This document shows positions 1-64,000 of a stretch of 64,000 nucleotides of DNA, in pieces (the first letter of the stretch is position 1; every line of letters begins with the position of its first letter). The notes under the pieces were generated by a model that ran no database searches, was not told where the DNA came from, and saw only the letters and a program-made list of their open reading frames with translations. The stretch is from the NCBI GenBank assembly GCA_009911715.1, contig CP047880.1, forward strand, positions 868,001 to 932,000. Direction: 5' to 3'. A program made the position numbers and the translations under genes. The DNA is from Methanomassiliicoccaceae archaeon DOK (lineage in GTDB: Archaea; Thermoplasmatota; Thermoplasmata; Methanomassiliicoccales; Methanomethylophilaceae).

Positions 1-1
1 C

Positions 2-235
2 GTCCGCAGGGACCGCTCGATAGAGGACCCCGACGGCGAGTACAGGGACATGGACCTCAACATACTCTTCGATGTGGAGATCAAGGTGTCCAACGACGCG
101 ATAAAGTTCGACGCCAAGAACAACTCGTTCGTTCTGCTGTCCAGGGAGCCCATAGACTGGGAGGAGTTCTCCGAAGGGGTTCCGACCTTCGAGGACCCGG
201 AGATAGAGAAGAACTACGCGAGCTTCTACTCCTGA
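2..235 (+). CDS. C-terminal end of an unknown protein (5' end outside window)
   Basis: The frame is open from the left window edge and closes with TGA at 233-235, so only the last 77 residues are visible. The residues are acidic and mixed alpha/beta in composition, ending in ENPEIEKNYASFYS-like text (actual end: EKNYASFYS). I do not recognise the family. An internal ATG at 50 could be read as a start, but the frame is equally protein-like upstream of it, with a run rich in Arg and Asp, so a longer gene cut by the window is more likely. A TATA-like box for the next gene lies 39 nt after the stop, so this gene is transcribed separately from the helicase. Confidence 0.6.
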   Translation, partial: VRRDRSIEDPDGEYRDMDLNILFDVEIKVSNDAIKFDAKNNSFVLLSREPIDWEEFSEGVPTFEDPEIEKNYASFYS

Positions 236-302
236 CGATCTAGGGTGTAGCGAGCCTAGTCAACAGCGCTTCGGTTAATACTCCGGCCGTCCAGTGTTCA
301 GC

Positions 303-2447
303 ATGGACGGAGAATCCGTGTCCGAGGTCCTCGTGGAGTCGGCTTCCCAGGTTTACCAGTACATTTCCGACATGCAGTACATGACCGACCCGCCCCTGGG
401 GGTCTCGATGACCGAGGTGTCCTCGTGCGATGTCGGAGACGGGTTCGCCGTCCTCCACATAGACGGTCAGATGCCGGATGCGAACGGCCTCATGCTCATG
501 GTGGGGGACAGGATCCTCCAGGAGTCCGAGGCTGGGTTCGACCGCTACGACGAGGTGTCCAGGACGGTTGTCGTGAGGCCGGGATCGGAGGTCCTGGCTC
601 TGATGAGGGATGGATCGCACAGGGTCTGTCTACTCACAGACATGAAGTTCCTCATATCCGTCGTGGGCGATTTCTACCGGCGCTACGGCAGTCTCCTCAC
701 GCCTCCCGAACTGGATGTCGTCTGCACCGCGCCTGTCTATCCGGAGAGCGGAGAGCCGACCGATGAGCAGCGCGACGCGGTAAACAGCATACTGACCAAC
801 AGGATGTCCTACGTCTGGGGGGCTCCAGGCACTGGCAAGACCCAGTACGTCCTCGCCACATGCATCAGGGCGGTGGTCGAAGCCGGAGGCCGTGTAGCGG
901 TGTTCGCGCCCACCAACAACTCCGTTGAGCAGGTCCTGAGAGGAATAATCAAGGCCTTCGACGGCGACAGCCGCCTCACAGGGTCTATCCTCCGGCTGGG
1001 CGTCCCGACCAGGGCGTTCTACAGCGAGCATCCCGAGATGTGCGAGGACCGCCAGGCACAGAGGAGGCTGGACGCCTGCCACAGGAAGGCGGAGTGTCTG
1101 GAGGAGGTCATGTACGAGAGGGCCTGCGACTGTCTGGAGGGCGAGATCCTCGACGCCATACGCATCGCACGCGAGGCGTCCGCTGTCTCGGGAAAGGTGC
1201 TTTTGGAGGACGTTCCCGAGCTCAGGGAGGCGGTGGATGGGCTGAGGGGATTCCTCTCGATGCGTCCCGACACGAGGGACAGGATGGGGGACTTCGACGA
1301 CAGGGACGCCCTCGAGGTCCTCTCCGAGATACGCTCCATGATATACGACAGACAGCGTCCGGCCGTCGAGATAGAGGAGTATTCCTCCTGGTCGGATGCG
1401 GACCTCCTCGCCGCCATCTTCGAGACGGAGAGGGAGATCGAGGGGATGAGGACGGGAGGGGTCTCTCGCAGGCTCGAGGATGCGAGGATCATCGCATCCA
1501 CACCGCATCAGTTCATCTCGCGCCTCCGTCCCCACGGATCCAAGGAGGACGGTCGCCCCGAGCTGTACGTGGACCACATCTTCCTGGACGAGGCCGGATA
1601 CTGCGGTCTGATGCAGGCGGCATCATTGTTCACGAACGGTGTCCCCGTCACGTTCCTGGGGGACCATATGCAGCTTCCGCCGGTCTCTCAACTCGATGAC
1701 GAGGTCCTCAGGTCGGCCGCATTGCGCGGTGGCAGACTCCGCTACGGGTTCCTGTGGTCGCTGTCGGCCATATACTGCGAGCAGCTGCTGTACAAGGGGC
1801 CGGGTTCCCTCGTCTCCTCGTTCGTATCCGGAGCCGATCCCGAGTTCTGCGAGACGGCCAGAGGTGACCTGACGCAGTCCCATCGTTTCGGAACGAACCT
1901 CGCCAGGGTTCTTGACCGTTTCGTGTACAGGAACGGCCTGTCCGGCTCTCCGGACGGAGGCGACCTCTCGATCGAATGCCTGGACGTGGTCTGCGACCAC
2001 AGGGACGGCAGGGAGAACCTCCCGGAGGCGCTGGCGATCAGACAATTCCTCAGGGAGGAGTCGTCGGATGCGTCTGAGATCGCGATACTGACTCCCTACT
2101 CGGTGCAGCTGGCGCTCCTGAAACGCAAGGTCGGAAGAAAATACCGTGACAGTGTCATGACTGTTCACGGTTCCCAGGGGAGGGAATGGGACACAGTCAT
2201 TCTCAGTGTGGCCGACAACGGCATCGCCTCCAGGGACGTTCCGCTGAGGTTCACCAGCTCCCAGACCCCGATAGGGATGAAGGTGGTGAACACTGCAGTA
2301 TCCCGGGCGAAACGCAGGCTAGTGCTTGTCTGTGACCGCGGGTTCTGGACTTCCAGAAAGGACGAGCTGATAGGCGGGATACTGGGAGAGATTCCCCCGG
2401 ACCGTCTCCAGGAATCGGGCGGTACGGGGGACGTCACGGGACATTGA
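303..2447 (+). CDS. Superfamily 1 DNA2/NAM7-like helicase
   Basis: A 714-residue ATP-dependent helicase of the SF1B DNA2/NAM7/UPF1 class. It shows Walker A (WGAPGTGKT, about residue 175), a DEAG-type Walker B (FLDEAG, about 430), the GDxxQLPP motif III (FLGDHMQLPPV), motif V (HGSQGREWDTVIL) and motif VI (NTAVSRAKRRLVLV). These are all the motifs needed for ATP hydrolysis and translocation. The N-terminal 150 residues are unassigned. A long helical insert separates motifs I and II, as in DNA2-like enzymes. A TATA-like ggttaata at 272-279 lies about 25 nt before the ATG at 303, so I prefer that start to the GTG at 294. Its substrate (DNA or RNA) cannot be told from sequence. It stands alone between unrelated genes. 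Confidence 0.85.
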   Translation: MDGESVSEVLVESASQVYQYISDMQYMTDPPLGVSMTEVSSCDVGDGFAVLHIDGQMPDANGLMLMVGDRILQESEAGFDRYDEVSRTVVVRPGSEVLALMRDGSHRVCLLTDMKFLISVVGDFYRRYGSLLTPPELDVVCTAPVYPESGEPTDEQRDAVNSILTNRMSYVWGAPGTGKTQYVLATCIRAVVEAGGRVAVFAPTNNSVEQVLRGIIKAFDGDSRLTGSILRLGVPTRAFYSEHPEMCEDRQAQRRLDACHRKAECLEEVMYERACDCLEGEILDAIRIAREASAVSGKVLLEDVPELREAVDGLRGFLSMRPDTRDRMGDFDDRDALEVLSEIRSMIYDRQRPAVEIEEYSSWSDADLLAAIFETEREIEGMRTGGVSRRLEDARIIASTPHQFISRLRPHGSKEDGRPELYVDHIFLDEAGYCGLMQAASLFTNGVPVTFLGDHMQLPPVSQLDDEVLRSAALRGGRLRYGFLWSLSAIYCEQLLYKGPGSLVSSFVSGADPEFCETARGDLTQSHRFGTNLARVLDRFVYRNGLSGSPDGGDLSIECLDVVCDHRDGRENLPEALAIRQFLREESSDASEIAILTPYSVQLALLKRKVGRKYRDSVMTVHGSQGREWDTVILSVADNGIASRDVPLRFTSSQTPIGMKVVNTAVSRAKRRLVLVCDRGFWTSRKDELIGGILGEIPPDRLQESGGTGDVTGH

Positions 2448-2471
2448 GGCCCGTGACGCAGAAAAGTGCGT

Positions 2472-3170
2472 TCAGTCGTTTATCCCGAGGGCGTTCATGA
2501 TCTGGCGGAGGCTCTCCTTCATGTCGATGACGTCGGACCTGACGTCCGCGATCTGAGATCTCAGGACACGGGTCTCCGACTCGACGGCCTCGAACCTCCT
2601 CTCGTACTCGGAGAGGTCCACGGATGCGGGCTGTGCCTCTACAGGGGCCGGAGAGGCGGCCTCGGCTTTGAGTTCCTTGACCCTCTCAACGAGGGTGTCC
2701 CTTCTGGACCTGAGGGAGGATGCCATCATGGACAGCTTCTGTTTCTCGTCCTCGTCCCCGTTCATGTCCGCACGGAGCATCTTGATCTCGATGCCCATGA
2801 GCTCGTCGGTCACCGACTCGATCTCCTCAGTCAGCTCCTCCACCGTGCCCTCCGGCTTGATCTGCGGGGCGGGTGAGGATTCGTCCTCATCTCCCACGAA
2901 CGGGCGGCTGTCCTGGTGGACGTTCTCGTTCATGTCCTTGTCCATGGAGGGGACCTCCATGCCGGCGGCGATGAAGGACTCCTCGATTTCCTTCTTCCTC
3001 TGAAGCAGTCTGCCGATCTCCGCCTCTATGCCAAGGACCTCGTCGGCCTTCCTAGCAGCCTCTATGGGGTCCACGGGCATCATCTCACGCAGCTTCGATA
3101 GCTGGTTGCCGAGTCTTCTGGTCTCCGTCTGAATGAATCTGAGCTCGCGTTCGTACTTGCTTCCGGGCAT
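2472..3170 (-). CDS. Coiled-coil protein, downstream partner of the 3173-3727 gene
   Basis: A 232-residue, very charged protein with no recognised catalytic motif. Two predicted coiled-coil stretches (about residues 5-65 and 95-225) have heptad-like Leu/Ile spacing, joined by an acidic linker containing Pro-Ala repeats. The start is ATG 3170, two bases after the stop of the upstream gene, so the two are co-transcribed and probably translationally coupled. The open frame runs further upstream, but only by overlapping that gene in another frame. The C-terminal end (SLRQIMNALGIND) is amphipathic. It could be a structural or scaffold protein. No function can be assigned. Confidence 0.75.
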   Translation of the reverse strand: MPGSKYERELRFIQTETRRLGNQLSKLREMMPVDPIEAARKADEVLGIEAEIGRLLQRKKEIEESFIAAGMEVPSMDKDMNENVHQDSRPFVGDEDESSPAPQIKPEGTVEELTEEIESVTDELMGIEIKMLRADMNGDEDEKQKLSMMASSLRSRRDTLVERVKELKAEAASPAPVEAQPASVDLSEYERRFEAVESETRVLRSQIADVRSDVIDMKESLRQIMNALGIND

Positions 3171-3172
3171 GT

Positions 3173-3727
3173 TTAATCCTTCCTCTTCTTTTTCTTCTTC
3201 TTGTCCTTGTCCTTTTCGGACTCGGCAAGGGCCCTGAACGTGTCGTAGAGGTAGTCGTCGTAGAAAATCAGTTCTCCCAGCGCCTCCAGGGCATACGGGT
3301 CGTCTAGGAGGAACTTCACCATCTTCTTGGATTTGAGAGCGGCCTCCCCGATGTCGTAGCACATCATCTCGACTATCTCGTCACAGTACTCGGCGCGGAC
3401 CTCGTCAGCCTCGAGCTCGTTCTCGAGGTCATCCGCCGACAGACCGTTGATGTACTGGTCGTACTTGACGGGGCATTCGACCACATCGGTGTTGTCGAGG
3501 TCGAGTCCCTCCAGCAGGCTGTCGTCGTCCTTCATGTCGGCGAGGACGCTGATGTAAGCCGTGAGGTCCGCTTTCAGGTAGTCGATGAACTCCTGGATCT
3601 CAGCGATCCTGTCCTCTCTCTTGAAGCGCCTCTTCCTCTTCTCGAGGTCGGCGATCTCCTTCCTCTTCCTCTCTACGGCCCGGGAGATGATCCCGATCGC
3701 CTCGTCGATGGTGTATTCGGCCTCCAT
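3173..3727 (-). CDS. Helical protein with Lys-rich tail
   Basis: A 184-residue protein. Residues 10-65 form a strongly basic coiled coil (EKRKRRFKREDRIAEIQEF), the middle is acidic and helical, and the last 15 residues are almost all Lys/Arg/Asp with a run of Lys. The ATG at 3727 is preferred over the upstream GTG at 3751 because a TATA-like attataag (minus strand, 3756-3763) lies about 30 nt before it, giving a nearly leaderless mRNA. It heads a two-gene operon with the coiled-coil gene at 2472-3170. The basic tail suggests nucleic-acid or membrane-surface binding, which is an inference only. Confidence 0.75.
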   Translation of the reverse strand: MEAEYTIDEAIGIISRAVERKRKEIADLEKRKRRFKREDRIAEIQEFIDYLKADLTAYISVLADMKDDDSLLEGLDLDNTDVVECPVKYDQYINGLSADDLENELEADEVRAEYCDEIVEMMCYDIGEAALKSKKMVKFLLDDPYALEALGELIFYDDYLYDTFRALAESEKDKDKKKKKKRKD

Positions 3728-3897
3728 TCTATCGCTAGTGTATCGGAGCACTCCACTTATAATACAAGCGGACTGGTTTTTCGTGTTTTACGCGGCATCC
3801 AGACATTCTCTTGGGATGGTTTTTTAAGGATATATCATCCATCCATGATATTCTGCTTTATAGTGTACATAGCAGATACATGTAAACGGTTCTTATC

Positions 3898-4851
3898 ATG
3901 CCGAGCGAGGAGCCCACGCTACTGGAACTCGAAGCCCGTTGCAAACGCGGGGATGCTGAAGCTCAGTACATTCTGGGAAAGAAGTACTACGAGGGGGACG
4001 GCGTCCCGCAGGATTACGACCGCGCCGCCGACCTTCTGCGCACATCCGCGGAGGCAGGCGATGCGGCAGCACAGTACACTTACGGGTACATGTGCTGCTA
4101 TGGCATCGGCGTGCCCGTGGACAAGATCGCTACCATAAGGTGGTACAGGAAGTCCGCCAACCAGGGCTATGTTGAGGCCCAGTACGGTCTCGGGTACATG
4201 TGCGACATGGGTGAGGGCGTCAAGGTGAACAAGATGGAGGCCGCGAAATGGCATCTCCTCGCGGCCGACAAGGGTCATGCCGGTGCCCAGTGCAACCTTG
4301 GCAACCTGTACTTCAACGGATACGGTGTCAGACGTGACAAGCAGGAGGCGTTCCGTCTCTACCGTGCATCGGCCAACCAGGGCAACGTGGACGCCCTCTT
4401 CAACCTTGGAAGGATCTACGAGACGGGCGACGGAGTGGAGCAGGACGACGAGGTCGCTCTCCGTTTCTACCAGGAGGCCGCCGTCCGCGGTGACGCGCAC
4501 TCGATGTTCAACCTGGGCGTCCGCTACATGACGGGAAACGGGGTGCGCGTCGACGTCCCACTGGCGGAGAAGATGCTGGCAGCATCGGCGCGTAAGGGCA
4601 ACGACGAGGCCCTCTACCTTCTGGGCACTATGTACTACAGCGGAACCGGGGTGGAGCGCAGTCTCGAGACGGCCGCGAAACTTTTCGAGAAGGCGTCGTT
4701 CCAATGGAACGACCAGGCGATCTACAGCCTAGGCCTGCTCTACATCAAGGGCGAGGGCATAGCTAAGGACGAGCGCCGCGGAATCGGGTTGATAAAGCTG
4801 GCCGCCGAGTTGGGGAACGAAGAGGCGATCTCCTTCCTCGCGGCCAGATGA
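3898..4851 (+). CDS. Sel1-repeat protein (eight repeats)
   Basis: A 317-residue protein made almost wholly of about eight 36-residue Sel1-like repeats. Each carries the pattern A-x-x-x-LGxxYxxGxGVxxDxxxAxxxxxxAAxxG, for example GYMCDMGEGVKVNKMEAAKW. Such alpha/alpha solenoids are protein-protein interaction scaffolds. In bacteria they often act in signalling, host interaction or envelope stress. No signal peptide is visible, so it is probably cytoplasmic. An AT-rich segment precedes the ATG (several TATA-like words between 3825 and 3865). It is the first of three Sel1 genes in 2.6 kb, with the other two on the opposite strand converging on it. Confidence 0.88.
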   Translation: MPSEEPTLLELEARCKRGDAEAQYILGKKYYEGDGVPQDYDRAADLLRTSAEAGDAAAQYTYGYMCCYGIGVPVDKIATIRWYRKSANQGYVEAQYGLGYMCDMGEGVKVNKMEAAKWHLLAADKGHAGAQCNLGNLYFNGYGVRRDKQEAFRLYRASANQGNVDALFNLGRIYETGDGVEQDDEVALRFYQEAAVRGDAHSMFNLGVRYMTGNGVRVDVPLAEKMLAASARKGNDEALYLLGTMYYSGTGVERSLETAAKLFEKASFQWNDQAIYSLGLLYIKGEGIAKDERRGIGLIKLAAELGNEEAISFLAAR

Positions 4852-4857
4852 ATGGTT

Positions 4858-5517
4858 TCACCACTTGTGGTCGTGGGGGATGAACTCCAGCTTGGCCCCG
4901 CAGAACGGGCAGCTGTGGAGGACGGCATCCATGCCATCCTTGTCTTCTCCGAGGAGGGCGGGTCCCTGCATAGTCTCGGTGAAGATGATGTTCTGGGCGA
5001 GGAGCTCGTCCAGCATCCTCTTGCAGCAGGCGGCCTCGACGTCGACGTCGGAGACCTGGAGCTTCAGTATGGGCCTGGCGCGGAGGTTCCTGTTCCTCTC
5101 CTCCGTGAGGATCCTGTCGATCCTGTCGGCATCGAACTCAGCTCCGGGATAACCCATGGATGCAGCGTAGGCGAGCATCCTGACGGCTTTCTGGAGGTCC
5201 ATCGGCACGCCGATCCCCTTCTCGTACATCAGACCGAGATGGTACAGTGCTCCGGGGTCGAGGTTGTCCGCAGCGTCGCTGAGCATCTGTACCGCACGGG
5301 GTATGTCGGGCTCGGTCCCCTCGCCTGAGGCCAGCATGACCCCGAGCTCCCTCTTGGCGGGCACGACGTTCTGGGCCGCCGCCCTGGACATCCACTCGAA
5401 CGCCTTCCGGGCGTCCTTGGGCTCCTCGTTTCCATAAAGGTATATGAGTCCGAGCTGGTACTGTGCTTCCGCGTCGCCTTCCTCGGCGGCCTTCCTGAGA
5501 GCTTCCGAACTGGCCAT
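4858..5517 (-). CDS. Short Sel1-repeat protein with C-terminal CxxC knuckle
   Basis: A 219-residue protein. Residues 1-140 hold about four Sel1 repeats (EAQYQLGLIYLYG..., GALYHLGLMYEKGIGV...). The remaining 80 residues are a different domain ending in SCPFCGAKLEFIPHDHKW, a single zinc-knuckle CxxC followed by histidines that could bind metal. The start at 5517 is supported by a TATA-like cttaaaacg about 30 nt upstream on the minus strand, inside the tail of the neighbouring gene. It converges with the eight-repeat Sel1 gene, with only 6 nt between their stops. The role is unknown. The combination of solenoid plus small metal-binding tail suggests an adaptor. Confidence 0.8.
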   Translation of the reverse strand: MASSEALRKAAEEGDAEAQYQLGLIYLYGNEEPKDARKAFEWMSRAAAQNVVPAKRELGVMLASGEGTEPDIPRAVQMLSDAADNLDPGALYHLGLMYEKGIGVPMDLQKAVRMLAYAASMGYPGAEFDADRIDRILTEERNRNLRARPILKLQVSDVDVEAACCKRMLDELLAQNIIFTETMQGPALLGEDKDGMDAVLHSCPFCGAKLEFIPHDHKW

Positions 5518-5546
5518 GTTATCCAGGGTGGGAATCCCGTACCGTT

Positions 5547-6452
5547 TTAAGCCTGTTCGCCTCGGCCGAGCACGGATCCCAGCATGGACAGCATCTCGGA
5601 AGCCTCCTCGACACCGTTGTCGCGCGCCATGTTCAGCCACTTGCGGGCCTCCTCGTCGCTCCTTTCGGTGCCGATCCCCCTCATGTAGCAGTATCCGACC
5701 ATCTGCATCGCTGTGGGGACTCCTTCGGAGGCAGCCTTCAGGAACCATTCGAACGACTCCGTCGCACGGGGCGGGTCGGACTCGGAGAGGAGGTAGCCGA
5801 GACGCTCCATGGCGAACGCGTCCCCCTGGTCAGCGCCCATCCTGTACCATTCCTCGGCTTGGCGGAGGTCCACGGGGGTTCCGTTTCCGAACTCGCAGCA
5901 GATGCCCGCCTGGAACATCGCGTTCACATTCCCGGCCTTGGCCGCCGTGCGGTACATCCCATAGGCCTTGCGTTCGTCCTTCTCGACGCCGAGGCCCTCC
6001 TGGTAGAGGTAGGCGAGTGACGTCCTGGCCTCCTGGTTGCCCTGGTTCGCGGCCAGTCTGAAATAGCGTGCGGCCTCTGAGTAGTCCTGTTCGACGGATA
6101 CCCCGTCCATGTACGCCAGCCCAGCGTAGAGCTGGGCATCCGGGACACCGTCCTTGGCGGCCGTGATCGACAGCTGGGCGGCCCTCTCGCTGTCGATCCC
6201 GCAGTAGTCCCCCTGCATGAAGAGTCTGACCATCAGGGCCATCGCCTCCGTCTGCCCGGCTGCGACCGACTTCTCGAGGAGGTCGTAGCCCACATCCTCG
6301 TTCTGTTCGACATCCCAGCCGAAAAGATAGGCCATCGCCAGCGCGTACAGGCCGTCGGGGTCGTCCCTCTTCGCCAGATCCATGACCTCTTCGATGCTGA
6401 GCTCGACCTGACCGTCCGGTCCGTGGAAGACGAATCCGCGTTCTTCTGCCAT
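5547..6452 (-). CDS. Sel1-repeat protein (about seven repeats)
   Basis: A 301-residue solenoid protein. After 25 residues of unrelated N-terminus come about seven Sel1 repeats (for example AGLAYMDGVSVEQDYSEAAR). Repeats 3 and 6 are degenerate in length. There is no signal peptide or membrane segment. The ATG at 6452 follows a short spacer from the ACT-domain gene, whose stop is 43 nt upstream. It is followed by the smaller Sel1 gene in the same direction after 29 nt, but that gene appears to have its own TATA box. Like its neighbours it is likely a protein-interaction scaffold, and its partners are unknown. Confidence 0.85.
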   Translation of the reverse strand: MAEERGFVFHGPDGQVELSIEEVMDLAKRDDPDGLYALAMAYLFGWDVEQNEDVGYDLLEKSVAAGQTEAMALMVRLFMQGDYCGIDSERAAQLSITAAKDGVPDAQLYAGLAYMDGVSVEQDYSEAARYFRLAANQGNQEARTSLAYLYQEGLGVEKDERKAYGMYRTAAKAGNVNAMFQAGICCEFGNGTPVDLRQAEEWYRMGADQGDAFAMERLGYLLSESDPPRATESFEWFLKAASEGVPTAMQMVGYCYMRGIGTERSDEEARKWLNMARDNGVEEASEMLSMLGSVLGRGEQA

Positions 6453-6495
6453 GCCCGATGGTAGGGTGCTGACCGTGATAACACATACGGTCCGT

Positions 6496-6867
6496 TCACA
6501 GGCGCGTTATCTCATGACCGACGGATGTGAGCGCGGCCACGACCTCGTCCAGTGCCGAGGCGCGGACAAGGATGTAGTCTGTGTCGTAGGTTGAAATGAC
6601 GAAAACAGGGATCCCGCGTTCGGACAGAACGCCCGCAATCCGTGATATAATGCCCACCAGCGAGAAGTCCAGGGTCCCTGACACCCTGAGGGCTCTCCAT
6701 CCGTCCTCACGATCCATGACATCGGAGGGGACTTCGGAGGTGGGGCAGACCAGGGACCTCTCGCGGTCGGTCCTGCCTGTGAACGTGAACGGTCTCTCTA
6801 AATCCACACCGGAGTAGTCGCGGACCCTGCAGACGGAGAACCCCATCGGGAGGCACTCGATCATCAT
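6496..6867 (-). CDS. ACT-domain protein, probable amino-acid sensor
   Basis: A 123-residue protein that looks like a tandem pair of short ACT modules. The C-terminal half has the typical beta-alpha-beta-beta-alpha-beta signature (GTLDFSLVGIISRIAGVLSERGIPVFVIST, written here as FSLVGIISRIAGVL then GIPVFVISTYDTDYILV). It belongs to the stand-alone ACT family often compared with CASTOR-like or aspartokinase ACT domains, which bind amino acids. No enzymatic motif is present. Start codons ATG 6867 and 6864 are adjacent and cannot be told apart. It lies 9 nt after the metallopeptidase gene in the same direction, so it is probably the last gene of the 9229-to-6496 operon. Confidence 0.78.
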   Translation of the reverse strand: MMIECLPMGFSVCRVRDYSGVDLERPFTFTGRTDRERSLVCPTSEVPSDVMDREDGWRALRVSGTLDFSLVGIISRIAGVLSERGIPVFVISTYDTDYILVRASALDEVVAALTSVGHEITRL

Positions 6868-6876
6868 GGCGACACC

Positions 6877-7545
6877 TCATGCCGTTCCGAGCCTTCTGAG
6901 CACGGACTCGGCCTCCCTCCACTGGGGGAACAGTCTCTCCCATGACCTGAACTGAGCGTCGTGGACGCGTCTGCTTGGGCGGTACCCCTGTCTGAGATGG
7001 AGGCATTCGTGGTAGACCACGTAGTCACGGACGAAATCGGGGACGTCGTCCGAGTCCAGTCTCGACGAAATGCCGACGACCCTGAACATGGTGCTGCAGA
7101 ACCCGACCCTCCGGACGTTGTCCCTGCGGGTCCAGGACATGTATGAGTTGCTAATGTCCGATTCCGTCAGAAGACCGGAGTCCAGCAGCCTCTGGACGGA
7201 GTCGTGCAGATACGCCACCTCTCCGCAAGCCGAGCGCAGGAGGTTGCGGCTCCTGCGTATGTACGTGGGTCTGTTGTCGACGATGTACCTGTCCGAGCGG
7301 ATGTGGTCCAGGTATGAAGGGGGCTCCGGGCATCTCTGCCCCTTGGCTCTACGGCACACCATGTCGCAGAAGTCGCTGAGGACGTCGTCCGGAGCATCCG
7401 ACAGGTAGTCAGCGATGTGGATCTCGATGCCGGCGCCGTACACCTTCCAGCTGTATCCGAACTCCTTGCGGACGACGAAGTCGCCCCTGGCCTCCCTGAA
7501 GTAGGGGCGGCAGGCCGATATCGCGCATTCCGGAAGCTCATGCAT
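6877..7545 (-). CDS. SprT/WLM-like HExxH zinc metallopeptidase
   Basis: A 222-residue protein with the zinc motif HECLH (in VVYHECLHLRQG). A later VHDAQFRSWERLFPQWREA segment matches the pattern of YgjP/SprT-like metallopeptidases, in which a third His (here in VHDAQF) completes the zinc site. The N-terminal 120 residues are family-specific and carry several Cys and Arg residues. The start at 7545 overlaps the stop of the YgiQ gene by 8 nt, which supports translational coupling and rejects the longer in-frame start at 7605. Substrates are unknown. Family members act on DNA-protein crosslinks or are uncharacterised. Confidence 0.75.
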   Translation of the reverse strand: MHELPECAISACRPYFREARGDFVVRKEFGYSWKVYGAGIEIHIADYLSDAPDDVLSDFCDMVCRRAKGQRCPEPPSYLDHIRSDRYIVDNRPTYIRRSRNLLRSACGEVAYLHDSVQRLLDSGLLTESDISNSYMSWTRRDNVRRVGFCSTMFRVVGISSRLDSDDVPDFVRDYVVYHECLHLRQGYRPSRRVHDAQFRSWERLFPQWREAESVLRRLGTA

Positions 7546-9229
7546 CCCTGCGCCTCCCGACGACCATGTCCTTCTGCTTCTGCCTCCTCTGTATCGACCT
7601 CTCAACGCGGACTTCCCTGCCCTTCGAGTCCATCGAAGTGAAGTACATCGCGGTGGAGTAAGAGGACGGGGTCGGGGTGAACACCTGCACCTGTTCGGGG
7701 TGTATGTGCAGCCTGGTGCGGCAGTATTCGGAAAGCTCCCTCATGTCGTCGTCCGTGCAGCCGGGGTGGGCCGCCATGAAGTAGTACGTCAGGTACTCGT
7801 CCTTTCCGCATTTGGCCACGGATTCGGAGAACATCGAGCGGAACCTCTCGAGGACCTCGCGCTCCGGCTTCCCCATTAGTTTCAGCACCCTGGGCGAGAC
7901 GTGCTCGGGAGCAACCTTCATCTGGCCGGAGACGTGATGGGCGACGATATCGTCGAGGTAGGTCTGTCCGTGCTCTCTGTCGGCGACGATCATGTCGTAG
8001 CGGATGCCGGAGTTGACGAAAACCCTCCTGACTCCCGGGATCCCGGCGATCTCGCTCAGGAGGGAGGTCTGCTGGGCGTGGTCCAGCGGCAGGCTGGGGC
8101 ACGGCCTGGAGCCCAGGCATCTCCTGTCCGGACACCTCCCCCTTTCCGCCTTGCGCCCGCACTCGATGCCGTACATGTTGGCCGTGGGCCCTCCGACATC
8201 CTGTATGACCCCGTTGAATCCGGGTCTCGAGGCGATCCTGCGAGCTTCCCTGACTATGGATTCCCTGGACCTTGAGACGACGGTGGTGCCCTGGTGCAGG
8301 GCGATGGAACAGAACGAGCAGTCGCCGTAGCATCCGCGGTGTGTCGTGATGGAGTTGCGGACAGTGTCCATGGCCCTGACCTTGCCGCCCGTGAGATAGT
8401 ACGGGTGAACCGCATCCTCGAAATCGGACTCGTACAGGGAATCGAGCTCTTCGGTCGCAAGGGGCCTCTGCGGGGGGTTCTGCACGAGGTACCGGTCACC
8501 GTGCCGCTGCACCAGCCCTCTGGCTGTCGCCGGGTCGCTGTTCTCCCTGAATCCGACGAAAGCGTCCATGAACGCCCGGCGGTCGTCCCTGCATTCATCG
8601 TACGATGGGAGCTCCAGGAACCCGTCGGGGATCCTCGGGGACGCGTAGCAGATCCCCCTGACATCCTTCCAGTCCACACCGTCGCGGATCCTCTCGGCCA
8701 GCTCGACCGTGGCCAGTTCGGCCATCCCGTAGACGATGCCGTCCGCCTTGGCGTCGAAGAGCACGGATCTCCTGACGCTGTCAGACCAGAAATCGTAGTG
8801 GGCGATGCGTCTGAGGCTGGCCTCAAGTCCGGCCAGGAAGACCGGCCTGCCCTTGGCGTGCCTCTTGATCAGGTTGGTGTAGGCGATGGTGGCCCTGTCC
8901 GGCCTTCTGTCGTTGACCCCGCCTGGCGTGAAGTCGTCCTCCTTGCGGAACTTCCTGGTCGGAGTGTAGTTAGCGACCATGGAGTCCACACAGCCGGCGG
9001 ACACGGACCAGAACAGCTCAGGCAGGCCGAGCCTCGAGATGTCGTCCCCGGAGGAGATGTCGGGCTGGGCGATGATGCCCACCCTGAAACCGTGGTCCAC
9101 GAGCCAGTGCCCGATGGCCGCTGTGCCGTTGTAGGCGTTGTCCGTGTAGGTGTCGCCCGAAACGAGCACGATGTCCAGGGAATCCCATCCGCGACCGCGG
9201 ACCTCCTCGGGGGTGGTGGGTATGAACAT
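7538..9229 (-). CDS. YgiQ-family (UPF0313) radical SAM protein
   Basis: A 563-residue protein that begins with the diagnostic MFIPTTPEEVRGRGWD of the YgiQ/UPF0313 family. It carries the radical SAM cluster motif CYGDCSFC (CxxxCxxC) near residue 300, which binds a 4Fe-4S cluster and S-adenosylmethionine. Residues 1-280 form the family's N-terminal domain, with a cobalamin-like fold. The C-terminal part includes the VAPEHVSPRVLKLMGKP segment typical of the family. Its reaction is not established. Length is near the family norm. It is followed, with an 8-nt overlap, by the HExxH peptidase. The pyridoxal kinase gene ends 12 nt before its start, so a longer operon is possible. Confidence 0.92.
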   Translation of the reverse strand: MFIPTTPEEVRGRGWDSLDIVLVSGDTYTDNAYNGTAAIGHWLVDHGFRVGIIAQPDISSGDDISRLGLPELFWSVSAGCVDSMVANYTPTRKFRKEDDFTPGGVNDRRPDRATIAYTNLIKRHAKGRPVFLAGLEASLRRIAHYDFWSDSVRRSVLFDAKADGIVYGMAELATVELAERIRDGVDWKDVRGICYASPRIPDGFLELPSYDECRDDRRAFMDAFVGFRENSDPATARGLVQRHGDRYLVQNPPQRPLATEELDSLYESDFEDAVHPYYLTGGKVRAMDTVRNSITTHRGCYGDCSFCSIALHQGTTVVSRSRESIVREARRIASRPGFNGVIQDVGGPTANMYGIECGRKAERGRCPDRRCLGSRPCPSLPLDHAQQTSLLSEIAGIPGVRRVFVNSGIRYDMIVADREHGQTYLDDIVAHHVSGQMKVAPEHVSPRVLKLMGKPEREVLERFRSMFSESVAKCGKDEYLTYYFMAAHPGCTDDDMRELSEYCRTRLHIHPEQVQVFTPTPSSYSTAMYFTSMDSKGREVRVERSIQRRQKQKDMVVGRRRDA

Positions 9230-9241
9230 GTCGCCGAGTCG

Positions 9242-10588
9242 TCAGACCTTCATCTCCATGATGAAGTCGTTCATGACGAAGCCGTCCCCGATGGGGTTGT
9301 CCTGGGAGTCGATGATCTCGAAACCCTCGTGCTCGTAGACCTTGACCGAGTTCTCGTTGCCCCTGTTGACCGTCAGATAGACGGCACGGAGCCCCAGGGC
9401 CCTGGCGACCTCTCTGAGATGGTCGAAGACGGCCGAGGTCCTGCCCTGATGCCTGTACTCCCTCAGGATGTAGATCTTGGAGAGGAACAGCCTGTCGCCC
9501 CTCGGGGCGTATCCGGCGTAGCCGACAACCTTGGAGCCCTCCTTTATCATGAGGTAGGTGTAGCCCTCCTCGTCGATCTGCCTTCTCATCGCCTCGTAGC
9601 TCTGGAACCTGTCGAGCATGTACTCGATCTGGTCGTCTGGGACGATGCCCTTGAAGGCCTCCCTCCAGACCTCGGATGCGACCTGGGCGAGAGTGCGGAT
9701 GTCCGAGTCGGTAGTGGCGGGGACAATGGACGGTCCCCTCCTTCCGGCGTCGACCTCTGCTATGTAGTCCTTGAGGCCCGCCTCGAAGTTGACGCCGTAC
9801 CTTATGTCGACCTTGGCGTCGTACGTCCTGACTATGCTCCCCACGGTGAAGTTGACCGCGGCGGTGACGGCATCCCTGAGCGTGAGGCCGGATTCGAACG
9901 CCCCCACGAAGGCGGAGCTGAACACGTCGCCGGTTCCGTGGTAGTATCCGGGGATCTCGTTGCGCATGACCTCGCCCGTGTCTCCGGTGGTGTAGTCCAT
10001 GTAGACCGCTCCTATCTTCCCGGGCTCGTAGCTGATTCCTGTCAGGACGATCTGCTTGACGCCGAAGACCCTGGCCTGCTCCAGGACCGAGGCAATGTAC
10101 TCCCTCGTGTACGGTCCGTCCCTGTACTCGATGCCGAGCATGAAACTGAGCTCGGTGATGTTCGGCATGATGACATCTGCCATCTCGCAGAGCTGGCGCA
10201 TCCCGGCGGGGAAGTCCGGGCCGAAGACGGAGTAGAGCTTCCCCTTGTCGGCCATGACCGGGTCCACGTAGATCCTGGTCCCCTCATGGGAGAGGTCCCT
10301 GAATAGCCTCTTGACGATGTCGATCTGCTCGAAGGACCCGAGGAAGCCGGTGTAGAAGGCGTCGAACTTTATGCCCAGGGACTGCCAGTGCTGGTCGATG
10401 GGGACCATATCCTCGGTGAGGTCGCGGTACGTGAAGCCGGTGAATCCGCCCGTGTGCGTGGAGAGCACGGCCGTGGGGAGTCCGGAGCATTCGATGCCCA
10501 CGGACGAGATGATCGGAAGCGCGACGGTCAGGGAGCACCTGCCGACGCAGGAAATGTCATGGATCGCGAGAATCCTTTCCTGGTGCAT
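9242..10588 (-). CDS. Pyridoxal/pyridoxamine kinase fused to GNAT acetyltransferase
   Basis: A 448-residue two-domain protein. Residues 1-285 are a ribokinase-fold B6-vitamer kinase: the start MHQERILAIHDISCVGRCSL and the GTGDVFSSA anion-hole/catalytic motif match the pyridoxamine kinase family, which phosphorylates pyridoxal, pyridoxine or pyridoxamine in the PLP salvage pathway. Residues 288-448 are a complete GNAT acetyltransferase (LSKIYILREYRHQGRTSAVF acetyl-CoA loop, NENSVKVYEHEGF). I take ATG 10588 because it matches kinase N-termini. ATG 10615 is also in frame and has a TATA-like taatatct about 25 nt upstream. The fusion is unusual. The GNAT substrate is unknown. Confidence 0.85.
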   Translation of the reverse strand: MHQERILAIHDISCVGRCSLTVALPIISSVGIECSGLPTAVLSTHTGGFTGFTYRDLTEDMVPIDQHWQSLGIKFDAFYTGFLGSFEQIDIVKRLFRDLSHEGTRIYVDPVMADKGKLYSVFGPDFPAGMRQLCEMADVIMPNITELSFMLGIEYRDGPYTREYIASVLEQARVFGVKQIVLTGISYEPGKIGAVYMDYTTGDTGEVMRNEIPGYYHGTGDVFSSAFVGAFESGLTLRDAVTAAVNFTVGSIVRTYDAKVDIRYGVNFEAGLKDYIAEVDAGRRGPSIVPATTDSDIRTLAQVASEVWREAFKGIVPDDQIEYMLDRFQSYEAMRRQIDEEGYTYLMIKEGSKVVGYAGYAPRGDRLFLSKIYILREYRHQGRTSAVFDHLREVARALGLRAVYLTVNRGNENSVKVYEHEGFEIIDSQDNPIGDGFVMNDFIMEMKV

Positions 10589-10718
10589 GGGCCCGCCATG
10601 ACGCTCTCCATTCATATATCCGCGCCTCTGGTCAGAGATATTAGGCTGTAGCATAATCGCGCGGTTTTCTCGGAGCGGTTTTAGGAACACTATTTTAGGG
10701 AGAAAGTGTGCGGAAAGC

Positions 10719-12326
10719 ATGAATTCACGTTCCTTGGCAATCATCGTACTGGCCTTGGTCGCCGCAGTGGCACTCGTCCCCCTGGCGGACGGTGCCGATG
10801 CGGCCACATCCCAGGACATCGAGCTGACCCTGCCCGGCGACAACACCGGCACCACGGTGCACGTGGAGGTCGGCAGCGGCGGCAGCGAGACGTTCAGAAT
10901 ATACGTCTATAACAAATCCGACGACTATCTGATGCTGACGGCGTCCGGCTCGTCCGGCTCCGGCAGCGTCGACGTCTCCGCGGTCACGGGCTCGGACCTG
11001 CTCATGCCCGCGGGTTCGTCCGACAGGGGCCACATCGCCACGGTCGATGTCACCGTCTCCATCGACAGGTACGACATGAACCAGACCGAGGACGGCACCG
11101 TCACCCTCATGTTCGTGGACCTGGCAGACAGCACGGTGAGGTTCGAGATCCCCGTGACCATAGACATCGCAGTCTCCTCGTCGTTCTACTCCGCTGACGG
11201 GAACAACAAGTTCCTCGGACTTTTCCCCAACACGCTCGACGGCGTCCTCGGATCGGAGTGGTTCACTGCCGTGGTGACTCTGATCGCGTGGATGGTCATC
11301 GCCTACATCGTATGCCTGATTTTCATCCCCCTGTTCGCCAGGATATTCGTACACAAGGGCGAGAAGGACCAGAGGCGCAAGGTCAAGAGGAACCTGACCA
11401 GCCTCATCGTCCTGCTGATCGCCATCCTCTCCATCAACCAGTGCCTGACTATACTCGGTGTCAGCCCGGAGATCAGGGACTCGTTCGGGATGCTCTCCAG
11501 CATCCTGTACATCATCATAGGCGCAATGATCGCGTGGATCGTCTACGTCTTCATCGTGACCAACGTCATCAAGGGCGTGGAGAAGGGCACCGAGTCGGGC
11601 ATCGACTCATCGCTGATCCCGCTGTTCAAGATGATCGGGAAGATCGTCATCGCCGTCATCGCGGTCGGATCCATCCTCGCGATATTCGGAGTGGACCTCA
11701 GCGGCATCCTTGTCAGCGCGGGTGTCGTCACTCTGGGCATAACCCTGGGCGCACAGAACATCCTCAACCAGTTCTTCTCCGGAATCGTGCTGCTCTCCAC
11801 CCGTCCGTTCAAGAAGGGAGACTTCGTTCAGATCAACGGGACAGTTTACATCGTGAGGAAGGTCAAGCTCATGTTCACCGAGTTCGACAACTGGGACAAG
11901 GACCAGGTCGTGACCATCCCCAACAACGTCGTCTCCGGAGGGACCATCGTCAACATGACCGGCGAGGACAGCGAGGCCAGGACGTACGTCTACGTCACCG
12001 TGGCTTACGACGCCGACCTGAAGAAGGCCCAGGAGCTCATGGTTCAGGCGGCCATGGAGCACCCCCATGTCATCAAGGACGGTTCCCGCTCCGCCCCGTC
12101 CACCAGGCTCACCAACTTCCTCGACTCGTCCATCGAGCTGAGACTCGCGGCCTACGTCGACGACTTCGACAGCAGCGGTTCCTATGCCGGGGAGCTGAGG
12201 ACCAGGATCTTCGAGCTCTTCGAGCAGAACGGCATCGAGATACCGTTCAACAAGCTCGACATCGTCTTCCAGACGCCCTGCGACGGCAAGAGGAAGGAGG
12301 ACGACACGACGCCCGAAGGACAGTGA
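10719..12326 (+). CDS. MscS-family mechanosensitive channel with secreted N-terminal domain
   Basis: A 535-residue membrane protein. Residues 1-28 are a signal peptide (a long Ile/Val/Ala core ending at ADA). About 30-175 form an extracytoplasmic beta-rich domain. Helices follow near 182-210, 227-250, 258-286 and 306-345. The last is the pore helix with the MscS pattern GVVTLGITLGAQNILNQFFSG, followed by the beta domain (PFKKGDFVQI, TIPNNVV) and the C-terminal vestibule. It would release solutes on hypo-osmotic shock. The ATG at 10719 lies about 25 nt after a TATA-like ctattttagg. The large outward domain distinguishes it from simple MscS and could sense envelope or ligand state. Confidence 0.9.
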   Translation: MNSRSLAIIVLALVAAVALVPLADGADAATSQDIELTLPGDNTGTTVHVEVGSGGSETFRIYVYNKSDDYLMLTASGSSGSGSVDVSAVTGSDLLMPAGSSDRGHIATVDVTVSIDRYDMNQTEDGTVTLMFVDLADSTVRFEIPVTIDIAVSSSFYSADGNNKFLGLFPNTLDGVLGSEWFTAVVTLIAWMVIAYIVCLIFIPLFARIFVHKGEKDQRRKVKRNLTSLIVLLIAILSINQCLTILGVSPEIRDSFGMLSSILYIIIGAMIAWIVYVFIVTNVIKGVEKGTESGIDSSLIPLFKMIGKIVIAVIAVGSILAIFGVDLSGILVSAGVVTLGITLGAQNILNQFFSGIVLLSTRPFKKGDFVQINGTVYIVRKVKLMFTEFDNWDKDQVVTIPNNVVSGGTIVNMTGEDSEARTYVYVTVAYDADLKKAQELMVQAAMEHPHVIKDGSRSAPSTRLTNFLDSSIELRLAAYVDDFDSSGSYAGELRTRIFELFEQNGIEIPFNKLDIVFQTPCDGKRKEDDTTPEGQ

Positions 12327-12422
12327 GTCCTGGGAATCGACAGACCGTTCCGGCGTCCGGCACCCTGTGTACCGGGCGCCCAAACCCTTTGAAAAGCATT
12401 TCATTATCCAACAATCAGCATG

Positions 12423-12453
12423 TTAAAGACCAATAATGAGTAAACGTCTTTAA
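12423..12453. promoter_or_regulatory. Inverted repeat over the tetR promoter, probable operator
   Basis: TTAAAGAC at 12423-12430 and GTCTTTAA at 12446-12453 form a perfect 8-bp inverted repeat with a 15-nt spacer. The right arm overlaps the TATA-like ctttaattc about 25 nt before the TetR-family start at 12476. A repressor bound here would block TBP/TFB access, so autoregulation is the natural reading. That is an inference from position and symmetry. Confidence 0.55.
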
Positions 12454-12475
12454 TTCGAAAACCGATTATCTTCTC

Positions 12476-13093
12476 ATGTCCAGGAAGGCTTACACCCGCG
12501 AGGAGCGCGAGTCCATACGCGACAGCATGATCCGTCGCTCGGTCAGGGTGTTCGCCGAGAAGGGCCTCAGGAATGCCAGTCTGGAGGACGTCTACGTCCC
12601 GGAGGGCATCTCCAAGACGTTCTTCTACACGTTCTTCCCCTCGAAGTCTTCCCTCATCGCCGAGGTGTTCAGCAGTCAGTCCTCGGAGATGCTGGATGTC
12701 CTGCGCAAAAACGTGTGGGACTACGGGGCAGTCAACGGGATGAGGGAGACGCTCTCGGATGTCCTGGACGGGAGGTGGTTCATCGCCTCCTTCGACGACC
12801 AGACGTATCTGCGGGACATCATGAGCGAGGAGGAGTTCAACGCGTTCAAGAACGATCGCATCGTCCTCTTCGCCGACATCCTGAATATCATCGGCGTGCC
12901 CGTCAGCAGACTCGACCCGCGCGTTTTCTACAACATGCTCATGTCCGTTGTCTGGACATGCTGCTCGCATCAGTCCTCCATGCCGTTCCTGTACGGGGAG
13001 GTCGCCCGCAGCTCGTCGGACATACAGATCGAACGTCTCGTCGAATACGTCTCCAGTCTGAGAGTAGACTCAGGTGTTTGCGACGGCCATTGA
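12476..13093 (+). CDS. TetR-family transcriptional regulator
   Basis: A 205-residue protein with a typical TetR N-terminal helix-turn-helix: IRRSVRVFAEKGLRNASLEDVYVPEGISKTFFYTFFPSKSSL, of which the recognition part is GISKTFFYTFFPSK, at residues 17-60. The C-terminal 140 residues are the variable ligand-binding/dimer domain. An inverted repeat covers its promoter. Its stop lies 13 nt before the first ankyrin gene, so it heads a four-gene operon (TetR, ankyrin, TPR-like, ankyrin) and is the best candidate regulator of that block. The ligand is unknown. Confidence 0.88.
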   Translation: MSRKAYTREERESIRDSMIRRSVRVFAEKGLRNASLEDVYVPEGISKTFFYTFFPSKSSLIAEVFSSQSSEMLDVLRKNVWDYGAVNGMRETLSDVLDGRWFIASFDDQTYLRDIMSEEEFNAFKNDRIVLFADILNIIGVPVSRLDPRVFYNMLMSVVWTCCSHQSSMPFLYGEVARSSSDIQIERLVEYVSSLRVDSGVCDGH

Positions 13094-13106
13094 TATCGGG
13101 GATAAC

Positions 13107-14324
13107 ATGATGGATGAATCTAAGATTAGGCAGGTCGAGATGGACCTGTTCCAGGACAGGACAGAGCAGGCGGTGCCCTCCGCGCTGGAGATGATCTCGG
13201 AGATGGACATGGATGACGACGACGAGGCCCTGGCGGCTTCAGGACTGTTGTCCAAGGTCCTGCGCACCGATGTCGCCTGCGACTTCGTAGAGAAACTGGC
13301 TGGAATCGGTTTCGACTTCGGGGTGAGGTTCCCGGACGGGGAGACGGTGACCACGATGTACGCCTCACGCGGGCTCAGCGACCCCGAGGTCTACAGGGCA
13401 CTGGTATCTGCCGGTGCTGACCCAACATCATGCAATCGCAACGGATCCAATGCTCTCCACATCCTTGCTTCTTTCGAGAAGTCCAGCTTCGCGAAGTCAC
13501 GCGAGACGGAGATGGCCGCCATCGCCGGAATCCCCGGGAACCCGTCTGATTGGATGGTCCCGAACGCGTACGGGGCGACGCCTCTGCATCTGGCGGTCCT
13601 GTTCGGCCACCACGAGCTGGTCACAGCGCTTCTGGACCTGGTCGAAGACGTCGATGCCATCGGCACCGAGGTGCGTTCCGGCTACGGACATGCCGTGGAC
13701 TTCAACGGAAAGACGCCTCTCGGTGTCGCCAGCCTCATAGGTGATGACGAGTCCGCATCGCTGTTGCTCGATCACGGGGCAGATCCCGGAATCACCGACA
13801 ACTCCGGACGCGTGGCCTCTCATTTCGCGGTGTCCCCACCTCCGGTGAGCATATGCAGGGGATGGGATTCGATCCCGGGCATGGAGGCCATCGTGGGCAG
13901 GAAGAGGGCCATACTGTCGAGGATCGGGATGCTGGATGCCACAGATGACGGCGGCAGAACGCCGCTCCTGCTCTCCCTGACCCTGTACAGATATCAGAAC
14001 GGCGGCCTGTCCGAAGCGCTGCTGGAGCTCGGCGCTGATCCCAACATCGCCGCCAACGACGGGACCACTCCCCTCATGGCTGCTGTGTCCAACGGGCACT
14101 CCTCAGCCGTGAAGGCCCTGGTGTCCGCCGGTGCGGACATGGACGCCACCGACGCCCACGGGAGGACCGCCCTCCACCATGCGATATCGTGGAGGGACGA
14201 GAAGTCGGCCAGGCTCCTGGTGAAGAAGGGTGCGAGGTTCGATATCCCCGACGACACGGGGAAGACGGCCGGAGAGATGGCGGCGTCCGCGGGCATGGAG
14301 TCCGTCATAGAGCTCATGGTGTGA
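13107..14324 (+). CDS. Ankyrin-repeat protein
   Basis: A 405-residue protein with an acidic helical N-terminus (about 90 residues, rich in Asp/Met) followed by ankyrin repeats with the TPLHLAVLxGHxELVxxLLDxGAD pattern, clear at about residues 150-240 and 290-400. A less regular stretch around 250 contains a Trp. No signal peptide or catalytic motif is seen. Two adjacent ATGs (13107, 13110) follow the tetR stop by 13 nt. The upstream GTG at 13074 would overlap tetR and is less likely. Ankyrin solenoids bind proteins. In bacterial polyimmunity loci ankyrin proteins can serve as immunity factors, which is a possible but unproven role here. Confidence 0.85.
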   Translation: MMDESKIRQVEMDLFQDRTEQAVPSALEMISEMDMDDDDEALAASGLLSKVLRTDVACDFVEKLAGIGFDFGVRFPDGETVTTMYASRGLSDPEVYRALVSAGADPTSCNRNGSNALHILASFEKSSFAKSRETEMAAIAGIPGNPSDWMVPNAYGATPLHLAVLFGHHELVTALLDLVEDVDAIGTEVRSGYGHAVDFNGKTPLGVASLIGDDESASLLLDHGADPGITDNSGRVASHFAVSPPPVSICRGWDSIPGMEAIVGRKRAILSRIGMLDATDDGGRTPLLLSLTLYRYQNGGLSEALLELGADPNIAANDGTTPLMAAVSNGHSSAVKALVSAGADMDATDAHGRTALHHAISWRDEKSARLLVKKGARFDIPDDTGKTAGEMAASAGMESVIELMV

Positions 14325-14328
14325 GGTG
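14323..14328 (+). promoter_or_regulatory. Shine-Dalgarno site GAGGTG deciding the start at 14335
   Basis: GAGGTG, complementary to the archaeal 16S rRNA 3' end, lies 6 nt before ATG 14335 and overlaps the stop of the preceding ankyrin gene. It favours ATG 14335 over the GTG at 14326, which sits inside it. Confidence 0.6.
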
Positions 14329-14334
14329 TCCGAC

Positions 14335-14814
14335 ATGGGATTCATCGACAACGGCACGAAATCGTCCGCTCCCGTAGACGGCACCGCTGCGTACCAGATG
14401 GCGGCAACAGGGGATCTTGCAGGCGCCTGGATAATCCTCTCGCGGGCCGACTCGTCGTCATCGGTAGACATTGTCTACAACAAGGCCCTGTGTCTCCGGG
14501 CCGCCGGCCGCAGGGACGAGGCCCTCGGTCTCGCCCGTGTCGCTTTCCGCCGTCTCACCGAGGGCGTTCCCCAACGGACCTTCGATCCCGTCGGGACCGC
14601 CCTGATATCTTCCATGGCCGCCCCGGGGCCCATGAACCCCGGGCTTCCTGCGGCCGACATGACCTACGCCGGTCTGCAGGCCAGATGGCTCTACTGCCTC
14701 TGTCTGGCGGACTGCGGCGAGGATGAGGAGTGCGCCCGGGTGGCCGCGCCCCTCGTACAGCTTGGTATCGTACCCATAACGAACAGAGGTGAACGAGTTG
14801 TCACAGATGGATGA
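14335..14814 (+). CDS. Small TPR-like helical protein
   Basis: A 159-residue helical protein. Residues 20-70 resemble tetratricopeptide helices (AYQMAATGDLAGAWIILSRA, VYNKALCLRAAGRRDEALGLAR). The second half has further helices with several Cys, and no signal peptide is present. The ATG at 14335 has a GAGGTG ribosome site at 6-nt spacing. It sits between two ankyrin genes. Its 3' end overlaps the next gene by 17 nt, so all three are translated together. It could be a small adaptor for its ankyrin neighbours. The function is not known. Confidence 0.7.
   Translation: MGFIDNGTKSSAPVDGTAAYQMAATGDLAGAWIILSRADSSSSVDIVYNKALCLRAAGRRDEALGLARVAFRRLTEGVPQRTFDPVGTALISSMAAPGPMNPGLPAADMTYAGLQARWLYCLCLADCGEDEECARVAAPLVQLGIVPITNRGERVVTDG
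14786..14791 (+). promoter_or_regulatory. Shine-Dalgarno site GAGGTG deciding a TTG start
   Basis: The same GAGGTG, again with exactly 6 nt to a start codon, precedes TTG 14798. The identical geometry upstream of the previous gene supports TTG as the true start, rather than GTG 14789 (inside the site) or ATG 14807. Confidence 0.5.
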
Positions 14815-15784
14815 GATGTTTCTCAACGCATGCAAGAACGGACAGAAGGGGGTCGCGCAGACGCTCCTGGCGAAGGGGGAGATCAACGTCAACAAGAGGG
14901 ACCCGATGGGGCTCACAGCCCTGCACTACGCTAGCCAGAAAGGTGCCCGCGACCTGGTATCGATGCTGCTCGAGAAGGGCGCCGACGCCTGCGCCTGCTC
15001 CAACGACAGTGTCACGCCGTTGCATATGAGCTCCAGGAGCGGGAACAAGGACGTCATACGCATGCTCATAGACGCAGGCGCCGACGTAAACGCCACAGAC
15101 CGCGGCGGAAGGACCCCGCTCATGGCCATGGCCTCGGAGGGGAAGGTCGATGCCGCGAAGATGCTGCTAGAAGCCGGGGCGGATCCCTCCATCGCAGACA
15201 ACGACGGGCACACGGTGATGGACATAGCCACATCCAAGGGACTCAAGGGACTCGTTTCCGCTCTGGCCGAAACGGGAGGATCGTCCGAAGCGCGCGACTC
15301 CGTCGGCAACACGCCACTTCACCAGGCCTGCTGGAACTCTCAGGGCGAGGTGGTCCGCGTGCTCGTCGACGGCGGGGCCGATGTGAACGCCCTCAACGAC
15401 GACGGTGAGAGTCCGCTGTTCCTCGCAGTCCACAGGGGCTCGCTCAACATCGTGGAGATGCTTCTCGAAGCAGGAGCGAATCCGTCCGCCAGCCTCAACA
15501 CAGGGGACCGCCCGCTGCATCTCGCAGCTTCGGCGGGCAACCTGTACATCGGAAGGGCACTCATAGGTGCAGGCGCCGATCCCGACTGCAAGAACGGCGC
15601 AGGCTCCACGCCGTTGATCCTGGCCGCCCGGAACGGCCGCAACGACTTCGTTTCGCTCCTTCTGGAGAAGGGCGCGGACCCCGATGCCGCGGACAACGAC
15701 GGTCGCACTGCCATGCATTACGCCTCGGAGGCCGGGTTCACCGAGATCGTGGAGATGCTCCTCATGGCTGGAGCGAAGGGCTGA
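14798..15784 (+). CDS. Ankyrin-repeat protein (about nine repeats)
   Basis: A 328-residue protein that is almost entirely canonical ankyrin repeats (for example TALHYASQKGARDLVSMLLEKGADA and TPLILAARNGRNDFVSLLLEKGADP, each 33 residues). It has about nine repeats and only 12 residues of cap. There is no signal peptide. The start is inferred as TTG 14798 from a well-placed ribosome site, overlapping the TPR-like gene by 17 nt. It is the last gene of the tetR-led operon and converges on the minus-strand ankyrin gene, whose stop is 20 nt away. It is a protein-binding solenoid of unknown partner. Confidence 0.88.
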   Translation: MSQMDEMFLNACKNGQKGVAQTLLAKGEINVNKRDPMGLTALHYASQKGARDLVSMLLEKGADACACSNDSVTPLHMSSRSGNKDVIRMLIDAGADVNATDRGGRTPLMAMASEGKVDAAKMLLEAGADPSIADNDGHTVMDIATSKGLKGLVSALAETGGSSEARDSVGNTPLHQACWNSQGEVVRVLVDGGADVNALNDDGESPLFLAVHRGSLNIVEMLLEAGANPSASLNTGDRPLHLAASAGNLYIGRALIGAGADPDCKNGAGSTPLILAARNGRNDFVSLLLEKGADPDAADNDGRTAMHYASEAGFTEIVEMLLMAGAKG

Positions 15785-15803
15785 GGTCGGTCGCCCAGAT
15801 TCC

Positions 15804-17258
15804 TCAGAGCCTTTCGAGGATCCATTTAACGACGCCCTGGCTGTCCGATTCCGTCGCGATGGCCAAGGCGTCCCTTCCCTTGGAGTCCCTGACGCTGAGG
15901 TCGGGTTCTGCGAAGTCGGAGATCGTCCTTATGATGTCCAGGCCCCCGTCGCGGGCGATGGAGGCGGCATGCATGACAGCAGTCATCCCCTCGCCGTCCC
16001 TGGCGTCCGCATCGGCTCCGAGCTCCATCAGCGTGCAAACGATGTTCTCGGATTCGGGTCCGGGGACCGCGCATGCCCTGATGAGCGGAGTGCGACCCGA
16101 CTGGTCGCGTGCACCCGTGTCCGAGCCTTCGGAAATCAGCGCATCGAACGCGATCCACCTCACCGACTTTCCGTCCGAAGTCCATCCCAGTCTGTCGTTG
16201 CCTGAGACAAAACACAGAGCGGAACCCTCGGAGCTGCCCACAGGGAGGTCCGGGGATCCCTGCGAACCGACAATGATCTTCAGCAGGGAGAGGAAGCTGT
16301 CTGAGCCCCTGTCGTTCTCACCGGTTCCGACCGTGGAGGACAGAGACACCAGCAGATGGTAGAGCGCGGTCCTGCCGTCCGATCCCGATGCGTATGCCGC
16401 CGATGCTCCTCCGCGGATGAGCGCCTCGGCAGCTGACAATGCCATCCTGCGGCAGGAGATCATCAGTGGCGTCATGCCCCTGTACTCGCACTCACGGTCG
16501 CAGAGTCCGTCCGGGTCGGCTCCTGAGGAGATGATCTGGTCGATGGCTTCGGCATCGTTCATAATCGCAGCCTGACTGAGGTCCATTCCACCCGAGATGG
16601 CAGACTCATCACCGTTCAGGAAGGCGGAAGTCAGCTTGATGCGGTTCTCAATGGCGAAATCCACCGCCTTCTTCCCTATCCTCGTCTCGGCCTCAGGGTC
16701 GATGCCGCAGCCGACCAGCCACTCGGCCATCCTGCGGCACATCCTGTCCTTCTCGGCGAACACCTCCGGATGGTTCCGGTAGTCGTAGTCGTATCTGGAT
16801 GCCCCATCGCACATAAGATGGAGTGCGTTCATCCCGCTGCTCTCTATCAAAGAGTCGCAGCGGACGCGCCTCTGTCCGATAACGGCAATCATCGGGCAGT
16901 TGTGCATGTCCGCGGCTATGTGATAGAAGCATCTGCCGGACTCGTCCCTCCTCGATGGCGGGCAGCGTCCCTCGAGAAGGATGTCGGTGCATTCCGCCAT
17001 CTTGGAAACACGTCCTTCCCATCTCTGTACCGCCAGGATGTGGAGCGGGGTCCTCCCGTAATCGTCGGTTGCCCCCGCGCGGAATCCTCTGGAGAGGAGG
17101 AGTTCCAGTGCCTCGGGGTCCACCTGTTTCGCCGCGATGTGGACCGCTGTGACGCCGTGGGGCCCCGTCTCGGAGGGATCCAAAGCGGAAACGACTCTGA
17201 GGACCTCCTCTTCCGATCCGCCTTGTCCGTAGGCCGATTCTAGGTCGTCCAGGCTCAT
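15804..17258 (-). CDS. Ankyrin-repeat protein coupled to a DUF1266 protein
   Basis: A 484-residue protein with irregularly spaced ankyrin repeats: VTAVHIAAKQVDPEALELLLSRG near 40, GRTPLHILAVQRW near 72, LMISCRRMALSAAEALIRGGA near 265 and GMTAVMHAASIARDGG near 430. Long non-ankyrin insertions separate them. The ATG at 17258 overlaps the TGA of the DUF1266 gene (ATGA), so the two are translationally coupled. The longer in-frame start at 17291 lies within that gene and is rejected. There is no membrane segment. Its insertions make it more divergent than the two plus-strand ankyrin proteins. Confidence 0.83.
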   Translation of the reverse strand: MSLDDLESAYGQGGSEEEVLRVVSALDPSETGPHGVTAVHIAAKQVDPEALELLLSRGFRAGATDDYGRTPLHILAVQRWEGRVSKMAECTDILLEGRCPPSRRDESGRCFYHIAADMHNCPMIAVIGQRRVRCDSLIESSGMNALHLMCDGASRYDYDYRNHPEVFAEKDRMCRRMAEWLVGCGIDPEAETRIGKKAVDFAIENRIKLTSAFLNGDESAISGGMDLSQAAIMNDAEAIDQIISSGADPDGLCDRECEYRGMTPLMISCRRMALSAAEALIRGGASAAYASGSDGRTALYHLLVSLSSTVGTGENDRGSDSFLSLLKIIVGSQGSPDLPVGSSEGSALCFVSGNDRLGWTSDGKSVRWIAFDALISEGSDTGARDQSGRTPLIRACAVPGPESENIVCTLMELGADADARDGEGMTAVMHAASIARDGGLDIIRTISDFAEPDLSVRDSKGRDALAIATESDSQGVVKWILERL

Positions 17259-18313
17259 GATCTTCCGCTCACCCAGGCGAAGTCCTTCCACGGCCCCTCG
17301 GTGAGCAGGTGCTCAACCGAGATCATGAGTCCGGCAATGTTCTCGTAGCACGCCTCGGGTCCGAAGGGGCACTTCCAGAACATGCTGCCGAACATGTACG
17401 ACTGGGCGTAGGATGTCCAGGAGTCGAAGAACTCCATGCATCCGTCGGCGATCTGGTCCAATATTCCCCATGCCTCCTCCTCGTCGATGAATCCCACGAA
17501 GTAGCCCCAACGGGTGACGTTCGCAGCCCTACCGAGATCCCAGCCGCGCAACATGGCGGGTCCGAACTGCCCCGCATAGGCCTCTGTGAATGCGAACCTC
17601 GCGTCGGAGACCGCACGGTCCTCGTCGTCCATGTCCTCCGTGTGGAGGTCCTCGGCGGTGCCGGATGCGGATATCACCTCGAGGGCATTCATGTAGTCCT
17701 TGGTGTGGCCTTCGACTATGAGGTAACGCAGGACGCCGATCAGGTCGTCTCTGTCCTCCACACCCCAGTAGTCGCTGAGGATGGAGAGGACCAGGTCCCT
17801 GCTGTCCTGGTCCCTCGGCTCCACATCGAGTCCGTCGAGCTTGTGATCGTTTAGAACGGAGATTATCCCTGTCAGAAGAACCTCGAACCTTCTCATGCGC
17901 TCGGGGTCGGCAGGTGCGGGATGTTCCTCGCTGAGGCTGGCCAGAGACGATATCGCAGTGACTATGTCCCCGTATCCGAACTCGGCTGGCACGATGTCGC
18001 CCAACACCTCTTCCGTGATGGTGTCTTCCTGCTCGCCGCCCAGAAGCTGTCCCATCTCCTCCTCGCCGTATCCGAGCTGTTCCAGGACCATCCTCGCCTG
18101 CGCGTCGGGGTCTACGACCCCGTCAGGACCGGCGGCACCCATCATCTGGGTGATCATCTGTATCTGCATCTCTGTCGTCTGATCGAGCTGGGAGCAGAGA
18201 TGCTCCACCATGCCGGGATCGGACGCGTACATCTGGCGGAACATATTCTTCTGGGTCTCCGCCTGTGCTCTTATCATCTGTATCTGCATCTGCAGGGGGT
18301 CATTGTCCGTCAT
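17255..18313 (-). CDS. DUF1266-domain protein
   Basis: A 352-residue protein. The N-terminal 60 residues are Gln/Met-rich helices (MQIQMIRAQAE twice-like), the middle is helical and acidic, and the C-terminal 180 residues match DUF1266: a WDLGRAANVTRWGYFVGFID block, then SWTSYAQSYMFGSMFWK. DUF1266 has no proven biochemical role. In bacteria it recurs near polymorphic-toxin immunity genes and secretion loci (family knowledge, not checked). The ATG at 18313 has a TATA-like tttatatc about 25 nt upstream, so the mRNA is nearly leaderless. It heads a two-gene operon with the ankyrin gene. Confidence 0.8.
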   Translation of the reverse strand: MTDNDPLQMQIQMIRAQAETQKNMFRQMYASDPGMVEHLCSQLDQTTEMQIQMITQMMGAAGPDGVVDPDAQARMVLEQLGYGEEEMGQLLGGEQEDTITEEVLGDIVPAEFGYGDIVTAISSLASLSEEHPAPADPERMRRFEVLLTGIISVLNDHKLDGLDVEPRDQDSRDLVLSILSDYWGVEDRDDLIGVLRYLIVEGHTKDYMNALEVISASGTAEDLHTEDMDDEDRAVSDARFAFTEAYAGQFGPAMLRGWDLGRAANVTRWGYFVGFIDEEEAWGILDQIADGCMEFFDSWTSYAQSYMFGSMFWKCPFGPEACYENIAGLMISVEHLLTEGPWKDFAWVSGRS

Positions 18314-18548
18314 GGGAAATGAATCGCCACGGGATGATATAAATCTTACATACTATTTTTAACTTTAAGTCTTTAATTTATTTCATTAATAATCAACTTC
18401 ATTCACATTGTTTACATAATTCATAAACCACTATTCATTGGATTCTTACGATTTGAGGGATTGGAACCACAATTGATGTTGGATTCAGAACAAGGTGTTT
18501 AAAGACTTTACAATTGTAAATGTATTTATTCTCTAATCCGGATTCAGA

Positions 18549-21500
18549 ATGGATCACATGGAACAGGAAGAATGTCATCTTCTTTACAGGAATTACTTCG
18601 ATATCCTCCCAATCGGTAGGAGAAAAACCCTGCTCGAGCAGGCCGGCAGGGAGAACGGCATGGAGGTTGTAGGATTCCGCAGGTTAGAGAGATGGGGAAT
18701 CTACACATTCACGGCCGAATACTCCAAAGATGGCGATAGGTACGTGTTCGTCCCGGGTTCCGAAGTCGTCCTCGGATGGAGTGGCGACTACAAGGAGATC
18801 GATCCGACAACCAGGAGCAACATCTCCATGGACCTTAAGTCCAGGGGATGTGACGAACCCGAGGAGATCCTTCGCCGCCTGACCACCCCGATGAGGCGCG
18901 TCATGATGCCACCGATGCTGGTGCAGGTGTCACCGATCAGTTTCGAAGGGACGTACGGGGATGCTGTGGCCGAGTTCTCCCTTCCAACTTCCGACGAATG
19001 GGAGTATCTGTGCGGAGGCGGCGCAAACACACTGTTCCAATGGGGCGATCGCTTCGACTTCAGGATGGGCTCGGACCACTACGAGGGGATGTCGGCAGGT
19101 CCTCGTCCATTGGAGGAGCCGAACTTCTTCGGCATCACCATAGCGGAGGATCCGTTCAGAGTGGAGGCGGTCTCGGCTGACTCCCCGACATTCAGGGGAG
19201 GGGACCTGGGCGGCAGTGTGCTGGCCGGCTACGGCCCGGTTATCGGGTACCTGCCGTGCTCCCCCCATTTCATTCCCGTGTACAAGGGGCCGGACGGTTC
19301 CGTCCCCAGCTCGTTCCTCGTCAGGAACGTCATCAGGCTGGATGTGCCTGAATGCGGGGGCGGAATGCAGACCGTCCCTTCGGAGGAGGCATCCTCAGGA
19401 CTCCTTGGGCCGGATGCGTTGTTCAACGACGACCGCCCGTTCCCTAAGGATTACGTCCTCTGCTCCGCCATGGCCGAGGACCCGGACATTCCGGACGGGT
19501 TCGCGGTCAGGGCCCGCCATATAATCCGCGGACTGACATATTGGATCCCAAGCGGGGAATGGACCCGTGAAGAACTGGAGAGCCAGCTCCGCTCACGTGC
19601 CGACAGCATATTGTCGCTGCAGGACGAGGTGGGATACAGGATGTCCCCCGTTGCCGCTGCCTCAGTGAGGGACACGTTCCGTGACATAATGTCATTCTAC
19701 GGCATTGACCTGGATCCCGACACCATATTTTCAGCCGAGGAGTGGAACGTCAGCAGAGGACCTGCAATCGATGCGGGCTCCGACTCGGAACTCATCGGCC
19801 AATGTGAGATCTGGCACCAGGAGGGGGAGAATCGGAGGATCATCGAGGCCATCGAGTCGCTTCCCGAATCCGAGAGGACCCCGGTTCTTGTCAGCGTCCT
19901 AGCCAGGGCCTACAACAACATCGGAGGGCCTGACGACCACGCCCCTTGTCGCAGGGCCGTAGAGCTGCTGGAGTCAGTCCGCGACAGTCTCGCTGACGAC
20001 GCACTTTGGAACTACCGCATGGGTTACGCTTACTGGCTGATGGACCGGGAACCCGACGCGATCCCGTATCTGAAGAGGGCGGTAGAGAAAGACCCTGATG
20101 ACGGGGACTTCAGGGAGATCCTCGAGGATTGCGAGGGTACACTCGCATTCCCCAGGTTCTCCCACTGCTTCCGCGAACGCGTCGAGACCGTTTGGAGGAG
20201 ATTCTCCGAAGAGATGCCGGAGATCGAGAGGCTGCTGCAGTATTCTGACAGGAACGCGGTGTCGGAGAGGATAGTCGACACCGTCTCCGGGATCATGTCC
20301 GAAGCCATCGACGGCATAGCGTTCGAGATAGGCTTCAACGGTGAGCGGTTCGAACTGTCCCTGAGCCCCGAGGCGGGTCGCGTAAGGCTGTTCGAGATCT
20401 GCGAACTCCTGAGGAGGGCTCCGGCGGAGGTCCGCGAGAGCTGGGACCTGAGGGCGGGAAAGATGCGCAAACCGGACTTCAAACTCAACACCGATGCAGG
20501 CGAGATCGGGGCTTCCGACATCTGGGTGGACATCGAACCCAAGGGTGAATACGTCTCACTGACCCTGCACTGCCCCAGGCTCTCCGACCTTATGGGAAGC
20601 GAAGAGGGCATGGTGTGGTGGGCAGTCTCCAGCATCATGGAGAGGGTCCTGGGGGAGATACCCGCGATGGCTGCCCTGGACGGCGTAACCGTAGTGACGG
20701 ATCCGCCCGGCGAGGGGGCATTGCCTCTCCTACAGCTCCCGTCCAGACTCGTGGACATGGGATTCAACCTCGAGGTGGACGCCCAGGGGTATCTTTCCAA
20801 CAGCATCACTTACAGGCCCGAACCCTTCGAGGATCCCGATGCGGACTGGAGGCTGGACATCTACTCAGGGACCTCCAGGTGCGCTCCTCTCGTGAACGGA
20901 TACCTCGCTCTTCAGAACGATGAGATGGACATGCTGCACCGCGACGGAGCCGTGGCAGGGTTCCTCGCGTACTCACTCGAATCCTTCGAGGGGGACGACC
21001 GCGCTGCCGAGATCATGGGGTTCCGCACATTGATCGAGCGGTACATCACAAAGAACGCCGGCAGGGATGCCGTCGAGTTCATCGGCGGAGCCACCGGGCT
21101 GCACCACGGGTACGTGGATTTCATCGCATGGGATCTGGAGGCTGTGATCAACGCGGCGAAGGAGTTCCTATCGGAGACGGACGTGGTCCGCGCTGGCTTC
21201 CACACATTCCGCCGCGGGCCGTCATCCGTGATCATCATCGACAGGACGGAGATCGGCTCTCCCGAATCCCCGATTCTGACCCCCGATGACATACAGAGGC
21301 TAGAATCCTATCTCGGAGAGGTTGACGGAAGGTACGGGGCGATGCTCAGCGACCTGTTCTCTACGCTGGTCAACGGCATCAACGACGGAAGGTTCATCAG
21401 CCGGCAGGCGGAGGCAGACCTGGAGGTGGCCCTGTGGTACTCGTTCGCATGCATCAACATCGGGGACTACGAACATTACTGGCAGGCGACCCGCTGGATG

Positions 21501-23018
21501 CCGGCTTCGGAATGCAACGCATCCGGATGCGGCACCTGGTTCTACCGCTACTCCTGCGCACTGATGTTCTGCGGAAGGCTGGAGGAGGCCAGGGAATACG
21601 CGGAGAGGGGTACGAAGGAGGAGCCAGGCTATCCGTGGATATGGCTCCAGACCGCCAAGCTCCGCGCCCACTTCGGGGACCGTGAAGGTGCTATGGACGC
21701 CGTGGCGAAGGGCCTCGAGCTGGTTCCGGGCGACTACGAGTTCGAGACGCTGGCAGGCGAGATAGCGGCCGGCGCCGGACTGGAGCGCTTCGAGTACCAT
21801 TGGATCGACCCGGCCTCGGACGCCAGACTCCAGGCGGGAGAGGACCCCGGCGCCGAGGAGAAGCGCAGAGCCATCGAGTGCATCGTCACCGACCCCGAGG
21901 GTGCGGAACGCTTCAGGAGCATGTTCGAACACGAGGAGGGGACCTGGACCGAGGACAGCCCGTACTGCTCATTCTTCATGACGGTCCGCGGTTGCAGGTT
22001 CCAGGTACTCTTCAGGACGAACATGGCCGCAATCTCGAAGATGGAACGCGACTGGATGGAGGTTCTGAGGTCGAGGCTGGTCGACGGCACATGGATCTCC
22101 TATGCCAGACTAATGCGCAGGATCGATCCCACGTTCAAAGGGGAGGGGACCCTCGACACCGTCATCGTAGAACAGGGGCCGAAGGTGTCCCTGCTCTACC
22201 TCCTTCCCAACGGGAGGTCGTTCACAGTCGACCTGGACGGAGGCTGGTCCCCCGTAGAATCGAGCGACAGCCCGGAGGAGCCAGAGGGCACATGGCTCAA
22301 CATGTACGAGGACATCAAGGACTCCCTCGCCTGCGGCATCGACCTGGACTCGTACTTCACACAGCCCAGCGTATCGGGGATACCGGTGACGGTGATGGAC
22401 GTGGGGACAGTCCGCTTCCCCTCCGGCCGCATCATTGCCTGCGACCCCCTCGTTTCCCTGGAGGACGCGGAACCGTTCATCCAGCTTGTGCCGCCCGGGG
22501 AGTATGCTGTCAGGATCTGCGTCGTCCCGCATGAGAGGTACGGGGACCGCTACGCCTGCGTGAAGGTCGAGCTCACGAAGGGGCGCCCTGTCCGCTACGA
22601 CATGGCGATGACAGGGAGGGAGGACCTTTCGGAGGAACTGCAGGAAGGCGAGTTCTTCGGTTTCGGCGTCGATGCCGGCATGGGCTGCGTCGTCGACGAG
22701 GTCGCTCGCGAGGCGTTCAGACGCTACTGGGAAGATCGTGCCTCCACCGAGGAGGGGATCGACCCGTACAACGACCTGTTCTGCGACGTGCTGGAAAGAA
22801 GCTACTCGGAAAACCCCGAGCATCAGAGGGAGGGCGGCGACTGGGCGGTCTGGACGGTGCCCGGAACGGACCTGGGCATCCCCATATTCGCCTCCGGATG
22901 GGGTGACGGCTGCTACCCCTGCTATTACGGGTACGATGGGGACGGCCATGTCTGCGGCATCTATGTGCTGTTCATCGACATCGCACGCGACTACCAGGGG
23001 GATCCCGGATCGGAATGA
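18549..23018 (+). CDS. 1489-residue multidomain protein: FGE-like, TPR, second TPR region, DUF4241
   Basis: The largest gene in the window. Residues 1-270 resemble the formylglycine-generating-enzyme/SUMF1 fold (LPTSDEWEYLCGGG, LFQWGD, RGGDLGGS), but the catalytic cysteine pair was not identified. About 445-530 are TPR helices. About 540-872 form a conserved alpha/beta domain (FEIGFNGERFELSLSPE, GGATGLHHGYVDFIAWDLEAV) known to me from bacterial TPR proteins. About 910-1090 are homologous to residues 14-190 of the 24838-26640 product (YRYSCALMFCGRLEEA; FGDREGAMDAVAKGLELVPGD). About 1280-1485 are DUF4241 (DVGTVRFPSGRIIACDPLV, GFGVDAGMGCVVD). A TATA-like tgtatttatt lies about 25 nt before ATG 18549. 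No signal peptide is seen. This seems to be a fusion of families that occur separately in bacteria. The role is unknown. Confidence 0.85.
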   Translation: MDHMEQEECHLLYRNYFDILPIGRRKTLLEQAGRENGMEVVGFRRLERWGIYTFTAEYSKDGDRYVFVPGSEVVLGWSGDYKEIDPTTRSNISMDLKSRGCDEPEEILRRLTTPMRRVMMPPMLVQVSPISFEGTYGDAVAEFSLPTSDEWEYLCGGGANTLFQWGDRFDFRMGSDHYEGMSAGPRPLEEPNFFGITIAEDPFRVEAVSADSPTFRGGDLGGSVLAGYGPVIGYLPCSPHFIPVYKGPDGSVPSSFLVRNVIRLDVPECGGGMQTVPSEEASSGLLGPDALFNDDRPFPKDYVLCSAMAEDPDIPDGFAVRARHIIRGLTYWIPSGEWTREELESQLRSRADSILSLQDEVGYRMSPVAAASVRDTFRDIMSFYGIDLDPDTIFSAEEWNVSRGPAIDAGSDSELIGQCEIWHQEGENRRIIEAIESLPESERTPVLVSVLARAYNNIGGPDDHAPCRRAVELLESVRDSLADDALWNYRMGYAYWLMDREPDAIPYLKRAVEKDPDDGDFREILEDCEGTLAFPRFSHCFRERVETVWRRFSEEMPEIERLLQYSDRNAVSERIVDTVSGIMSEAIDGIAFEIGFNGERFELSLSPEAGRVRLFEICELLRRAPAEVRESWDLRAGKMRKPDFKLNTDAGEIGASDIWVDIEPKGEYVSLTLHCPRLSDLMGSEEGMVWWAVSSIMERVLGEIPAMAALDGVTVVTDPPGEGALPLLQLPSRLVDMGFNLEVDAQGYLSNSITYRPEPFEDPDADWRLDIYSGTSRCAPLVNGYLALQNDEMDMLHRDGAVAGFLAYSLESFEGDDRAAEIMGFRTLIERYITKNAGRDAVEFIGGATGLHHGYVDFIAWDLEAVINAAKEFLSETDVVRAGFHTFRRGPSSVIIIDRTEIGSPESPILTPDDIQRLESYLGEVDGRYGAMLSDLFSTLVNGINDGRFISRQAEADLEVALWYSFACINIGDYEHYWQATRWMPASECNASGCGTWFYRYSCALMFCGRLEEAREYAERGTKEEPGYPWIWLQTAKLRAHFGDREGAMDAVAKGLELVPGDYEFETLAGEIAAGAGLERFEYHWIDPASDARLQAGEDPGAEEKRRAIECIVTDPEGAERFRSMFEHEEGTWTEDSPYCSFFMTVRGCRFQVLFRTNMAAISKMERDWMEVLRSRLVDGTWISYARLMRRIDPTFKGEGTLDTVIVEQGPKVSLLYLLPNGRSFTVDLDGGWSPVESSDSPEEPEGTWLNMYEDIKDSLACGIDLDSYFTQPSVSGIPVTVMDVGTVRFPSGRIIACDPLVSLEDAEPFIQLVPPGEYAVRICVVPHERYGDRYACVKVELTKGRPVRYDMAMTGREDLSEELQEGEFFGFGVDAGMGCVVDEVAREAFRRYWEDRASTEEGIDPYNDLFCDVLERSYSENPEHQREGGDWAVWTVPGTDLGIPIFASGWGDGCYPCYYGYDGDGHVCGIYVLFIDIARDYQGDPGSE

Positions 23019-23158
23019 CGCGATCAAGTGTGCTGTCACCCTCGCTCTGACCCATCCCTCTTCCGGGAGACTGACTGTTCCGACGCGGGATCTCGAATCC
23101 GAACATGATGGGGCTGCCTATGCTGGACGTTTTATATCGCTAAGATGTTGGACGTGGC

Positions 23159-24073
23159 ATGGACACCTCCGACATCCATCTCGAGAGCGCGCTCGACGAG
23201 TACAACCAGAAGGTATACGATCTCGAATCTACCGGATCGGAGTCGGAGGAGCTTCTGGAGGCCTACGTGAACAGGGGCTGCGTCCTCTACATGATGGAGT
23301 ACAGGACATCGGCGATGGAAGACCTCGAGTCCGCTTCGGAGGTCCTCGAGAACCTACAGAAACAGGGGTACGAGGCCGATGTGGGGACGTTCGTCCGCAT
23401 CCATGCCACGATGGCCAGCATCCTGTTCGACCAGGAGTCGGACTGCACGGGCGAGTACGAGCTGGTGTCCAGGCGTCTGGGCGAGCTCGACGCCCATTCC
23501 CGCCACTTCGACCGCCGCAGCATCGTGAACCTGTGCATAGACGCCTGCAAGAACCTCATTGACTCCGAGGCCTCTGACATGGCCCTCCCGTTCGTTGAGA
23601 AGGGGCTCTCCATCGTCCAGGGCCATCCCGACCCGTGGTCGAGGAACCGCACCGTGGAGCTCCTGGACCTGCACGCGGAGGCGATGACCGATCTTTCGGA
23701 GACATCGGAGGCGGTCGAGCTGTACTCCCAGTCCATCGACCTCGCCATGGAGTTGATGGACCGCGGCCAGCTGGAGGACCCCGAGGAGCTGATCATGGCG
23801 TTCGTCATGAGGGCCGAGGGCGAGGCGGACCTGGGGCTGATGGAGCCGTACATCAAGGACGTGGAGTCCGCCATAACGATCCTGGAGCACATGATGGAGT
23901 TCAACCGCATGCCGGACCCCGAGGTTCTCGTCAGCCTGCATCACGACGTCGCCGGGGCCCTCATGAAGGTCGGCCGCGTCAAGGATGCGGAGAAGCACCT
24001 CATGAGCGCCATGAGGATAGGGGTCCAGGGTGCCGGGGACCGCATGGACCTGCGCGGTCCGGGACAGTCCTGA
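23159..24073 (+). CDS. TPR-repeat protein
   Basis: A 304-residue all-helical protein with tetratricopeptide-like pairs (LLEAYVNRGCVLYMMEYRTSAMEDLESA, here cut to AYVNRGCVLYMMEYRTSAME; VSLHHDVAGALMKVGRVKDA). It has about six units, a neutral-acidic composition and no signal peptide. A clear TATA-like ttttatatc at 23129-23137 lies about 25 nt before ATG 23159, so it has its own promoter although it follows the giant gene in the same direction. TPR solenoids mediate protein contacts. The neighbourhood, with several other TPR, ankyrin and Sel1 genes, suggests related scaffold duties. Confidence 0.82.
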   Translation: MDTSDIHLESALDEYNQKVYDLESTGSESEELLEAYVNRGCVLYMMEYRTSAMEDLESASEVLENLQKQGYEADVGTFVRIHATMASILFDQESDCTGEYELVSRRLGELDAHSRHFDRRSIVNLCIDACKNLIDSEASDMALPFVEKGLSIVQGHPDPWSRNRTVELLDLHAEAMTDLSETSEAVELYSQSIDLAMELMDRGQLEDPEELIMAFVMRAEGEADLGLMEPYIKDVESAITILEHMMEFNRMPDPEVLVSLHHDVAGALMKVGRVKDAEKHLMSAMRIGVQGAGDRMDLRGPGQS

Positions 24074-24136
24074 GGCAAGGGGTTATCACCAACCTGGGAG
24101 ATTCGGCGACGGCGCGAGACGCCTGGACTGATTCAC

Positions 24137-24781
24137 ATGGGATACGACCTCTACGCCGGACCTCTGGCCATGTGCTACGCGGGAGACTGGAACGAATACG
24201 ACCAGCAGGAGCCCTTCGACAGGGACGAGCTTCTTGCCGCCGTTTGTAGATGGCGCGACTCGATCAACCAGGGCCTCCCCGACGGAGGGGTCAGATGGGA
24301 GGAGGGCTACGGCAGACAGTACTACTACGGGAGGGTCGGACTCGACGCACTGGGGACCCTCTTCCTCAGGGTTGCCTGCCACATAACCGGCGATCAGCTC
24401 CCGGTCACCGTGACCAGCGGATGGAGGTTCTACGAGGACCCGATCATCGAGAAGGCCATGACGGGCAGCGTCAGCATGCCGTCGGCTCTCATCGCCCAGA
24501 TGTGGATACCTTTCGGTCGCATTGGCATGTTCCAGTGCCCCGGGCCCACCGGCGAGAAGATCAACGTCAGCACGACGGCGACCCTCAGGAAGGACCTGGA
24601 CGCCATCAACCAGGCGTTCTGGAACGCAGACGGCCCCACCATCGAGGGCTGGTCCTACGAGGTCCCAAGCGGCGAGGGGGAGCTGGACACCGACAGCCTC
24701 TCCAGGTACGCATTCTCCATCTTCTGGAAGGTCCTGTCCTTCGCGGAGAGGGGGACCCAGCCGATCGTCGTCGGCCACTGA
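24137..24781 (+). CDS. Unknown 214-residue protein beginning MGYDLYAGPL
   Basis: A soluble mixed alpha/beta protein that I cannot assign to a named family. The N-terminus (MGYDLYAGPLAMCYAGDWNE) is a distinctive block rich in Tyr/Gly, followed by a Trp-containing helix and a central WRFYEDPIIEKA segment. The overall look resembles small stand-alone proteins of bacterial immunity-type loci, but this is an impression only. It lies 63 nt after the TPR gene and 56 nt before the DUF4261 gene in the same direction. There is no signal peptide, and codon use is like its neighbours. Confidence 0.72.
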   Translation: MGYDLYAGPLAMCYAGDWNEYDQQEPFDRDELLAAVCRWRDSINQGLPDGGVRWEEGYGRQYYYGRVGLDALGTLFLRVACHITGDQLPVTVTSGWRFYEDPIIEKAMTGSVSMPSALIAQMWIPFGRIGMFQCPGPTGEKINVSTTATLRKDLDAINQAFWNADGPTIEGWSYEVPSGEGELDTDSLSRYAFSIFWKVLSFAERGTQPIVVGH

Positions 24782-24837
24782 GCCGTCCTCATCGGGGCCG
24801 CGGTAGGTTAACATCGTAGGACGTACTATCGACACCG

Positions 24838-26640
24838 ATGTCTGGAAAAGTTCGCGATTGCATGGCGGATTCGGTGCTGGGTCCCGAGGAGATCGAAACC
24901 CTCGAGTCCTTCAGCGACGGAAGCACCACCGACTGCTCGGGGATGCTCGAATACCTGGGGCACTTCATATCCAGGGGCGTGTCGGAGGGCCGTTTCACCG
25001 AGAAGCAGGCGCATCACGACCTGGGGATAGCCCTGTGGGTGGCCTACGCCTGCAACAACCTGGACGACTACGAGCACTACTACACGGCGTCCGAGTGGCT
25101 CTCGCGTGTGGAGGACATCGCATCGGGATGCGGGGTGTGGTACTACAGGTACGCGAACGCCCTGATGTACTGCGGGAAGCCCGGCAGGGCGCTGGAGTAC
25201 TGCGAGAGAGGGGTCAGGGAGGACCCGGACTACCCGTGGAACTGGCTAACGCTCGGTCGTCTGAGAGCCCATTTCGGGGACCGTCGCGGCGCATACGAGG
25301 CCGTGGCGAAGGGTCTGGCCCTGGTCCCGGACGACCATGAGTTCCTCACGCTCAGGGAAGACATCGACAACGGACGCACCCTCGAGGAGATGGAGCTCCA
25401 CTACATCGATCCCGACGACGACTTCCAACTGGCCAACGGCGACCGGACCAATCCTGAGTACGTTCTCAAGCACCTCGCCGTGGACGGGATCGTCTGCGAC
25501 AGGCCCGCCCTGGACAGACTGAAGGCCAGGCTAGGCATCACGGGGTGGTCGGCGGACCATCCTTACTGCACATTCCTCCGCGATTTCCGCGGAGGAGCCG
25601 TCGTGGTGACCCTAACGATGAACGAGGCACTGGCGTCGAAGAAGGACCCCGACAGCGTCGCGAGGATACTGGAGTCCCTGGAATCCATGGATGCTGAGGC
25701 GAGGCGCCATCTTTCAGAGGACTCCGATCCCGGCGCGCTACAGCTGTACGGGGTCAGCATCGGGCCTTTCCTGGATGTCAAGCTCTCATATTCCTCCCAT
25801 GGTACCGAGGAGGTCCGCACCGTGGACTTCGACAGCGACCTGGACATCGTCACCCATTCCGACGGCGGCCCCTACGCCGCGATCATCCTGCTTTCATCCG
25901 ATTCTTGGAACCCCGAGGCCATACTGTCCGACCTGAGGTCCCAGTGGGGGATAGGCCTGAAGGACGCCGAGGTCAGCGACGACTCCGTCATAGGGATGCT
26001 GGGCGGGGACATAGTCGCTATCAGCCTGATGCACGCCAGGGTGCCGGGCGAGGAGGCGGAGGAGAACGCCTCCAACAACTATCTCTGGCCCGGCGCCGTA
26101 GAGGCGGCCAGGGCCCACACCGCCCATCTTGTCGTAGCCCTCGTCAACCACGGAGGGGATCCATTGGACTGCGGACTCCTCTTCACCAAGATCGTGGTAT
26201 CCTGCGCCAGGCAGCCAAACGTCCTCGGGGTGTACAACTGCGGGACGGTCTTCGAGCCAGCCGCGTACATCGAGGCCGCCAAGGCCCTCAAGACCGGCGA
26301 CATACCCCTGGAGGACATGGTGTGGTTCGGGATGTACCGCACATCTGAAGGGATAAACGCCTACACCGTTGGGATGCGCGCGTACGGCAGGGACGAGATG
26401 GAGGTGATCGGCGCGAAGGACGCACCGGCACGCGTCGCCGCATTCCTATATGACGTCGCGTACCACATACTCTTCAACGGGACGACCCTCAGGGACGGCG
26501 ACACCATTGGGTTCTACGACGACCAGTCGCTGACGGTCAGGAGAGGCCAGGGAGTCTCCGTGGACGGCATTTCACTGCGGATCGAGTACCCCGAAGGGGG
26601 TCCCGACGATGGTCCCGGGTCCTCGGAAATCGACCAATGA
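24838..26640 (+). CDS. TPR plus DUF4261 protein, paralogue of part of the 1489-residue protein
   Basis: A 600-residue protein. Residues 14-190 are a helical TPR-type region closely similar to residues 910-1090 of the giant protein upstream (shared YRYA/SxALMxCG, GDRxGAxxAVAKGLxLVP, and a following YIDPxxDxxL block). After a middle domain (about 210-345), the C-terminal 260 residues match DUF4261: AHTAHLVVALVNHGGDPLD, NVLGVYNCGTVF, YTVGMRAYGRDEMEV and LRDGDTIGFYDDQ. DUF4261 has no known activity. The ATG at 24838 is about 26 nt after a TATA-like aggttaac. The two genes likely arose by duplication with different C-terminal domains attached. Confidence 0.83.
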   Translation: MSGKVRDCMADSVLGPEEIETLESFSDGSTTDCSGMLEYLGHFISRGVSEGRFTEKQAHHDLGIALWVAYACNNLDDYEHYYTASEWLSRVEDIASGCGVWYYRYANALMYCGKPGRALEYCERGVREDPDYPWNWLTLGRLRAHFGDRRGAYEAVAKGLALVPDDHEFLTLREDIDNGRTLEEMELHYIDPDDDFQLANGDRTNPEYVLKHLAVDGIVCDRPALDRLKARLGITGWSADHPYCTFLRDFRGGAVVVTLTMNEALASKKDPDSVARILESLESMDAEARRHLSEDSDPGALQLYGVSIGPFLDVKLSYSSHGTEEVRTVDFDSDLDIVTHSDGGPYAAIILLSSDSWNPEAILSDLRSQWGIGLKDAEVSDDSVIGMLGGDIVAISLMHARVPGEEAEENASNNYLWPGAVEAARAHTAHLVVALVNHGGDPLDCGLLFTKIVVSCARQPNVLGVYNCGTVFEPAAYIEAAKALKTGDIPLEDMVWFGMYRTSEGINAYTVGMRAYGRDEMEVIGAKDAPARVAAFLYDVAYHILFNGTTLRDGDTIGFYDDQSLTVRRGQGVSVDGISLRIEYPEGGPDDGPGSSEIDQ

Positions 26641-26712
26641 CGTCAACGCCTCTTACAAAGTACGACGAATGACGGCAGTCTTTAAAACCTAACGGCGTTA
26701 TTTCTTTCCGCC

Positions 26713-26856
26713 ATGACATCAACCAAAGCAGCCGCAGCGATAGTTATCGTCGCCGTGCTGGTCGTCGCAGTCGGGGCCTACGCGCTCCTCAACCATGGCG
26801 GCGGCAACGGCGGCGGGGACACGGATGCACCAGTGGCACCATCGGTACGACTGTAG
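26713..26856 (+). pseudogene. Detached N-terminal signal-anchor of the frameshifted surface protein
   Basis: ATG 26713 opens a 47-residue frame with a clear hydrophobic anchor (AAAAIVIVAVLVVAVGAYALL) followed by a Gly-rich linker. It ends at TAG 26854-26856. A sequence in another frame continues directly with repeat-like text and joins the reading frame of 26976-28271. The most economical explanation is a one- or two-base indel in or just after the GGC/GGGG-rich tract at 26798-26818 that separated the anchor from its ectodomain. A TATA-like element (taaaacctaac to gttatttc) precedes the ATG. A sequencing error cannot be excluded. Confidence 0.6.
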
Positions 26857-28271
26857 AGGTCGGTGATGAATACACCCTATCATCGATCTACTCGTCCACC
26901 GGAGCCACACTCGGAGCAGACCCAACAGAGCAGACCAAGTACACCGTCACGGGCAAGGACGGTGAGAACCTCACCGTGCAGGTCGAAAGCAACGGCCAGA
27001 CCAGCGTGGATTCGATGACGCAGGACGACTTCCTGGACGATGTCAGCGTCGTCAGCGAATCCCTCATCGGGACCTACGACAGGAACGAGACCATCTCCAC
27101 CAACATGGGGACCATCGACTGCATGATCTACAAGGACCAGCAGAGCGTAGGGAACAGCACCACTGTCACGACCTACGACTGGATAGGCATCGGCACCAAC
27201 ATCATCTACAAGACCCAAATCGAGGTCTCCACCGCAGCGAGCACCGAGACGTACACCACCACCCTGTACAGCACCAACATGATCGGACAGGGCGACTCCA
27301 CCGGAGCCATCATCCTGGACACACCCTCCACTTCCGGATCCATCAGGACGGACCTCGAGATCGGAGACTATATAGAGTTCTCCAAGAGGGACGACGACGG
27401 TCGCGACTACGAGAGGATCACAATCGTGGACATCGACGGAGACAGGGTCGTCTACAGGGAGCACGACGACGATGACCGTGAGATCACGACCGTTCAGGGA
27501 TTCCTGTCCCTGGTCGTCTTCAACGGCGACGGTCAGCGCGACGGATCGGAGACCATCTCCACCGTGTTCGGTGACAAGAGCTGCGACATCTACCTCGTGG
27601 ACTCCTGGTACAGCAACATCTTCGACGCCGACTGGGAGGACCAGGTCCGCATATGGGTCGACTCGGGTTCCGACATCATCTACAAGATCGAGATCGAGGA
27701 GGACGCCTACGATGACGACTGGGATGATTGGGACGACTGGCATGACGACTACGAGTCCTACTATCTGACTGGCACTTCCCTCATGAGCGCCGATTCCGGA
27801 GGATCCGGAGGGGACGCACCTTCGACCCCGGGGGACGCGCCCAGCAGCGACAACAGGTACGGAATCACCCTCAGCGTCGGCGACTACTACATCGTCGAGG
27901 ACGACAACGGCAGGGACACCGAGACCCGCGAGATCATCGCCATCAACGGCAACTATCTGACCGTCAGGGAGACCAACGAGAGGGGGCATACCGAGATCGA
28001 GCACGAGTCCGCCAACGAGTATCTCAGCGATTTCGTAAAGACATCCTCGGAGATCGAGCGCGGATGGGCCTCTCTGAACGAGTCCGCGACCGTCAGCGGG
28101 CACAGCTGTCAGATCTACCAGGAGAGGTACGACGATGACCGCGACTGCATCTGGATCGAGCAGTCCGGCAGCAACTACATCGTCTGGCAGGAGGGCGAGT
28201 ACTGGAACGGTCAGGCCTATGATGTGGAGACGATCGTCGAGATCAGCATCGACTCCCTCCCCTCACTTTGA
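26823..28271 (+). CDS. Ectodomain of three-repeat surface protein, frameshifted from its anchor
   Basis: The frame is open from 26823, though its first usual start is GTG 26976 (431 residues from there). It contains three related units of about 140 residues. They begin VEVGDEYTL (before 26976), DLEIGDYIEF and LSVGDYYIV, and each later has an ETIST/ATVSGHSC..IY block and an IIYK-type strand. The second has an Asp/Trp-rich stretch near 27710-27760. The first repeat needs codons upstream of GTG 26976, so the annotated-looking start is not the original one. A similar unit occurs in the 40302-42065 protein. It was probably an anchored cell-surface protein. A UUCG-loop terminator follows at 28278. 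Confidence 0.7.
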   Translation, partial: GCTSGTIGTTVEVGDEYTLSSIYSSTGATLGADPTEQTKYTVTGKDGENLTVQVESNGQTSVDSMTQDDFLDDVSVVSESLIGTYDRNETISTNMGTIDCMIYKDQQSVGNSTTVTTYDWIGIGTNIIYKTQIEVSTAASTETYTTTLYSTNMIGQGDSTGAIILDTPSTSGSIRTDLEIGDYIEFSKRDDDGRDYERITIVDIDGDRVVYREHDDDDREITTVQGFLSLVVFNGDGQRDGSETISTVFGDKSCDIYLVDSWYSNIFDADWEDQVRIWVDSGSDIIYKIEIEEDAYDDDWDDWDDWHDDYESYYLTGTSLMSADSGGSGGDAPSTPGDAPSSDNRYGITLSVGDYYIVEDDNGRDTETREIIAINGNYLTVRETNERGHTEIEHESANEYLSDFVKTSSEIERGWASLNESATVSGHSCQIYQERYDDDRDCIWIEQSGSNYIVWQEGEYWNGQAYDVETIVEISIDSLPSL

Positions 28272-28277
28272 AACCCA

Positions 28278-28303
28278 GGCCCCTTCGGGGGCCATTTATT
28301 TCT
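28278..28303 (+). terminator. GGCCCC-UUCG-GGGGCC hairpin with T-rich tail
   Basis: A perfect 6-bp GC stem (28278-28283 with 28288-28293) is closed by a UUCG tetraloop. It is followed by atttatttct and starts 7 nt after the stop of the surface-protein gene. It has the form of a bacterial-type intrinsic terminator. Confidence 0.65.
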
Positions 28304-28336
28304 ACCCAACCCGCATATCAAGAATCAAGGTCATTT

Positions 28337-28352
28337 GTTGTCGTATGACAAC
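28337..28352. promoter_or_regulatory. GTTGTC-N4-GACAAC inverted repeat upstream of 28403 gene
   Basis: A perfect 6-bp inverted repeat with a 4-nt spacer lies 50 nt before ATG 28403, just upstream of AT-rich promoter-like DNA (ttagctatctgctaaattaatttag). This fits a dimeric regulator site. The cognate regulator is unknown. Confidence 0.35.
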
Positions 28353-28402
28353 TATTGATAAATAATGGAGATTTAGCTATCTGCTAAATTAATTTAGATA
28401 CA

Positions 28403-28795
28403 ATGAAACAGACAATCACCAGAGACGAGTTGGCAGCGAAATTCACCGAAGGCGTGGAACGCAAGAGGAGGGAACAGCAGGATTTCATCCTCAAAGCCTT
28501 CGAGAATCCCGAAAAGGGAAAGGTCTACCAGGAGATCGCAGACTTCCTTGACTATGAGATCAGGTACTACCGCCTGGGTGCGGCATACTACTCCGACGAG
28601 TTCGAGTCCATGACGTCCGAGGAGGATGATGACCTGCTGTACCTGACGGCAGTCAGTGAGCCGTCCCCGAGAGCCTACGCGCAGTACCTCAGGGAGATAG
28701 ACCCCTCCGTCAGAGCTGACGAGAAGATCACCCACTCCTGTCTGAAGGAGCTCAAGTCGGCTATCGGCAGGGTGATGGGGAGCGGCATGGTATGA
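28403..28795 (+). CDS. Small charged helical protein
   Basis: A 130-residue soluble protein with a basic helix (FTEGVERKRREQQDFILKAF), a Tyr-rich middle (YEIRYYRLGAAYY, exact DYEIRYYRLGAAYY) and an acidic loop. I recognise no family. It is preceded by AT-rich promoter DNA and an inverted repeat. Its TGA overlaps the ATG of the next gene (ATGA at 28792-28795), giving translational coupling. It heads a three-gene set (28403-30944) of helical/coiled-coil proteins of unknown role. Confidence 0.7.
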   Translation: MKQTITRDELAAKFTEGVERKRREQQDFILKAFENPEKGKVYQEIADFLDYEIRYYRLGAAYYSDEFESMTSEEDDDLLYLTAVSEPSPRAYAQYLREIDPSVRADEKITHSCLKELKSAIGRVMGSGMV

Positions 28796-29538
28796 TCTTC
28801 GACCGTGAGGACATCGCCGTCCTCAACAGGGTCATGGTCCGCAAGGGCATCGAGACCGCCGCAGTCTCCCACAATCCCGGGCTCACCGACGCGCAGCGGA
28901 TGATGATATCGGGCGAACTTGCAAGGGACATCTCCAGATGCCAGCTGATGATCGCAGTCGGAATGAACGACTTCTCCGACATAGAGAGACAGCTGGAGTC
29001 ATTCGAGGAGGATATGTCCGCGATGCCCCCGACCCTCTACACGGCGTACATGGGAACCATGTCTGCTGATGACAGCGACGACGAGGGGCAGTACATCTGG
29101 CTGCTGGCGATGATGATCTCCAACATCGGCCTGATCCGCCGCGGACTCGGGTTCGTCGACGCCCTCGCAGCGGCTGAACCGGTGCTCTCGCAGACCGAGG
29201 TGCTGTCGATAAAGTCCTTGCGCACGACCCTGGATGATGTCTGTCGCAGGTCCGAGGCAACGGAGGGCGACCTTTTCGACTCCGGACTGTACGCCGACGC
29301 GTTGGCCAGGGAGTGCTCGCTGCTCCTGAGAGTGAACTCCGGCAAGGATGTCGACAGCGGTGAGATATCCGACCTGTTGGACGACATCGGACGCTTGGAC
29401 CCGGAGGAGTTCGAGCGTGTGTTCGGACCGGACCTGGGTGCCGATGCCATGGCTCTTGCCGCCGAGGTCGCGGAACCCCGCGGAAGTCACATGGCCATTC
29501 TGTGCGCCAGGTGCATTCTCAATTCCCTGCTGTCCTGA
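28792..29538 (+). CDS. Unknown helical protein coupled to 28403 gene
   Basis: A 248-residue, mostly helical, acidic protein with no motif I know. Notable stretches are LARDISRCQLMIAVGMNDFSD near 45, an acidic DDSDDEGQYIW near 97, and a Cys-containing C-terminus (ILCARCILNSLLS). It is translationally coupled to the 130-residue protein by an ATGA overlap, which implies similar expression and possibly a complex. A T-run (cccttttttt, 29549-29557) after the stop could terminate transcription before the next promoter. Confidence 0.7.
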   Translation: MIFDREDIAVLNRVMVRKGIETAAVSHNPGLTDAQRMMISGELARDISRCQLMIAVGMNDFSDIERQLESFEEDMSAMPPTLYTAYMGTMSADDSDDEGQYIWLLAMMISNIGLIRRGLGFVDALAAAEPVLSQTEVLSIKSLRTTLDDVCRRSEATEGDLFDSGLYADALARECSLLLRVNSGKDVDSGEISDLLDDIGRLDPEEFERVFGPDLGADAMALAAEVAEPRGSHMAILCARCILNSLLS

Positions 29539-29585
29539 TCCGGTCTGACCCTTTTTTTAATTATATGTACTCCGATACGGGGCAC

Positions 29586-30944
29586 ATGTGGGATGCAGAC
29601 CTCGTTTCGAGAGTCAGGGACAGGAAACTCAATGAGATCATGATCTTCGCCTCCATGGCCAAGATCGACAGCTCAAACATCGACACTTACATCGACATCA
29701 TAGTCAGCCTCGGCGACGACGTGGACGCCTGCGACACCCTTCTGGACACCGACGGCGAGTCGGAGATCGCACTCGACTCCATCGACGCTCCGGAGTACTG
29801 GGACCGTCTCTCCCTGGGTGAGCAGGCGGACGAAGACGCCTTCAACGCCATGAAGACCAGCCCGTACAGCGAGGATTCGGTTCCGGAGGATATCGTGGAC
29901 TACGTCAGGCAGATCATTTCTGAGGCCGCCGAGTCTCTGAAATCCTCCGGAGACGGGGTCAGCAAGGATGCCTTCGACGCCGTGAAGGACGAGTTGAGGA
30001 TCGTCAGGCAGAGGAACGAGGATCTCTCAAAGGACCTGGACTTCAGGATGACGGAGAACGCCACCCTGTCGGAGGACCTGAAGACCGCCCTGTCCGAGAA
30101 GGACGAGCTCGCCGCCGAGGTGGAGAGGCTGAAATCCGTGATCAAGGACATGGAGGCATCCGAAGCCCAGATGGAGACAATGGCCGAGGAGCTCTCTGAG
30201 GCGAACGAGCAGGTCGGAATCCTCAGGACGAAGGTCGAGGAACTCCAGAACGAGGTCTCCGCCAGGGATGCCGACATCGTCTCCCTGACCGAGGAGAGGG
30301 ACGCCGCCGTCCTTGCTAACTCCGAGCTCCACAGCGAGATGGAGGAGCTCATGGACGAATCTTCAGCGATGGTCTCCGACGAGTTCATCGACGAGGCGGA
30401 TCAGGAAGCAGCTGACACCGAGGCAGTCTCGGAGCCGCAGGTAGCTCCGACGACAGACGCGTCAGAACCGGACTCCGTGGAGTCTGCCCCATCAGAAGCG
30501 GATGTCCCCGCCGAGGACTGTCCCCATGAAGACCACATCGCCGAAGTGACCGAGGCTCCTGCCGTCGACAGGATCCTGACCGACGCCCAGCGCGAGGTCG
30601 TCGAATCCGCCAAGAGGATGAAGGATGCGAAGATCGACGAGTTCATCGACAAGTCGATGTCGGGACAGGTTGACGAGACCGCCTGCGACAACATCGTCGC
30701 GTTCCTCAAGGTGGACATCAGCATCTGCGACGCTCTGCTCGGAATGGATTACAGCAGTCTCGACAGCATCCTCGACGGATTCAGGAGGATCCTCTCCATC
30801 ATCGACGAGGCCCCCGAGCCACACAGTCAGAACATCTACTCCAGGTCCCTGACCCCGGAGCAGTCGCTCATCGAGTACGGATACAACAAGGTGATCGAGC
30901 ACATCCAGGATGTCATGCTGAGAAGATACGCGAACATGCTGTGA
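29586..30944 (+). CDS. Long coiled-coil protein with similar domains at both ends
   Basis: A 452-residue protein. The centre (about residues 130-275) is a continuous coiled coil (LKTALSEKDELAAEVERLKS). A Pro/Ser/Asp-rich linker follows (about 280-340). The N-terminal part (KLNEIMIFASMAKIDSSNID...ISLGDDVDACDTLLDTD) and the C-terminal part (KIDEFIDKSM...KVDISICDALLGMD) share a pattern ending in D-x-x-x-CD-x-LL-x-x-D, suggesting a duplicated helical module. ATG 29586 is chosen because taattatat at 29556-29564 lies about 25 nt upstream. ATG 29565 is in frame but inside that box. The role is unknown. Confidence 0.72.
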   Translation: MWDADLVSRVRDRKLNEIMIFASMAKIDSSNIDTYIDIIVSLGDDVDACDTLLDTDGESEIALDSIDAPEYWDRLSLGEQADEDAFNAMKTSPYSEDSVPEDIVDYVRQIISEAAESLKSSGDGVSKDAFDAVKDELRIVRQRNEDLSKDLDFRMTENATLSEDLKTALSEKDELAAEVERLKSVIKDMEASEAQMETMAEELSEANEQVGILRTKVEELQNEVSARDADIVSLTEERDAAVLANSELHSEMEELMDESSAMVSDEFIDEADQEAADTEAVSEPQVAPTTDASEPDSVESAPSEADVPAEDCPHEDHIAEVTEAPAVDRILTDAQREVVESAKRMKDAKIDEFIDKSMSGQVDETACDNIVAFLKVDISICDALLGMDYSSLDSILDGFRRILSIIDEAPEPHSQNIYSRSLTPEQSLIEYGYNKVIEHIQDVMLRRYANML

Positions 30945-30946
30945 TC

Positions 30947-31585
30947 TCAGATGAAATCCAACACGCCCCCGGCGTCCTCCGTGAACGGTATCCCGTTCTG
31001 ACGGCAGATGTCGGGGGTGAAACCGTATCCGAAGGTGACGGCGACGAACCTCGTGCCGCTCTCCCTAGCACCCCTCAGGTCGTTGGGCGTGTCCCCGACC
31101 ATGAGCGTCTTCTCCGGCTCCGCCTCCGCGGCGTATATGCATCTGTCGATCAGATCAGATTTGGACAGAAGCCCAAGGTCATCTGCCCCGCATACGTCCA
31201 CGAAATAACCGTCGAGCCCCCAATGGGAGGCCAGTTGCTTGGCGTACTCGTCGGGCTTCATGGTAGCCACCCCCATGGGGATCCCTATGTCGCGTAATGC
31301 ATCCAGCGTCTCCTGCATCCCCGGGAACAGAACGGCCTCCAGATACCCCTCCCTGCCGTAGAACTCCTTGAACAGCTCAGCCGCACCGATCGCTTCCTCG
31401 CGGCCGATGCCATAGAGCTTCGCCATGTCGTCGATCAGGGATCCTCCCTTCACAGCGTATAGTGCCTCACGGGATGGCTCCGGCACTCCCAGCTCGTGTG
31501 CGACATGGAGGAAGGATTTGATTATACCCGGCGCTGTGTTGGATAGCGTCCCATCCATATCGAATACCACGAGCTCTGTGTCCAT
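30947..31585 (-). CDS. HAD-superfamily phosphatase (phosphoglycolate phosphatase-like)
   Basis: A 212-residue haloacid-dehalogenase phosphatase of subfamily IA. Motif I is FDMDGTLSNT (nucleophile Asp), motif II is GVATMKP, Lys is in LSKSDLI, and motif IV is MVGDTPNDLRGA. The cap domain is the helical C1 type, as in Gph/PpaX. It hydrolyses small phosphate esters. The exact substrate (phosphoglycolate, pyrophosphate or sugar phosphate) cannot be fixed. The start at 31585 is 48 nt from the divergent start at 31633, and the AT-rich tcgatttagata between them probably serves both promoters. It converges with the coiled-coil gene, with 2 nt between stops. Confidence 0.88.
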   Translation of the reverse strand: MDTELVVFDMDGTLSNTAPGIIKSFLHVAHELGVPEPSREALYAVKGGSLIDDMAKLYGIGREEAIGAAELFKEFYGREGYLEAVLFPGMQETLDALRDIGIPMGVATMKPDEYAKQLASHWGLDGYFVDVCGADDLGLLSKSDLIDRCIYAAEAEPEKTLMVGDTPNDLRGARESGTRFVAVTFGYGFTPDICRQNGIPFTEDAGGVLDFI

Positions 31586-31632
31586 GCAGAGTGCAAAGAG
31601 TCGATTTAGATAACTGTTGCCCAGGCTATCTC

Positions 31633-32130
31633 ATGAAATACATCGATTCCATTCTCATACTCATGAGGGAGCCGCCCAGCGACATCGGAGAACCGCAGGA
31701 GGAGTTCTGTGACAGAATAGCGGAGATCTTCGACGACCCTGATGGGAGATACGAGGTCCTTGACAGGAACCTGTCCGACGACCCGTTCGAGCCCGACATC
31801 GAGGTTATAGACTCAGACGAGTGGGCATTCAACATCCTCTGCTATTATGTCGAGGACACACCATCCGACGGTATAGTGGAGATCTTTCCCAGAACATTCG
31901 GTATGAGGAAATGGGTTCAGGACGACTCGGACAGGCCGTCTTTCCTTGCCCTCGGTGTGGGAGGAACCCCCGATCATCCAGAGTACCTCTATTTCGCCCG
32001 TTTCTTCCGTTTCACAGATGTTCATTTCATTCTAGACGAAGGACGTGACATGCTCATCAATTGGATGAGACCGGAATTCTTCGACAAAGTGATCAGGGAT
32101 GATTTCGAGCGGATCTTCAGTCCAAGATGA
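31633..32130 (+). CDS. Unknown 165-residue soluble protein
   Basis: An acidic mixed alpha/beta protein, with many Asp/Phe/Tyr residues and a W-containing GMRKWVQDD segment, and no signal peptide. ATG 31633 lies about 25 nt after a TATA-like gatttagata, so I prefer it to the upstream in-frame codon at 31591. It matches no family I can name. Its size and composition resemble small immunity-type proteins of bacterial accessory regions, which is an impression only. It is the last gene before a 0.77-kb AT-rich non-coding stretch. Confidence 0.68.
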   Translation: MKYIDSILILMREPPSDIGEPQEEFCDRIAEIFDDPDGRYEVLDRNLSDDPFEPDIEVIDSDEWAFNILCYYVEDTPSDGIVEIFPRTFGMRKWVQDDSDRPSFLALGVGGTPDHPEYLYFARFFRFTDVHFILDEGRDMLINWMRPEFFDKVIRDDFERIFSPR

Positions 32131-32903
32131 GATGTTCTCAACATCCGTTATTAAATTAGCTAATTAACCTATTAGCTTAATTTATTTCATGTATGCTAAT
32201 TTAATTCAGATGGTGAAGAAATTCTTACAGTAATGACGATCATTTTGACGACTCGTTTTTTACTCCAGATTTTTTTCAAATCCAGGTTATTTTGATTGAT
32301 TCATTAACAAATTAATATTAATTAATCTGATTTCTTTATTAGGTATATTATTTGCAGTTTATCACATCGTATCCTTATCTTTGCCTAAACGATAAAATAA
32401 TTTAGCTGATAACTTAATTTACGAAATATATTACATACATTCATAATAGTGAAGAAAAATGTATAAAATCGTAGTAATTAGTGAAATTTCAATGATTCGA
32501 TTGAAAAATACAGATTCTGAATGCAAATTCAAAAATTCATAGGTTTTTGGGCACTTCTTTGTCCACGACGGTCTCCCGAATATCAACTTAATTACCCCAG
32601 AAATAAAGTGATTTCCATGGATTTCTGGTCATTTTTACACTGTGCAGATCATGGAAATTCGATGCGTGTAGAAAATATGAAGATTTGGGGCAGAATCGAT
32701 AAAATCAGGAAATCCATCTTCAAGACAACATGCAAAGACGAATTTAATACAGTATCGAATTAATTAAGCTGAATACATAAATTACTTAAATTGAATAATT
32801 AGTTTAAAACAAAGGTTAAAACGATTGTCTGCAATTATACAACTATGTTAAGATATCAGCTAAATTAATTATGAATTAATACAAAACTTGGAAAAGAAGC
32901 ACC
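32131..32903. other. AT-rich intergenic stretch without a convincing gene
   Basis: About 770 nt of markedly AT-rich DNA, in contrast to the GC-rich genes on both sides. It holds repeated words of the type ATTAGCTAATTAA and ATTAGCTTAATTTA (32153-32195, 32402-32422, 32760-32800, 32857-32880). It also has a perfect small hairpin TTTCAAT-N6-ATTGAAA at 32487-32506. A frame at 32521-32763 could encode 80 residues, but its composition is just AT-rich codons and it has no ribosome site. Similar words occur near 28.37 and 35.6 kb. It could be transferred DNA, a chromatin or promoter island, or a non-coding RNA locus. Confidence 0.6.
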
Positions 32904-33659
32904 TCATCTCAGAGAACGCATCCAAACTGAAGTCGCGACACGAGGCATGTGTCTGCAGACGAAAACCTGTAACTTGTTGTATGTTCCGCAGACGGATCTA
33001 CGCTTCCCCTTCTCGATGTCCCCCATTGCCTGAGACACGACGTCCTGGGGATTCACCCTGTGTCTGAACACCTTCTTCGGCACGGAATGGGATTGCATTG
33101 CACGATCAATGAATTCCGTGTCGACCCATCCGGGAGACACCTCGAGAACGTTGATTCCTTTGTCCTTCAGCTCGATTCTGAGGGAATCGGTGAAACTGCG
33201 GACATATGCCTTCGTGGCGGCGTAAACCCCGAGACCAGGCAGAGGAAGATAGGCTGAGGCGGAACAGACCTGGATAATCCATGATCCTCTGCGCATCATC
33301 GGTATGCAGGCACGGGTCAGTTCCGTGAGAGCGACCACATTGACATCAATCATCCCCTCGGTGTCCCTTGCATCCTGTTCGGGAAGATCGCCGAATGCAC
33401 CGAACCCAGCACAGTTCACCAGATATTCGATTTCGTAGTCACTCCCCAGCAGTTCCGATTCGAATCCGTGCAGTGAAGCCCTGTCCGTCAGATCGATTTG
33501 GAAGAGCAGCATCTTTGTGCTGAGTTCCCTCTCGACAGAGCGCAATGCATCGAGGTTGCGTCCGAGGACCACTATCCTGTCCAATCCCTTCGAATCAAGT
33601 GCTCTGCAGAACTCAGAACCGATACCTCCGGTGGCACCGGTGACGATTGCGACCCTCAT
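32904..33659 (-). CDS. Short-chain dehydrogenase/reductase
   Basis: A 251-residue classical SDR. The NAD(P)-binding GATGGIG lies at residues 8-14, NCAGFGAFG (NNAG motif) near 86, the catalytic Ser in VCSASAYLP near 138, and the active-site YAATK near 151. All catalytic residues are present. The C-terminal third is the variable substrate part. Arg at the end of beta-2 (VVLGRN) suggests NADPH preference. It lies alone, downstream of the AT-rich stretch, with divergent orientation to the nitroreductase. The AT-rich gap 33660-33800 holds promoters for both. The substrate is unknown. The codon mix is less GC-extreme than core genes, consistent with recent acquisition. Confidence 0.88.
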   Translation of the reverse strand: MRVAIVTGATGGIGSEFCRALDSKGLDRIVVLGRNLDALRSVERELSTKMLLFQIDLTDRASLHGFESELLGSDYEIEYLVNCAGFGAFGDLPEQDARDTEGMIDVNVVALTELTRACIPMMRRGSWIIQVCSASAYLPLPGLGVYAATKAYVRSFTDSLRIELKDKGINVLEVSPGWVDTEFIDRAMQSHSVPKKVFRHRVNPQDVVSQAMGDIEKGKRRSVCGTYNKLQVFVCRHMPRVATSVWMRSLR

Positions 33660-33895
33660 GCGAAGGTGTATTGCCTGCCTTCTATTCGATTTTACGATTC
33701 TATGTGATGCCTCTAGTTTCCATTGGAATTTTTCATATTAGTAAGAAACTGATATTTTATAATGTAATAATGTATTCAGCTTTATTAGTTGTAGTCGTAT
33801 GAATGGATAGGGCATCCAGGCAAAATATCGCCCTCAGCTACATGACATCTAGCAGCTGCACAAGCGTTTTAAGCCTTCGTCCGATTCTAGAATTC

Positions 33896-34420
33896 ATGTA
33901 CTCAGACGAGGCCTTGAAACTGATTGAGAGCAGGAGGAGCATCCGTTCCTACAAACCTGATATGGTTCCAGACGATTTGATTGATAAGGTCATCGAGGCA
34001 GGTACATTCGCCGCTACCGGCGGAGGAAGACAATCCCCAATCATCATCGCGGTGAAAGACAGGAAAACTCGCGATAAACTATCGAAACTCAATGCAGACA
34101 TCATGGGTGCGGAAACTGATCCATTCTACGGAGCTCCCTTGGTCCTTATCGTCCTTGCGGACCGTTCATCATCCACCTATCTCTACGACGGGAGCCTGGT
34201 AATGGGAAACCTCATGCTCGCTGCACACGCTCTTGGCCTCGGCAGCTGCTGGATTCACAGAGCCAAGGAGGAGTTCGACCGTCCTGAAGGGAAGGAGATT
34301 CTGAAGGATCTGGGCATAACCGGTGATTACGAGGGTATCGGCCACTGCATCCTTGGATACATCGACGGAGATGTACCGGAAGCCAAGCCTCGCAAGGAAA
34401 AATGGAGCTACACGATCTAA
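33896..34420 (+). CDS. Nitroreductase-family flavoprotein
   Basis: A 174-residue FMN-dependent oxidoreductase. It starts SDEALKLIESRRSIRSYKP, the FMN-phosphate-binding motif of the family. The GGGRQSP segment and the LGLGSCWIHRA block near residue 115 also match. It would reduce nitro compounds, quinones or similar acceptors with NAD(P)H as a dimer. ATG 33896 is selected over the upstream in-frame ATG 33803 because the extra 31 residues lack family similarity and a TATA-like gttttaagc lies about 25 nt before 33896. The 3' neighbour on the other strand is a dead hipA-like gene. Confidence 0.88.
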   Translation: MYSDEALKLIESRRSIRSYKPDMVPDDLIDKVIEAGTFAATGGGRQSPIIIAVKDRKTRDKLSKLNADIMGAETDPFYGAPLVLIVLADRSSSTYLYDGSLVMGNLMLAAHALGLGSCWIHRAKEEFDRPEGKEILKDLGITGDYEGIGHCILGYIDGDVPEAKPRKEKWSYTI

Positions 34421-34429
34421 TGCTTTCAT

Positions 34430-35566
34430 TCACAGGACAGATGAAGATCCGTGGGGGTTGTCGTAGAATCCCGCGTATCCTACGGATACTCCCTTCAGCT
34501 TCTCTATCCTTCTGCGAAGGTGTTGGGCAATGGTCTCTGCACGGTTCCTCTCGATCGCAGAACAGGGGCGGTCGAACGCCTCGATGACGGTTTCCTCGAT
34601 ACCGTCCAATCTGGAGAGGCCCATCCAGTCGAAACTGTGGACCAGTCTGATCTGTTCGGAATGGGTGATCTTGAACGGTTTGGAAGTCAGATCGTACCCC
34701 TCGTTGATTCATACGGTGGAGGTTTTGAAACCCAGCGATGCGCCACAGTCGAATATGGGGACGAAACCCTTGACCTTCAACGTGACCAGATCGCGGAGGA
34801 TGCCGAAATTCCCGAAGTGGCGGTCCTCGTCGACTATGATGAAATCCAGAGCTATCATCCTGTCCAGACACCCTTCCACATCCATGCACCCGATGTCCTT
34901 GAACGATGAACTGGTCAATTCATAGAGTGTCTGTCCCTGGATTCTGCCATGACCCGTTAGAATGCTCTATGCGGGGATGAACTCTATATCGACGTCATAG
35001 AAGCAGTGGCAGAAACAGAGAGGTTCTCTGTTCAGTGAAGTCAGCCCTTATCCGACATGCCTTATGTGCAGAAGAACCATGATCCTGCTGGCAATGACCT
35101 CGTTGAAAGGCTCCTGCATGAACGGCTGGGAACCGCCTTTTAGGAGCACCCTCTCAATGTCAATTATCATCCACCTCTTCTTCAGATTCCCGTATCGTTG
35201 GAGAGTCATTTTGATAATAATTCAAAGAGGACCAGTTCCCTGCGTCTCCGGTTAGGACAACCAATAGCAATCAGAAAGACTTAATCCGAATGACCTCATC
35301 ATCAGGTATTCAGGTATGGGGACACCTAATTGAATCAGGGTTTCCTTGAGCCTACCTCTTGAAGCAGGAAAGGATCTTTTTGACCACCATCTTCTGAACG
35401 AGTCCAGCATGAGATCCATGGATAGTGAGATTCCAGGGGGGATATGATCTGCTTCGACTATCTGGATGACCGAACTGATCTGACCGGTATTGTCGAATGA
35501 CAATTTGGCCACCTTGATTCCCCCGTGCATCAGCCAGAGTTCGTCATTCCTTGATTGTGTATCCAA
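34430..35566 (-). pseudogene. Degraded HipA-like kinase gene
   Basis: Five pieces in changing frames line up, in order, with a HipA/CtkA-like serine-threonine kinase. They are an N-terminal piece from TTG 35566 ending GLSLSDCYWLS at TAA 35252; a middle piece (LLKGGSQPFMQEPFNEVIAS) at about 35170-35048; a short CFYDVDIEFIPA piece ending in TAG near 34970; the kinase core (LDFIIVDEDRHFGNFGILRD...FDCGASLG) to TGA 34709; and a C-terminal piece (PFKITHSEQIRLVHSFDW) ending at 34430. At least three stops or frameshifts interrupt it, so no active kinase can be made. HipA kinases are toxins of toxin-antitoxin modules. No HipB-like antitoxin is seen. Confidence 0.75.
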
Positions 35567-35638
35567 ATTCGCACTTAATAATCATTATTATTAATTAATT
35601 AAGCTAATTACTTAATCGATATGATTTATTAATAGTGG

Positions 35639-36238
35639 TTATTTAACAATATAATGATATAGCATCATGTGCAGATCCTCGTTGGCCAGACGCACGTCGG
35701 TGGACGTGAGACACCTGGCACCAAGCCTGTCGTACAAGCCGTAGCCGCAGTCGTCGTCCGTATAGATGAGAATGCTCCTCGCACCGATCTCCCTGAAATG
35801 ATTCATTGCGATGTTGAAGAGCTTCGAACCGTATCCCCTACCCTGGTAGTCCTCCTAGATTATGAGCAGCACCAGTTCGCCATCGAAGGATTCACCGGAA
35901 TCCTCCTTCAGCCTGATGTCAGCAGAGTCGAGGATCATCATATCGGAGATCAACGTCTCGATGCCGTCCATATTCAGCATGGATTCATCACCGTAGTTGC
36001 CTGGGTCCGGTTGAGGATTCATCTGGAGATTTCCAGAACGGGCCATGACGCACCCCACTGCTCTTCCATCACACTCCAGCACCCTGATGAAGTCGCTCTT
36101 GGACATGCAGGATCTCAGATAACCCTTCGAGGCAGGCATAGCGATCTCATCACCGTAGGAGTCCATCTCCCATATCCTAAGGATCATGCTGGAGAGCTCT
36201 TCCAGATCCCTGTCTGCTAGTTCCCGGACGACTCCCAT
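35639..36238 (-). pseudogene. GNAT acetyltransferase gene with a single in-frame TAG
   Basis: ATG 36238 opens a GNAT-type acetyltransferase frame that reads for 127 codons and meets TAG at 35855-35857. It then continues in the same frame for 71 more codons to TAA at 35639. The part after the TAG carries the acetyl-CoA-binding motif EDYQGRGYGSKLFNIAM and the usual C-terminal end (GYGLYDRLGARCLT). Apart from the amber codon nothing is broken. It is either a recent nonsense mutation or, in a pyrrolysine-using archaeon, a read-through site. The TAG falls just before the Q/RxxGxG/A loop, a position that tolerates variation. The adjacent hipA remnant favours decay. Confidence 0.65.
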
Positions 36239-36376
36239 GTCGAACCACCTGCTGATGAAAAACAAGCTGAGATTCAATGAGTTATTTGCTTCACAGCATC
36301 CTCAGTACAACTGGAAACACCCAATGTCAGATCTTTTCCAATCGCCGTGCACGTTCAGAGCGCAACGGCAGTGGAA

Positions 36377-36475
36377 TCATCCGATCAGAGCAGAAGCGGC
36401 GACAGTCACTACGACGATGACCATGATGAGGACCATGCCCCAAGCGAGTACCTTCTTCCTCGTCTCAGCCTTCAT
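36377..36475 (-). CDS. 32-residue single-pass membrane protein
   Basis: A very short gene. The product begins MKAETRKKVLAWG and continues as one hydrophobic helix (MVLIMVIVVVTVAASALIG, about 20 residues), with positive charges before the helix, so the N-terminus should face the cytoplasm. ATG 36475 lies about 25-30 nt after a TATA-like catttattt (minus strand of 36500-36508), matching the leaderless promoter geometry of other genes here. It stops with TGA. Such small proteins can regulate membrane complexes. No family is recognised. Confidence 0.55.
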   Translation of the reverse strand: MKAETRKKVLAWGMVLIMVIVVVTVAASALIG

Positions 36476-36561
36476 GATGACTGGACATCGGCTACCTTCA
36501 AATAAATGTTGTCAGAAGAAAGGAAGGGAAAGGGTTTGAGTTGCTTCGAAGCGGAAGCGCT

Positions 36562-37080
36562 TCAGTAGCAGGGAACATTCTCGTCCGCCAAGGCGTAGGC
36601 CAGGTAGATGTTGAACGCAAAGTTCAGGATGGCGGCTACACCGAGGAACAGCCAAGCCCAGTCCTCACCATACTCGACGACGCATCCGTTGGCGAAGAAC
36701 ACCAGGGCGGTCGTGAACAGGATGATGGTGAGGGTCTTCAGGGTGTGGGCACGGACGGACCATACCAGACAGAGCAGGTAGATGATACCGAGCACGATGC
36801 TGATCCAGAGGTCTCCACCGTCGTATCCGGCGTAGAATACACCGAGGGCGACGAGTCCGAAGACGATGAATCCGAAGTTAGCACCTGCCCTGTAAGCGAA
36901 CAGGGATGCAAGGAATATGAAGAATCCGCCTACCATCAGAAGCTTGGGGGCATGGACCATAATCTCATTCTCAATGCCGAGGCCGTTGAAGAATCCGGCG
37001 AGGGCGAGAGGCAGAGAGACCAATGCCACGAAGAACAATCCGAAGGCTGTCGGATCGAGTATTTTGCATTCGTCAGACAT
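36562..37080 (-). CDS. Small polytopic membrane protein, possibly GPR1/FUN34/YaaH (acetate transporter) family
   Basis: A 172-residue protein with about six transmembrane helices. The N-terminus DPTAFGLFFVALVSLPLALAG resembles the NPxxxGL(F/A) entry of the GPR1/FUN34/YaaH acetate/succinate transporter family, and the length and helix count also agree. The C-terminal ADENVPCY is hydrophilic. The start ATG 37080 has a strong ribosome site (AAAAGGAGG, minus strand 37098-37090) nine nt upstream. A TATA-like ttttatacg lies near 37155, so this gene uses a leadered, Shine-Dalgarno mode unlike its neighbours. The transport assignment is moderate. Confidence 0.65.
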   Translation of the reverse strand: MSDECKILDPTAFGLFFVALVSLPLALAGFFNGLGIENEIMVHAPKLLMVGGFFIFLASLFAYRAGANFGFIVFGLVALGVFYAGYDGGDLWISIVLGIIYLLCLVWSVRAHTLKTLTIILFTTALVFFANGCVVEYGEDWAWLFLGVAAILNFAFNIYLAYALADENVPCY

Positions 37081-37295
37081 TACTATTTTCCTCCTTTTAG
37101 GCATGCGAACGGCCTCTGCCGCACGCATTCCAGAACCTTATTCGACTTATTCCGTATAAAATAGTGAGTTACACAAACACTGTTTAGACAACGTATTGGA
37201 TGGTTATTCAAACATCCATCGCCGGGTATAGCCATACATGGTTTAGAAAAATCCAAAATCACGAAATCATTAAATAATATCGTAATCCGCTACCA

Positions 37296-38156
37296 TCAGA
37301 AATCATCCACAGTGGGCAGCAGCCTGACGTTCCTCTTGGAAGGGTCCCTGACCTTTGAGGCCATCAGCTCCTGGACGCGGTTGTAGTCCTCCGGGGACAC
37401 GGCGAGTTCAGCCTTGTGCGGGATCAGCAGTTCCTCCCATCTCATGTACCCGGCGTAGACTGGGTTGTGCAGGATGTTCCTGAGGTTGTACTTGTTCCAG
37501 GGGTTCCCGCGCCTGGTTAGCGTTCCTGAGCGGTTGAGGGAGTAGCAGATGGAGTCCATTGTCTCTCCTGACAGATACGATGAGAACACCTCCCTGACTA
37601 TTGGGAGCTCGTTAGGATCGGCCACGAGGGAACCGTCCGAGATCCTGTATCCGAACGGAGGGGTGAATCCCATGGTCTCCTTCGCCGATGGCTCGGAACC
37701 CAGGTTCTCGGCCTTCTCGCGCATGCCCATCTTGGTCCTCTCGCCGATCTGCTCGCTCTCCAGCTGAGCCATGCGCTGGATCATGTCCACGACGAACCTT
37801 CCAAGGGCGTTGGACGTGTCTAAGGCCTCGTAGCAGGAGACGAACTCCTTCTTGTTGCGCTCGAGCTCGTCCATCATGGACATGAAGTTGCGGCTGTTCC
37901 TGTGGATACGGTCCATCTTGAGTACGACCAGAACGTCCCAGGAATCTATCTCGTCCATCATCCTGCGATACGCCGGACGGTTGGTGTTCCTCCCGGAGTA
38001 ACCGTCGTCCTCGTACACGCCTGCGATGTCGAGACCCTCGGCTAGACAGTGGTCCTCGAGGATGGACTTCTGGGCGTCAAGCGAGTATCCCTCGGCCGCC
38101 TGCTCGTCGGTGGATACCCTGACGTACAGCGCGGCCCTTCTGGGGTTGTCCGGCAT
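37296..38156 (-). CDS. Serine site-specific recombinase (second of a tandem pair)
   Basis: A 286-residue serine recombinase. The resolvase catalytic domain begins AALYVRVSTDEQAAEG with the nucleophilic Ser and Arg, followed by KMDRIHRNSRNF and the QLESEQIGER helix. A recombinase DNA-binding domain follows (about 155-250; NKYNLRNILHNPVYAGYMRWE). It lacks the long zinc-ribbon/coiled-coil C-terminus of large phage integrases. The start at 38156 shares one base with the stop of the upstream recombinase (TGATG), so the two are made together. Paired serine recombinases with non-identical subunits are known from staphylococcal cassette elements. It probably once moved the adjacent decayed DNA. Confidence 0.88.
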   Translation of the reverse strand: MPDNPRRAALYVRVSTDEQAAEGYSLDAQKSILEDHCLAEGLDIAGVYEDDGYSGRNTNRPAYRRMMDEIDSWDVLVVLKMDRIHRNSRNFMSMMDELERNKKEFVSCYEALDTSNALGRFVVDMIQRMAQLESEQIGERTKMGMREKAENLGSEPSAKETMGFTPPFGYRISDGSLVADPNELPIVREVFSSYLSGETMDSICYSLNRSGTLTRRGNPWNKYNLRNILHNPVYAGYMRWEELLIPHKAELAVSPEDYNRVQELMASKVRDPSKRNVRLLPTVDDF

Positions 38157-38935
38157 CAGGCCTTGGTGACAGTCAGAGGTCCGTTTATAGATTCGTACAG
38201 ATCGAGCGCGACGATCGGCTGCTGCTCCCCCTTGCGGAGGATCCCGTCCCAGTCCTGGTATCCGACATAGAGGGGATTGTGGAGGATGTTGCCGACGGAC
38301 TGCTTGTTCCACTTGCCGCCCTTCTTCGCGGGGATCTCGGCCTTGTTGAGGAAGGATGCTATGTCGTCCATGGTGGAGCCGCGCTTGTACATGTTGTAGA
38401 TGGCGCGCACGGTGTGGGCCTCGTCGGTGACGACCTCGAGCCTACCGTTGCGGTAAACGTATCCGTAGGGATGCCCCGAGCCGAGGTTGCCGGTACCGTT
38501 CCTGGCCTTGTACTCCATGCCGACCTTCACCCTCTCGCCGATCTGCTCGCTCTCGAGCTGCGCTATGCGCTGCATTATGTCCATGACGAACCTGCCCATC
38601 GCGGTGGTGGTGTCGAACTTGTCCTGCATGGACGTGAACTCCTTGCCCTTGGCGCGGAGGTCGTCCATCATCAGCGCGAAATTCACGCTGTTCCTGTGGA
38701 TACGGTCCATCTTCAGGACCAGGATAGTGTCCCAGCTGTCGCTGTCCGCCATCATGTGCTTGTACTCGGGACGGTCCGTGTTCCTTCCGGAGAACCCCTC
38801 GTCCCTGTACACGCCCGCGACCTCCCAGCCGCGGACCCTGCAGTACGCCTCCAGCCTCTTGACCTGCGCATCGAGGGAGAACCCCTCGTTCGCCTGGTCC
38901 TCAGTGGAGACCCTCGCGTAAAGTGCTGCACGCAT
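38156..38935 (-). CDS. Serine site-specific recombinase (first of a tandem pair)
   Basis: A 259-residue protein with the same layout as its partner: MRAALYARVSTEDQANEG (catalytic Ser), KMDRIHRNSVNF, IAQLESEQIGER, then a recombinase domain with NKQSVGNILHNPLYVGYQDW. It is shorter at the C-terminus, ending soon after the recombinase domain. The two products are clearly paralogous, yet differ throughout, so they are not a recent duplication. The ATG at 38935 stands 114 nt from the divergent zinc-ribbon gene. No attachment-site repeats could be located by eye. The high GC of this pair is like the core genome, unlike the AT-rich DNA next to it. Confidence 0.88.
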   Translation of the reverse strand: MRAALYARVSTEDQANEGFSLDAQVKRLEAYCRVRGWEVAGVYRDEGFSGRNTDRPEYKHMMADSDSWDTILVLKMDRIHRNSVNFALMMDDLRAKGKEFTSMQDKFDTTTAMGRFVMDIMQRIAQLESEQIGERVKVGMEYKARNGTGNLGSGHPYGYVYRNGRLEVVTDEAHTVRAIYNMYKRGSTMDDIASFLNKAEIPAKKGGKWNKQSVGNILHNPLYVGYQDWDGILRKGEQQPIVALDLYESINGPLTVTKA

Positions 38936-39049
38936 GCATCCATCCCGGACATGGCATCTCGCTGCGCTGTATATAATGGTTGACGACAGGGCCTAACCGC
39001 TGGAAGAAATTAATATCGCAGGGCGCCATTCGCAGACGGTGTTACCGAA

Positions 39050-39388
39050 ATGGGCCTATTCGACAAGATCGGCGACAAGCTCAGCGAGAAGGTGAAGGAG
39101 ACTGTCGACAGGAAGATCGACGAGGGAATAGACAGGGCCGTCGACAAGGTGACAGACACCGACGAGCTCGAGGACAGGATCCATGAGAAGATGGAGGAGC
39201 GCAGGGAGGCAAAGGAGGCCGCCGAGGCTCCGAGGGCCTGTCCCAAGTGCGGCAAGGAGGTCGGAGACGACCCGTTCTGCCCCGAGTGCGGTGCGAGGAT
39301 CGAGGTGGAGGATGCGGAGAGGAAGTGCCCGAACTGCGGCAACGTCACAACCGGCAAGTTCTGCTCCAAGTGCGGCACCAAGCTCTGA
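39050..39388 (+). CDS. Helical protein with double zinc ribbon
   Basis: A 112-residue protein. Residues 1-60 form a charged amphipathic helix pair (FDKIGDKLSEKVKETVDRKI) and residues 63-112 hold two zinc ribbons: CPKCGKEVGDDPFCPECG and CPNCGNVTTGKFCSKCG, four CxxC knuckles in all. Similar 'zinc-ribbon plus helix' proteins are common and mostly uncharacterised. They act as adaptors or nucleic-acid binders. A TATA-like aattaatatc lies about 35 nt before ATG 39050. It is transcribed away from the recombinases. Confidence 0.82.
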   Translation: MGLFDKIGDKLSEKVKETVDRKIDEGIDRAVDKVTDTDELEDRIHEKMEERREAKEAAEAPRACPKCGKEVGDDPFCPECGARIEVEDAERKCPNCGNVTTGKFCSKCGTKL

Positions 39389-39496
39389 TTCATCGTTCAG
39401 TGATGGGGGACTGCAGATGCATGCTCCCCATCCATCTTACATCAACTCCGAAGTATTCGATGTGAAGTGTTTAAACACAAAAACGCAGTTTCGCCC

Positions 39497-40237
39497 ATGC
39501 GCGATTTGGAGATCAAGGCCGTCATCCTGTCCGTCCTTCTGGCAATGACCGGGATCGCCATCTGCGCACCGTTCTTCGATCACGCCGATGCTCAGGAGGG
39601 TGTCGTCGTCATCGTTCCGCCCGACGGACTCTCCCAGGAGAACCCGATGGATCTTATCCTCGGTTTCGAGGCCATCGCAGCGGAGGTTCACAGACAAGAC
39701 TCCGTGAACGTCCTCATCCTGATGACGGATGCTCCGTATGAGAATGGAGACGTCTACCTGGCCATAACCATGGCCATCGGCGAGGGGAGGTTCGTCACTG
39801 CGGATGAGCTCAGGTCGTCACATCCTGCCCCGATCCCAGTGGTGGTCTTAGCCTCCCCGCAATCGACAGACCCCTCCATAGACCTGGATTTCCTCACAGC
39901 GGTCCTGGACCATCTCGGCTCCGACCACGAGTCCTGTAAACTGGCGGACCACATCCAGAGGAGCATCTCAGACCAGAGGGCGTTCATGTCGAAGCTTAAG
40001 GCAGATTCCGAATTGAACCAGGCCAGATCGGCCGAGGTCCAGATGCCGAAGGAGGACGAGTCCGATTCGGAGCTCTCTGCACCCTCGCCCGTCATAGTCG
40101 AAGATGAATCGGTTCAGGATGAATCCGGCAACATCGACAGTCTCATCGTTGGAACGGATCCCATTACTGCAGATTCTCTCCCGGAGGTCGACGGTCCGGA
40201 ATCTCTTCCCTCCGTCGGAAGAGGGACGGTAATCTGA
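39497..40237 (+). CDS. Secreted or membrane-anchored protein of unknown function
   Basis: A 246-residue protein. Residues 1-32 form a signal peptide or anchor (IKAVILSVLLAMTGIAICAPF). Residues 33-150 form a compact alpha/beta domain (VVVIVPPDG, VNVLILMTDAPYENGDVYLA). The last 90 residues are acidic, Ser/Asp/Glu-rich and probably unstructured. The tail is low-complexity in character. ATG 39497 is preferred to 39467 because gtgtttaaacac at 39464-39475 is a TATA-like element about 25 nt upstream. It precedes the InlB/transglutaminase-like surface protein gene by 64 nt in the same direction. The role is unknown. Confidence 0.72.
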   Translation: MRDLEIKAVILSVLLAMTGIAICAPFFDHADAQEGVVVIVPPDGLSQENPMDLILGFEAIAAEVHRQDSVNVLILMTDAPYENGDVYLAITMAIGEGRFVTADELRSSHPAPIPVVVLASPQSTDPSIDLDFLTAVLDHLGSDHESCKLADHIQRSISDQRAFMSKLKADSELNQARSAEVQMPKEDESDSELSAPSPVIVEDESVQDESGNIDSLIVGTDPITADSLPEVDGPESLPSVGRGTVI

Positions 40238-40301
40238 GCGGCGGTCCCGTCCCCGACAACCGTTGAAACCCCAGAAACCGTCAATCCAAGGAAGAGAGAG
40301 A

Positions 40302-42065
40302 ATGAACAACAAACACATAGCCGCAATAGCCGCAATCGTGGTGCTGGTGGCCGCCGCTGCCGCGGTGATCCTGTACATGGGCGAGGACCAGTACACCATC
40401 ACCTACGAACTGAACGGCGGAGACAACAACTCGCTTAATCCGACCAGCTACACCTCCGGAGACGAGATACAGCTGTACGACGCATACGATGATGAGCGCG
40501 TGTTCGTGGCATGGTACCTTGATGAAGGGCTGACCCAGGAATGCGACACAATCCCATCGGACATGTCCGGGGACATTACGCTGTACGCCGGATGGAGCGA
40601 CACCGTTGTCGGCAAGGGGCTCACCTTCGATGTCCAGGGATCGTACACCAGCGGTCTGCTCTCCAGCTACAGCATGGACGGAAGCGTGTCATACGAGTAC
40701 CTCTACATGAACGAGGATGGGGACTACCTCATCGGAACCGACACAGAGATGACGTACACCTTCCTCGGGATGTCCAGGCAGACCAGCTCCAGCGACCGCT
40801 ACTGGAGCGGGGACAGCGACATTCAGTGGTCCTCCCAGGGTACAGAGACCATCGACACGATCAACGGGGAGAAGCTCTGCGAGGTCATACTCGGAACCCA
40901 TTCCGACGGTTCCACCGAGACACAGTGGATCGCTGACGGGTGGATAACCTACAAGATCGAGTACACATCCATCGGAATCTACTCATCCACCACGTACACC
41001 TACACCCTGACAGATGTTTACAACGTGGAGACCGACTCCGACATCGATCTGATAGTCTATTCGGACCTGGGCATCGACGTCTCCGGCGGAGGCACATACA
41101 GCCCCGGCGACACTGCGACCCTCACCGCCGAGGTCGATTCAGACACGGTGTTCGCGGGCTGGTTCGACTCCGACGGGAACCTTCTGTCCACCAACAGGAC
41201 CATCACCCTGGAACTGGAATACGGTGATGTCACCGTATATGCACTGAACAGCTCCGATCCCGACATCGAGACAGTATCTGGATCGTCTTTCGACGTCGAA
41301 TACACGGACACCACCGAATGGACGGTAACCGACTCCGACGGCGATATCGTCGCGGAGTTCTGGGGAGATCCCTCCAGCCACTCCTTCGACAATGCGGGGA
41401 TGTACACCATCACATCTGTGGATGCGGACAATGGCGTCTGCAGGTACTTCACCGTCTTCGTTGACGGCTATTCCACGCTTGAGTACGAATGGACGGTGAA
41501 CGGGGAGGACTACACCTACACGCTCCAGATCCTCTACAGCGACGTACAGTACTACCGGGATTATTACAGCGTCTCGGAGAGACAGCAGGACGTATACGGC
41601 AACCACACCCGCGACAGGACGTTCGTCACATACGGGGACAAGTACATCCAGAAGATCGCTGCCGATTTCGCCGACATGACCTCCGACATGTCGGAACTCG
41701 AGAGGGCCAACTTCATCCTGGCATTCAGCCAGTGCCTCGGATACGAGGACGATCAGATGTACATGGGCACCGAGGAGTACTGGAAGTTCCCACTGGAGAC
41801 CCTCTACGACCACGGCGGCGACTGCGAGGACACCTCCATACTACTGGCCGCGATAGCCAAGGCGATGGGCTACGACACCTCCCTCCTCCTGTTCCCCGGA
41901 CACATGGCAACAGGCATGGCCGTCGACGGTGCAACCGGTACCTACTTCGCCACCAGCAATTCCGCCAGGTACTTCTACTGCGAGACCACGGCCACCGGCT
42001 ACTCGGTCGGGGAGCTGCCAAGGAGCATGCAGGGCTACACCGCCACAATGGTTGTCATCTACTGA
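40302..42065 (+). CDS. Surface protein with InlB-type repeat and transglutaminase-like domain
   Basis: A 587-residue protein. Residues 4-27 are an uncleaved membrane anchor (IAAIAAIVVLVAAAAAVILY). About 30-95 match an InlB B-repeat/Listeria-Bacteroides repeat (YTITYELNGG, ending ITLYAGW). About 100-240 resemble one unit of the three-repeat protein at 26823-28271 (TETIDTINGEKLCEV). The C-terminal 160 residues contain a transglutaminase-like core with the Cys in GGDCEDTSILLAAIAKAMG and the His in FPGHMATGMAV. These are the Cys-His pair of papain-like transglutaminase or peptidase folds. It is probably displayed outside the cell and may process or crosslink peptides. A UUCG-hairpin terminator follows. 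Confidence 0.82.
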   Translation: MNNKHIAAIAAIVVLVAAAAAVILYMGEDQYTITYELNGGDNNSLNPTSYTSGDEIQLYDAYDDERVFVAWYLDEGLTQECDTIPSDMSGDITLYAGWSDTVVGKGLTFDVQGSYTSGLLSSYSMDGSVSYEYLYMNEDGDYLIGTDTEMTYTFLGMSRQTSSSDRYWSGDSDIQWSSQGTETIDTINGEKLCEVILGTHSDGSTETQWIADGWITYKIEYTSIGIYSSTTYTYTLTDVYNVETDSDIDLIVYSDLGIDVSGGGTYSPGDTATLTAEVDSDTVFAGWFDSDGNLLSTNRTITLELEYGDVTVYALNSSDPDIETVSGSSFDVEYTDTTEWTVTDSDGDIVAEFWGDPSSHSFDNAGMYTITSVDADNGVCRYFTVFVDGYSTLEYEWTVNGEDYTYTLQILYSDVQYYRDYYSVSERQQDVYGNHTRDRTFVTYGDKYIQKIAADFADMTSDMSELERANFILAFSQCLGYEDDQMYMGTEEYWKFPLETLYDHGGDCEDTSILLAAIAKAMGYDTSLLLFPGHMATGMAVDGATGTYFATSNSARYFYCETTATGYSVGELPRSMQGYTATMVVIY

Positions 42066-42068
42066 ACC

Positions 42069-42095
42069 TTTGGGCCTTCGGGCCAAAACCTTTTT
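42069..42095 (+). terminator. GGCC-UUCG-GGCC hairpin followed by T-run
   Basis: Four nt after the surface-protein stop, GGCC (42073-42076) and GGCC (42081-42084) pair around a UUCG tetraloop. Outer TTT/AAA pairing flanks the stem and cctttttcc follows. It has the same design as the 28278 terminator. Confidence 0.65.
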
Positions 42096-42131
42096 CCTTC
42101 TATCTTGACCCCTACTTCGACACTTCCTTCT

Positions 42132-42159
42132 AACGAGCGTGCTCGTTCGCATTCGAATG
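42132..42159. repeat. Two adjacent palindromes
   Basis: AACGAGC-GT-GCTCGTT (42132-42147) is a perfect 7-bp inverted repeat. Three bases on is CATTCGAATG (42150-42159), a perfect 10-bp palindrome. They lie in the 277-nt gap between two convergent genes and are too GC-mixed to be a simple terminator. Confidence 0.4.
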
Positions 42160-42312
42160 ATGGGGCTACCGCTGATGATGTCATCTGACAATAGGAGTCC
42201 GAACCCCGCCAGAAGGATATGATTCGGCTAGTGAGATCACTGCTCTGATCCCTTTCGGGGCAATCGTGGGCACCGATGTATCCGAAAACGACGATGCTAT
42301 TGATGGTAAGAG

Positions 42313-42334
42313 GACGGCGCCCCAAGGCGCCGTC
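42313..42334 (-). terminator. GACGGCGCC hairpin after the M13 peptidase remnant
   Basis: A perfect 9-bp stem (42313-42321 with 42326-42334, loop CCAA) lies 9 nt beyond the minus-strand stop at 42343. It is followed on that strand by ctcttacc, only weakly T-rich. Confidence 0.45.
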
Positions 42335-42342
42335 GTTTACGG

Positions 42343-43605
42343 TCACCAGATGGGGACTCTGTCCTCGGGCGCCAGATACATGCCGTCGCCCTCGGTGACA
42401 CCGAACGTGTCCATGAACTTCTGGAACTGCTGGACGGTCATGTTGACACGGGCACCGTCAGGAGGATGGGGGTCGATGACCATGGACGAGGAATCGAAGC
42501 TCTGGGTGTAGACCGTGGCCCAGACATTCGAGTACTCGGTGAACATCTTGGCGAATTCGAATCCCTCGATGCTGCTCCCCAGATCTATGGCGAGCGCCAT
42601 GCCTCCCATGTCGGCTATGACCTCGTTGATGACGATGGACGGGTCCATAGTCCTGTCGGGGCTCAGGGTGACGCTGGAGATGTAGTCGGAGACTCTGGAG
42701 GAGAGCTCGGCGAATGCCTGGGAGTCCGACTCGGTCCACCAGTTGGTCTTCTTCCCGTCGATGCCGTACATGCATCCGGTGGTATCGAACCCGTGGGTGA
42801 TCTCGTGGCCTATTACGGTGGCGAGCCTGCCTATCGTGACCTCGTCGGACGCGTCCGAGTTGTAGTAGTACCCGTCCTGCAGGAACGCCCAGGTGACGTA
42901 CACCTTGTTAACGGACCAGATGTTGGAGGCGTTGGCGGTGTAGCTCTGCAGAGGCCAGTAGTTGGACTCCAGCGTCTTGCCGAGCAGGGACGCCCTCTCG
43001 TTCGTGTAGTAGGCCTTCATGGCGACGTAGTCCTCGATCGCGTTCCCACCGTTTGCGGACGGGAGAGTCAGGGACGAGTAGTCCACGCTGTCGGGACCAC
43101 CAACCTCGATCCCCATTGCATCGAGCTTCTGCAGGGCGTAGGCCTTCGTCTTATCCGACATCCAATCGGCACCGGAAATCCTCACGGCCATGGCGACCTT
43201 GAGGTCATGGAACAGTGACTCCACAAGGGCCGCGGCCTCGGGGTCCGCGACATGGTCGCAGTACATGGTGTTGAGCAGGTTCACGAGCATGACATCGGCG
43301 AAGATGTAGGTGTACCAGGTGGATTGGAGGTCCATGCCGTTGTAACTGAGGAACTCGTCGAGGAACTCTCCGCCCATGAACGTGCTGGCCCTGTCGAGCG
43401 AGTTGCGGAGGAGCATCGCCCTCAGGCCCTCGAAGTTCTCCTCCGTGTACAAGGAGTCCAGGGTGCGGAGCCATCCCACGTCGGGTATGGAGACGACGGA
43501 GGACGAGTATCCCATCGCATCAAGGACCTCCACTATGGGGAACGAGGTGCAAAGGGCATCCACCTCCTCTATGGACATCGGGTTGTAGGTGTCGGGCAGG
43601 TCCAC
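42343..43605 (-). pseudogene. 5'-truncated M13 (neprilysin/PepO-like) zinc metallopeptidase
   Basis: The open frame encodes 420 residues from a GTG at 43605. They match the C-terminal two thirds of an M13 peptidase: VIGHEITHGFD (HExxH zinc ligands), NEVIADMGGM (third ligand Glu and Asp), and a normal end (HPPDGARVNMTVQQF...VPIW). M13 enzymes are about 630-700 residues with a signal peptide and an N-terminal lobe covering the active site. Here both are missing. Upstream in frame there are only 12 codons before TAG 43639-43641, then the terminator region of the thermosome gene. A deletion has probably removed the front of the gene. If it is expressed, the product would be cytoplasmic. Confidence 0.65.
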
Positions 43606-43713
43606 CGAGGTGGTAAGGCTGACGCCAGCGGCGATATTCTATCTGGTGAAGACACCTCCGATGGCGCCAACCGATGGATGGTCGATGCATCAGATGCAGG
43701 ATGGAGAAGTTGT

Positions 43714-43758
43714 GGCGTCCCCGGAGGGACGCCTGATGGGAGGGGGACTTGCCCCCTT
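43714..43758 (-). terminator. Hairpins after the thermosome gene
   Basis: Two stems lie beyond the minus-strand stop at 43774: a GGGGG/CCCCC-type stem at about 43744-43756, and a perfect 8-bp stem GGCGTCCC-CGGA-GGGACGCC at 43714-43733. A T-run is weak, so the termination role is inferred from position. Confidence 0.4.
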
Positions 43759-43773
43759 GAAGGTTTAATCGGT

Positions 43774-45393
43774 TCACATCGGGGGCATTCCGCCCTGGGG
43801 TCCGCCTGCGGGCGCCGGGGGTGCCCTGCGGGAGGCGATGACGTCGTCGATCCTGAGGATCATGTTGGCGACCTCCTCGGCGGAGTTGATGGCCTGGACC
43901 TTCACCCTGAGGGGCTCGACGACGTTCTTGGCGAGCATGTCGACCGCCTCTCCGGAGTCGAGGTCGATTCCGAAGTACTTGGCCTTGGCGGCCTTCTTCT
44001 CGTGGGCGTTCTTCAGCTTGATGATGCTGTCGATGGGGTCGATACCGGCGTTCTCGGAGAGGGTCCAGGGGATGATCTCCATGGCCTTGGCGAACTTCTC
44101 GATGGCCAGCTGCTCCCTTCCTCCGACGGATGCGGCGTAGTCCATGAGCCTGAGCTCGAGCTCGATCTCGGGGGCTCCGGCTCCGGCGACGACCTTTCCG
44201 TCCTCCATGGCGACTCCGACGACGCGGATGGCGTCGTTGAGGGCCCTCTCGACTTCCTCGAGCACGTGCTCGGTTCCGCCGCGGACGAAGATGGTGATCG
44301 CCTTGGGGTTCTTGCATCCGGTGATGAATGCCATTCCGTCCTCTCCGACGAGCTTCTCGTCGACGGCTCCGGCGGTTCCGAGGTCGTTCTTGGTGAGCTC
44401 CTGGACGTTTCCGACGATGGTGGCGCCGGTGGCTTTGGCGATGGCCTCGAGGTCGGACTGCTTGAGCCTCCTGTATCCGAGGATTCCGTTCTTGGCGAGG
44501 TAGTGCTGGACCAGCTCGTCGACTCCCTTCTGGGAGAACACGACGTTGGCTCCGACGGACTTGATCTTCTCGACCATGGCCTTCAGCTCGTTCTCCTCCT
44601 CGGCGAGGAAGGAGGACATGGCGGTGGGGTCGGTGATCTGGATCTGGGCGTCGAACTCGGTCTTCTTGATCTCGAGGGGGCAGGAGAACAGGGCGATTTT
44701 AGCCTTCTCGACGTGGGTGGGCATCCTGCTGTGGACCTTCTCCTTGTCGACGACGATTCCCTGAACGAGGTAGGTGTCTCCGATGACTCCTCCGATCTTC
44801 TTCTGGATGCGGATGTTCTTGGTGTCGACGACACCGTTCTCCTCGACGGACTTGCATGCCTTGACGACGATGTCGGCCAGAGCCTCCTCCTCCTCTCCGA
44901 CGGATTTGCCGGTGAGGGCGGTGGCGGCGACCTGCTTCAGGACCTTGTCGGACTTGACGTCGACGGCGATGTCGTTGAGGATCTCGACGGCTTTGGTGGA
45001 CGCCATCTTGTATCCGTTGGTGATGACGGTGGGGTGGACGTTGGCGTTGATGAGCTCCTCGGACTGTTTGAGAAGCTCTCCGGCGAGGACGACGCTCGTG
45101 GTGGTTCCGTCTCCGCACTCGGAGTCCTGGGTCTTGGCGACCTCGACGACCATCTTGGCTGCGGGGTGCTGGACATCGATCTCCTTCAGGATTGTGACAC
45201 CGTCGTTGGTGATGACGACGTCCCCGATGGTGTTCACGAGCATCTTGTCCATTCCCTTGGGTCCGAGGGTGGACCTGACGGCATCGGCGACCGCCTTGGC
45301 GGCTGCGATGTTGTTGAACTGTGCCTCTTTGTCTTTGCTCCTCTCGGTGCCCTCTTTGAGCACGATAACGGGCTGGTTTCCGCTTCCGTACAT
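43774..45393 (-). CDS. Thermosome subunit (group II chaperonin)
   Basis: A 539-residue ATP-driven protein-folding chaperonin of the archaeal cytosol that assembles into double rings with a built-in lid. Visible motifs are [25 protein letters not shown], the nucleotide-binding [24 protein letters not shown], and the [13 protein letters not shown] segment in the C-terminal equatorial half. The tail is [10 protein letters not shown], a shortened GGM-type tail. ATG 45393 is chosen since it begins [15 protein letters not shown] like other thermosomes. A ribosome site (AGGAGAT) lies about 9 nt upstream and a TATA box ACTTTTATAG near 45440. Only one subunit gene is in the window. It is transcribed alone. 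Confidence 0.95.
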
Positions 45394-45437
45394 AAGGATA
45401 ATCTCCTGATTACTACGTTCGGATAATTTAGACCTTC

Positions 45438-45446
45438 TATAAAAGT
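45438..45446 (-). promoter_or_regulatory. TATA box of the thermosome gene
   Basis: The minus-strand reading is acttttata(g), the best TATA match in the window. It lies 45-53 nt before the start codon, so the mRNA should carry a leader of roughly 20 nt containing the Shine-Dalgarno AGGAGAT. Confidence 0.6.
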
Positions 45447-45469
45447 ATTTTGACATAACCATCTGTCGC

Positions 45470-46234
45470 TTACATCGACGGAGGGATGTCTGGCAATCGG
45501 TTCTCGAAGGAGTCGGAGACGTCGAGGCCGAGTTCCCTGCCGATCTCCCCTATCCTGCGGCGGGCGACCGAGGACTGCCCTATCCCCATCCTCTCCAACC
45601 GGGTCGGATCGACGTTGCGGAGGTTGAGGGGATCGTGGAAGACGCTCCTGACGCCGGTGTCGCGGATCGCCTCGAGCAGCTCCCTCTCGCGTCCCTCCAG
45701 CGATGACATCACGGGGGCGATCAGGGCGTAGCAGTCGATGCCCGCATCTACGAGAGCTTTAAGGGCGGATAGCCTGGCACCCGGGAGCGGAGCGCCTGGC
45801 TCAGTCATCTTGGATACGCGGTCGTCTATGTTCGTGATGGTGACGCCTACCCTGGAGTCCATGTCGCCAAGTATGTCGATGTCCCTCAGTATCAGGTCCG
45901 ATTTGGTGTGGATGTGTACCCTGCGCCCACGGGCGCGGAGCACCTCCAGGCACATCTGGGTCAGCCTGAACTTCCGCTCCGCGTACTGGTACGGATCGGT
46001 CACGGTACCCAGCCCTATCACGCCTTCCACGGACGGGAGCTCACGCGCCAGCCTCTCGGGGATGTTGCGTTTGACGCGTACGACACGCCACGAGCCGAGA
46101 TCGGTATGGGTCACCCCGGGCGCGTAGCAGTAGATGCAGCCGTGCTCGCATCCGGTGTACGGGTTGAGGGCGTAGTCCAGTCCGGGGAGTCCTGACGGGG
46201 AGAGGGCACGCGTGCACTCCACCATCTCGTACAC
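45470..46234 (-). CDS. SPL-family (spore photoproduct lyase-like) radical SAM protein
   Basis: A 254-residue radical SAM protein with [16 protein letters not shown] and the cluster motif [11 protein letters not shown] (CxxxCxxC). This is the signature of the Rv2578c/SPL-like family, widespread in archaea and of undefined reaction. It is next to nreA, 47 nt downstream and in the same direction, which hints at a role in DNA damage repair. The start is uncertain: GTG 46234, ATG 46225 or an upstream non-ATG codon are all in frame, and the sequence just upstream (ETTLIDFLEGRGEWDG) also looks like protein. Confidence 0.85.
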
Positions 46235-46280
46235 CCCGTCCCATTCTCCCCTGCCCTCGAGGAAGTCGATAAGCGTGGTT

Positions 46281-47558
46281 TCAGTAATAGTCCTCGATCC
46301 TCCTCTGCACTATCCAGTCCCTCATCACCCCGGAGTTCCTGATCCACGTGTCCCTCTTTATGTCCATGACGCGGTCGACGTGTGCGAGGGCCTGGTCGAG
46401 GTTCTCGTAATGGTACGGGACAGTCTTGAGGGCCGCGCGGACGTTCTCCCTGACGTTCCAGACGCCCACGGGCATGACGTAGCCGGGATGGGCCTCCCTC
46501 ATTATGACGGCCCCGGCGGTGCGCCTCTCCTTGGTGAGTAGTTCGTTGACGGCCATCCTCGAAGCGTAGTAGCAGCCGCCTATGTGGGCGTACTCCGTCC
46601 TGCCGTCGAAGAACTCGCAGTCCGAGATGATGTCGACCGTCTTTCCCATCGGGTTCCAGGTGGTGTTGGGATACCATGCCTCGATGAGCTCGAACCTCCA
46701 GGTGCACGGCATCAGCATGATCAGCCACCTGTTGTCAAGCTGCTCCCACTGGTATATCCTGAAGTCGTCTATGGTGTCGTAGAACTTGGTGGTCTTCAGC
46801 ATGTCCTTGCCGATGATGTCGTCCACCGCGGTGATGCTCCATCTCGTGGGGACGAAGCGACGGTTCCTGCCGATGCCCAGTGTGCCGACGGAGAACGCCT
46901 TCTCGATCTCCGATATCAGCGTCCCGTTCCTGTATGCCTGGACGACCGCGTCAGCGGCCTTCATGTCGGTGTCGTAGAATCCCTTCTCCAGGTTCCTCTC
47001 GAACCTGCCGTTGCCCATCTTCATCCTCTCCATCCTTGCGGAGGGGCCGAAGGGCTGGATCTCGTCGTCGAGGACGATCCTGCCGCGCGGCTTCTGCGAG
47101 AACGACGCCTCGACGTCGACCGGCTTCTCGGTGAGCGCGAGCTCCTGTACGTTGTCCACGATCCTACCCGACTTGCGGAAGTCGGTTGCGTCTATGCGGT
47201 ACTTGCCGCGGACCAGCCTGAACCTGAAGTCCACGATCTCGTCTATCGACTTCCCCATCCACAGCTCGGGACGGTCCATGACCGTGGTGTCCCCGAACTC
47301 CGGGGGGATGAGGGGGCCTATGTCCACCTTCGGATAGCCGTAGCGCCCCACGAAGACGGAAGGGGGGCTTGAGCCCGCCAGGTCCTTCATGTCTATGAGC
47401 GGCATGGTCCTCTGCTGGGAGTAGAACTTTATCATGAGCGGGCAGCGGTCCTTCCCGCAGAGCCTGTGGGCGCCCTTGCATATAGAGCAGAGACCGTTCT
47501 TCACGGGAGCGTCGTTGAGTTCGACCGCCTTCTCGAAGAACGTCTTTCCGTCTGACAT
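46281..47558 (-). CDS. nreA: Nre-family archaeal DNA repair protein
   Basis: A 425-residue member of the archaeal Nre family, which is linked to repair of DNA damage and replication restart together with PCNA. Visible features are an N-terminal zinc site (C24, C27, C34, C39 in LCSICKGAHRLCGKDRCP), the conserved PPSVFVGRYGYPKV segment, TLGIGRNRRFVPTRWSITAVDD in the centre, and a C-terminal QRRIEDYY (418-425) that fits the PCNA-interacting box QxxIxxFF/YY. All family hallmarks are present and the length is normal. Its mRNA probably has a leader of about 90 nt containing two hairpins. Confidence 0.93.
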   Translation of the reverse strand: MSDGKTFFEKAVELNDAPVKNGLCSICKGAHRLCGKDRCPLMIKFYSQQRTMPLIDMKDLAGSSPPSVFVGRYGYPKVDIGPLIPPEFGDTTVMDRPELWMGKSIDEIVDFRFRLVRGKYRIDATDFRKSGRIVDNVQELALTEKPVDVEASFSQKPRGRIVLDDEIQPFGPSARMERMKMGNGRFERNLEKGFYDTDMKAADAVVQAYRNGTLISEIEKAFSVGTLGIGRNRRFVPTRWSITAVDDIIGKDMLKTTKFYDTIDDFRIYQWEQLDNRWLIMLMPCTWRFELIEAWYPNTTWNPMGKTVDIISDCEFFDGRTEYAHIGGCYYASRMAVNELLTKERRTAGAVIMREAHPGYVMPVGVWNVRENVRAALKTVPYHYENLDQALAHVDRVMDIKRDTWIRNSGVMRDWIVQRRIEDYY

Positions 47559-47562
47559 GCCA

Positions 47563-47682
47563 TCGCTCCTGCATCGTCAGAAGCGGAGACGATGCGAGGG
47601 AAGCAGAAGTCAGGTGGAATTTCTTCCGAGCAAGGGGACTGACTTCCGCTTTACTTCTGAGAACCTTTTAGGAATTATATAC
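47563..47682 (-). promoter_or_regulatory. Promoter and structured leader of nreA
   Basis: A TATA-like agtatataat (minus strand, 47674-47682) lies 115 nt before the nreA ATG, far more than at most genes here. The interval holds an 8-bp perfect inverted repeat GCATCGTC-N9-GACGATGC (47571-47595) and a second one GAAGTCAG/CTGACTTC (47606-47613 with 47639-47646). This suggests a structured 5' leader that could control expression. Confidence 0.4.
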
Positions 47683-47775
47683 TTTGTTACCTAATCGCTG
47701 TGAACTGGATGAGAATGGACATAAAAGAGCATTAGAACAGTAAAATATTATTAAAAAAAGGATAAAAATTAAAGA

Positions 47776-49344
47776 TTATAGTGTTTTTGTACTACCATCG
47801 GACTCGGTGGCGATGTCGGCGGAGCGGACTGGCAGCATATCCAGACCGAACAGCTTCCTGAAGTCCGGACGGACCTTCTCCAGGCTCCAGAGCTCCATGC
47901 TGGTGTCGGCGTCTGAGACGAGCTCCACCAGAACGGTGTTCCCCCTCTTGACCAGACGGATGTCCGATACGGCGTGGTTCCTGTGCCTGTCCGCCACATC
48001 CGCTATCTTGAGGAACATGGCGCACTGCCTTACGGCCAGGGCGTCCTCGCGAGACAGACATGACAGCCGGGGATCCTTGGAACCGGGGAACTTCTTGTGG
48101 TGGAACCTCACCATCAGTCCCATCGCCCTGATCTCGTCGATGCTGAAACCGACGAGGTCCGCGTTCTCGATGATCACCTGCGAGAGCACGTTGTGGTTGG
48201 TGTAGCTGATCATCTCGCCGATGTCGTGGAGGAGCGCGGCGCAGTAGAGCAGGTTGCGGTAGCCGTCGCTCATCAGGTTGAGCCCGAGCCCCCTGGCCTG
48301 GTCGAAGAGCGACACGGCGTTCCTGCTTACCGTCTCCGCATGCGCCTCGTCGTACTGGCAGCGGTGGGCGAGGGCTCTGATGGACGACTCCCTGATGCCG
48401 AATATCGTGTATCCGTGGGTCAGCATGTGGTCCAGCTGCATCCCCTGCTTGAGGCCCTTCTGGCTGATGTCCATCCTCTCGATGCCGAACTGGGACATCA
48501 GCTCCTCGGCTATGGCCCCTCCGGCGACGATGATGTCCGCCCTCCCCTTGCCTAGGCCGGGGATCGTGTAACGGCCCACCATGTCCCTGGAGCGGACCTC
48601 GGGCATGAGCTCGCGGAGCTCCCTCAGGGTCAGGTAGCTGGAGTCGTGGTCGCCCCTGCGGGCGGCGCACATCTCGGCCAGGGCAATCAGGGTGCCTGAC
48701 GAGCCCATGGCCTTCGTGAAGCCGATGTCCTTGATCCTGTTGACCGCGTGGTACGAGGAGATGTCGACGTTGCGCATCATGAAGTTGTAGTCGTCCTCCG
48801 ACACCGGGGCCTTGTTGTTGATCTTCAGCCCGTAGGCGTACCTAACGGCGCCCATGCTGAGGCTGTCGAGGAACAGGTTCTCTCCCCCCTCGCGGATGAT
48901 GACCTCTGTGCTCCCACCGCCTATGTCTATCTCGATGGTGCGCTCCGCGGGGCCCTTGTCGCCGAAGACCCCGAGGGCAATCAGTCTGGCCTCCTCGGTA
49001 CCGGGGATGACCTTGACCTCCACCTCGGCGTTCGATGAAAGGGCCTGGATGAGCTCGTCCCTGTTGGCCGCCTCCCTGGCTGCGCAGGTGGCGAAGGCGA
49101 CGACCTTGTCGGCGCCGAGGTCCTTCGAGATCTGGGTGAACCTCGAGACGACCAGGGCGCTCTTCCTGATGGTCTCCTCGTCTATCCTGCCCGTGCTGTA
49201 GAGGCTCTGCCCGAGACGGACGGTCTCCTTGTCCTGGAACACGGGGGTGCCCGCGGAGTCCTTGTAGAACCTCACCACCAGGAGGTGGATCGAGTTCGTC
49301 CCGACGTCGATGAATCCTACGGTCTCGGACTCACTCGCTGCCAT
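47776..49344 (-). CDS. ppx: Ppx/GppA-family exopolyphosphatase
   Basis: A 522-residue hydrolase of inorganic polyphosphate (or pppGpp). The actin-like phosphatase domains show GFIDVGTNSIHLLVV, FATCAAREAANRDELI, GTEEARLIALGVFGDKG and the DIGGGSTEVIIREGG phosphate-binding motif. The C-terminal domain has an HD-type motif (ALLHDIGEMISYTNHN), as in long Ppx enzymes. Its start overlaps the end of ppk by 14 nt, so synthesis and breakdown enzymes are coupled. pppGpp is not a usual archaeal signal, so polyP is the likelier substrate. Confidence 0.92.
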   Translation of the reverse strand: MAASESETVGFIDVGTNSIHLLVVRFYKDSAGTPVFQDKETVRLGQSLYSTGRIDEETIRKSALVVSRFTQISKDLGADKVVAFATCAAREAANRDELIQALSSNAEVEVKVIPGTEEARLIALGVFGDKGPAERTIEIDIGGGSTEVIIREGGENLFLDSLSMGAVRYAYGLKINNKAPVSEDDYNFMMRNVDISSYHAVNRIKDIGFTKAMGSSGTLIALAEMCAARRGDHDSSYLTLRELRELMPEVRSRDMVGRYTIPGLGKGRADIIVAGGAIAEELMSQFGIERMDISQKGLKQGMQLDHMLTHGYTIFGIRESSIRALAHRCQYDEAHAETVSRNAVSLFDQARGLGLNLMSDGYRNLLYCAALLHDIGEMISYTNHNVLSQVIIENADLVGFSIDEIRAMGLMVRFHHKKFPGSKDPRLSCLSREDALAVRQCAMFLKIADVADRHRNHAVSDIRLVKRGNTVLVELVSDADTSMELWSLEKVRPDFRKLFGLDMLPVRSADIATESDGSTKTL

Positions 49345-51409
49345 GCCATACTCCCCTGTGGTCTATGAACCACTTCTGGGAGCGCAGCTTCTTCTCCCCG
49401 GTCTTGCGCTGGACGAGCCTGTAAGTACCGTCGGGGAGCAGCTCCCTTGCCTTCACGTTGTCCTGCAGGTGTATCCTGAGGATGCTGTCCCTGATGTTGA
49501 CCATCATCTCCCTGTCGAGGACGGGGAACAGCACCTCGACCCTGGCGAGGAGGTTCCTGGGCATCATGTCGGAGGAACCCATGTACATCTCGGGGTTGCC
49601 GCCGTTCTCGAAGTAGTATATCCTGGAGTGCTCCAGGAAGCGGTCGACGATGCTGGTGACCCTGATGTTCTCGGAGACCCCGGGGATGCCCGGTCTGAGG
49701 CAGCAGAGGCCCCTGATGTTGAGATCGACCCTCACGCCGGCGTTGGACGCCTTGTAGAGCGAGGCGATGATGTCGGAGTCGATGAGTCCGTTGGCCTTCA
49801 TGGCGATGTACCCGTTGCCGGACACCTTGTGGACCTCGATCTCCCTCTCTATCTTCTGGATCAGGCTGCTCTTGAGGGTGAGGGGGGCAACCAGGAGGTG
49901 GTTGTACATCCTGGGTCCGAAGTAGCCGGTAAGGGCGTTGAACAGCTCGCCCACGTCCTCTCCGATCTCCGGGTTGGAGGTGAGGAAGGAGATGTCCCCG
50001 TACTGCTTCGCGGTGGATGTGTTGTAGTTTCCGGAGCTCATGTGGGTGTAGCGGACCAGGCGGTTGCCCTCGAGGCGCACTACCTGGAGCAGCTTGGAGT
50101 GGACCTTGAGGTCCACGGGACCGTAGACGACGTGCACTCCGATCTTCTCCAGCTCCCTGGACCAGCGGATGTTGTTGCTCTCGTCGAACTTGGCGCGAAG
50201 CTCCATCAGGACCGAGACGGTCTTGCCGTTCTCCCTCGCCCTCATGAGGGCCTTGATTATCGACGGGTCCTTGCCTATCCTGTACAGGCAGATCTTGATG
50301 CTCTGCACCTGGGGGTCGTCGGCCGCCACCTGCATGAACCTCACGATGGTGGAGAACGACTCGTAGGGATGGTAGAGGATCCAGTCCTTCTGCCTGATCG
50401 CCTCGAATATGTCCATGCCCTCGGCCAGCTCCGGCGGGGTGTAGGGGTCGAACGGCTTGTCCTTCAGCTTGGGGAAGTCGAGGCCGACCAGCTGCCAGAG
50501 GTCGACGAGCATGATGGCGTCGGTCCTGTGGACCTGGACTCCGGAGAGCTTTAGGTTCTTGGCGAACAGCTTCACCATCTCGGTGGGCATGGTGCCCTCG
50601 GCGACCATCCTCACGGGGAACCCTACGTCCCTGTCCTCCAGGGATTCCTCGACTGCGGTCATGAAGTCGCAGGCCTCGTCGATGGTGACCTTGACGTCGG
50701 CGTTGCGGGTGACCCTGAACATGTACGCCCCGTCGACATCGAGTCCGGGGAAGAGGGCGGATATGTGCGTCTCGATGATGTCCTCCAGCATGACGAACAC
50801 CATGCCGGAGGGCGAGGGGACCTGCACGAACCTGGGGAGCGGCCCCACGGGGACCTTGACCCTGGCGAAGAGCTGCTCGCGCTTCTTGTCGTACATCCTC
50901 ACGGCGATGTTTAGGGAATTGTTGGAGATGAACGGGAAGGGATGGCTGACGTCCAGCGCCAACGGTGTGAGGAGGGGATGGACCCTCTCCTTGTAGAATC
51001 CGGAGACCCAGGCCTGCTGGTCCGGCGTGAGGTCCTGGACCTTTAGGATCTGGATGCCCTCGCCTGCCAGGCATGTCTTGAGCTCGTTCCAGCAGATCCC
51101 GTACTGCTGCACGAGCTCCTGGACTGTGGTGGACACCTGCTCCATCAGCACGTTGTAGTTGACGTAGAGGTAGTCCGGACCGGGGATCGGCGTCTTGGAC
51201 ATGATGCCGGGGACGCGGATCATGAAGAACTCGTCCATGTTGCCGTAGCAGATGGCGAGGAACTTCACCCTCTCGAGCAGGGGGTTGGTGTCGTCCATGG
51301 CCTCGGCCAGGCAGCGCCTGTTGAACTCCAGCCATGAGAGCTCCCTGTTGATGTAGAACCTCTCGTCGTAGAGGTCTGGTGCCTGGGGGGTCTGGGCCTC
51401 CTCCGCCAT
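49331..51409 (-). CDS. ppk1: Polyphosphate kinase 1
   Basis: A 692-residue enzyme that makes polyphosphate from ATP reversibly via a phospho-histidine. The N-terminal domain starts FYINRELSWLEFNRRCLAEA, the FINRELSWLxFNxRVLxEA hallmark. The head domain has PFPFISNNSLNIAV. The catalytic parts carry KVHSKLLQVVR and RYTHMSSGNYN with the candidate phosphorylated His, and the C-terminal MYMGSSDMMPRNLLARVE is typical. ATG 51409 is 2 nt after the hisD stop. The open frame runs far upstream only as an antiphase reading of hisD. It forms an operon with hisD and ppx. Confidence 0.95.
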   Translation of the reverse strand: MAEEAQTPQAPDLYDERFYINRELSWLEFNRRCLAEAMDDTNPLLERVKFLAICYGNMDEFFMIRVPGIMSKTPIPGPDYLYVNYNVLMEQVSTTVQELVQQYGICWNELKTCLAGEGIQILKVQDLTPDQQAWVSGFYKERVHPLLTPLALDVSHPFPFISNNSLNIAVRMYDKKREQLFARVKVPVGPLPRFVQVPSPSGMVFVMLEDIIETHISALFPGLDVDGAYMFRVTRNADVKVTIDEACDFMTAVEESLEDRDVGFPVRMVAEGTMPTEMVKLFAKNLKLSGVQVHRTDAIMLVDLWQLVGLDFPKLKDKPFDPYTPPELAEGMDIFEAIRQKDWILYHPYESFSTIVRFMQVAADDPQVQSIKICLYRIGKDPSIIKALMRARENGKTVSVLMELRAKFDESNNIRWSRELEKIGVHVVYGPVDLKVHSKLLQVVRLEGNRLVRYTHMSSGNYNTSTAKQYGDISFLTSNPEIGEDVGELFNALTGYFGPRMYNHLLVAPLTLKSSLIQKIEREIEVHKVSGNGYIAMKANGLIDSDIIASLYKASNAGVRVDLNIRGLCCLRPGIPGVSENIRVTSIVDRFLEHSRIYYFENGGNPEMYMGSSDMMPRNLLARVEVLFPVLDREMMVNIRDSILRIHLQDNVKARELLPDGTYRLVQRKTGEKKLRSQKWFIDHRGVWHGSE

Positions 51410-51411
51410 CC

Positions 51412-52668
51412 TCACTCCTCCTTGGGCATCCTGACCTTGACGGATTCGCAGTGGGCGTGGAGTCCCTCGGCGGTCGCCAGGGTCTCGATGGTGCTCGCGA
51501 GGTTGGCCAGCCCCTCCTGGGTGAGGTACTGGACCGTGGAGGTCTTCATGAAGTGAGCCACGTTCAGTCCGGAGCATGTGGCGGCGTGGCCGGCGGTGGG
51601 AAGGACGTGGTTGGTACCGGAGGCGTAGTCCCCTGCTGCGACGGGCGTGTAGGGTCCGACGAAGATTGATCCTCCGTTCCTGACCTTGCTGAGAGTGTCG
51701 AGCGGGTCCTTGACCTGTATGGAGAGGTGCTCCGGCGCGATGCCGTTCATGATCTCGACGGCGAGGTCCATGTCCTCGGCAATTATGTAGCCGGAGTTGT
51801 CCAGGGCCTTGTTGATGATCTCCTTCCTGGGGGCCTTCTCGATCATCTTCTCCATGATGGCCCAGGTCCTGTCGGGCAGATCGGGGTCGCATGTAACCAG
51901 GAGGCTCGCGGAGGACGGGTCGTGCTCGGCCTGGGCGATGAGGTCTGCGGCGAGGTACTCGGGCACGGCCGTCTCGTCGGCGAGCACTCCGATCTCGGAG
52001 GGTCCGGCCGGGAAGTCGATCTCGACCTTGTTCCTGAGCATCATCTTGGCGCCTGTGACGAAGACGTTCCCGGGACCGACGATCTTCTGCACGGGCTCGA
52101 TGCTCTCGGTTCCGAGGGCCATTGCGGCGATTGCCTGTGCGCCTCCGGTCTTGTAAATCTCGTCGACGCCGGCGATGTCTGCCGCGACGAGGGTGAGGGG
52201 GTTGATTGGGGCGGGGGTGCACATGACGACCTCGTCGACACCTGCGACGCGTGCGGGGATGACCGTCATCAGGACGGTGCTGGGGTACGACGCGCGTCCG
52301 CCGGGGATGTAGCATCCCACCCTCTCGAGGGGCGTGGACTTGACGCCGAGGGTGATCCCGGGCTCGACCTCCCTGAGCCAGAGTCCCGGGGGCATCTGCA
52401 TCTCGTGGAAGCGCTGGATGTTGTACGCGGAGTTCTCGAGCTCCTCGACGAGCTCGGGGGACACCTGCTCGTAGGCGGCCTCGATCTCATCCCTGGAGAC
52501 GGCGATGCTGTCGAGGTCGACGTGGTCGAACTTCTTGGCCAGCTCCCTGATGGCTGCGTCCCCGTTCTGACGGACGTTCTCGACGATCTCCCTTACGGTG
52601 TCCTCGACCTGTCCGACCTTGGATTCGCGGTTCTCTTTCCAAAAGTCTTCACTGACTTCTTTCCACAT
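51412..52668 (-). CDS. hisD: Histidinol dehydrogenase
   Basis: A 418-residue enzyme catalysing the last two steps of histidine synthesis, L-histidinol to L-histidine, with 2 NAD and zinc. Recognisable segments are GCYIPGGRASYPSTVLM, KIVGPGNVFVTGAK, DFPAGPSEIGVLAD, DLIAQAEHDPSSASLLV (zinc-binding Gln/His) and NHVLPTAGHAATCSGL. Length is normal and all key residues are visible. ATG 52668 is about 25 nt after the TATA-like tataaatcc (minus strand, near 52690). It is separate from other his genes and heads an operon with ppk and ppx. Confidence 0.95.
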   Translation of the reverse strand: MWKEVSEDFWKENRESKVGQVEDTVREIVENVRQNGDAAIRELAKKFDHVDLDSIAVSRDEIEAAYEQVSPELVEELENSAYNIQRFHEMQMPPGLWLREVEPGITLGVKSTPLERVGCYIPGGRASYPSTVLMTVIPARVAGVDEVVMCTPAPINPLTLVAADIAGVDEIYKTGGAQAIAAMALGTESIEPVQKIVGPGNVFVTGAKMMLRNKVEIDFPAGPSEIGVLADETAVPEYLAADLIAQAEHDPSSASLLVTCDPDLPDRTWAIMEKMIEKAPRKEIINKALDNSGYIIAEDMDLAVEIMNGIAPEHLSIQVKDPLDTLSKVRNGGSIFVGPYTPVAAGDYASGTNHVLPTAGHAATCSGLNVAHFMKTSTVQYLTQEGLANLASTIETLATAEGLHAHCESVKVRMPKEE

Positions 52669-52996
52669 GAGTCACCGTATCTCAAAGTGATGGATTTATA
52701 GGATTTGTAAGGAAGATAGATAGACCTATATAGACGGTTCAGGACGGTATCCCCGCGACGGTCTCGGAAAGCACTCGGCAGCGGGCCCGCAGGTGTCCTC
52801 GGACGGTGGTATGTATGACCTCGGATCCTCCCTCTGGCTATCCTCCGCGCCATACAGGATCGGCCCTGGGCCCCACGCGGGTCGTCCCGATACCTATTGT
52901 GCGGGACGCTGACACATCCTCGCCCGCCGGACGCCCCGGCCGGCTCTGGCTCATGGCGAACCAATTTATGGCACCAAGTCATCAGACCTCCGAACC
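52669..52996. other. Divergent intergenic region hisD / trkA
   Basis: This 328-nt gap holds the hisD promoter (TATA near 52691-52698, minus strand) and the trkA promoter (aatttatgg at 52963-52971, about 25 nt before ATG 52997). A run gatagatagacctatatag at 52708-52727 could be a second TATA element. The rest is GC-rich without a convincing reading frame or RNA structure. Confidence 0.55.
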
Positions 52997-54343
52997 ATGA
53001 AGGTCATCATAGTCGGAGCAGGCGAGGTCGGCAGGGTCTCCGCCGAGACCATCTCCAACGTCCACGACGTGTTGGTAATCGAGAGGGACGAGACCGTCCT
53101 GAACGTGCTAAAGAGCCGTCTCAACGTCTCCACCCTCAAGGCCGACGGCACCAACCCGAAGACGATACAGTACGCTATAGAGAACCACGACGCCGACATG
53201 ATCATCGCGACTCTCGGAAGCGATTCCGAGAACCTTTTCCTATGTCTCATGGCCAAGAGGTTCAAACCCTCGATCATCACCGTCTCTTCGGTCAACAACC
53301 CCGACTACATGATCCAGACCTCCGACCAGGGCGTGGAGGGCGTTGACACGATCATCTCCCCTGAGCTGATCACCGCCCAGAAGATGTACAAGCTCTGCGT
53401 CCTCGAGAACGCCATCGACTACGAGTCCATGGCTAACATGGGCACGTCCGTCGCGATGTTCACCGTCGAGCCCCAGCACGACATCGTCGGCAAGGTCGTC
53501 ATGCATCTGAAGATGCCGGACGACTGCACAGTCTTCGCCATATACCGCGACGAGGTCATGCACACGGAAGTCGAGACCATGGAGATCCACCCCGGCGACA
53601 AGATATGCGTCTTCGGCACCGACGAGGCGCTCAAGGGGTTCAACGAGCTCATGGGCGTCGAGTATCCGGCGAAGAACTTCGTCATCCTGGGCGGCTCCAT
53701 CGTCGGCCGCAATCTGGCCAGACTCCTGGCCGCGGACAAGCTGAACGTCAAGATCATCGACAGGGACGAGGCCCTGTGCAGGGACATGGCGAGGTCGCTG
53801 ACCGGCGTGGCCATCGCCTGCGCCGATTTCATCGACCCGGACGTACAGAACAACGAGAGCATATTCCGCAGCGACGCACTCATCACCACATCCCACGCGG
53901 ACGACACCAACCTGCTGATGTCCATGACCGCCCAGAGGCACAACTCCCGCAAGGTCATCACCCGCTACTTCACGAAGGAGTACGAGGACATTTTCCAGTA
54001 CACTGGGATCGAGACGATCATCGGTTACTACAGGATCATCTCCAACGAGATCACCAAGAGCACCATCTCGGACGAGACCGCGATCATGACCGCCAGGGAC
54101 CAGGACGAGTTCTACTTCGTCCACATGGTCGACCAGCAGTCGAAGCTCCTCGACCGCTACCTCGGGGACATGATGGTCCCGGAAGGGGTCAGGATCGTCG
54201 CCGTCAAGAGGGATGACGGCATCGTCTACCCCCGTCTCGACACCAGGTTCCAGAAGGACGACGCAGTCATCGTCTTCACATCGTTCTCCAAGAGAACGGA
54301 CCTCATAAGGGTCTTCGGCAAATCCTCCATCCCGGAGGTGTGA
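52997..54343 (+). CDS. trkA: TrkA potassium-uptake regulator (tandem RCK/KTN domains)
   Basis: A 448-residue cytoplasmic subunit of the Trk potassium system. It contains two copies of an NAD-binding Rossmann plus TrkA-C unit: the first begins MKVIIVGAGEVGR with ERDE at the end of beta-2, and the second FVILGGSIVGRNLARLL with DRDEALC. Each is followed by a TrkA_C domain (AMFTVEPQHDIVGKV and a later copy). It gates TrkH in response to nucleotides. Its stop overlaps the GTG start of trkH (GTGA). A TATA-like aatttatgg lies about 25-30 nt upstream. Confidence 0.95.
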   Translation: MKVIIVGAGEVGRVSAETISNVHDVLVIERDETVLNVLKSRLNVSTLKADGTNPKTIQYAIENHDADMIIATLGSDSENLFLCLMAKRFKPSIITVSSVNNPDYMIQTSDQGVEGVDTIISPELITAQKMYKLCVLENAIDYESMANMGTSVAMFTVEPQHDIVGKVVMHLKMPDDCTVFAIYRDEVMHTEVETMEIHPGDKICVFGTDEALKGFNELMGVEYPAKNFVILGGSIVGRNLARLLAADKLNVKIIDRDEALCRDMARSLTGVAIACADFIDPDVQNNESIFRSDALITTSHADDTNLLMSMTAQRHNSRKVITRYFTKEYEDIFQYTGIETIIGYYRIISNEITKSTISDETAIMTARDQDEFYFVHMVDQQSKLLDRYLGDMMVPEGVRIVAVKRDDGIVYPRLDTRFQKDDAVIVFTSFSKRTDLIRVFGKSSIPEV

Positions 54344-55920
54344 CGCTGAAGCTCAGGCTCCCCAAGGTAAACGTGCGCCCCAGGTGGGAGAGCACGACCA
54401 TACGCACGCTGGGCATCCTGGAGATAGTCTTCGGACTGCTCCTGCTGGTCCCGGCCGCACTCGCGTTCTACCTTGGCGAGCAGCCCCGCATATTCCTCGA
54501 GCCCGTGCCGTTCCTGCTGATACTCGGAACTGCTCAGCTGCTGCTGTTCAGGGAGTCCAGCACGTTCAGGTCGGTGAACGGTCTGCTGCTCATAGGGATA
54601 GTCTGGCTCTTCATGTTCCTCATCTCCACCGTGCCGTTCCTGCTGTACGGGATGGACTTCGTGGACTCCCTGTTCGAGGCCGTCAGCGGGATAACGACCA
54701 CCGGGCTGTCGGTCATGGTCGACGTGGAGTCACAGGACATGAGCCTCCTCATCTGGAGGGCGCTCACCATGTGGATGGGAGGTATCATGATCATCATCGT
54801 GTTCCTCTACATGCTGCCTCTTTTCGGTATCGGACGCAGCGTCTTCGTGAACGAGCTCTCCGGTTCCGGGTCCTCGAACTACTCCATGAAGATGAGGAAC
54901 GCCGCCAAGTCGTTCATCTACTCCTACGCCCTCCTGAGCCTCATAAACCTGATACTTCTCCTCGTGTGCCGGATGGACCCTCTCGAGGCCTTCTGCCTCA
55001 TGTGCACCACCATCTCGACGGGCGGACTGATGTGCACAAACGACAGCATGATGTCCTATTCGGACCCGATCCAGCTCATCACGATACTGTTCATGTTCCT
55101 CGGAGCCACGAACTTCTACCTGCACTACCGTGCGATCCACAGGAAGGAGAGGGGCGTGTACCGCAAGAACTCCGAGTTCAGGACCATGCTCGCCTGGTTC
55201 CTCGGCATATCCGTGATCATCTACCTGCTGGTCATACTCGACAGCGGGACCTCCGGGATGAGCCTCACCGACCACTACGAGACTTTCAAGAACGCACTCT
55301 TCACCACGGTCTCCCTCGGCACCACCACCGGACTCTACGTCAACGACTTCACGCTCTACCCCCAGCAGTGCATCCTTCTGCTGATGATCGTGGCCCTTAT
55401 CGGAGGTTGCTCCGGATCCACCAGCGGAGGAATCAAGTTCAGCAGGCTCAGGATCATCTACGAGTTCCTGAAGAACAGCTTCGGGAAGGTCGTTCATCCG
55501 AACGCCGTGTACGACGTGAAGATGGACGGGGCGAGCGTCAGCAACGAGACGGTCCAGTCGACCCTCATCGTCTTCCTGATGTTCGTCATCACGATAATCG
55601 TGGGTACCATCCTGATCCTCATCATCGGGATCACTCAGCCCACCGTCAACGGGCAGGACATCGACATCATAGACTCGATCGGACTCGCCATATCGAGCAT
55701 CTCCAACGGCGGCATGGGGTTCGGCAACTTCGGACCCACCGGGAACTTCGCCGGACTCCAGGACTCCCTGAAGATGCTACTGATCGTCCTGATGTGGATC
55801 GGGCGTCTGGAGATCGTGACCGCCCTTGTCATGTTCACTCCCGGTTTCTGGAAAGACCTGACCTCGAATCGGAGGCACCGCGGCAGATACAACCCCAAGC
55901 GCCGGAAAATCGGTCAATGA
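54340..55920 (+). CDS. trkH: TrkH potassium channel/transporter subunit
   Basis: A 526-residue polytopic membrane protein of the Trk/Ktr/HKT family. It has four pore-loop repeats with selectivity-filter-like glycines: SGITTTGLSVM, TTISTGGLMCTND, VSLGTTTGLYVND and SISNGGMGFGNFG. There are about ten transmembrane helices and a Gly-Ser rich intramembrane loop (GCSGSTSGGIKFSR). The GTG start at 54340 overlaps the trkA stop, ensuring equimolar synthesis. K+ import is central to osmotic balance and fits with the MscS channel elsewhere in the window. The C-terminus is Arg/Lys-rich and cytoplasmic. Confidence 0.95.
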   Translation: MTLKLRLPKVNVRPRWESTTIRTLGILEIVFGLLLLVPAALAFYLGEQPRIFLEPVPFLLILGTAQLLLFRESSTFRSVNGLLLIGIVWLFMFLISTVPFLLYGMDFVDSLFEAVSGITTTGLSVMVDVESQDMSLLIWRALTMWMGGIMIIIVFLYMLPLFGIGRSVFVNELSGSGSSNYSMKMRNAAKSFIYSYALLSLINLILLLVCRMDPLEAFCLMCTTISTGGLMCTNDSMMSYSDPIQLITILFMFLGATNFYLHYRAIHRKERGVYRKNSEFRTMLAWFLGISVIIYLLVILDSGTSGMSLTDHYETFKNALFTTVSLGTTTGLYVNDFTLYPQQCILLLMIVALIGGCSGSTSGGIKFSRLRIIYEFLKNSFGKVVHPNAVYDVKMDGASVSNETVQSTLIVFLMFVITIIVGTILILIIGITQPTVNGQDIDIIDSIGLAISSISNGGMGFGNFGPTGNFAGLQDSLKMLLIVLMWIGRLEIVTALVMFTPGFWKDLTSNRRHRGRYNPKRRKIGQ

Positions 55921-56050
55921 GGATGGCCCCCGCCTCACCACTCTACGGATTTGTGAGCACACAGCCTTGAGACCCACATGACCCACTTGATTCTATTCGA
56001 AGATATTATTTTGACAGAGGATAGTGCGTACTATGCCGATAACAGTGAGT

Positions 56051-56056
56051 GAGGTG
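56051..56056 (+). promoter_or_regulatory. Shine-Dalgarno GAGGTG for the 56064 gene
   Basis: GAGGTG (continuing ggtcatca) lies 7 nt before ATG 56064 and favours it over the in-frame codon at 56049. Confidence 0.5.
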
Positions 56057-56063
56057 GTCATCA

Positions 56064-56351
56064 ATGAAATGCATTGCTTTGAAAATCGAGAAAAAAAGGA
56101 GCAGGTATCTCATTATCTGCCTGGGAATCCTGATAATCCTGTCGGGATTTGTCACTGTCTTGACCAATCATTGGTATCCTGCATTGATCTGTGGAATTCT
56201 TGGCGGCGGTTACATGATATGGTCCGCCTATCTTGAGATTCGTATAAGAAAGGAACTTGAAACAGCGACCATGGACAGAGTCACAAGTATCAGATACTCG
56301 GACGAGGGGCAGTATCTCTTAATGGAATACGACGAGGAGCAACAATCGTAA
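56064..56351 (+). CDS. Small two-helix membrane protein
   Basis: A 95-residue protein: a basic N-terminus (KCIALKIEKKRSRY), two hydrophobic helices (LIICLGILIILSGFVTVL and YPALICGILGGGYMIWSAYL) and a charged cytoplasmic tail ending EYDEEQQS. The codon choice is more AT-rich than neighbouring core genes. The start has a good ribosome site. It lies 143 nt after trkH, with AT-rich promoter-like DNA between, so it is likely a separate unit. No family is recognised. Confidence 0.68.
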   Translation: MKCIALKIEKKRSRYLIICLGILIILSGFVTVLTNHWYPALICGILGGGYMIWSAYLEIRIRKELETATMDRVTSIRYSDEGQYLLMEYDEEQQS

Positions 56352-56404
56352 GGCGAACTCGGTGATATGGAGCACCAGACCAGTCCGAACCGTAGAACAG
56401 CGAT

Positions 56405-57235
56405 TCAATGGCCCTCGCAGTACGAGAGAACGTTGAGGGCGGCCTTGTCACCAGGCGACTTCTCGTTAATGGCCCCTGCGACGATGCGTGCCTTGTCGTA
56501 CTCGCCCTTCTCCGCCAGGCAGATGCCGAGGGTCTCCATGGCTCCGATGTGGCCATTGTCGATGTTGATCGCCCTGGTGGCGTAACCGGCAGCGGCCTTG
56601 TAGTTGCCCGCTATCCTGAGTACGTACGCCGCGATGGCGTTGGAGTCCGCCGTCTTGTCCTTCAGACAGGACCTGGCGTACTTCCCCGCCTCCTTGTCCC
56701 TTCCTCCGAGTATTAGAGAGGAGACGTAGGCCCTGCGGACCTGGTAGTTCTGGGGGTACTCCGACAGTAGACCTGTGGCGATCTCTATGGCCTTGGCGTG
56801 CTGACCAAGGGCGCTGTGGATCTCCGTGAGCATGACGCGGTCGAACGGAGTGATTTCCTTGATGCGTCCCACTGTGTCCAGAGCATCCTCGTACTCGTCG
56901 AGGTCGATGAGGCAGAGGGCAGACATCCTGACGATGGAGTCGTCCTGCTCCATGCCCTTCAGGATGGAGAGGGCGCTCGAGGGGTACTCGAGGCCGCGGA
57001 GGGCGCCGGAAATCTGTACGAGATCCTTGCGGTCATTGGGGAGGCTCTCCATGAGCAGGCGCAGTATCTCCTTCGAGGCTCCCGGGTCGTTGACGACCTT
57101 CAGCAGGGAGAGGCATTTCACCTTGGTCATGGGATCGTCGTCCGCCCTGGCCAGAGCCAGGACCTTGTCCCCGATCATCGGGTTGCCCTGGGATATCTCC
57201 CTCTTGATGTCCTCGAAAGCCGCCTGCGTGTCCAT
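56405..57235 (-). CDS. TPR-type helical repeat protein
   Basis: A 276-residue all-helical protein. The first half resembles HEAT/armadillo-like pairs (KVKCLSLLKVVNDPGASKEI). The second half is clear TPR (LTEIHSALGQHAKAIEIATGLLSEYPQN and AMETLGICLAEKGEYDKARIV, both with the W/LxxLGxxxxxxGxxxxA spacing). There is no signal peptide. ATG 57235 is fixed by a TATA-like cttatatc about 25 nt upstream (minus strand, near 57262). The longer frame to 57322 would start before that box. It is a protein-interaction scaffold of unknown partner. Confidence 0.8.
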   Translation of the reverse strand: MDTQAAFEDIKREISQGNPMIGDKVLALARADDDPMTKVKCLSLLKVVNDPGASKEILRLLMESLPNDRKDLVQISGALRGLEYPSSALSILKGMEQDDSIVRMSALCLIDLDEYEDALDTVGRIKEITPFDRVMLTEIHSALGQHAKAIEIATGLLSEYPQNYQVRRAYVSSLILGGRDKEAGKYARSCLKDKTADSNAIAAYVLRIAGNYKAAAGYATRAINIDNGHIGAMETLGICLAEKGEYDKARIVAGAINEKSPGDKAALNVLSYCEGH

Positions 57236-57351
57236 GCTGTGGTTCAAACAGTCCGACCGATATAAGGGTTGGGTGGATTCCCTCCGAATGCGGACGTCGT
57301 TGTCGCTGTCTCGAAACCGCAATATAATCCGATTCAGATTACTGGACGTCC

Positions 57352-58392
57352 ATGATGATTAAGTCCCTCAAAGTCACGAAGCTCTTCGATGAGTACGATT
57401 ACAGTTTGGACATCTGCTGTCCCCTCACCTTCCTGCACTCGCCCAACGGCATGGGGAAGAGCACGCTTATGCGCATGACCTACGCTGCCCTGAAAGGGGA
57501 TGTGAGGTACCTGTCCGACACGCCGTTCGAGAGGATGGAGATCTGGTTCGAAGACGACGCGATCATGGTCCTACAGAAATACGAGGGCAGACTGAACGTC
57601 CTGATGCAGAAGAACGAGGTCGACACCCCGCTGACCCCCGACGACATGGCCGAGGTCTGCAAGACAGTGTACATACCGCCGGAGAGGCTGGCCATCAGGA
57701 AGAGGGACGGCCACATGGTCCCCACTCTGGAGGCCTATGCCCACGAGCTCTACGAGAAGTTCAGGTACGCCAAGGAGCACACCGAGCTCGAGCCGCATCC
57801 GGAGCAGGTCAGGTCGGACCTGAACGACGGCGAGCTGGAGTTCTGGTCCAAGGACCTGAAGGCGAAGCTGGACTTCATCAAGGACGCAGGGTTCGAACCG
57901 GACATACCGTCGAGGATGAAGTTCCCCCCGTCCAGGTACGACATCAGCAAGGACCGTCGGGGATACGAGGAGCTTACCGCGTCCATCTCAGAGTACGTCA
58001 AGAGGAACTACGTGCTCGCCGAATCGGTCATCATCTTCAAGGACATAGTTAACGAGATCTTCCTGGACAAGACGGTCACCGTCTCGGATTCTGGGAAGAT
58101 AGGCATCACGATGAACAACGGCATGTCGCTGCCGCTGGTGAAGCTGTCCTCCGGCGAGAAGCAGATAATCATAATGTTCTACGCGCTCCTCTTCCACGCG
58201 GAGCCTGGCTCGATCGTCATTCTGGACGAGCCCGAGATCTCGCTCCATGTGAGCTGGCAGCAGAAGCTCGGCAGATACTTCTCCGACATCTGCAGGGTCA
58301 GGAACATCCAGATGATCGTGGCCACCCACTCGCCGCAGGTCATTCACGACATGTGGGATTCGGCCAGAGAACTGAGGCCTTCCGATGCGTGA
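57352..58392 (+). CDS. AAA/ABC-type ATPase, AriA-like partner of a TOPRIM protein
   Basis: A 346-residue SMC/ABC-like ATPase of the AAA_15/AAA_21 type. Walker A is SPNGMGKST (residues 30-38), the ABC-type signature LSSGEKQIII near 265, Walker B IVILDEPEISLH near 288, and the switch His ATHSPQ near 325. There is a short helical arm in the middle rather than a long coiled coil. The ORF starts with two adjacent Met codons. A TATA-like caatataatc lies about 25 nt upstream. It overlaps the following DUF4435 gene by 8 nt. This arrangement, AAA_15 ATPase plus DUF4435/TOPRIM protein, is that of the PARIS anti-phage system (AriA plus AriB). Confidence 0.8.
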   Translation: MMIKSLKVTKLFDEYDYSLDICCPLTFLHSPNGMGKSTLMRMTYAALKGDVRYLSDTPFERMEIWFEDDAIMVLQKYEGRLNVLMQKNEVDTPLTPDDMAEVCKTVYIPPERLAIRKRDGHMVPTLEAYAHELYEKFRYAKEHTELEPHPEQVRSDLNDGELEFWSKDLKAKLDFIKDAGFEPDIPSRMKFPPSRYDISKDRRGYEELTASISEYVKRNYVLAESVIIFKDIVNEIFLDKTVTVSDSGKIGITMNNGMSLPLVKLSSGEKQIIIMFYALLFHAEPGSIVILDEPEISLHVSWQQKLGRYFSDICRVRNIQMIVATHSPQVIHDMWDSARELRPSDA

Positions 58393-59245
58393 GTACATAA
58401 CGTCCGATGACATCTGCAACCAGATCTCCATGGAGAGGTCGGTCTTCAGAGGGACCTTCCTAGTTGTCGAGGGGGTCACGGACGAGAGGCTCTTCGAGAA
58501 GTTCATCGACAAGGACGAGGTCCGCATAATAGAGGCCCATTCCAAGGACAACGTTCGTCATGCCGTCAAGGACATGGCAAACGTCAGGAGGGATCCGAGG
58601 GTCATCGGCATCGTCGACCCCGACCTCGACAGACTGAGGGGCAGGAAGGTGAAGCCGCCGCTGTTCTTCACGGACTGCCGCGACATGGAGATGATGGTCA
58701 TCAGGAGCAACGCCCTCCAGGACGTGTTGGACGAGTACAGCGACCACGAGCTACTGCAGAAGTTCACGGAGACCGTGGGTCCGGTCAGGGACGCCCTGAT
58801 ATCGGCCAGCTACCCGCTCGGCCTCCTGATGTACATATCCCAGATGGAGGGCCTGAACCTCAGCTTCAAGGACCTGGAGTTCGAGCGCTTCATCAACCCG
58901 CGGACGCTGACCCTGAACGCCGGCTCGATGGTCGACACGGTGATATTCAACTCGAAGAACTGCCGCATGGGCAGGAAGGCCCTTCTCCAGAGGCTCGACA
59001 GGGAGGCTCAGGACCTGGATGACCAGTGGGAGGCGGCCAGAGGCCACGACACGGTCAACATCCTGCTCATCGCGCTTAAGAGGAACTTCGGTTCGTTCAA
59101 CAGCCGCGGACTGAACGAGGGCGAACTGGGAGGGGCCCTGAGGCTGGCGTTCTCGGACCAGTGCTTCGTAAAGACAGATCTGTACAGGGACACCAGCGCA
59201 TGGGCCGCAGAGAACGGAATCGTCCTCTGGGAGATCGTCAGTTGA
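58385..59245 (+). CDS. DUF4435/TOPRIM-type protein, AriB-like
   Basis: A 286-residue protein with a TOPRIM-like catalytic core: acidic VVEGVTDERLFEKF (Glu29) and the DxD pair in GIVDPDLDRL (Asp78, 80, 82). This pattern is seen in OLD-type nucleases and DUF4435 proteins. Helices fill the remaining 170 residues. In PARIS, AriB is held by the ATPase AriA and released to act as a nuclease (reported to cut a tRNA) when a phage anti-restriction protein is sensed. Here the acidic residues needed are present, so activity is plausible. The gene begins inside the ATPase gene (8-nt overlap), and its 3' end overlaps xseB on the other strand by 8 nt. Confidence 0.72.
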   Translation: MREYITSDDICNQISMERSVFRGTFLVVEGVTDERLFEKFIDKDEVRIIEAHSKDNVRHAVKDMANVRRDPRVIGIVDPDLDRLRGRKVKPPLFFTDCRDMEMMVIRSNALQDVLDEYSDHELLQKFTETVGPVRDALISASYPLGLLMYISQMEGLNLSFKDLEFERFINPRTLTLNAGSMVDTVIFNSKNCRMGRKALLQRLDREAQDLDDQWEAARGHDTVNILLIALKRNFGSFNSRGLNEGELGGALRLAFSDQCFVKTDLYRDTSAWAAENGIVLWEIVS

Positions 59246-59480
59246 TCTCGAACTCCTCTTCCCTCACAGAACCGTCGGCAGTCTCCATTATCTTGCGTAT
59301 GCGACGTTCGCCGTCCTCGAGTATCGACCTGCAGTGGTCTCTCAGGGCCACTGCCTGCTCGTAGATCCTCAGGCTCTCGTCCAGGTCTATACCGCCGTCC
59401 TCGAGCCTCTTCACCAGCGCCTCAAGGGCGTCGATGCTCTGCTCGAATGTCATCTCCTCAACGTTCTCGTACTCTGTCAT
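59238..59480 (-). CDS. xseB: Exodeoxyribonuclease VII small subunit
   Basis: An 80-residue helical-hairpin subunit, with the family pattern MTFEQSIDALEALVKRLEDGG and LDESLRIYEQAVALRDHC. Several copies wrap the large subunit of exonuclease VII, which degrades single-stranded DNA from both ends. Its ATG overlaps the stop of xseA by 4 nt (ATGA), giving a two-gene operon. Its 3' end overlaps the AriB-like gene from the opposite strand by 8 nt. Confidence 0.93.
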   Translation of the reverse strand: MTEYENVEEMTFEQSIDALEALVKRLEDGGIDLDESLRIYEQAVALRDHCRSILEDGERRIRKIMETADGSVREEEFEIN

Positions 59481-60808
59481 TTCCTCTCCTTCTCCTTGAT
59501 CTCGGCCGACGCGGACCCGTCCCTCATGTGTATTCTGACAGTGCCCCCGACCTGTATGTCGTCCACCGATGTCACTGCCCTGCCGGTACCGTCTGTGACC
59601 AAACCGTACCCCCTGGACAGGACGTTGCGGGGATTGAGCGTCTCCAGACGTGCCGATAGCGAGTCCAGCCTGGCGACGGATGAATCGAACCTCCTGCTGA
59701 CGGATGACTCCACGCGAGAGAACAGCGATGAAGTCCTCTCACCCATGGCCTCCATCCTGGCTAGACCGGCCGACGGGGAGAGCTTGGCGTTCACGACCTC
59801 GTAACGCCTCCTCATGTCCGCGACCATCCCCGTGAGCGCGTTGTCGGCGCGGTTGGACAGGTCCTCGAGTGACATGAGCCTCATGCTCAGGTCGTCCAGG
59901 GCTTTCTCGGGAGACAGTCTGGCATCTAGCACCTCGAAACGATGGCTCATCCTGTCCAGAGTCGCCGAAAGCGCACGCGAAGCGCGGGCCATGTCGGCGT
60001 TGAGCTGCCCGAGTATCTCCACACGGTCCCTCAGTATGATGGCGGCGGCACCGGTTGGCGTCGGTGCGCGCCTGTCCGCGACGAAGTCCGCGATGGTGAA
60101 GTCGGTCTCGTGACCGACCGCCGAGACGATCGGGGCCCTAGAGGCGGCGATCGCACGGGCGACGGGCTCCTCGTTGAACGCCCACAGGTCCTCCAGCGAA
60201 CCGCCTCCCCTGCCGACGATGATGACGTCCACACCGATGCGGTTGAGCAGCTCGATACCTGATACGATGGTCTGCGCAGCTCCCTCCCCCTGGACCATGG
60301 CAGGGGCCAGAAGTATGTCCGCTGGGAACCTGCTCTCGGACGTGGTGATGATGTCGTGGATGACCGCGCCCTTCTCGGACGTGACGACCCCGATGGTGCG
60401 GGGATACCTGGGAAGCGGACGCTTCCTGGACTCCTCGAAAAGCCCCTCTGCCTCGAGCTTCTTCTTCAGTGCCTCGAAGGCCAGGTAGAGGTCCCCCAGT
60501 CCGGCTGGCCTCATGTTCTCGACGACGAACTGGTACGCGCCCCTCTGTACGTAAATGTCCACGGAACCGAAGGCGGACACCTTCATGTTCTCCTTCGGTT
60601 CGAAGTCCATCCTCTGGCGGGAATGTGCGAAGAGGACGGCACGTATCTCGCTGCCCGAGTCCTTAAGGGTGAAATAGTAGTGGCCGGAAGGATACCTCTT
60701 CAGGTTCGAGATCTCCCCGTTGACCCAGAGGTCCCTCACCGCAGGGGAGTTCCCGAGAACAGTCTTGACCCTGGAGTTGAGCTGGGTTACCGTAATCGTC
60801 TCCGCCAT
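59477..60808 (-). CDS. xseA: Exodeoxyribonuclease VII large subunit
   Basis: A 443-residue catalytic subunit. The N-terminal OB-fold (ITVTQLNSRVKTVLGNSPAV, LWVNGEISNLKRYPSGHYYFTLKD) is followed by the nuclease domain with TSEKGAVIHDII, VGRGGGSLEDLWAFNEE and SAVGHETDFTIADFVADRRAPTPT, the conserved catalytic block. Then comes a long coiled-coil (about 275-400) that binds XseB, ending NVLSRGYGLVTD. ATG 60808 matches the family start, with a TATA-like tatatatgg about 25 nt upstream. Exonuclease VII is mainly bacterial and probably came by transfer. Confidence 0.95.
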   Translation of the reverse strand: MAETITVTQLNSRVKTVLGNSPAVRDLWVNGEISNLKRYPSGHYYFTLKDSGSEIRAVLFAHSRQRMDFEPKENMKVSAFGSVDIYVQRGAYQFVVENMRPAGLGDLYLAFEALKKKLEAEGLFEESRKRPLPRYPRTIGVVTSEKGAVIHDIITTSESRFPADILLAPAMVQGEGAAQTIVSGIELLNRIGVDVIIVGRGGGSLEDLWAFNEEPVARAIAASRAPIVSAVGHETDFTIADFVADRRAPTPTGAAAIILRDRVEILGQLNADMARASRALSATLDRMSHRFEVLDARLSPEKALDDLSMRLMSLEDLSNRADNALTGMVADMRRRYEVVNAKLSPSAGLARMEAMGERTSSLFSRVESSVSRRFDSSVARLDSLSARLETLNPRNVLSRGYGLVTDGTGRAVTSVDDIQVGGTVRIHMRDGSASAEIKEKERK

Positions 60809-60977
60809 GTGACGGTGATTGGCTGTTCCATATATAAGCGGAATCAGGGGAGGTCGCCGATTAAGTACCGCTCCGGAAACGGTGTCCAGACATCGGATCC
60901 AGGCACCGAACAACCTCTGTATGATGCAGGAACTGTATTCTGAAAGGGTAAAATAAGATTCCCGCCTACTCCCACAC

Positions 60978-61406
60978 ATGAACGCCGATGAGCTCAGATC
61001 CAGGATGGACGACGATGTCGTACAGTACCTGGACAGCGTCGTGGACATGTACAACGCCCCCTTCGCCCGCATGATGGGGATCGAGGTCGTCTCGGTCTCC
61101 AAGGACGAGGTCGTCTGCGAGATGGAGCTCCGTCCCGACCTGATGAACAGCATGGGTCGCGGCCACGGTGCCGCCGTGTTCGCCCTGGTCGACCACACAT
61201 TCGCCATCCTCTGCAACCTGAACCATCCCTGCACAGGCCAGAGCACGTCCATCTCCTACTACAGACCGGCCCAGGGGAAACTGAGGGCGGTTGCGAAACC
61301 CGTGAACAGGTCGAGGTCCCTCGAGGTGTATGAGGTGCGTGTGTACTCCGAGGAGGGGAAGCTCATAGCCTCTGCCACAAACACAGCTTTCGTCCTGAAG
61401 GGGTGA
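60978..61406 (+). CDS. PaaI-type hotdog thioesterase
   Basis: A 142-residue hotdog-fold acyl-CoA thioesterase. The family block GRGHGAAVFALVDHTFAILCN includes the HGG(A)-type motif and Asp/His residues, preceded by FARMMGIEVVSV and followed by SISYYRPAQGKLRAVA. It hydrolyses aryl- or acyl-CoA thioesters. The substrate is unknown. A TATA-like aaaataagat lies about 25 nt before ATG 60978. It is followed after 4 nt by a zinc-ribbon membrane protein gene in the same operon. Confidence 0.87.
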   Translation: MNADELRSRMDDDVVQYLDSVVDMYNAPFARMMGIEVVSVSKDEVVCEMELRPDLMNSMGRGHGAAVFALVDHTFAILCNLNHPCTGQSTSISYYRPAQGKLRAVAKPVNRSRSLEVYEVRVYSEEGKLIASATNTAFVLKG

Positions 61407-61410
61407 TTTC

Positions 61411-61821
61411 ATGGCTGACAGGCGCTGTCCGTACTGCGGCGAACTCGTGCCCAGCACAAGCATCACCTGCCCCAAGTGCTACAGGAAGATCCCCTCCGAG
61501 CCGGAACCTGTCCGCAGGGAGTCCGGAAGCCAGTCGAAGGGGTCGGGCAGGAGCAGCAACCGCACCATCGCGATACTGCTCTCCGTGATACCCGGACTCT
61601 TCGGCCTGCTGGGACTGGGTCTGATCTACAAGAACCCCCGTAGGAAGATCGGCTACATCGCACTCGTGATAGGACTGCTATTCTTCATAGCGGCCATGGG
61701 GTTCACCATCGGGGTCGTGACGGTGTTCCTCGCAGTCCCCTGCTGGATAATCTACGTCCTCGGTTATCTGGGATGCCTGCTTCTAACTTTCATGGACGGT
61801 TTCACGGTCAGGACGTTCTGA
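61411..61821 (+). CDS. Zinc-ribbon membrane protein
   Basis: A 136-residue protein. The N-terminal zinc ribbon CPYCGELVPSTSITCPKC (residues 6-23) and a Ser/Gly/Arg linker precede three hydrophobic helices (about 51-70, 77-95 and 98-130). The layout recalls small TM2-like or zinc-ribbon-plus-membrane proteins. The ribosome site GGGGTGATT lies just before ATG 61411 and includes the stop of the thioesterase gene, so the two are coupled. Its role is unknown. Confidence 0.78.
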   Translation: MADRRCPYCGELVPSTSITCPKCYRKIPSEPEPVRRESGSQSKGSGRSSNRTIAILLSVIPGLFGLLGLGLIYKNPRRKIGYIALVIGLLFFIAAMGFTIGVVTVFLAVPCWIIYVLGYLGCLLLTFMDGFTVRTF

Positions 61822-62380
61822 GTCGAGATCGGTACCACCCTTCGGCCCTGAGCCTCATGAGCACCGAGACCGCCATGCGCGCCAGGTCCAGGGCCCCCTT
61901 CCCGTCGCCCACGCAGGCGGGGTCGCCGGGACACAGCCCGTCGTACGCCGTCCTGATCAGCTCGTGTTCCCTCTCCGGAGGGCCCTTGAGCTCAGGGTCG
62001 AGCCTCATGGAGATCGAGGGCAGCACTGTCAGATTGCGGGTGCAGTCCCAGGGTTCGTAGTTCAGGTGCTTGCCGAACACGTTCCCCACGTTGTAGGAGG
62101 TGCACTCCTTGCCGAAGATGATCTCCTGGACGTCCCTGACAACCCTGTCTAGGTCCTCTCCCAGGTACAGGTCCTCGGGGTTGATGCCGAAGCATCCAGA
62201 GAGATGGTCCAGCGATTCCTTCCCGAGGTCCTTCGGATCCATCGCCACCGTCGCATCGTACACGGTGTCGAAATCGCTCCCGTCCGGAAGCATGCGGCAC
62301 ACGGCGATCTGGGCCACGGCGTCCGCTGGCGCCCCCTTCGGACCGGTGGTTGAGACCTCCACGACATAGACCTCGTCCAT
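61808..62380 (-). CDS. DEDDh exonuclease-like protein with altered active site
   Basis: A 190-residue protein with the layout of the RNase T/DNA polymerase III epsilon fold. It begins YVVEVSTTGPKGAPADAVAQIAV, aligned with the ExoI motif VxDxETTG. It has SYNVGNVFGKHLNYEP, aligned with the ExoII (HNxxFD) segment, and GKGALDLARMAVSVL, like the ExoIII HxALxDA. The two catalytic acids of ExoI are replaced (D to E, E to S), so a normal nuclease is unlikely. It may be a binding-only relative. It converges with the zinc-ribbon gene, with a 14-nt overlap of their ends. Confidence 0.6.
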   Translation of the reverse strand: MDEVYVVEVSTTGPKGAPADAVAQIAVCRMLPDGSDFDTVYDATVAMDPKDLGKESLDHLSGCFGINPEDLYLGEDLDRVVRDVQEIIFGKECTSYNVGNVFGKHLNYEPWDCTRNLTVLPSISMRLDPELKGPPEREHELIRTAYDGLCPGDPACVGDGKGALDLARMAVSVLMRLRAEGWYRSRLRTS

Positions 62381-62413
62381 GCGGGGTCATCGCCCTTTTC
62401 GTTCTTAACTCCG

Positions 62414-63052
62414 TCACTCCTCGCGGGATGCCACCCTCCTGAGCCTGGAGCCGAGCTGGAGCTCGCCTATGGCGTCCGCCACGGTGCGCCCCCTCATGTA
62501 GGCGCCGGACCACAGCGAGGCCAGGAACGTGCCCACGGAATCGCACACCAGGTCGGTGAGTGTGTCGTAGGGGCTGTACTGGGTGACGGATCCGGTGAAC
62601 ATGTCGGTCGCGTACTCCATGACCTCCCAGTACACACTGAATGTCAGGGCTATCAGGGCGGTGAAGACAGCAAGGCCACGACCCTCGAAGTTGACGCGTC
62701 CGCCGCCGAAATGCTGGATTGTTATGAGCGCGTAGAACACGAGCAGGCCCACCACCGCCGACGAGAGGGTGTGGGTTATGGTGTCGAAGTAGGACACGTC
62801 GTCATAGGCGCCGCTTAAGAGACCGAACGCGTGGAGGAACACGGCGAGGGCGATGAGGAACGTGATCGTCCCGGGAAGCGACACGATCCCGACACGCCTG
62901 CAGACGGCCGGGACGAAGCAGACGACGGCGCAGAACAGCTCGACGAACAGTCCGTGGACGCCGTCGGAGTAGGCCGAGGCGCAGAGAGCCAGCAGAACGA
63001 CGCCCATCGCTACGGCGAGGATATCCGCCAGGACGGTGCCGGTGTCCCTCAT
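62414..63052 (-). CDS. Polytopic membrane protein, YjdF/DUF2238-like
   Basis: A 212-residue protein with about six transmembrane helices. The block SYFDTITHTLSSAVVGL, the later FSVYWEVMEYATDMF and the YDTLTDLVCDSVGTFLAS motif resemble the YjdF/DUF2238 membrane family (FDxxxH, WExxE, YDTxxDxxxDxxG). The C-terminus is basic and cytoplasmic. ATG 63052 overlaps the TGA of the upstream membrane gene (ATGA), so the two are coupled and possibly form a complex. The transported substrate or role is unknown. Confidence 0.7.
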   Translation of the reverse strand: MRDTGTVLADILAVAMGVVLLALCASAYSDGVHGLFVELFCAVVCFVPAVCRRVGIVSLPGTITFLIALAVFLHAFGLLSGAYDDVSYFDTITHTLSSAVVGLLVFYALITIQHFGGGRVNFEGRGLAVFTALIALTFSVYWEVMEYATDMFTGSVTQYSPYDTLTDLVCDSVGTFLASLWSGAYMRGRTVADAIGELQLGSRLRRVASREE

Positions 63053-63678
63053 GCAGACACCTCCTCGATGAAGAAGTCCTTCGACTTTCCGCGCCCCCTG
63101 ATGGACATCAGCACCGCGAGGACCGCGGTGACGAACGTCGACGCAACGGGGGTGGACATCAGCAGGGGATTGGTGTAGCGGTCGTTGTCGAAGAAGTCCT
63201 CGTTGAAGACCGGGAAACCCTCGGCGTACATCAGACCGAACGTGAAGAACATGTCCAGGGCCGACAGCGACATGGCGAAGGTCAGCGCGAACACGATCAT
63301 CCATGGGATGGTCATGGTGAGACCGTAGCTGCGGTCCATCACCACAGACAGCATGAAGCCCAGCAGGAAGCACTGGTACGCCTGGATCCCGGCTGTCACG
63401 TACGTGTACAGGTTGACCTGCCAGATGACCTCCGATTCCAGCGAGTATACGTTGTTGGCTGCGTACACAACCACCGCGACGACCGGGGCGACCATGCTCA
63501 TGGCGATGATGTTCCGGTTGTAGCGGTAGCCGAGCTCCCTGACGTGGGGGATCACCAGCAGGGTGACGCAGACGATGTCGATGACTAGCCACATCCAGTC
63601 CCTTCCCAGGAACGCGATGACGGCGAGGACGGCGGACAGTGCCACCGCTGCCGATACTAGGGTCTTCGAGGGGATCAC
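63049..63678 (-). CDS. Six-helix membrane protein coupled to the DUF2238-like gene
   Basis: A 209-residue protein with about six hydrophobic helices, an acidic loop (YAEGFPVFNEDFFDNDRY) between the last two, and a short basic tail. I do not recognise the family, but the helix layout is similar to its downstream partner. The start is inferred as GTG 63678, because a TATA-like ttatatcc (minus strand, 63699-63706) lies about 25 nt upstream. An open frame reaching 63954 would overlap the opposite-strand gene. The stop overlaps the next ATG. Confidence 0.68.
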   Translation of the reverse strand: MIPSKTLVSAAVALSAVLAVIAFLGRDWMWLVIDIVCVTLLVIPHVRELGYRYNRNIIAMSMVAPVVAVVVYAANNVYSLESEVIWQVNLYTYVTAGIQAYQCFLLGFMLSVVMDRSYGLTMTIPWMIVFALTFAMSLSALDMFFTFGLMYAEGFPVFNEDFFDNDRYTNPLLMSTPVASTFVTAVLAVLMSIRGRGKSKDFFIEEVSA

Positions 63679-63807
63679 GGGAGCGAATCTACTTGGAGGA
63701 TATAACTGCCTTCCATCCTCTGAGGAAGTTAAAGACGGTTTAAGGTCAGAGAATCTTTGTGACCGTATGTCGTCAGGATTGAATAGGCTCAATCCTTGTC
63801 CCCGCAC

Positions 63808-64000
63808 ATGAGGCGGCTGAAATCCATCGACGAGCTCTACCAGGAGGTAAGGGACTACGACCTCGTCATCACCAACGATGCTGCATTGGAGACTGCTCTG
63901 AACGCACGTGTCGACACGGTCCGCATGGGGACCTTCGCCATCACCCCCAGGCATCTCGCCGGTGACCTGAGCTACTTCGTCCTCCGCGAGAGGGAGATCG
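63808..64000 (+). CDS. Start of an unidentified gene (3' end outside window)
   Basis: ATG 63808 opens a frame that runs to the right window edge (64 residues seen). It begins MRRLKSIDELYQEVRDYDLV, then ITNDAALETALNARVDTVRMG and TPRHLAGDL. The nucleotide-binding or nuclease-helicase style of 'ITNDAxLxxALN' and 'TPRxLA' is suggestive, but too little is visible for a family call. A TATA-like ggtttaagg lies near 63737 and would give a leader of about 45 nt. Confidence 0.6.
   Translation, partial: MRRLKSIDELYQEVRDYDLVITNDAALETALNARVDTVRMGTFAITPRHLAGDLSYFVLREREI

What the first reader, a model, noticed from the sequence alone, without database searches (positions are those of the whole stretch)
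12423..32130. 20-kb accessory block of ankyrin, TPR, DUF1266, DUF4241 and DUF4261 genes resembling a polyimmunity locus
Within 20 kb there are three ankyrin proteins, several TPR proteins, a DUF1266 protein, a mosaic ending in DUF4241 and a paralogue ending in DUF4261, plus several small unknown proteins, headed by a TetR regulator. Sel1 proteins lie nearby at 3.9-6.5 kb. In bacteria these families recur beside polymorphic toxins as immunity or accessory genes. No toxin domain or secretion gene is visible here, so it may be a set of orphan immunity proteins protecting a gut archaeon from bacterial toxins, or an unknown stress system.
Basis: inference. Interest (0 to 1): 0.68.

Follow-up and report, generated by a model that had tools for sequence, protein, structure and literature searches.

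The report
Bacterial-type toxin-immunity island in methanogen
A gut-type methane-making archaeon carries a gene island, under a shared switch, built from the same parts that gut Clostridia appear to use to neutralise protein toxins from neighbouring cells; this suggests, but does not yet prove, that archaea need protection from such toxins too.

Summary
The genes are real and the domain calls were right: three ankyrin proteins, DUF1266 (4e-32), a 1489-aa mosaic ending in DUF4241 (3e-62), a TPR-DUF4261 paralogue (6e-18) and a TetR regulator. The polyimmunity reading holds for the variable part (12423-23018 and 24137-26640), not the whole block. The TPR gene at 23159-24073 is a family-wide core gene (74 of 102 genomes, same synteny); so are the Sel1 genes at 4858-6452.

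The same modules form unambiguous immunity proteins elsewhere. A second TetR operon in this genome carries SUFU, Imm33, DUF4261, DUF4253 and DUF4241. A congeneric MAG carries Imm68, Imm33, SUKH-3 and DKNYY beside DUF4241, with up to 91% DNA identity to gut Clostridia. Clostridial arrays join TetR, DUF4241, DUF1266, ankyrins and TPR-SUFU proteins. In one complete genome the ankyrin pair is followed by SUFU instead of DUF1266.

A dyad, TTAAAGAC-N15-GTCTTTAA, ends 22 bp before TetR; across 31 genomes of the genus it occurs only upstream of TetR at three such loci.

Best explanation: a TetR-controlled, domesticated orphan polyimmunity island acquired from gut Firmicutes. Toxin neutralisation and targets are untested.

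The parts
12423..12453 (+). Inverted repeat TTAAAGAC-N15-GTCTTTAA, predicted TetR operator overlapping the TetR promoter
   Evidence: The pattern occurs in only 3 places in 31 genomes of the genus, all upstream of TetR of such loci; reversed control 0. Same position (21-23 bp before start) in 7 of 9 archaeal TetR loci.
12476..13093 (+). TetR-family regulator heading the operon
   Evidence: TetR_N 3.4e-6; 46% identical to the TetR of the second locus in this genome, 32% to Clostridial TetR beside DUF4241
13107..14324 (+). AnkA, ankyrin-repeat protein
   Evidence: Ank_2 1.4e-49; in 5 genomes of the genus next to TetR or AnkB
14326..14814 (+). TPRs, 162-aa TPR-like protein
   Evidence: No Pfam hit above cut-off; distant (16-22%) homologues beside the AnkB/AnkC/DUF1266 genes in genus g9, one of which matches TPR_2 at 1e-4
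14789..15784 (+). AnkB, ankyrin-repeat protein, the most conserved member of the cassette
   Evidence: Ank_2 6.9e-86; 15 of 102 genomes, 51-86% identity; directly followed by SUFU in G049
15804..17291 (-). AnkC, ankyrin-repeat protein
   Evidence: Ank_2 4.8e-31; adjacent to AnkB and DUF1266 in genus g9 in several gene orders
17255..18313 (-). DUF1266 protein
   Evidence: PF06889 4.3e-32; relative inside a Clostridial DUF4241-DUF5713-DUF1266-SUFU operon (31-33%); in G255 between TetR and a Tdi1-type immunity gene
18549..23018 (+). Big, 1489-aa polyimmunity-type mosaic: FGE-like module (1-400), Big_M (TPR plus unknown domain, 405-900), Big_T (TPR region, 900-1240), DUF4241 (1288-1472)
   Evidence: modules recur fused to SUFU, SUKH, Imm33, DUF4261, DUF4253 in archaea and Clostridia; the DUF4241 end is missing in G077, G074 and G075
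23159..24073 (+). TPR304: family-wide core gene inside the block, NOT part of the immunity island
   Evidence: 74 of 102 family genomes, synteny with PdxK-YgiQ
24137..24781 (+). U214, unknown small protein, probable immunity-type protein
   Evidence: No Pfam hit; relatives inside the G051 and G255 immunity arrays and in a TetR-SUFU-U214 locus
24838..26640 (+). P600, TPR plus DUF4261 protein
   Evidence: PF14080 5.5e-18; same module in polyimmunity proteins of the second locus and of Clostridia; directly behind a TetR gene in G051 L040
26713..28271 (+). Sec431, membrane-anchored repeat protein with a frameshift relative to four relatives; linked by synteny only
28403..30944 (+). U130, U248 and coiled-coil CC480; subclade-specific neighbours, linked by synteny only
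   Evidence: no relatives in bacterial arrays

Best explanation
The variable part of the block is a domesticated, orphan polyimmunity island. A TetR repressor is predicted to bind the dyad over its own promoter and keep the TetR-AnkA-TPRs-AnkB operon low until an unknown signal relieves it. The proteins (the ankyrin pair with DUF1266; the FGE-TPR-DUF4241 mosaic; TPR-DUF4261; probably U214) are predicted to bind and block protein toxins delivered by neighbouring microbes. TPR and ankyrin parts would act as scaffold or binding surface, and the DUF4241, DUF4261 and FGE-like parts as toxin-specific heads that are gained, lost and shuffled. The set derives from gut Firmicutes by horizontal transfer, with at least two separate archaeal entries, and the window copy has taken on archaeal composition. 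Shown here: domain content, modules shared with recognised immunity proteins, patchy distribution, nesting among gut Firmicutes, the dyad at TetR promoters. Inferred: repressor action, toxin binding, identity of the attackers.
For: Second TetR operon in the same genome with SUFU, Imm33, DUF4261, DUF4253, DUF4241. G076 has an unambiguous SUFU/Imm33/DUF4241 operon exactly where the window has Big, beside AnkC-DUF1266. G051 array with Imm68, Imm33, SUKH-3, DKNYY, up to 91% DNA identity to Pseudoflavonifractor. Bacterial DUF4241 neighbours are led by SMI1_KNR4, SUFU, SUKH_6. Clostridial operons with TetR, DUF4241, DUF1266, Big_M-SUFU. SUFU replaces DUF1266 behind AnkC-AnkB in G049. TetR-DUF1266-Tdi1 in G255. 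Tree with archaeal sequences among gut Firmicutes. Dyad only upstream of TetR of such loci. Rare in the phylum.
Against: No domain in the window itself is a named Imm family; DUF1266, DUF4241 and DUF4261 are DUFs linked to immunity by company. The AnkC/DUF1266 pair runs against the other genes. AnkA and AnkC have no specific relative in the bacterial arrays, and AnkB matches only at the generic ankyrin level (24%). The bacterial sample is the 80 best hits, biased to close relatives. The strongest congeneric array (G051) is a MAG. No toxin, delivery route into archaea, or expression data.
Confidence: 0.66

Rival explanations
1. The repeat proteins are eukaryote-like adhesion or host-interaction factors, as TPR, Sel1 and ankyrin counts in these archaea have been read before.
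For: Ankyrin, TPR and Sel1 proteins of Methanomassiliicoccales were counted among adhesion-type eukaryote-like proteins (PMC7883539).
Against: The ankyrin and mosaic proteins keep company with SUFU, Imm33, Imm68, SUKH and Tdi1-type immunity genes. Only Sec431 shows an obvious membrane anchor.
Confidence: 0.1
2. A proteostasis or stress-response module: DUF1266, ankyrin and TPR proteins as scaffolds or chaperone partners under a TetR sensor of small molecules.
For: TetR control with a dedicated dyad; TPR parts match co-chaperone TPR folds; DUF1266 also occurs in E. coli (control). From my own knowledge, E. coli DUF1266 genes lie near an Hsp70/J-protein locus.
Against: Patchy distribution and domain shuffling between sister species; SUFU in the DUF1266 slot in G049; immunity company in bacteria.
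Confidence: 0.12
3. Immunity, but to toxins made by archaea (own or related methanogens) rather than by bacteria.
For: Archaeal contact-dependent toxins with paired immunity genes exist in haloarchaea (PMC11566945). Immunity genes move between these methanogen species (99.2% DNA over 840 bp between G000 and G075).
Against: No RHS-repeat protein in this genome or its genus and no toxin-like gene beside the loci; the closest relatives are in gut Firmicutes. Other toxin carriers were not searched.
Confidence: 0.12

Closest known systems
Heterogeneous polyimmunity loci and polyimmunity proteins (Zhang et al. 2012, PMC3482391)
   Same: Several unrelated immunity-type domains as tandem genes and as multi-domain fusions, no toxin inside, variable between close relatives, ankyrins and SuFu among the parts
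   Different: Archaeal host; TetR-controlled with a dedicated dyad; large TPR-scaffolded fusions; one convergent gene pair; families DUF4241, DUF4261, DUF1266 not named there; extended loci were reported only from four bacterial groups
Acquired interbacterial defence (AID/rAID) systems of gut Bacteroidales (PMC12247911, PMC10470768)
   Same: Orphan immunity genes in arrays acquired horizontally in the gut; SUKH and Tdi1-type members also appear in the archaeal and Clostridial relatives of this island
   Different: No adjacent tyrosine recombinase in the window; archaeal host; toxin protection not shown
TetR-headed DUF4241/DUF1266/SUFU arrays of gut Clostridia (found here: L104, L135, L139, L144, L156)
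   Same: Homologous TetR, Big_M/Big_T, DUF4241, DUF1266, DUF4261 and ankyrin components
   Different: Different upstream motif at TetR; no AnkA/AnkC orthologues; window copies diverged to 31-59% identity
VARTIG modules of Thermococcales (PMC8416519)
   Same: Archaeal, variable, shuffled loci compared with polymorphic toxin systems
   Different: Centred on large Ig-domain proteins; no SUFU, Imm, DUF4241 or DUF1266 parts in what was read

Membership tests
Polyimmunity locus | Four or more tandem genes of immunity families | tested here: inconclusive
   Window: ankyrins, DUF1266, DUF4241, DUF4261, linked to immunity by company. Second locus and G051/G076/G255: SUFU, Imm33, Imm68, SUKH-3, Tdi1 met
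Polyimmunity locus | No toxin gene between the immunity genes | tested here: met
   No toxin family among block proteins in Pfam
Polyimmunity locus | Same orientation and small gaps | tested here: inconclusive
   TetR-AnkA-TPRs-AnkB gaps 13, 1, -26 bp; AnkC-DUF1266 run the other way; a core gene (TPR304) interrupts
Polyimmunity locus | Content differs between close relatives | tested here: met
   DUF4241 end present or absent on Big; G076 has a different operon at the same site; 26 of 31 genus members lack DUF1266
Polyimmunity locus | Often adjacent to a recombinase | tested here: inconclusive
   Two serine recombinases at 37296-38935, 5 kb away and conserved at that site in relatives without the cassette; an integrase lies next to the G051 array
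Polyimmunity protein | Several immunity domains in one polypeptide | tested here: inconclusive
   Big combines FGE-like, Big_M, Big_T and DUF4241; only in relatives are the same scaffolds fused to SUFU, SUKH, Imm33
Polyimmunity protein | Neutralises toxins by binding | not testable with these tools
   Needs expression and binding assays
rAID/AID system | Orphan immunity genes with a linked tyrosine recombinase | tested here: not met
   No tyrosine recombinase found in the block; serine recombinases only, 5 kb off
Known anti-phage defence systems | Full-length PADLOC model hits | tested here: not met
   Only ankyrin repeats match repeat stretches of PDC-M72A and similar models; Big, P600 and DUF1266 have no hit

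The most novel reading that the evidence does not exclude
Gut methanogens have repeatedly captured a TetR-controlled polyimmunity operon from gut Clostridia and turned it into a resident island with an archaeal cassette (two ankyrin proteins plus an exchangeable DUF1266 or SUFU protein). This would imply that archaea are regular targets of bacterial protein toxins in the gut, and that DUF4241, DUF4261, DUF1266 and the FGE-like module are unrecognised immunity families.
Probability: 0.5. Interest if true: 0.76.

Novelty: new variant of a known kind. Interest (0 to 1): 0.64.

Why it matters
Immunity superfamilies of polymorphic toxin systems were described as mostly absent from archaea (PMC3482391). 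If the island works as its relatives suggest, archaea in the gut are under attack by protein toxins, concrete toxin-immunity pairs become testable, several DUF families gain a function class, and whole defence arrays have passed from bacteria to archaea recently.

Tried and rejected
Rejected: the whole 20-kb block as one unit (TPR304 and Sel1b/c are core genes). Rejected: known phage defence. No RNA family, tRNA or tandem repeat in the window. No solved-structure relative by sequence for DUF4241 or DUF1266. Big_M folds well (pLDDT 89) but only its TPR part finds PDB matches. The Big_N model is poor (pLDDT 59); its FGE likeness rests on sequence profiles (5e-5 to SUMF1). RHS repeats were searched as a toxin carrier: none in the genus. 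The dyad was not seen upstream of the Clostridial TetR genes, which share a different sequence there. The held papers never name DUF4241, and none names two of the three DUFs. The review of Makarova et al. 2019 on archaeal polymorphic toxins was not held, so prior mention there cannot be excluded. Relative evolutionary rates were looked at only as identities and not pressed.
Full report
WHAT IS THERE. The window is positions 868001-932000 of a single-contig 1.889-Mb genome. From left to right: a TetR gene (12476-13093), AnkA, a small TPR-like protein and AnkB on the + strand with gaps of 13, 1 and -26 bp; AnkC and DUF1266 on the - strand, overlapping by 37 bp; the 1489-aa 'Big' protein; TPR304; U214; and P600 (TPR plus DUF4261). 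Downstream come a membrane-anchored repeat protein, three unknown or coiled-coil proteins, a HAD phosphatase and a 179-aa unknown.

THE BLOCK IS COMPOSITE. TPR304 has an orthologue in 74 of 102 genomes of the family, 40 of 45 good ones and 9 of 14 genera, and in nearly all the fetched loci it lies next to PdxK-YgiQ. These are resident genes, not immunity accessories. The rest is patchy: DUF1266 is in 5 of 31 genus members and 14 of 147 genomes of the order, DUF4261 in 10 of 102, DUF4241 in 3 of 390 sampled Thermoplasmatota and SUFU in 7 of 390.

THE SAME MODULES MAKE RECOGNISED IMMUNITY PROTEINS. In the same genome at 552-559 kb a TetR paralogue heads three genes: a 1333-aa protein (Big_M, TPR, DUF4261, DUF7832, DUF4253), a 639-aa protein (SUFU 1e-41, DUF7832, Imm33 2e-13) and a DUF4241 protein. 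In congeneric G051 (record title UBA71) the TetR locus continues into a protein with Imm68 (7.5e-43) and Imm33 (7e-36), then about a dozen small genes including SF0329, SUKH-3, DKNYY, DUF5713, DUF4241 and the FGE-like module. In G076, beside AnkC-DUF1266 and where Big stands in the window, lies a 1529-aa protein with Big_M, Big_T, DUF4261, DUF7832 and DUF4253, followed by SUFU-DUF7832-Imm33, DUF4241 and the FGE-like module as separate genes. Big's modules therefore occur fused and unfused at the same site. In sister species G077, G074 and G075 Big is conserved but lacks the DUF4241 end.

THE ANKYRIN-DUF1266 CASSETTE. In genus g9, AnkB (51-55% identity), AnkC (27-28%) and DUF1266 (17-24%) lie side by side in six genomes, in several orders and orientations, in some with a homologue of the small TPR-like protein. 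In single-contig genome G049 the order is AnkC-AnkB-SUFU with 12 bp and 1 bp between the genes: SUFU takes the slot that DUF1266 has in G034. In G255, of another family, TetR is followed by DUF1266 and then by a gene with the T6SS immunity protein Tdi1 C-terminal domain (4e-16) and a GAD-like domain (1e-15). A third TetR locus in G051 is TetR, a SUFU-related gene and a relative of U214. These arrangements tie the ankyrin genes and DUF1266 to immunity, by company.

ORIGIN. A scan of GTDB genomes with the DUF4241 family returned 80 loci: four archaeal and 76 bacterial, nearly all Firmicutes of gut origin with a few Actinobacteria and one Synergistota, at 55-71% identity (the list is the 80 best and so biased to close relatives). 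The bacterial genes mostly sit in long co-directional arrays. Among 106 non-redundant neighbours the commonest families apart from ABC/AAA ATPases are SMI1_KNR4, SUFU and SUKH_6, with DUF1266, DKNYY and DUF7832 recurring. Some loci have the archaeal anatomy: L104 (TetR-DUF4241-DUF5713-ImmNTF2-...-TPR protein), L135 (DUF4241-DUF5713-DUF1266-[Big_M, Big_T, SUFU]), L139 (a 1780-aa Big_M-type protein with SUKH, DUF4261, SUFU, DUF7832 and DUF4253). Internal control: window genes outside the island have almost no matches in these bacterial loci, whereas Big_N, Big_M and DUF4241 match 22-75 of them. In the DUF4241 tree five of eight archaeal sequences lie among gut Firmicutes and at least two origins are forced; the window copy is on a long branch and its exact place is unsure. 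G051's array is up to 91% identical in DNA to Pseudoflavonifractor over 2.9 kb; genes orthologous to those beside the own second locus are on the same contig, which argues against contamination but does not exclude an assembly error. The own second locus and G075 share 99.2% DNA identity over 840 bp where neighbouring genes are 70-88% identical, so exchange seems to continue among the archaea.

REGULATION. TTAAAGAC-N15-GTCTTTAA ends 22 bp before the TetR start (12423-12453). In 31 genomes of the genus the pattern (one base relaxed in each arm) occurs at only three places, each upstream of the TetR of such a locus, and the reversed control never. Seven of nine archaeal TetR genes carry it at 21-23 bp, with 0 of 500 shuffles reaching the score; L040 and G255 do not. 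The right arm lies where the TATA element of a leaderless archaeal transcript would be, so part of its conservation may be promoter; the inverted left arm is what suggests a repressor site. Repressor action is inferred.

MECHANISM AND CONFIDENCE. Most likely (0.66) this is a domesticated, TetR-controlled orphan polyimmunity island whose proteins bind and block incoming toxin domains. Content, company, distribution, ancestry and motif are shown; neutralisation, toxin identity and attackers are inference. Rivals are adhesion-type repeat proteins (0.10), a proteostasis or stress module (0.12) and immunity to archaeal rather than bacterial toxins (0.12).

NOVELTY. Zhang et al. (PMC3482391) found extended polyimmunity loci only in certain proteobacteria, bacteroidetes, firmicutes and actinobacteria, and most immunity superfamilies absent from archaea. 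Functional precedents are orphan immunity (rAID) genes of gut Bacteroidales (PMC12247911) and haloarchaeal toxin-immunity pairs (PMC11566945). Earlier work read TPR, Sel1 and ankyrin proteins of these archaea as adhesion-type factors (PMC7883539). I rate this a new variant of a known kind. A key review on archaeal polymorphic toxins was not held, so prior mention of immunity genes in this order cannot be ruled out.

Noticed in passing
L022:9692-13702 (own genome C1, about 569.7-573.7 kb): A 1336-aa Cas9 (Cas9_REC 7e-126, Cas9_PI 2e-56, HNH) in this archaeal genome, about 10 kb from the second immunity locus. Cas9 is rare in archaea to my knowledge.
   Followed up: no
window 57352-59245: AAA ATPase and TOPRIM/DUF4435 gene pair resembling PARIS AriA-AriB (PADLOC 6e-26 and 1e-15).
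   Followed up: no
window 26713-28271: The membrane-anchored repeat protein Sec431 is split by a frameshift between its signal/anchor part and its body, compared with four intact relatives; sequencing error or broken gene.
   Followed up: partly
window 37296-38935: Two tandem serine recombinases, kept at the same site (beside TM188 and SDR) in several genus members.
   Followed up: partly
L085:1-840 against L021:18609-19448: 99.2% DNA identity between two species at the DUF4241 gene, with neighbouring genes at 70-88%: recent exchange, or a binning problem in the MAG.
   Followed up: partly
window 18549-19749: The N-terminal module of Big has a formylglycine-generating-enzyme-like core (LPTxDEWEYLCGGG...WGD; profile match to SUMF1 5e-5, weak to a Treponema variable protein). 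Enzyme or binding fold is unknown.
   Followed up: partly
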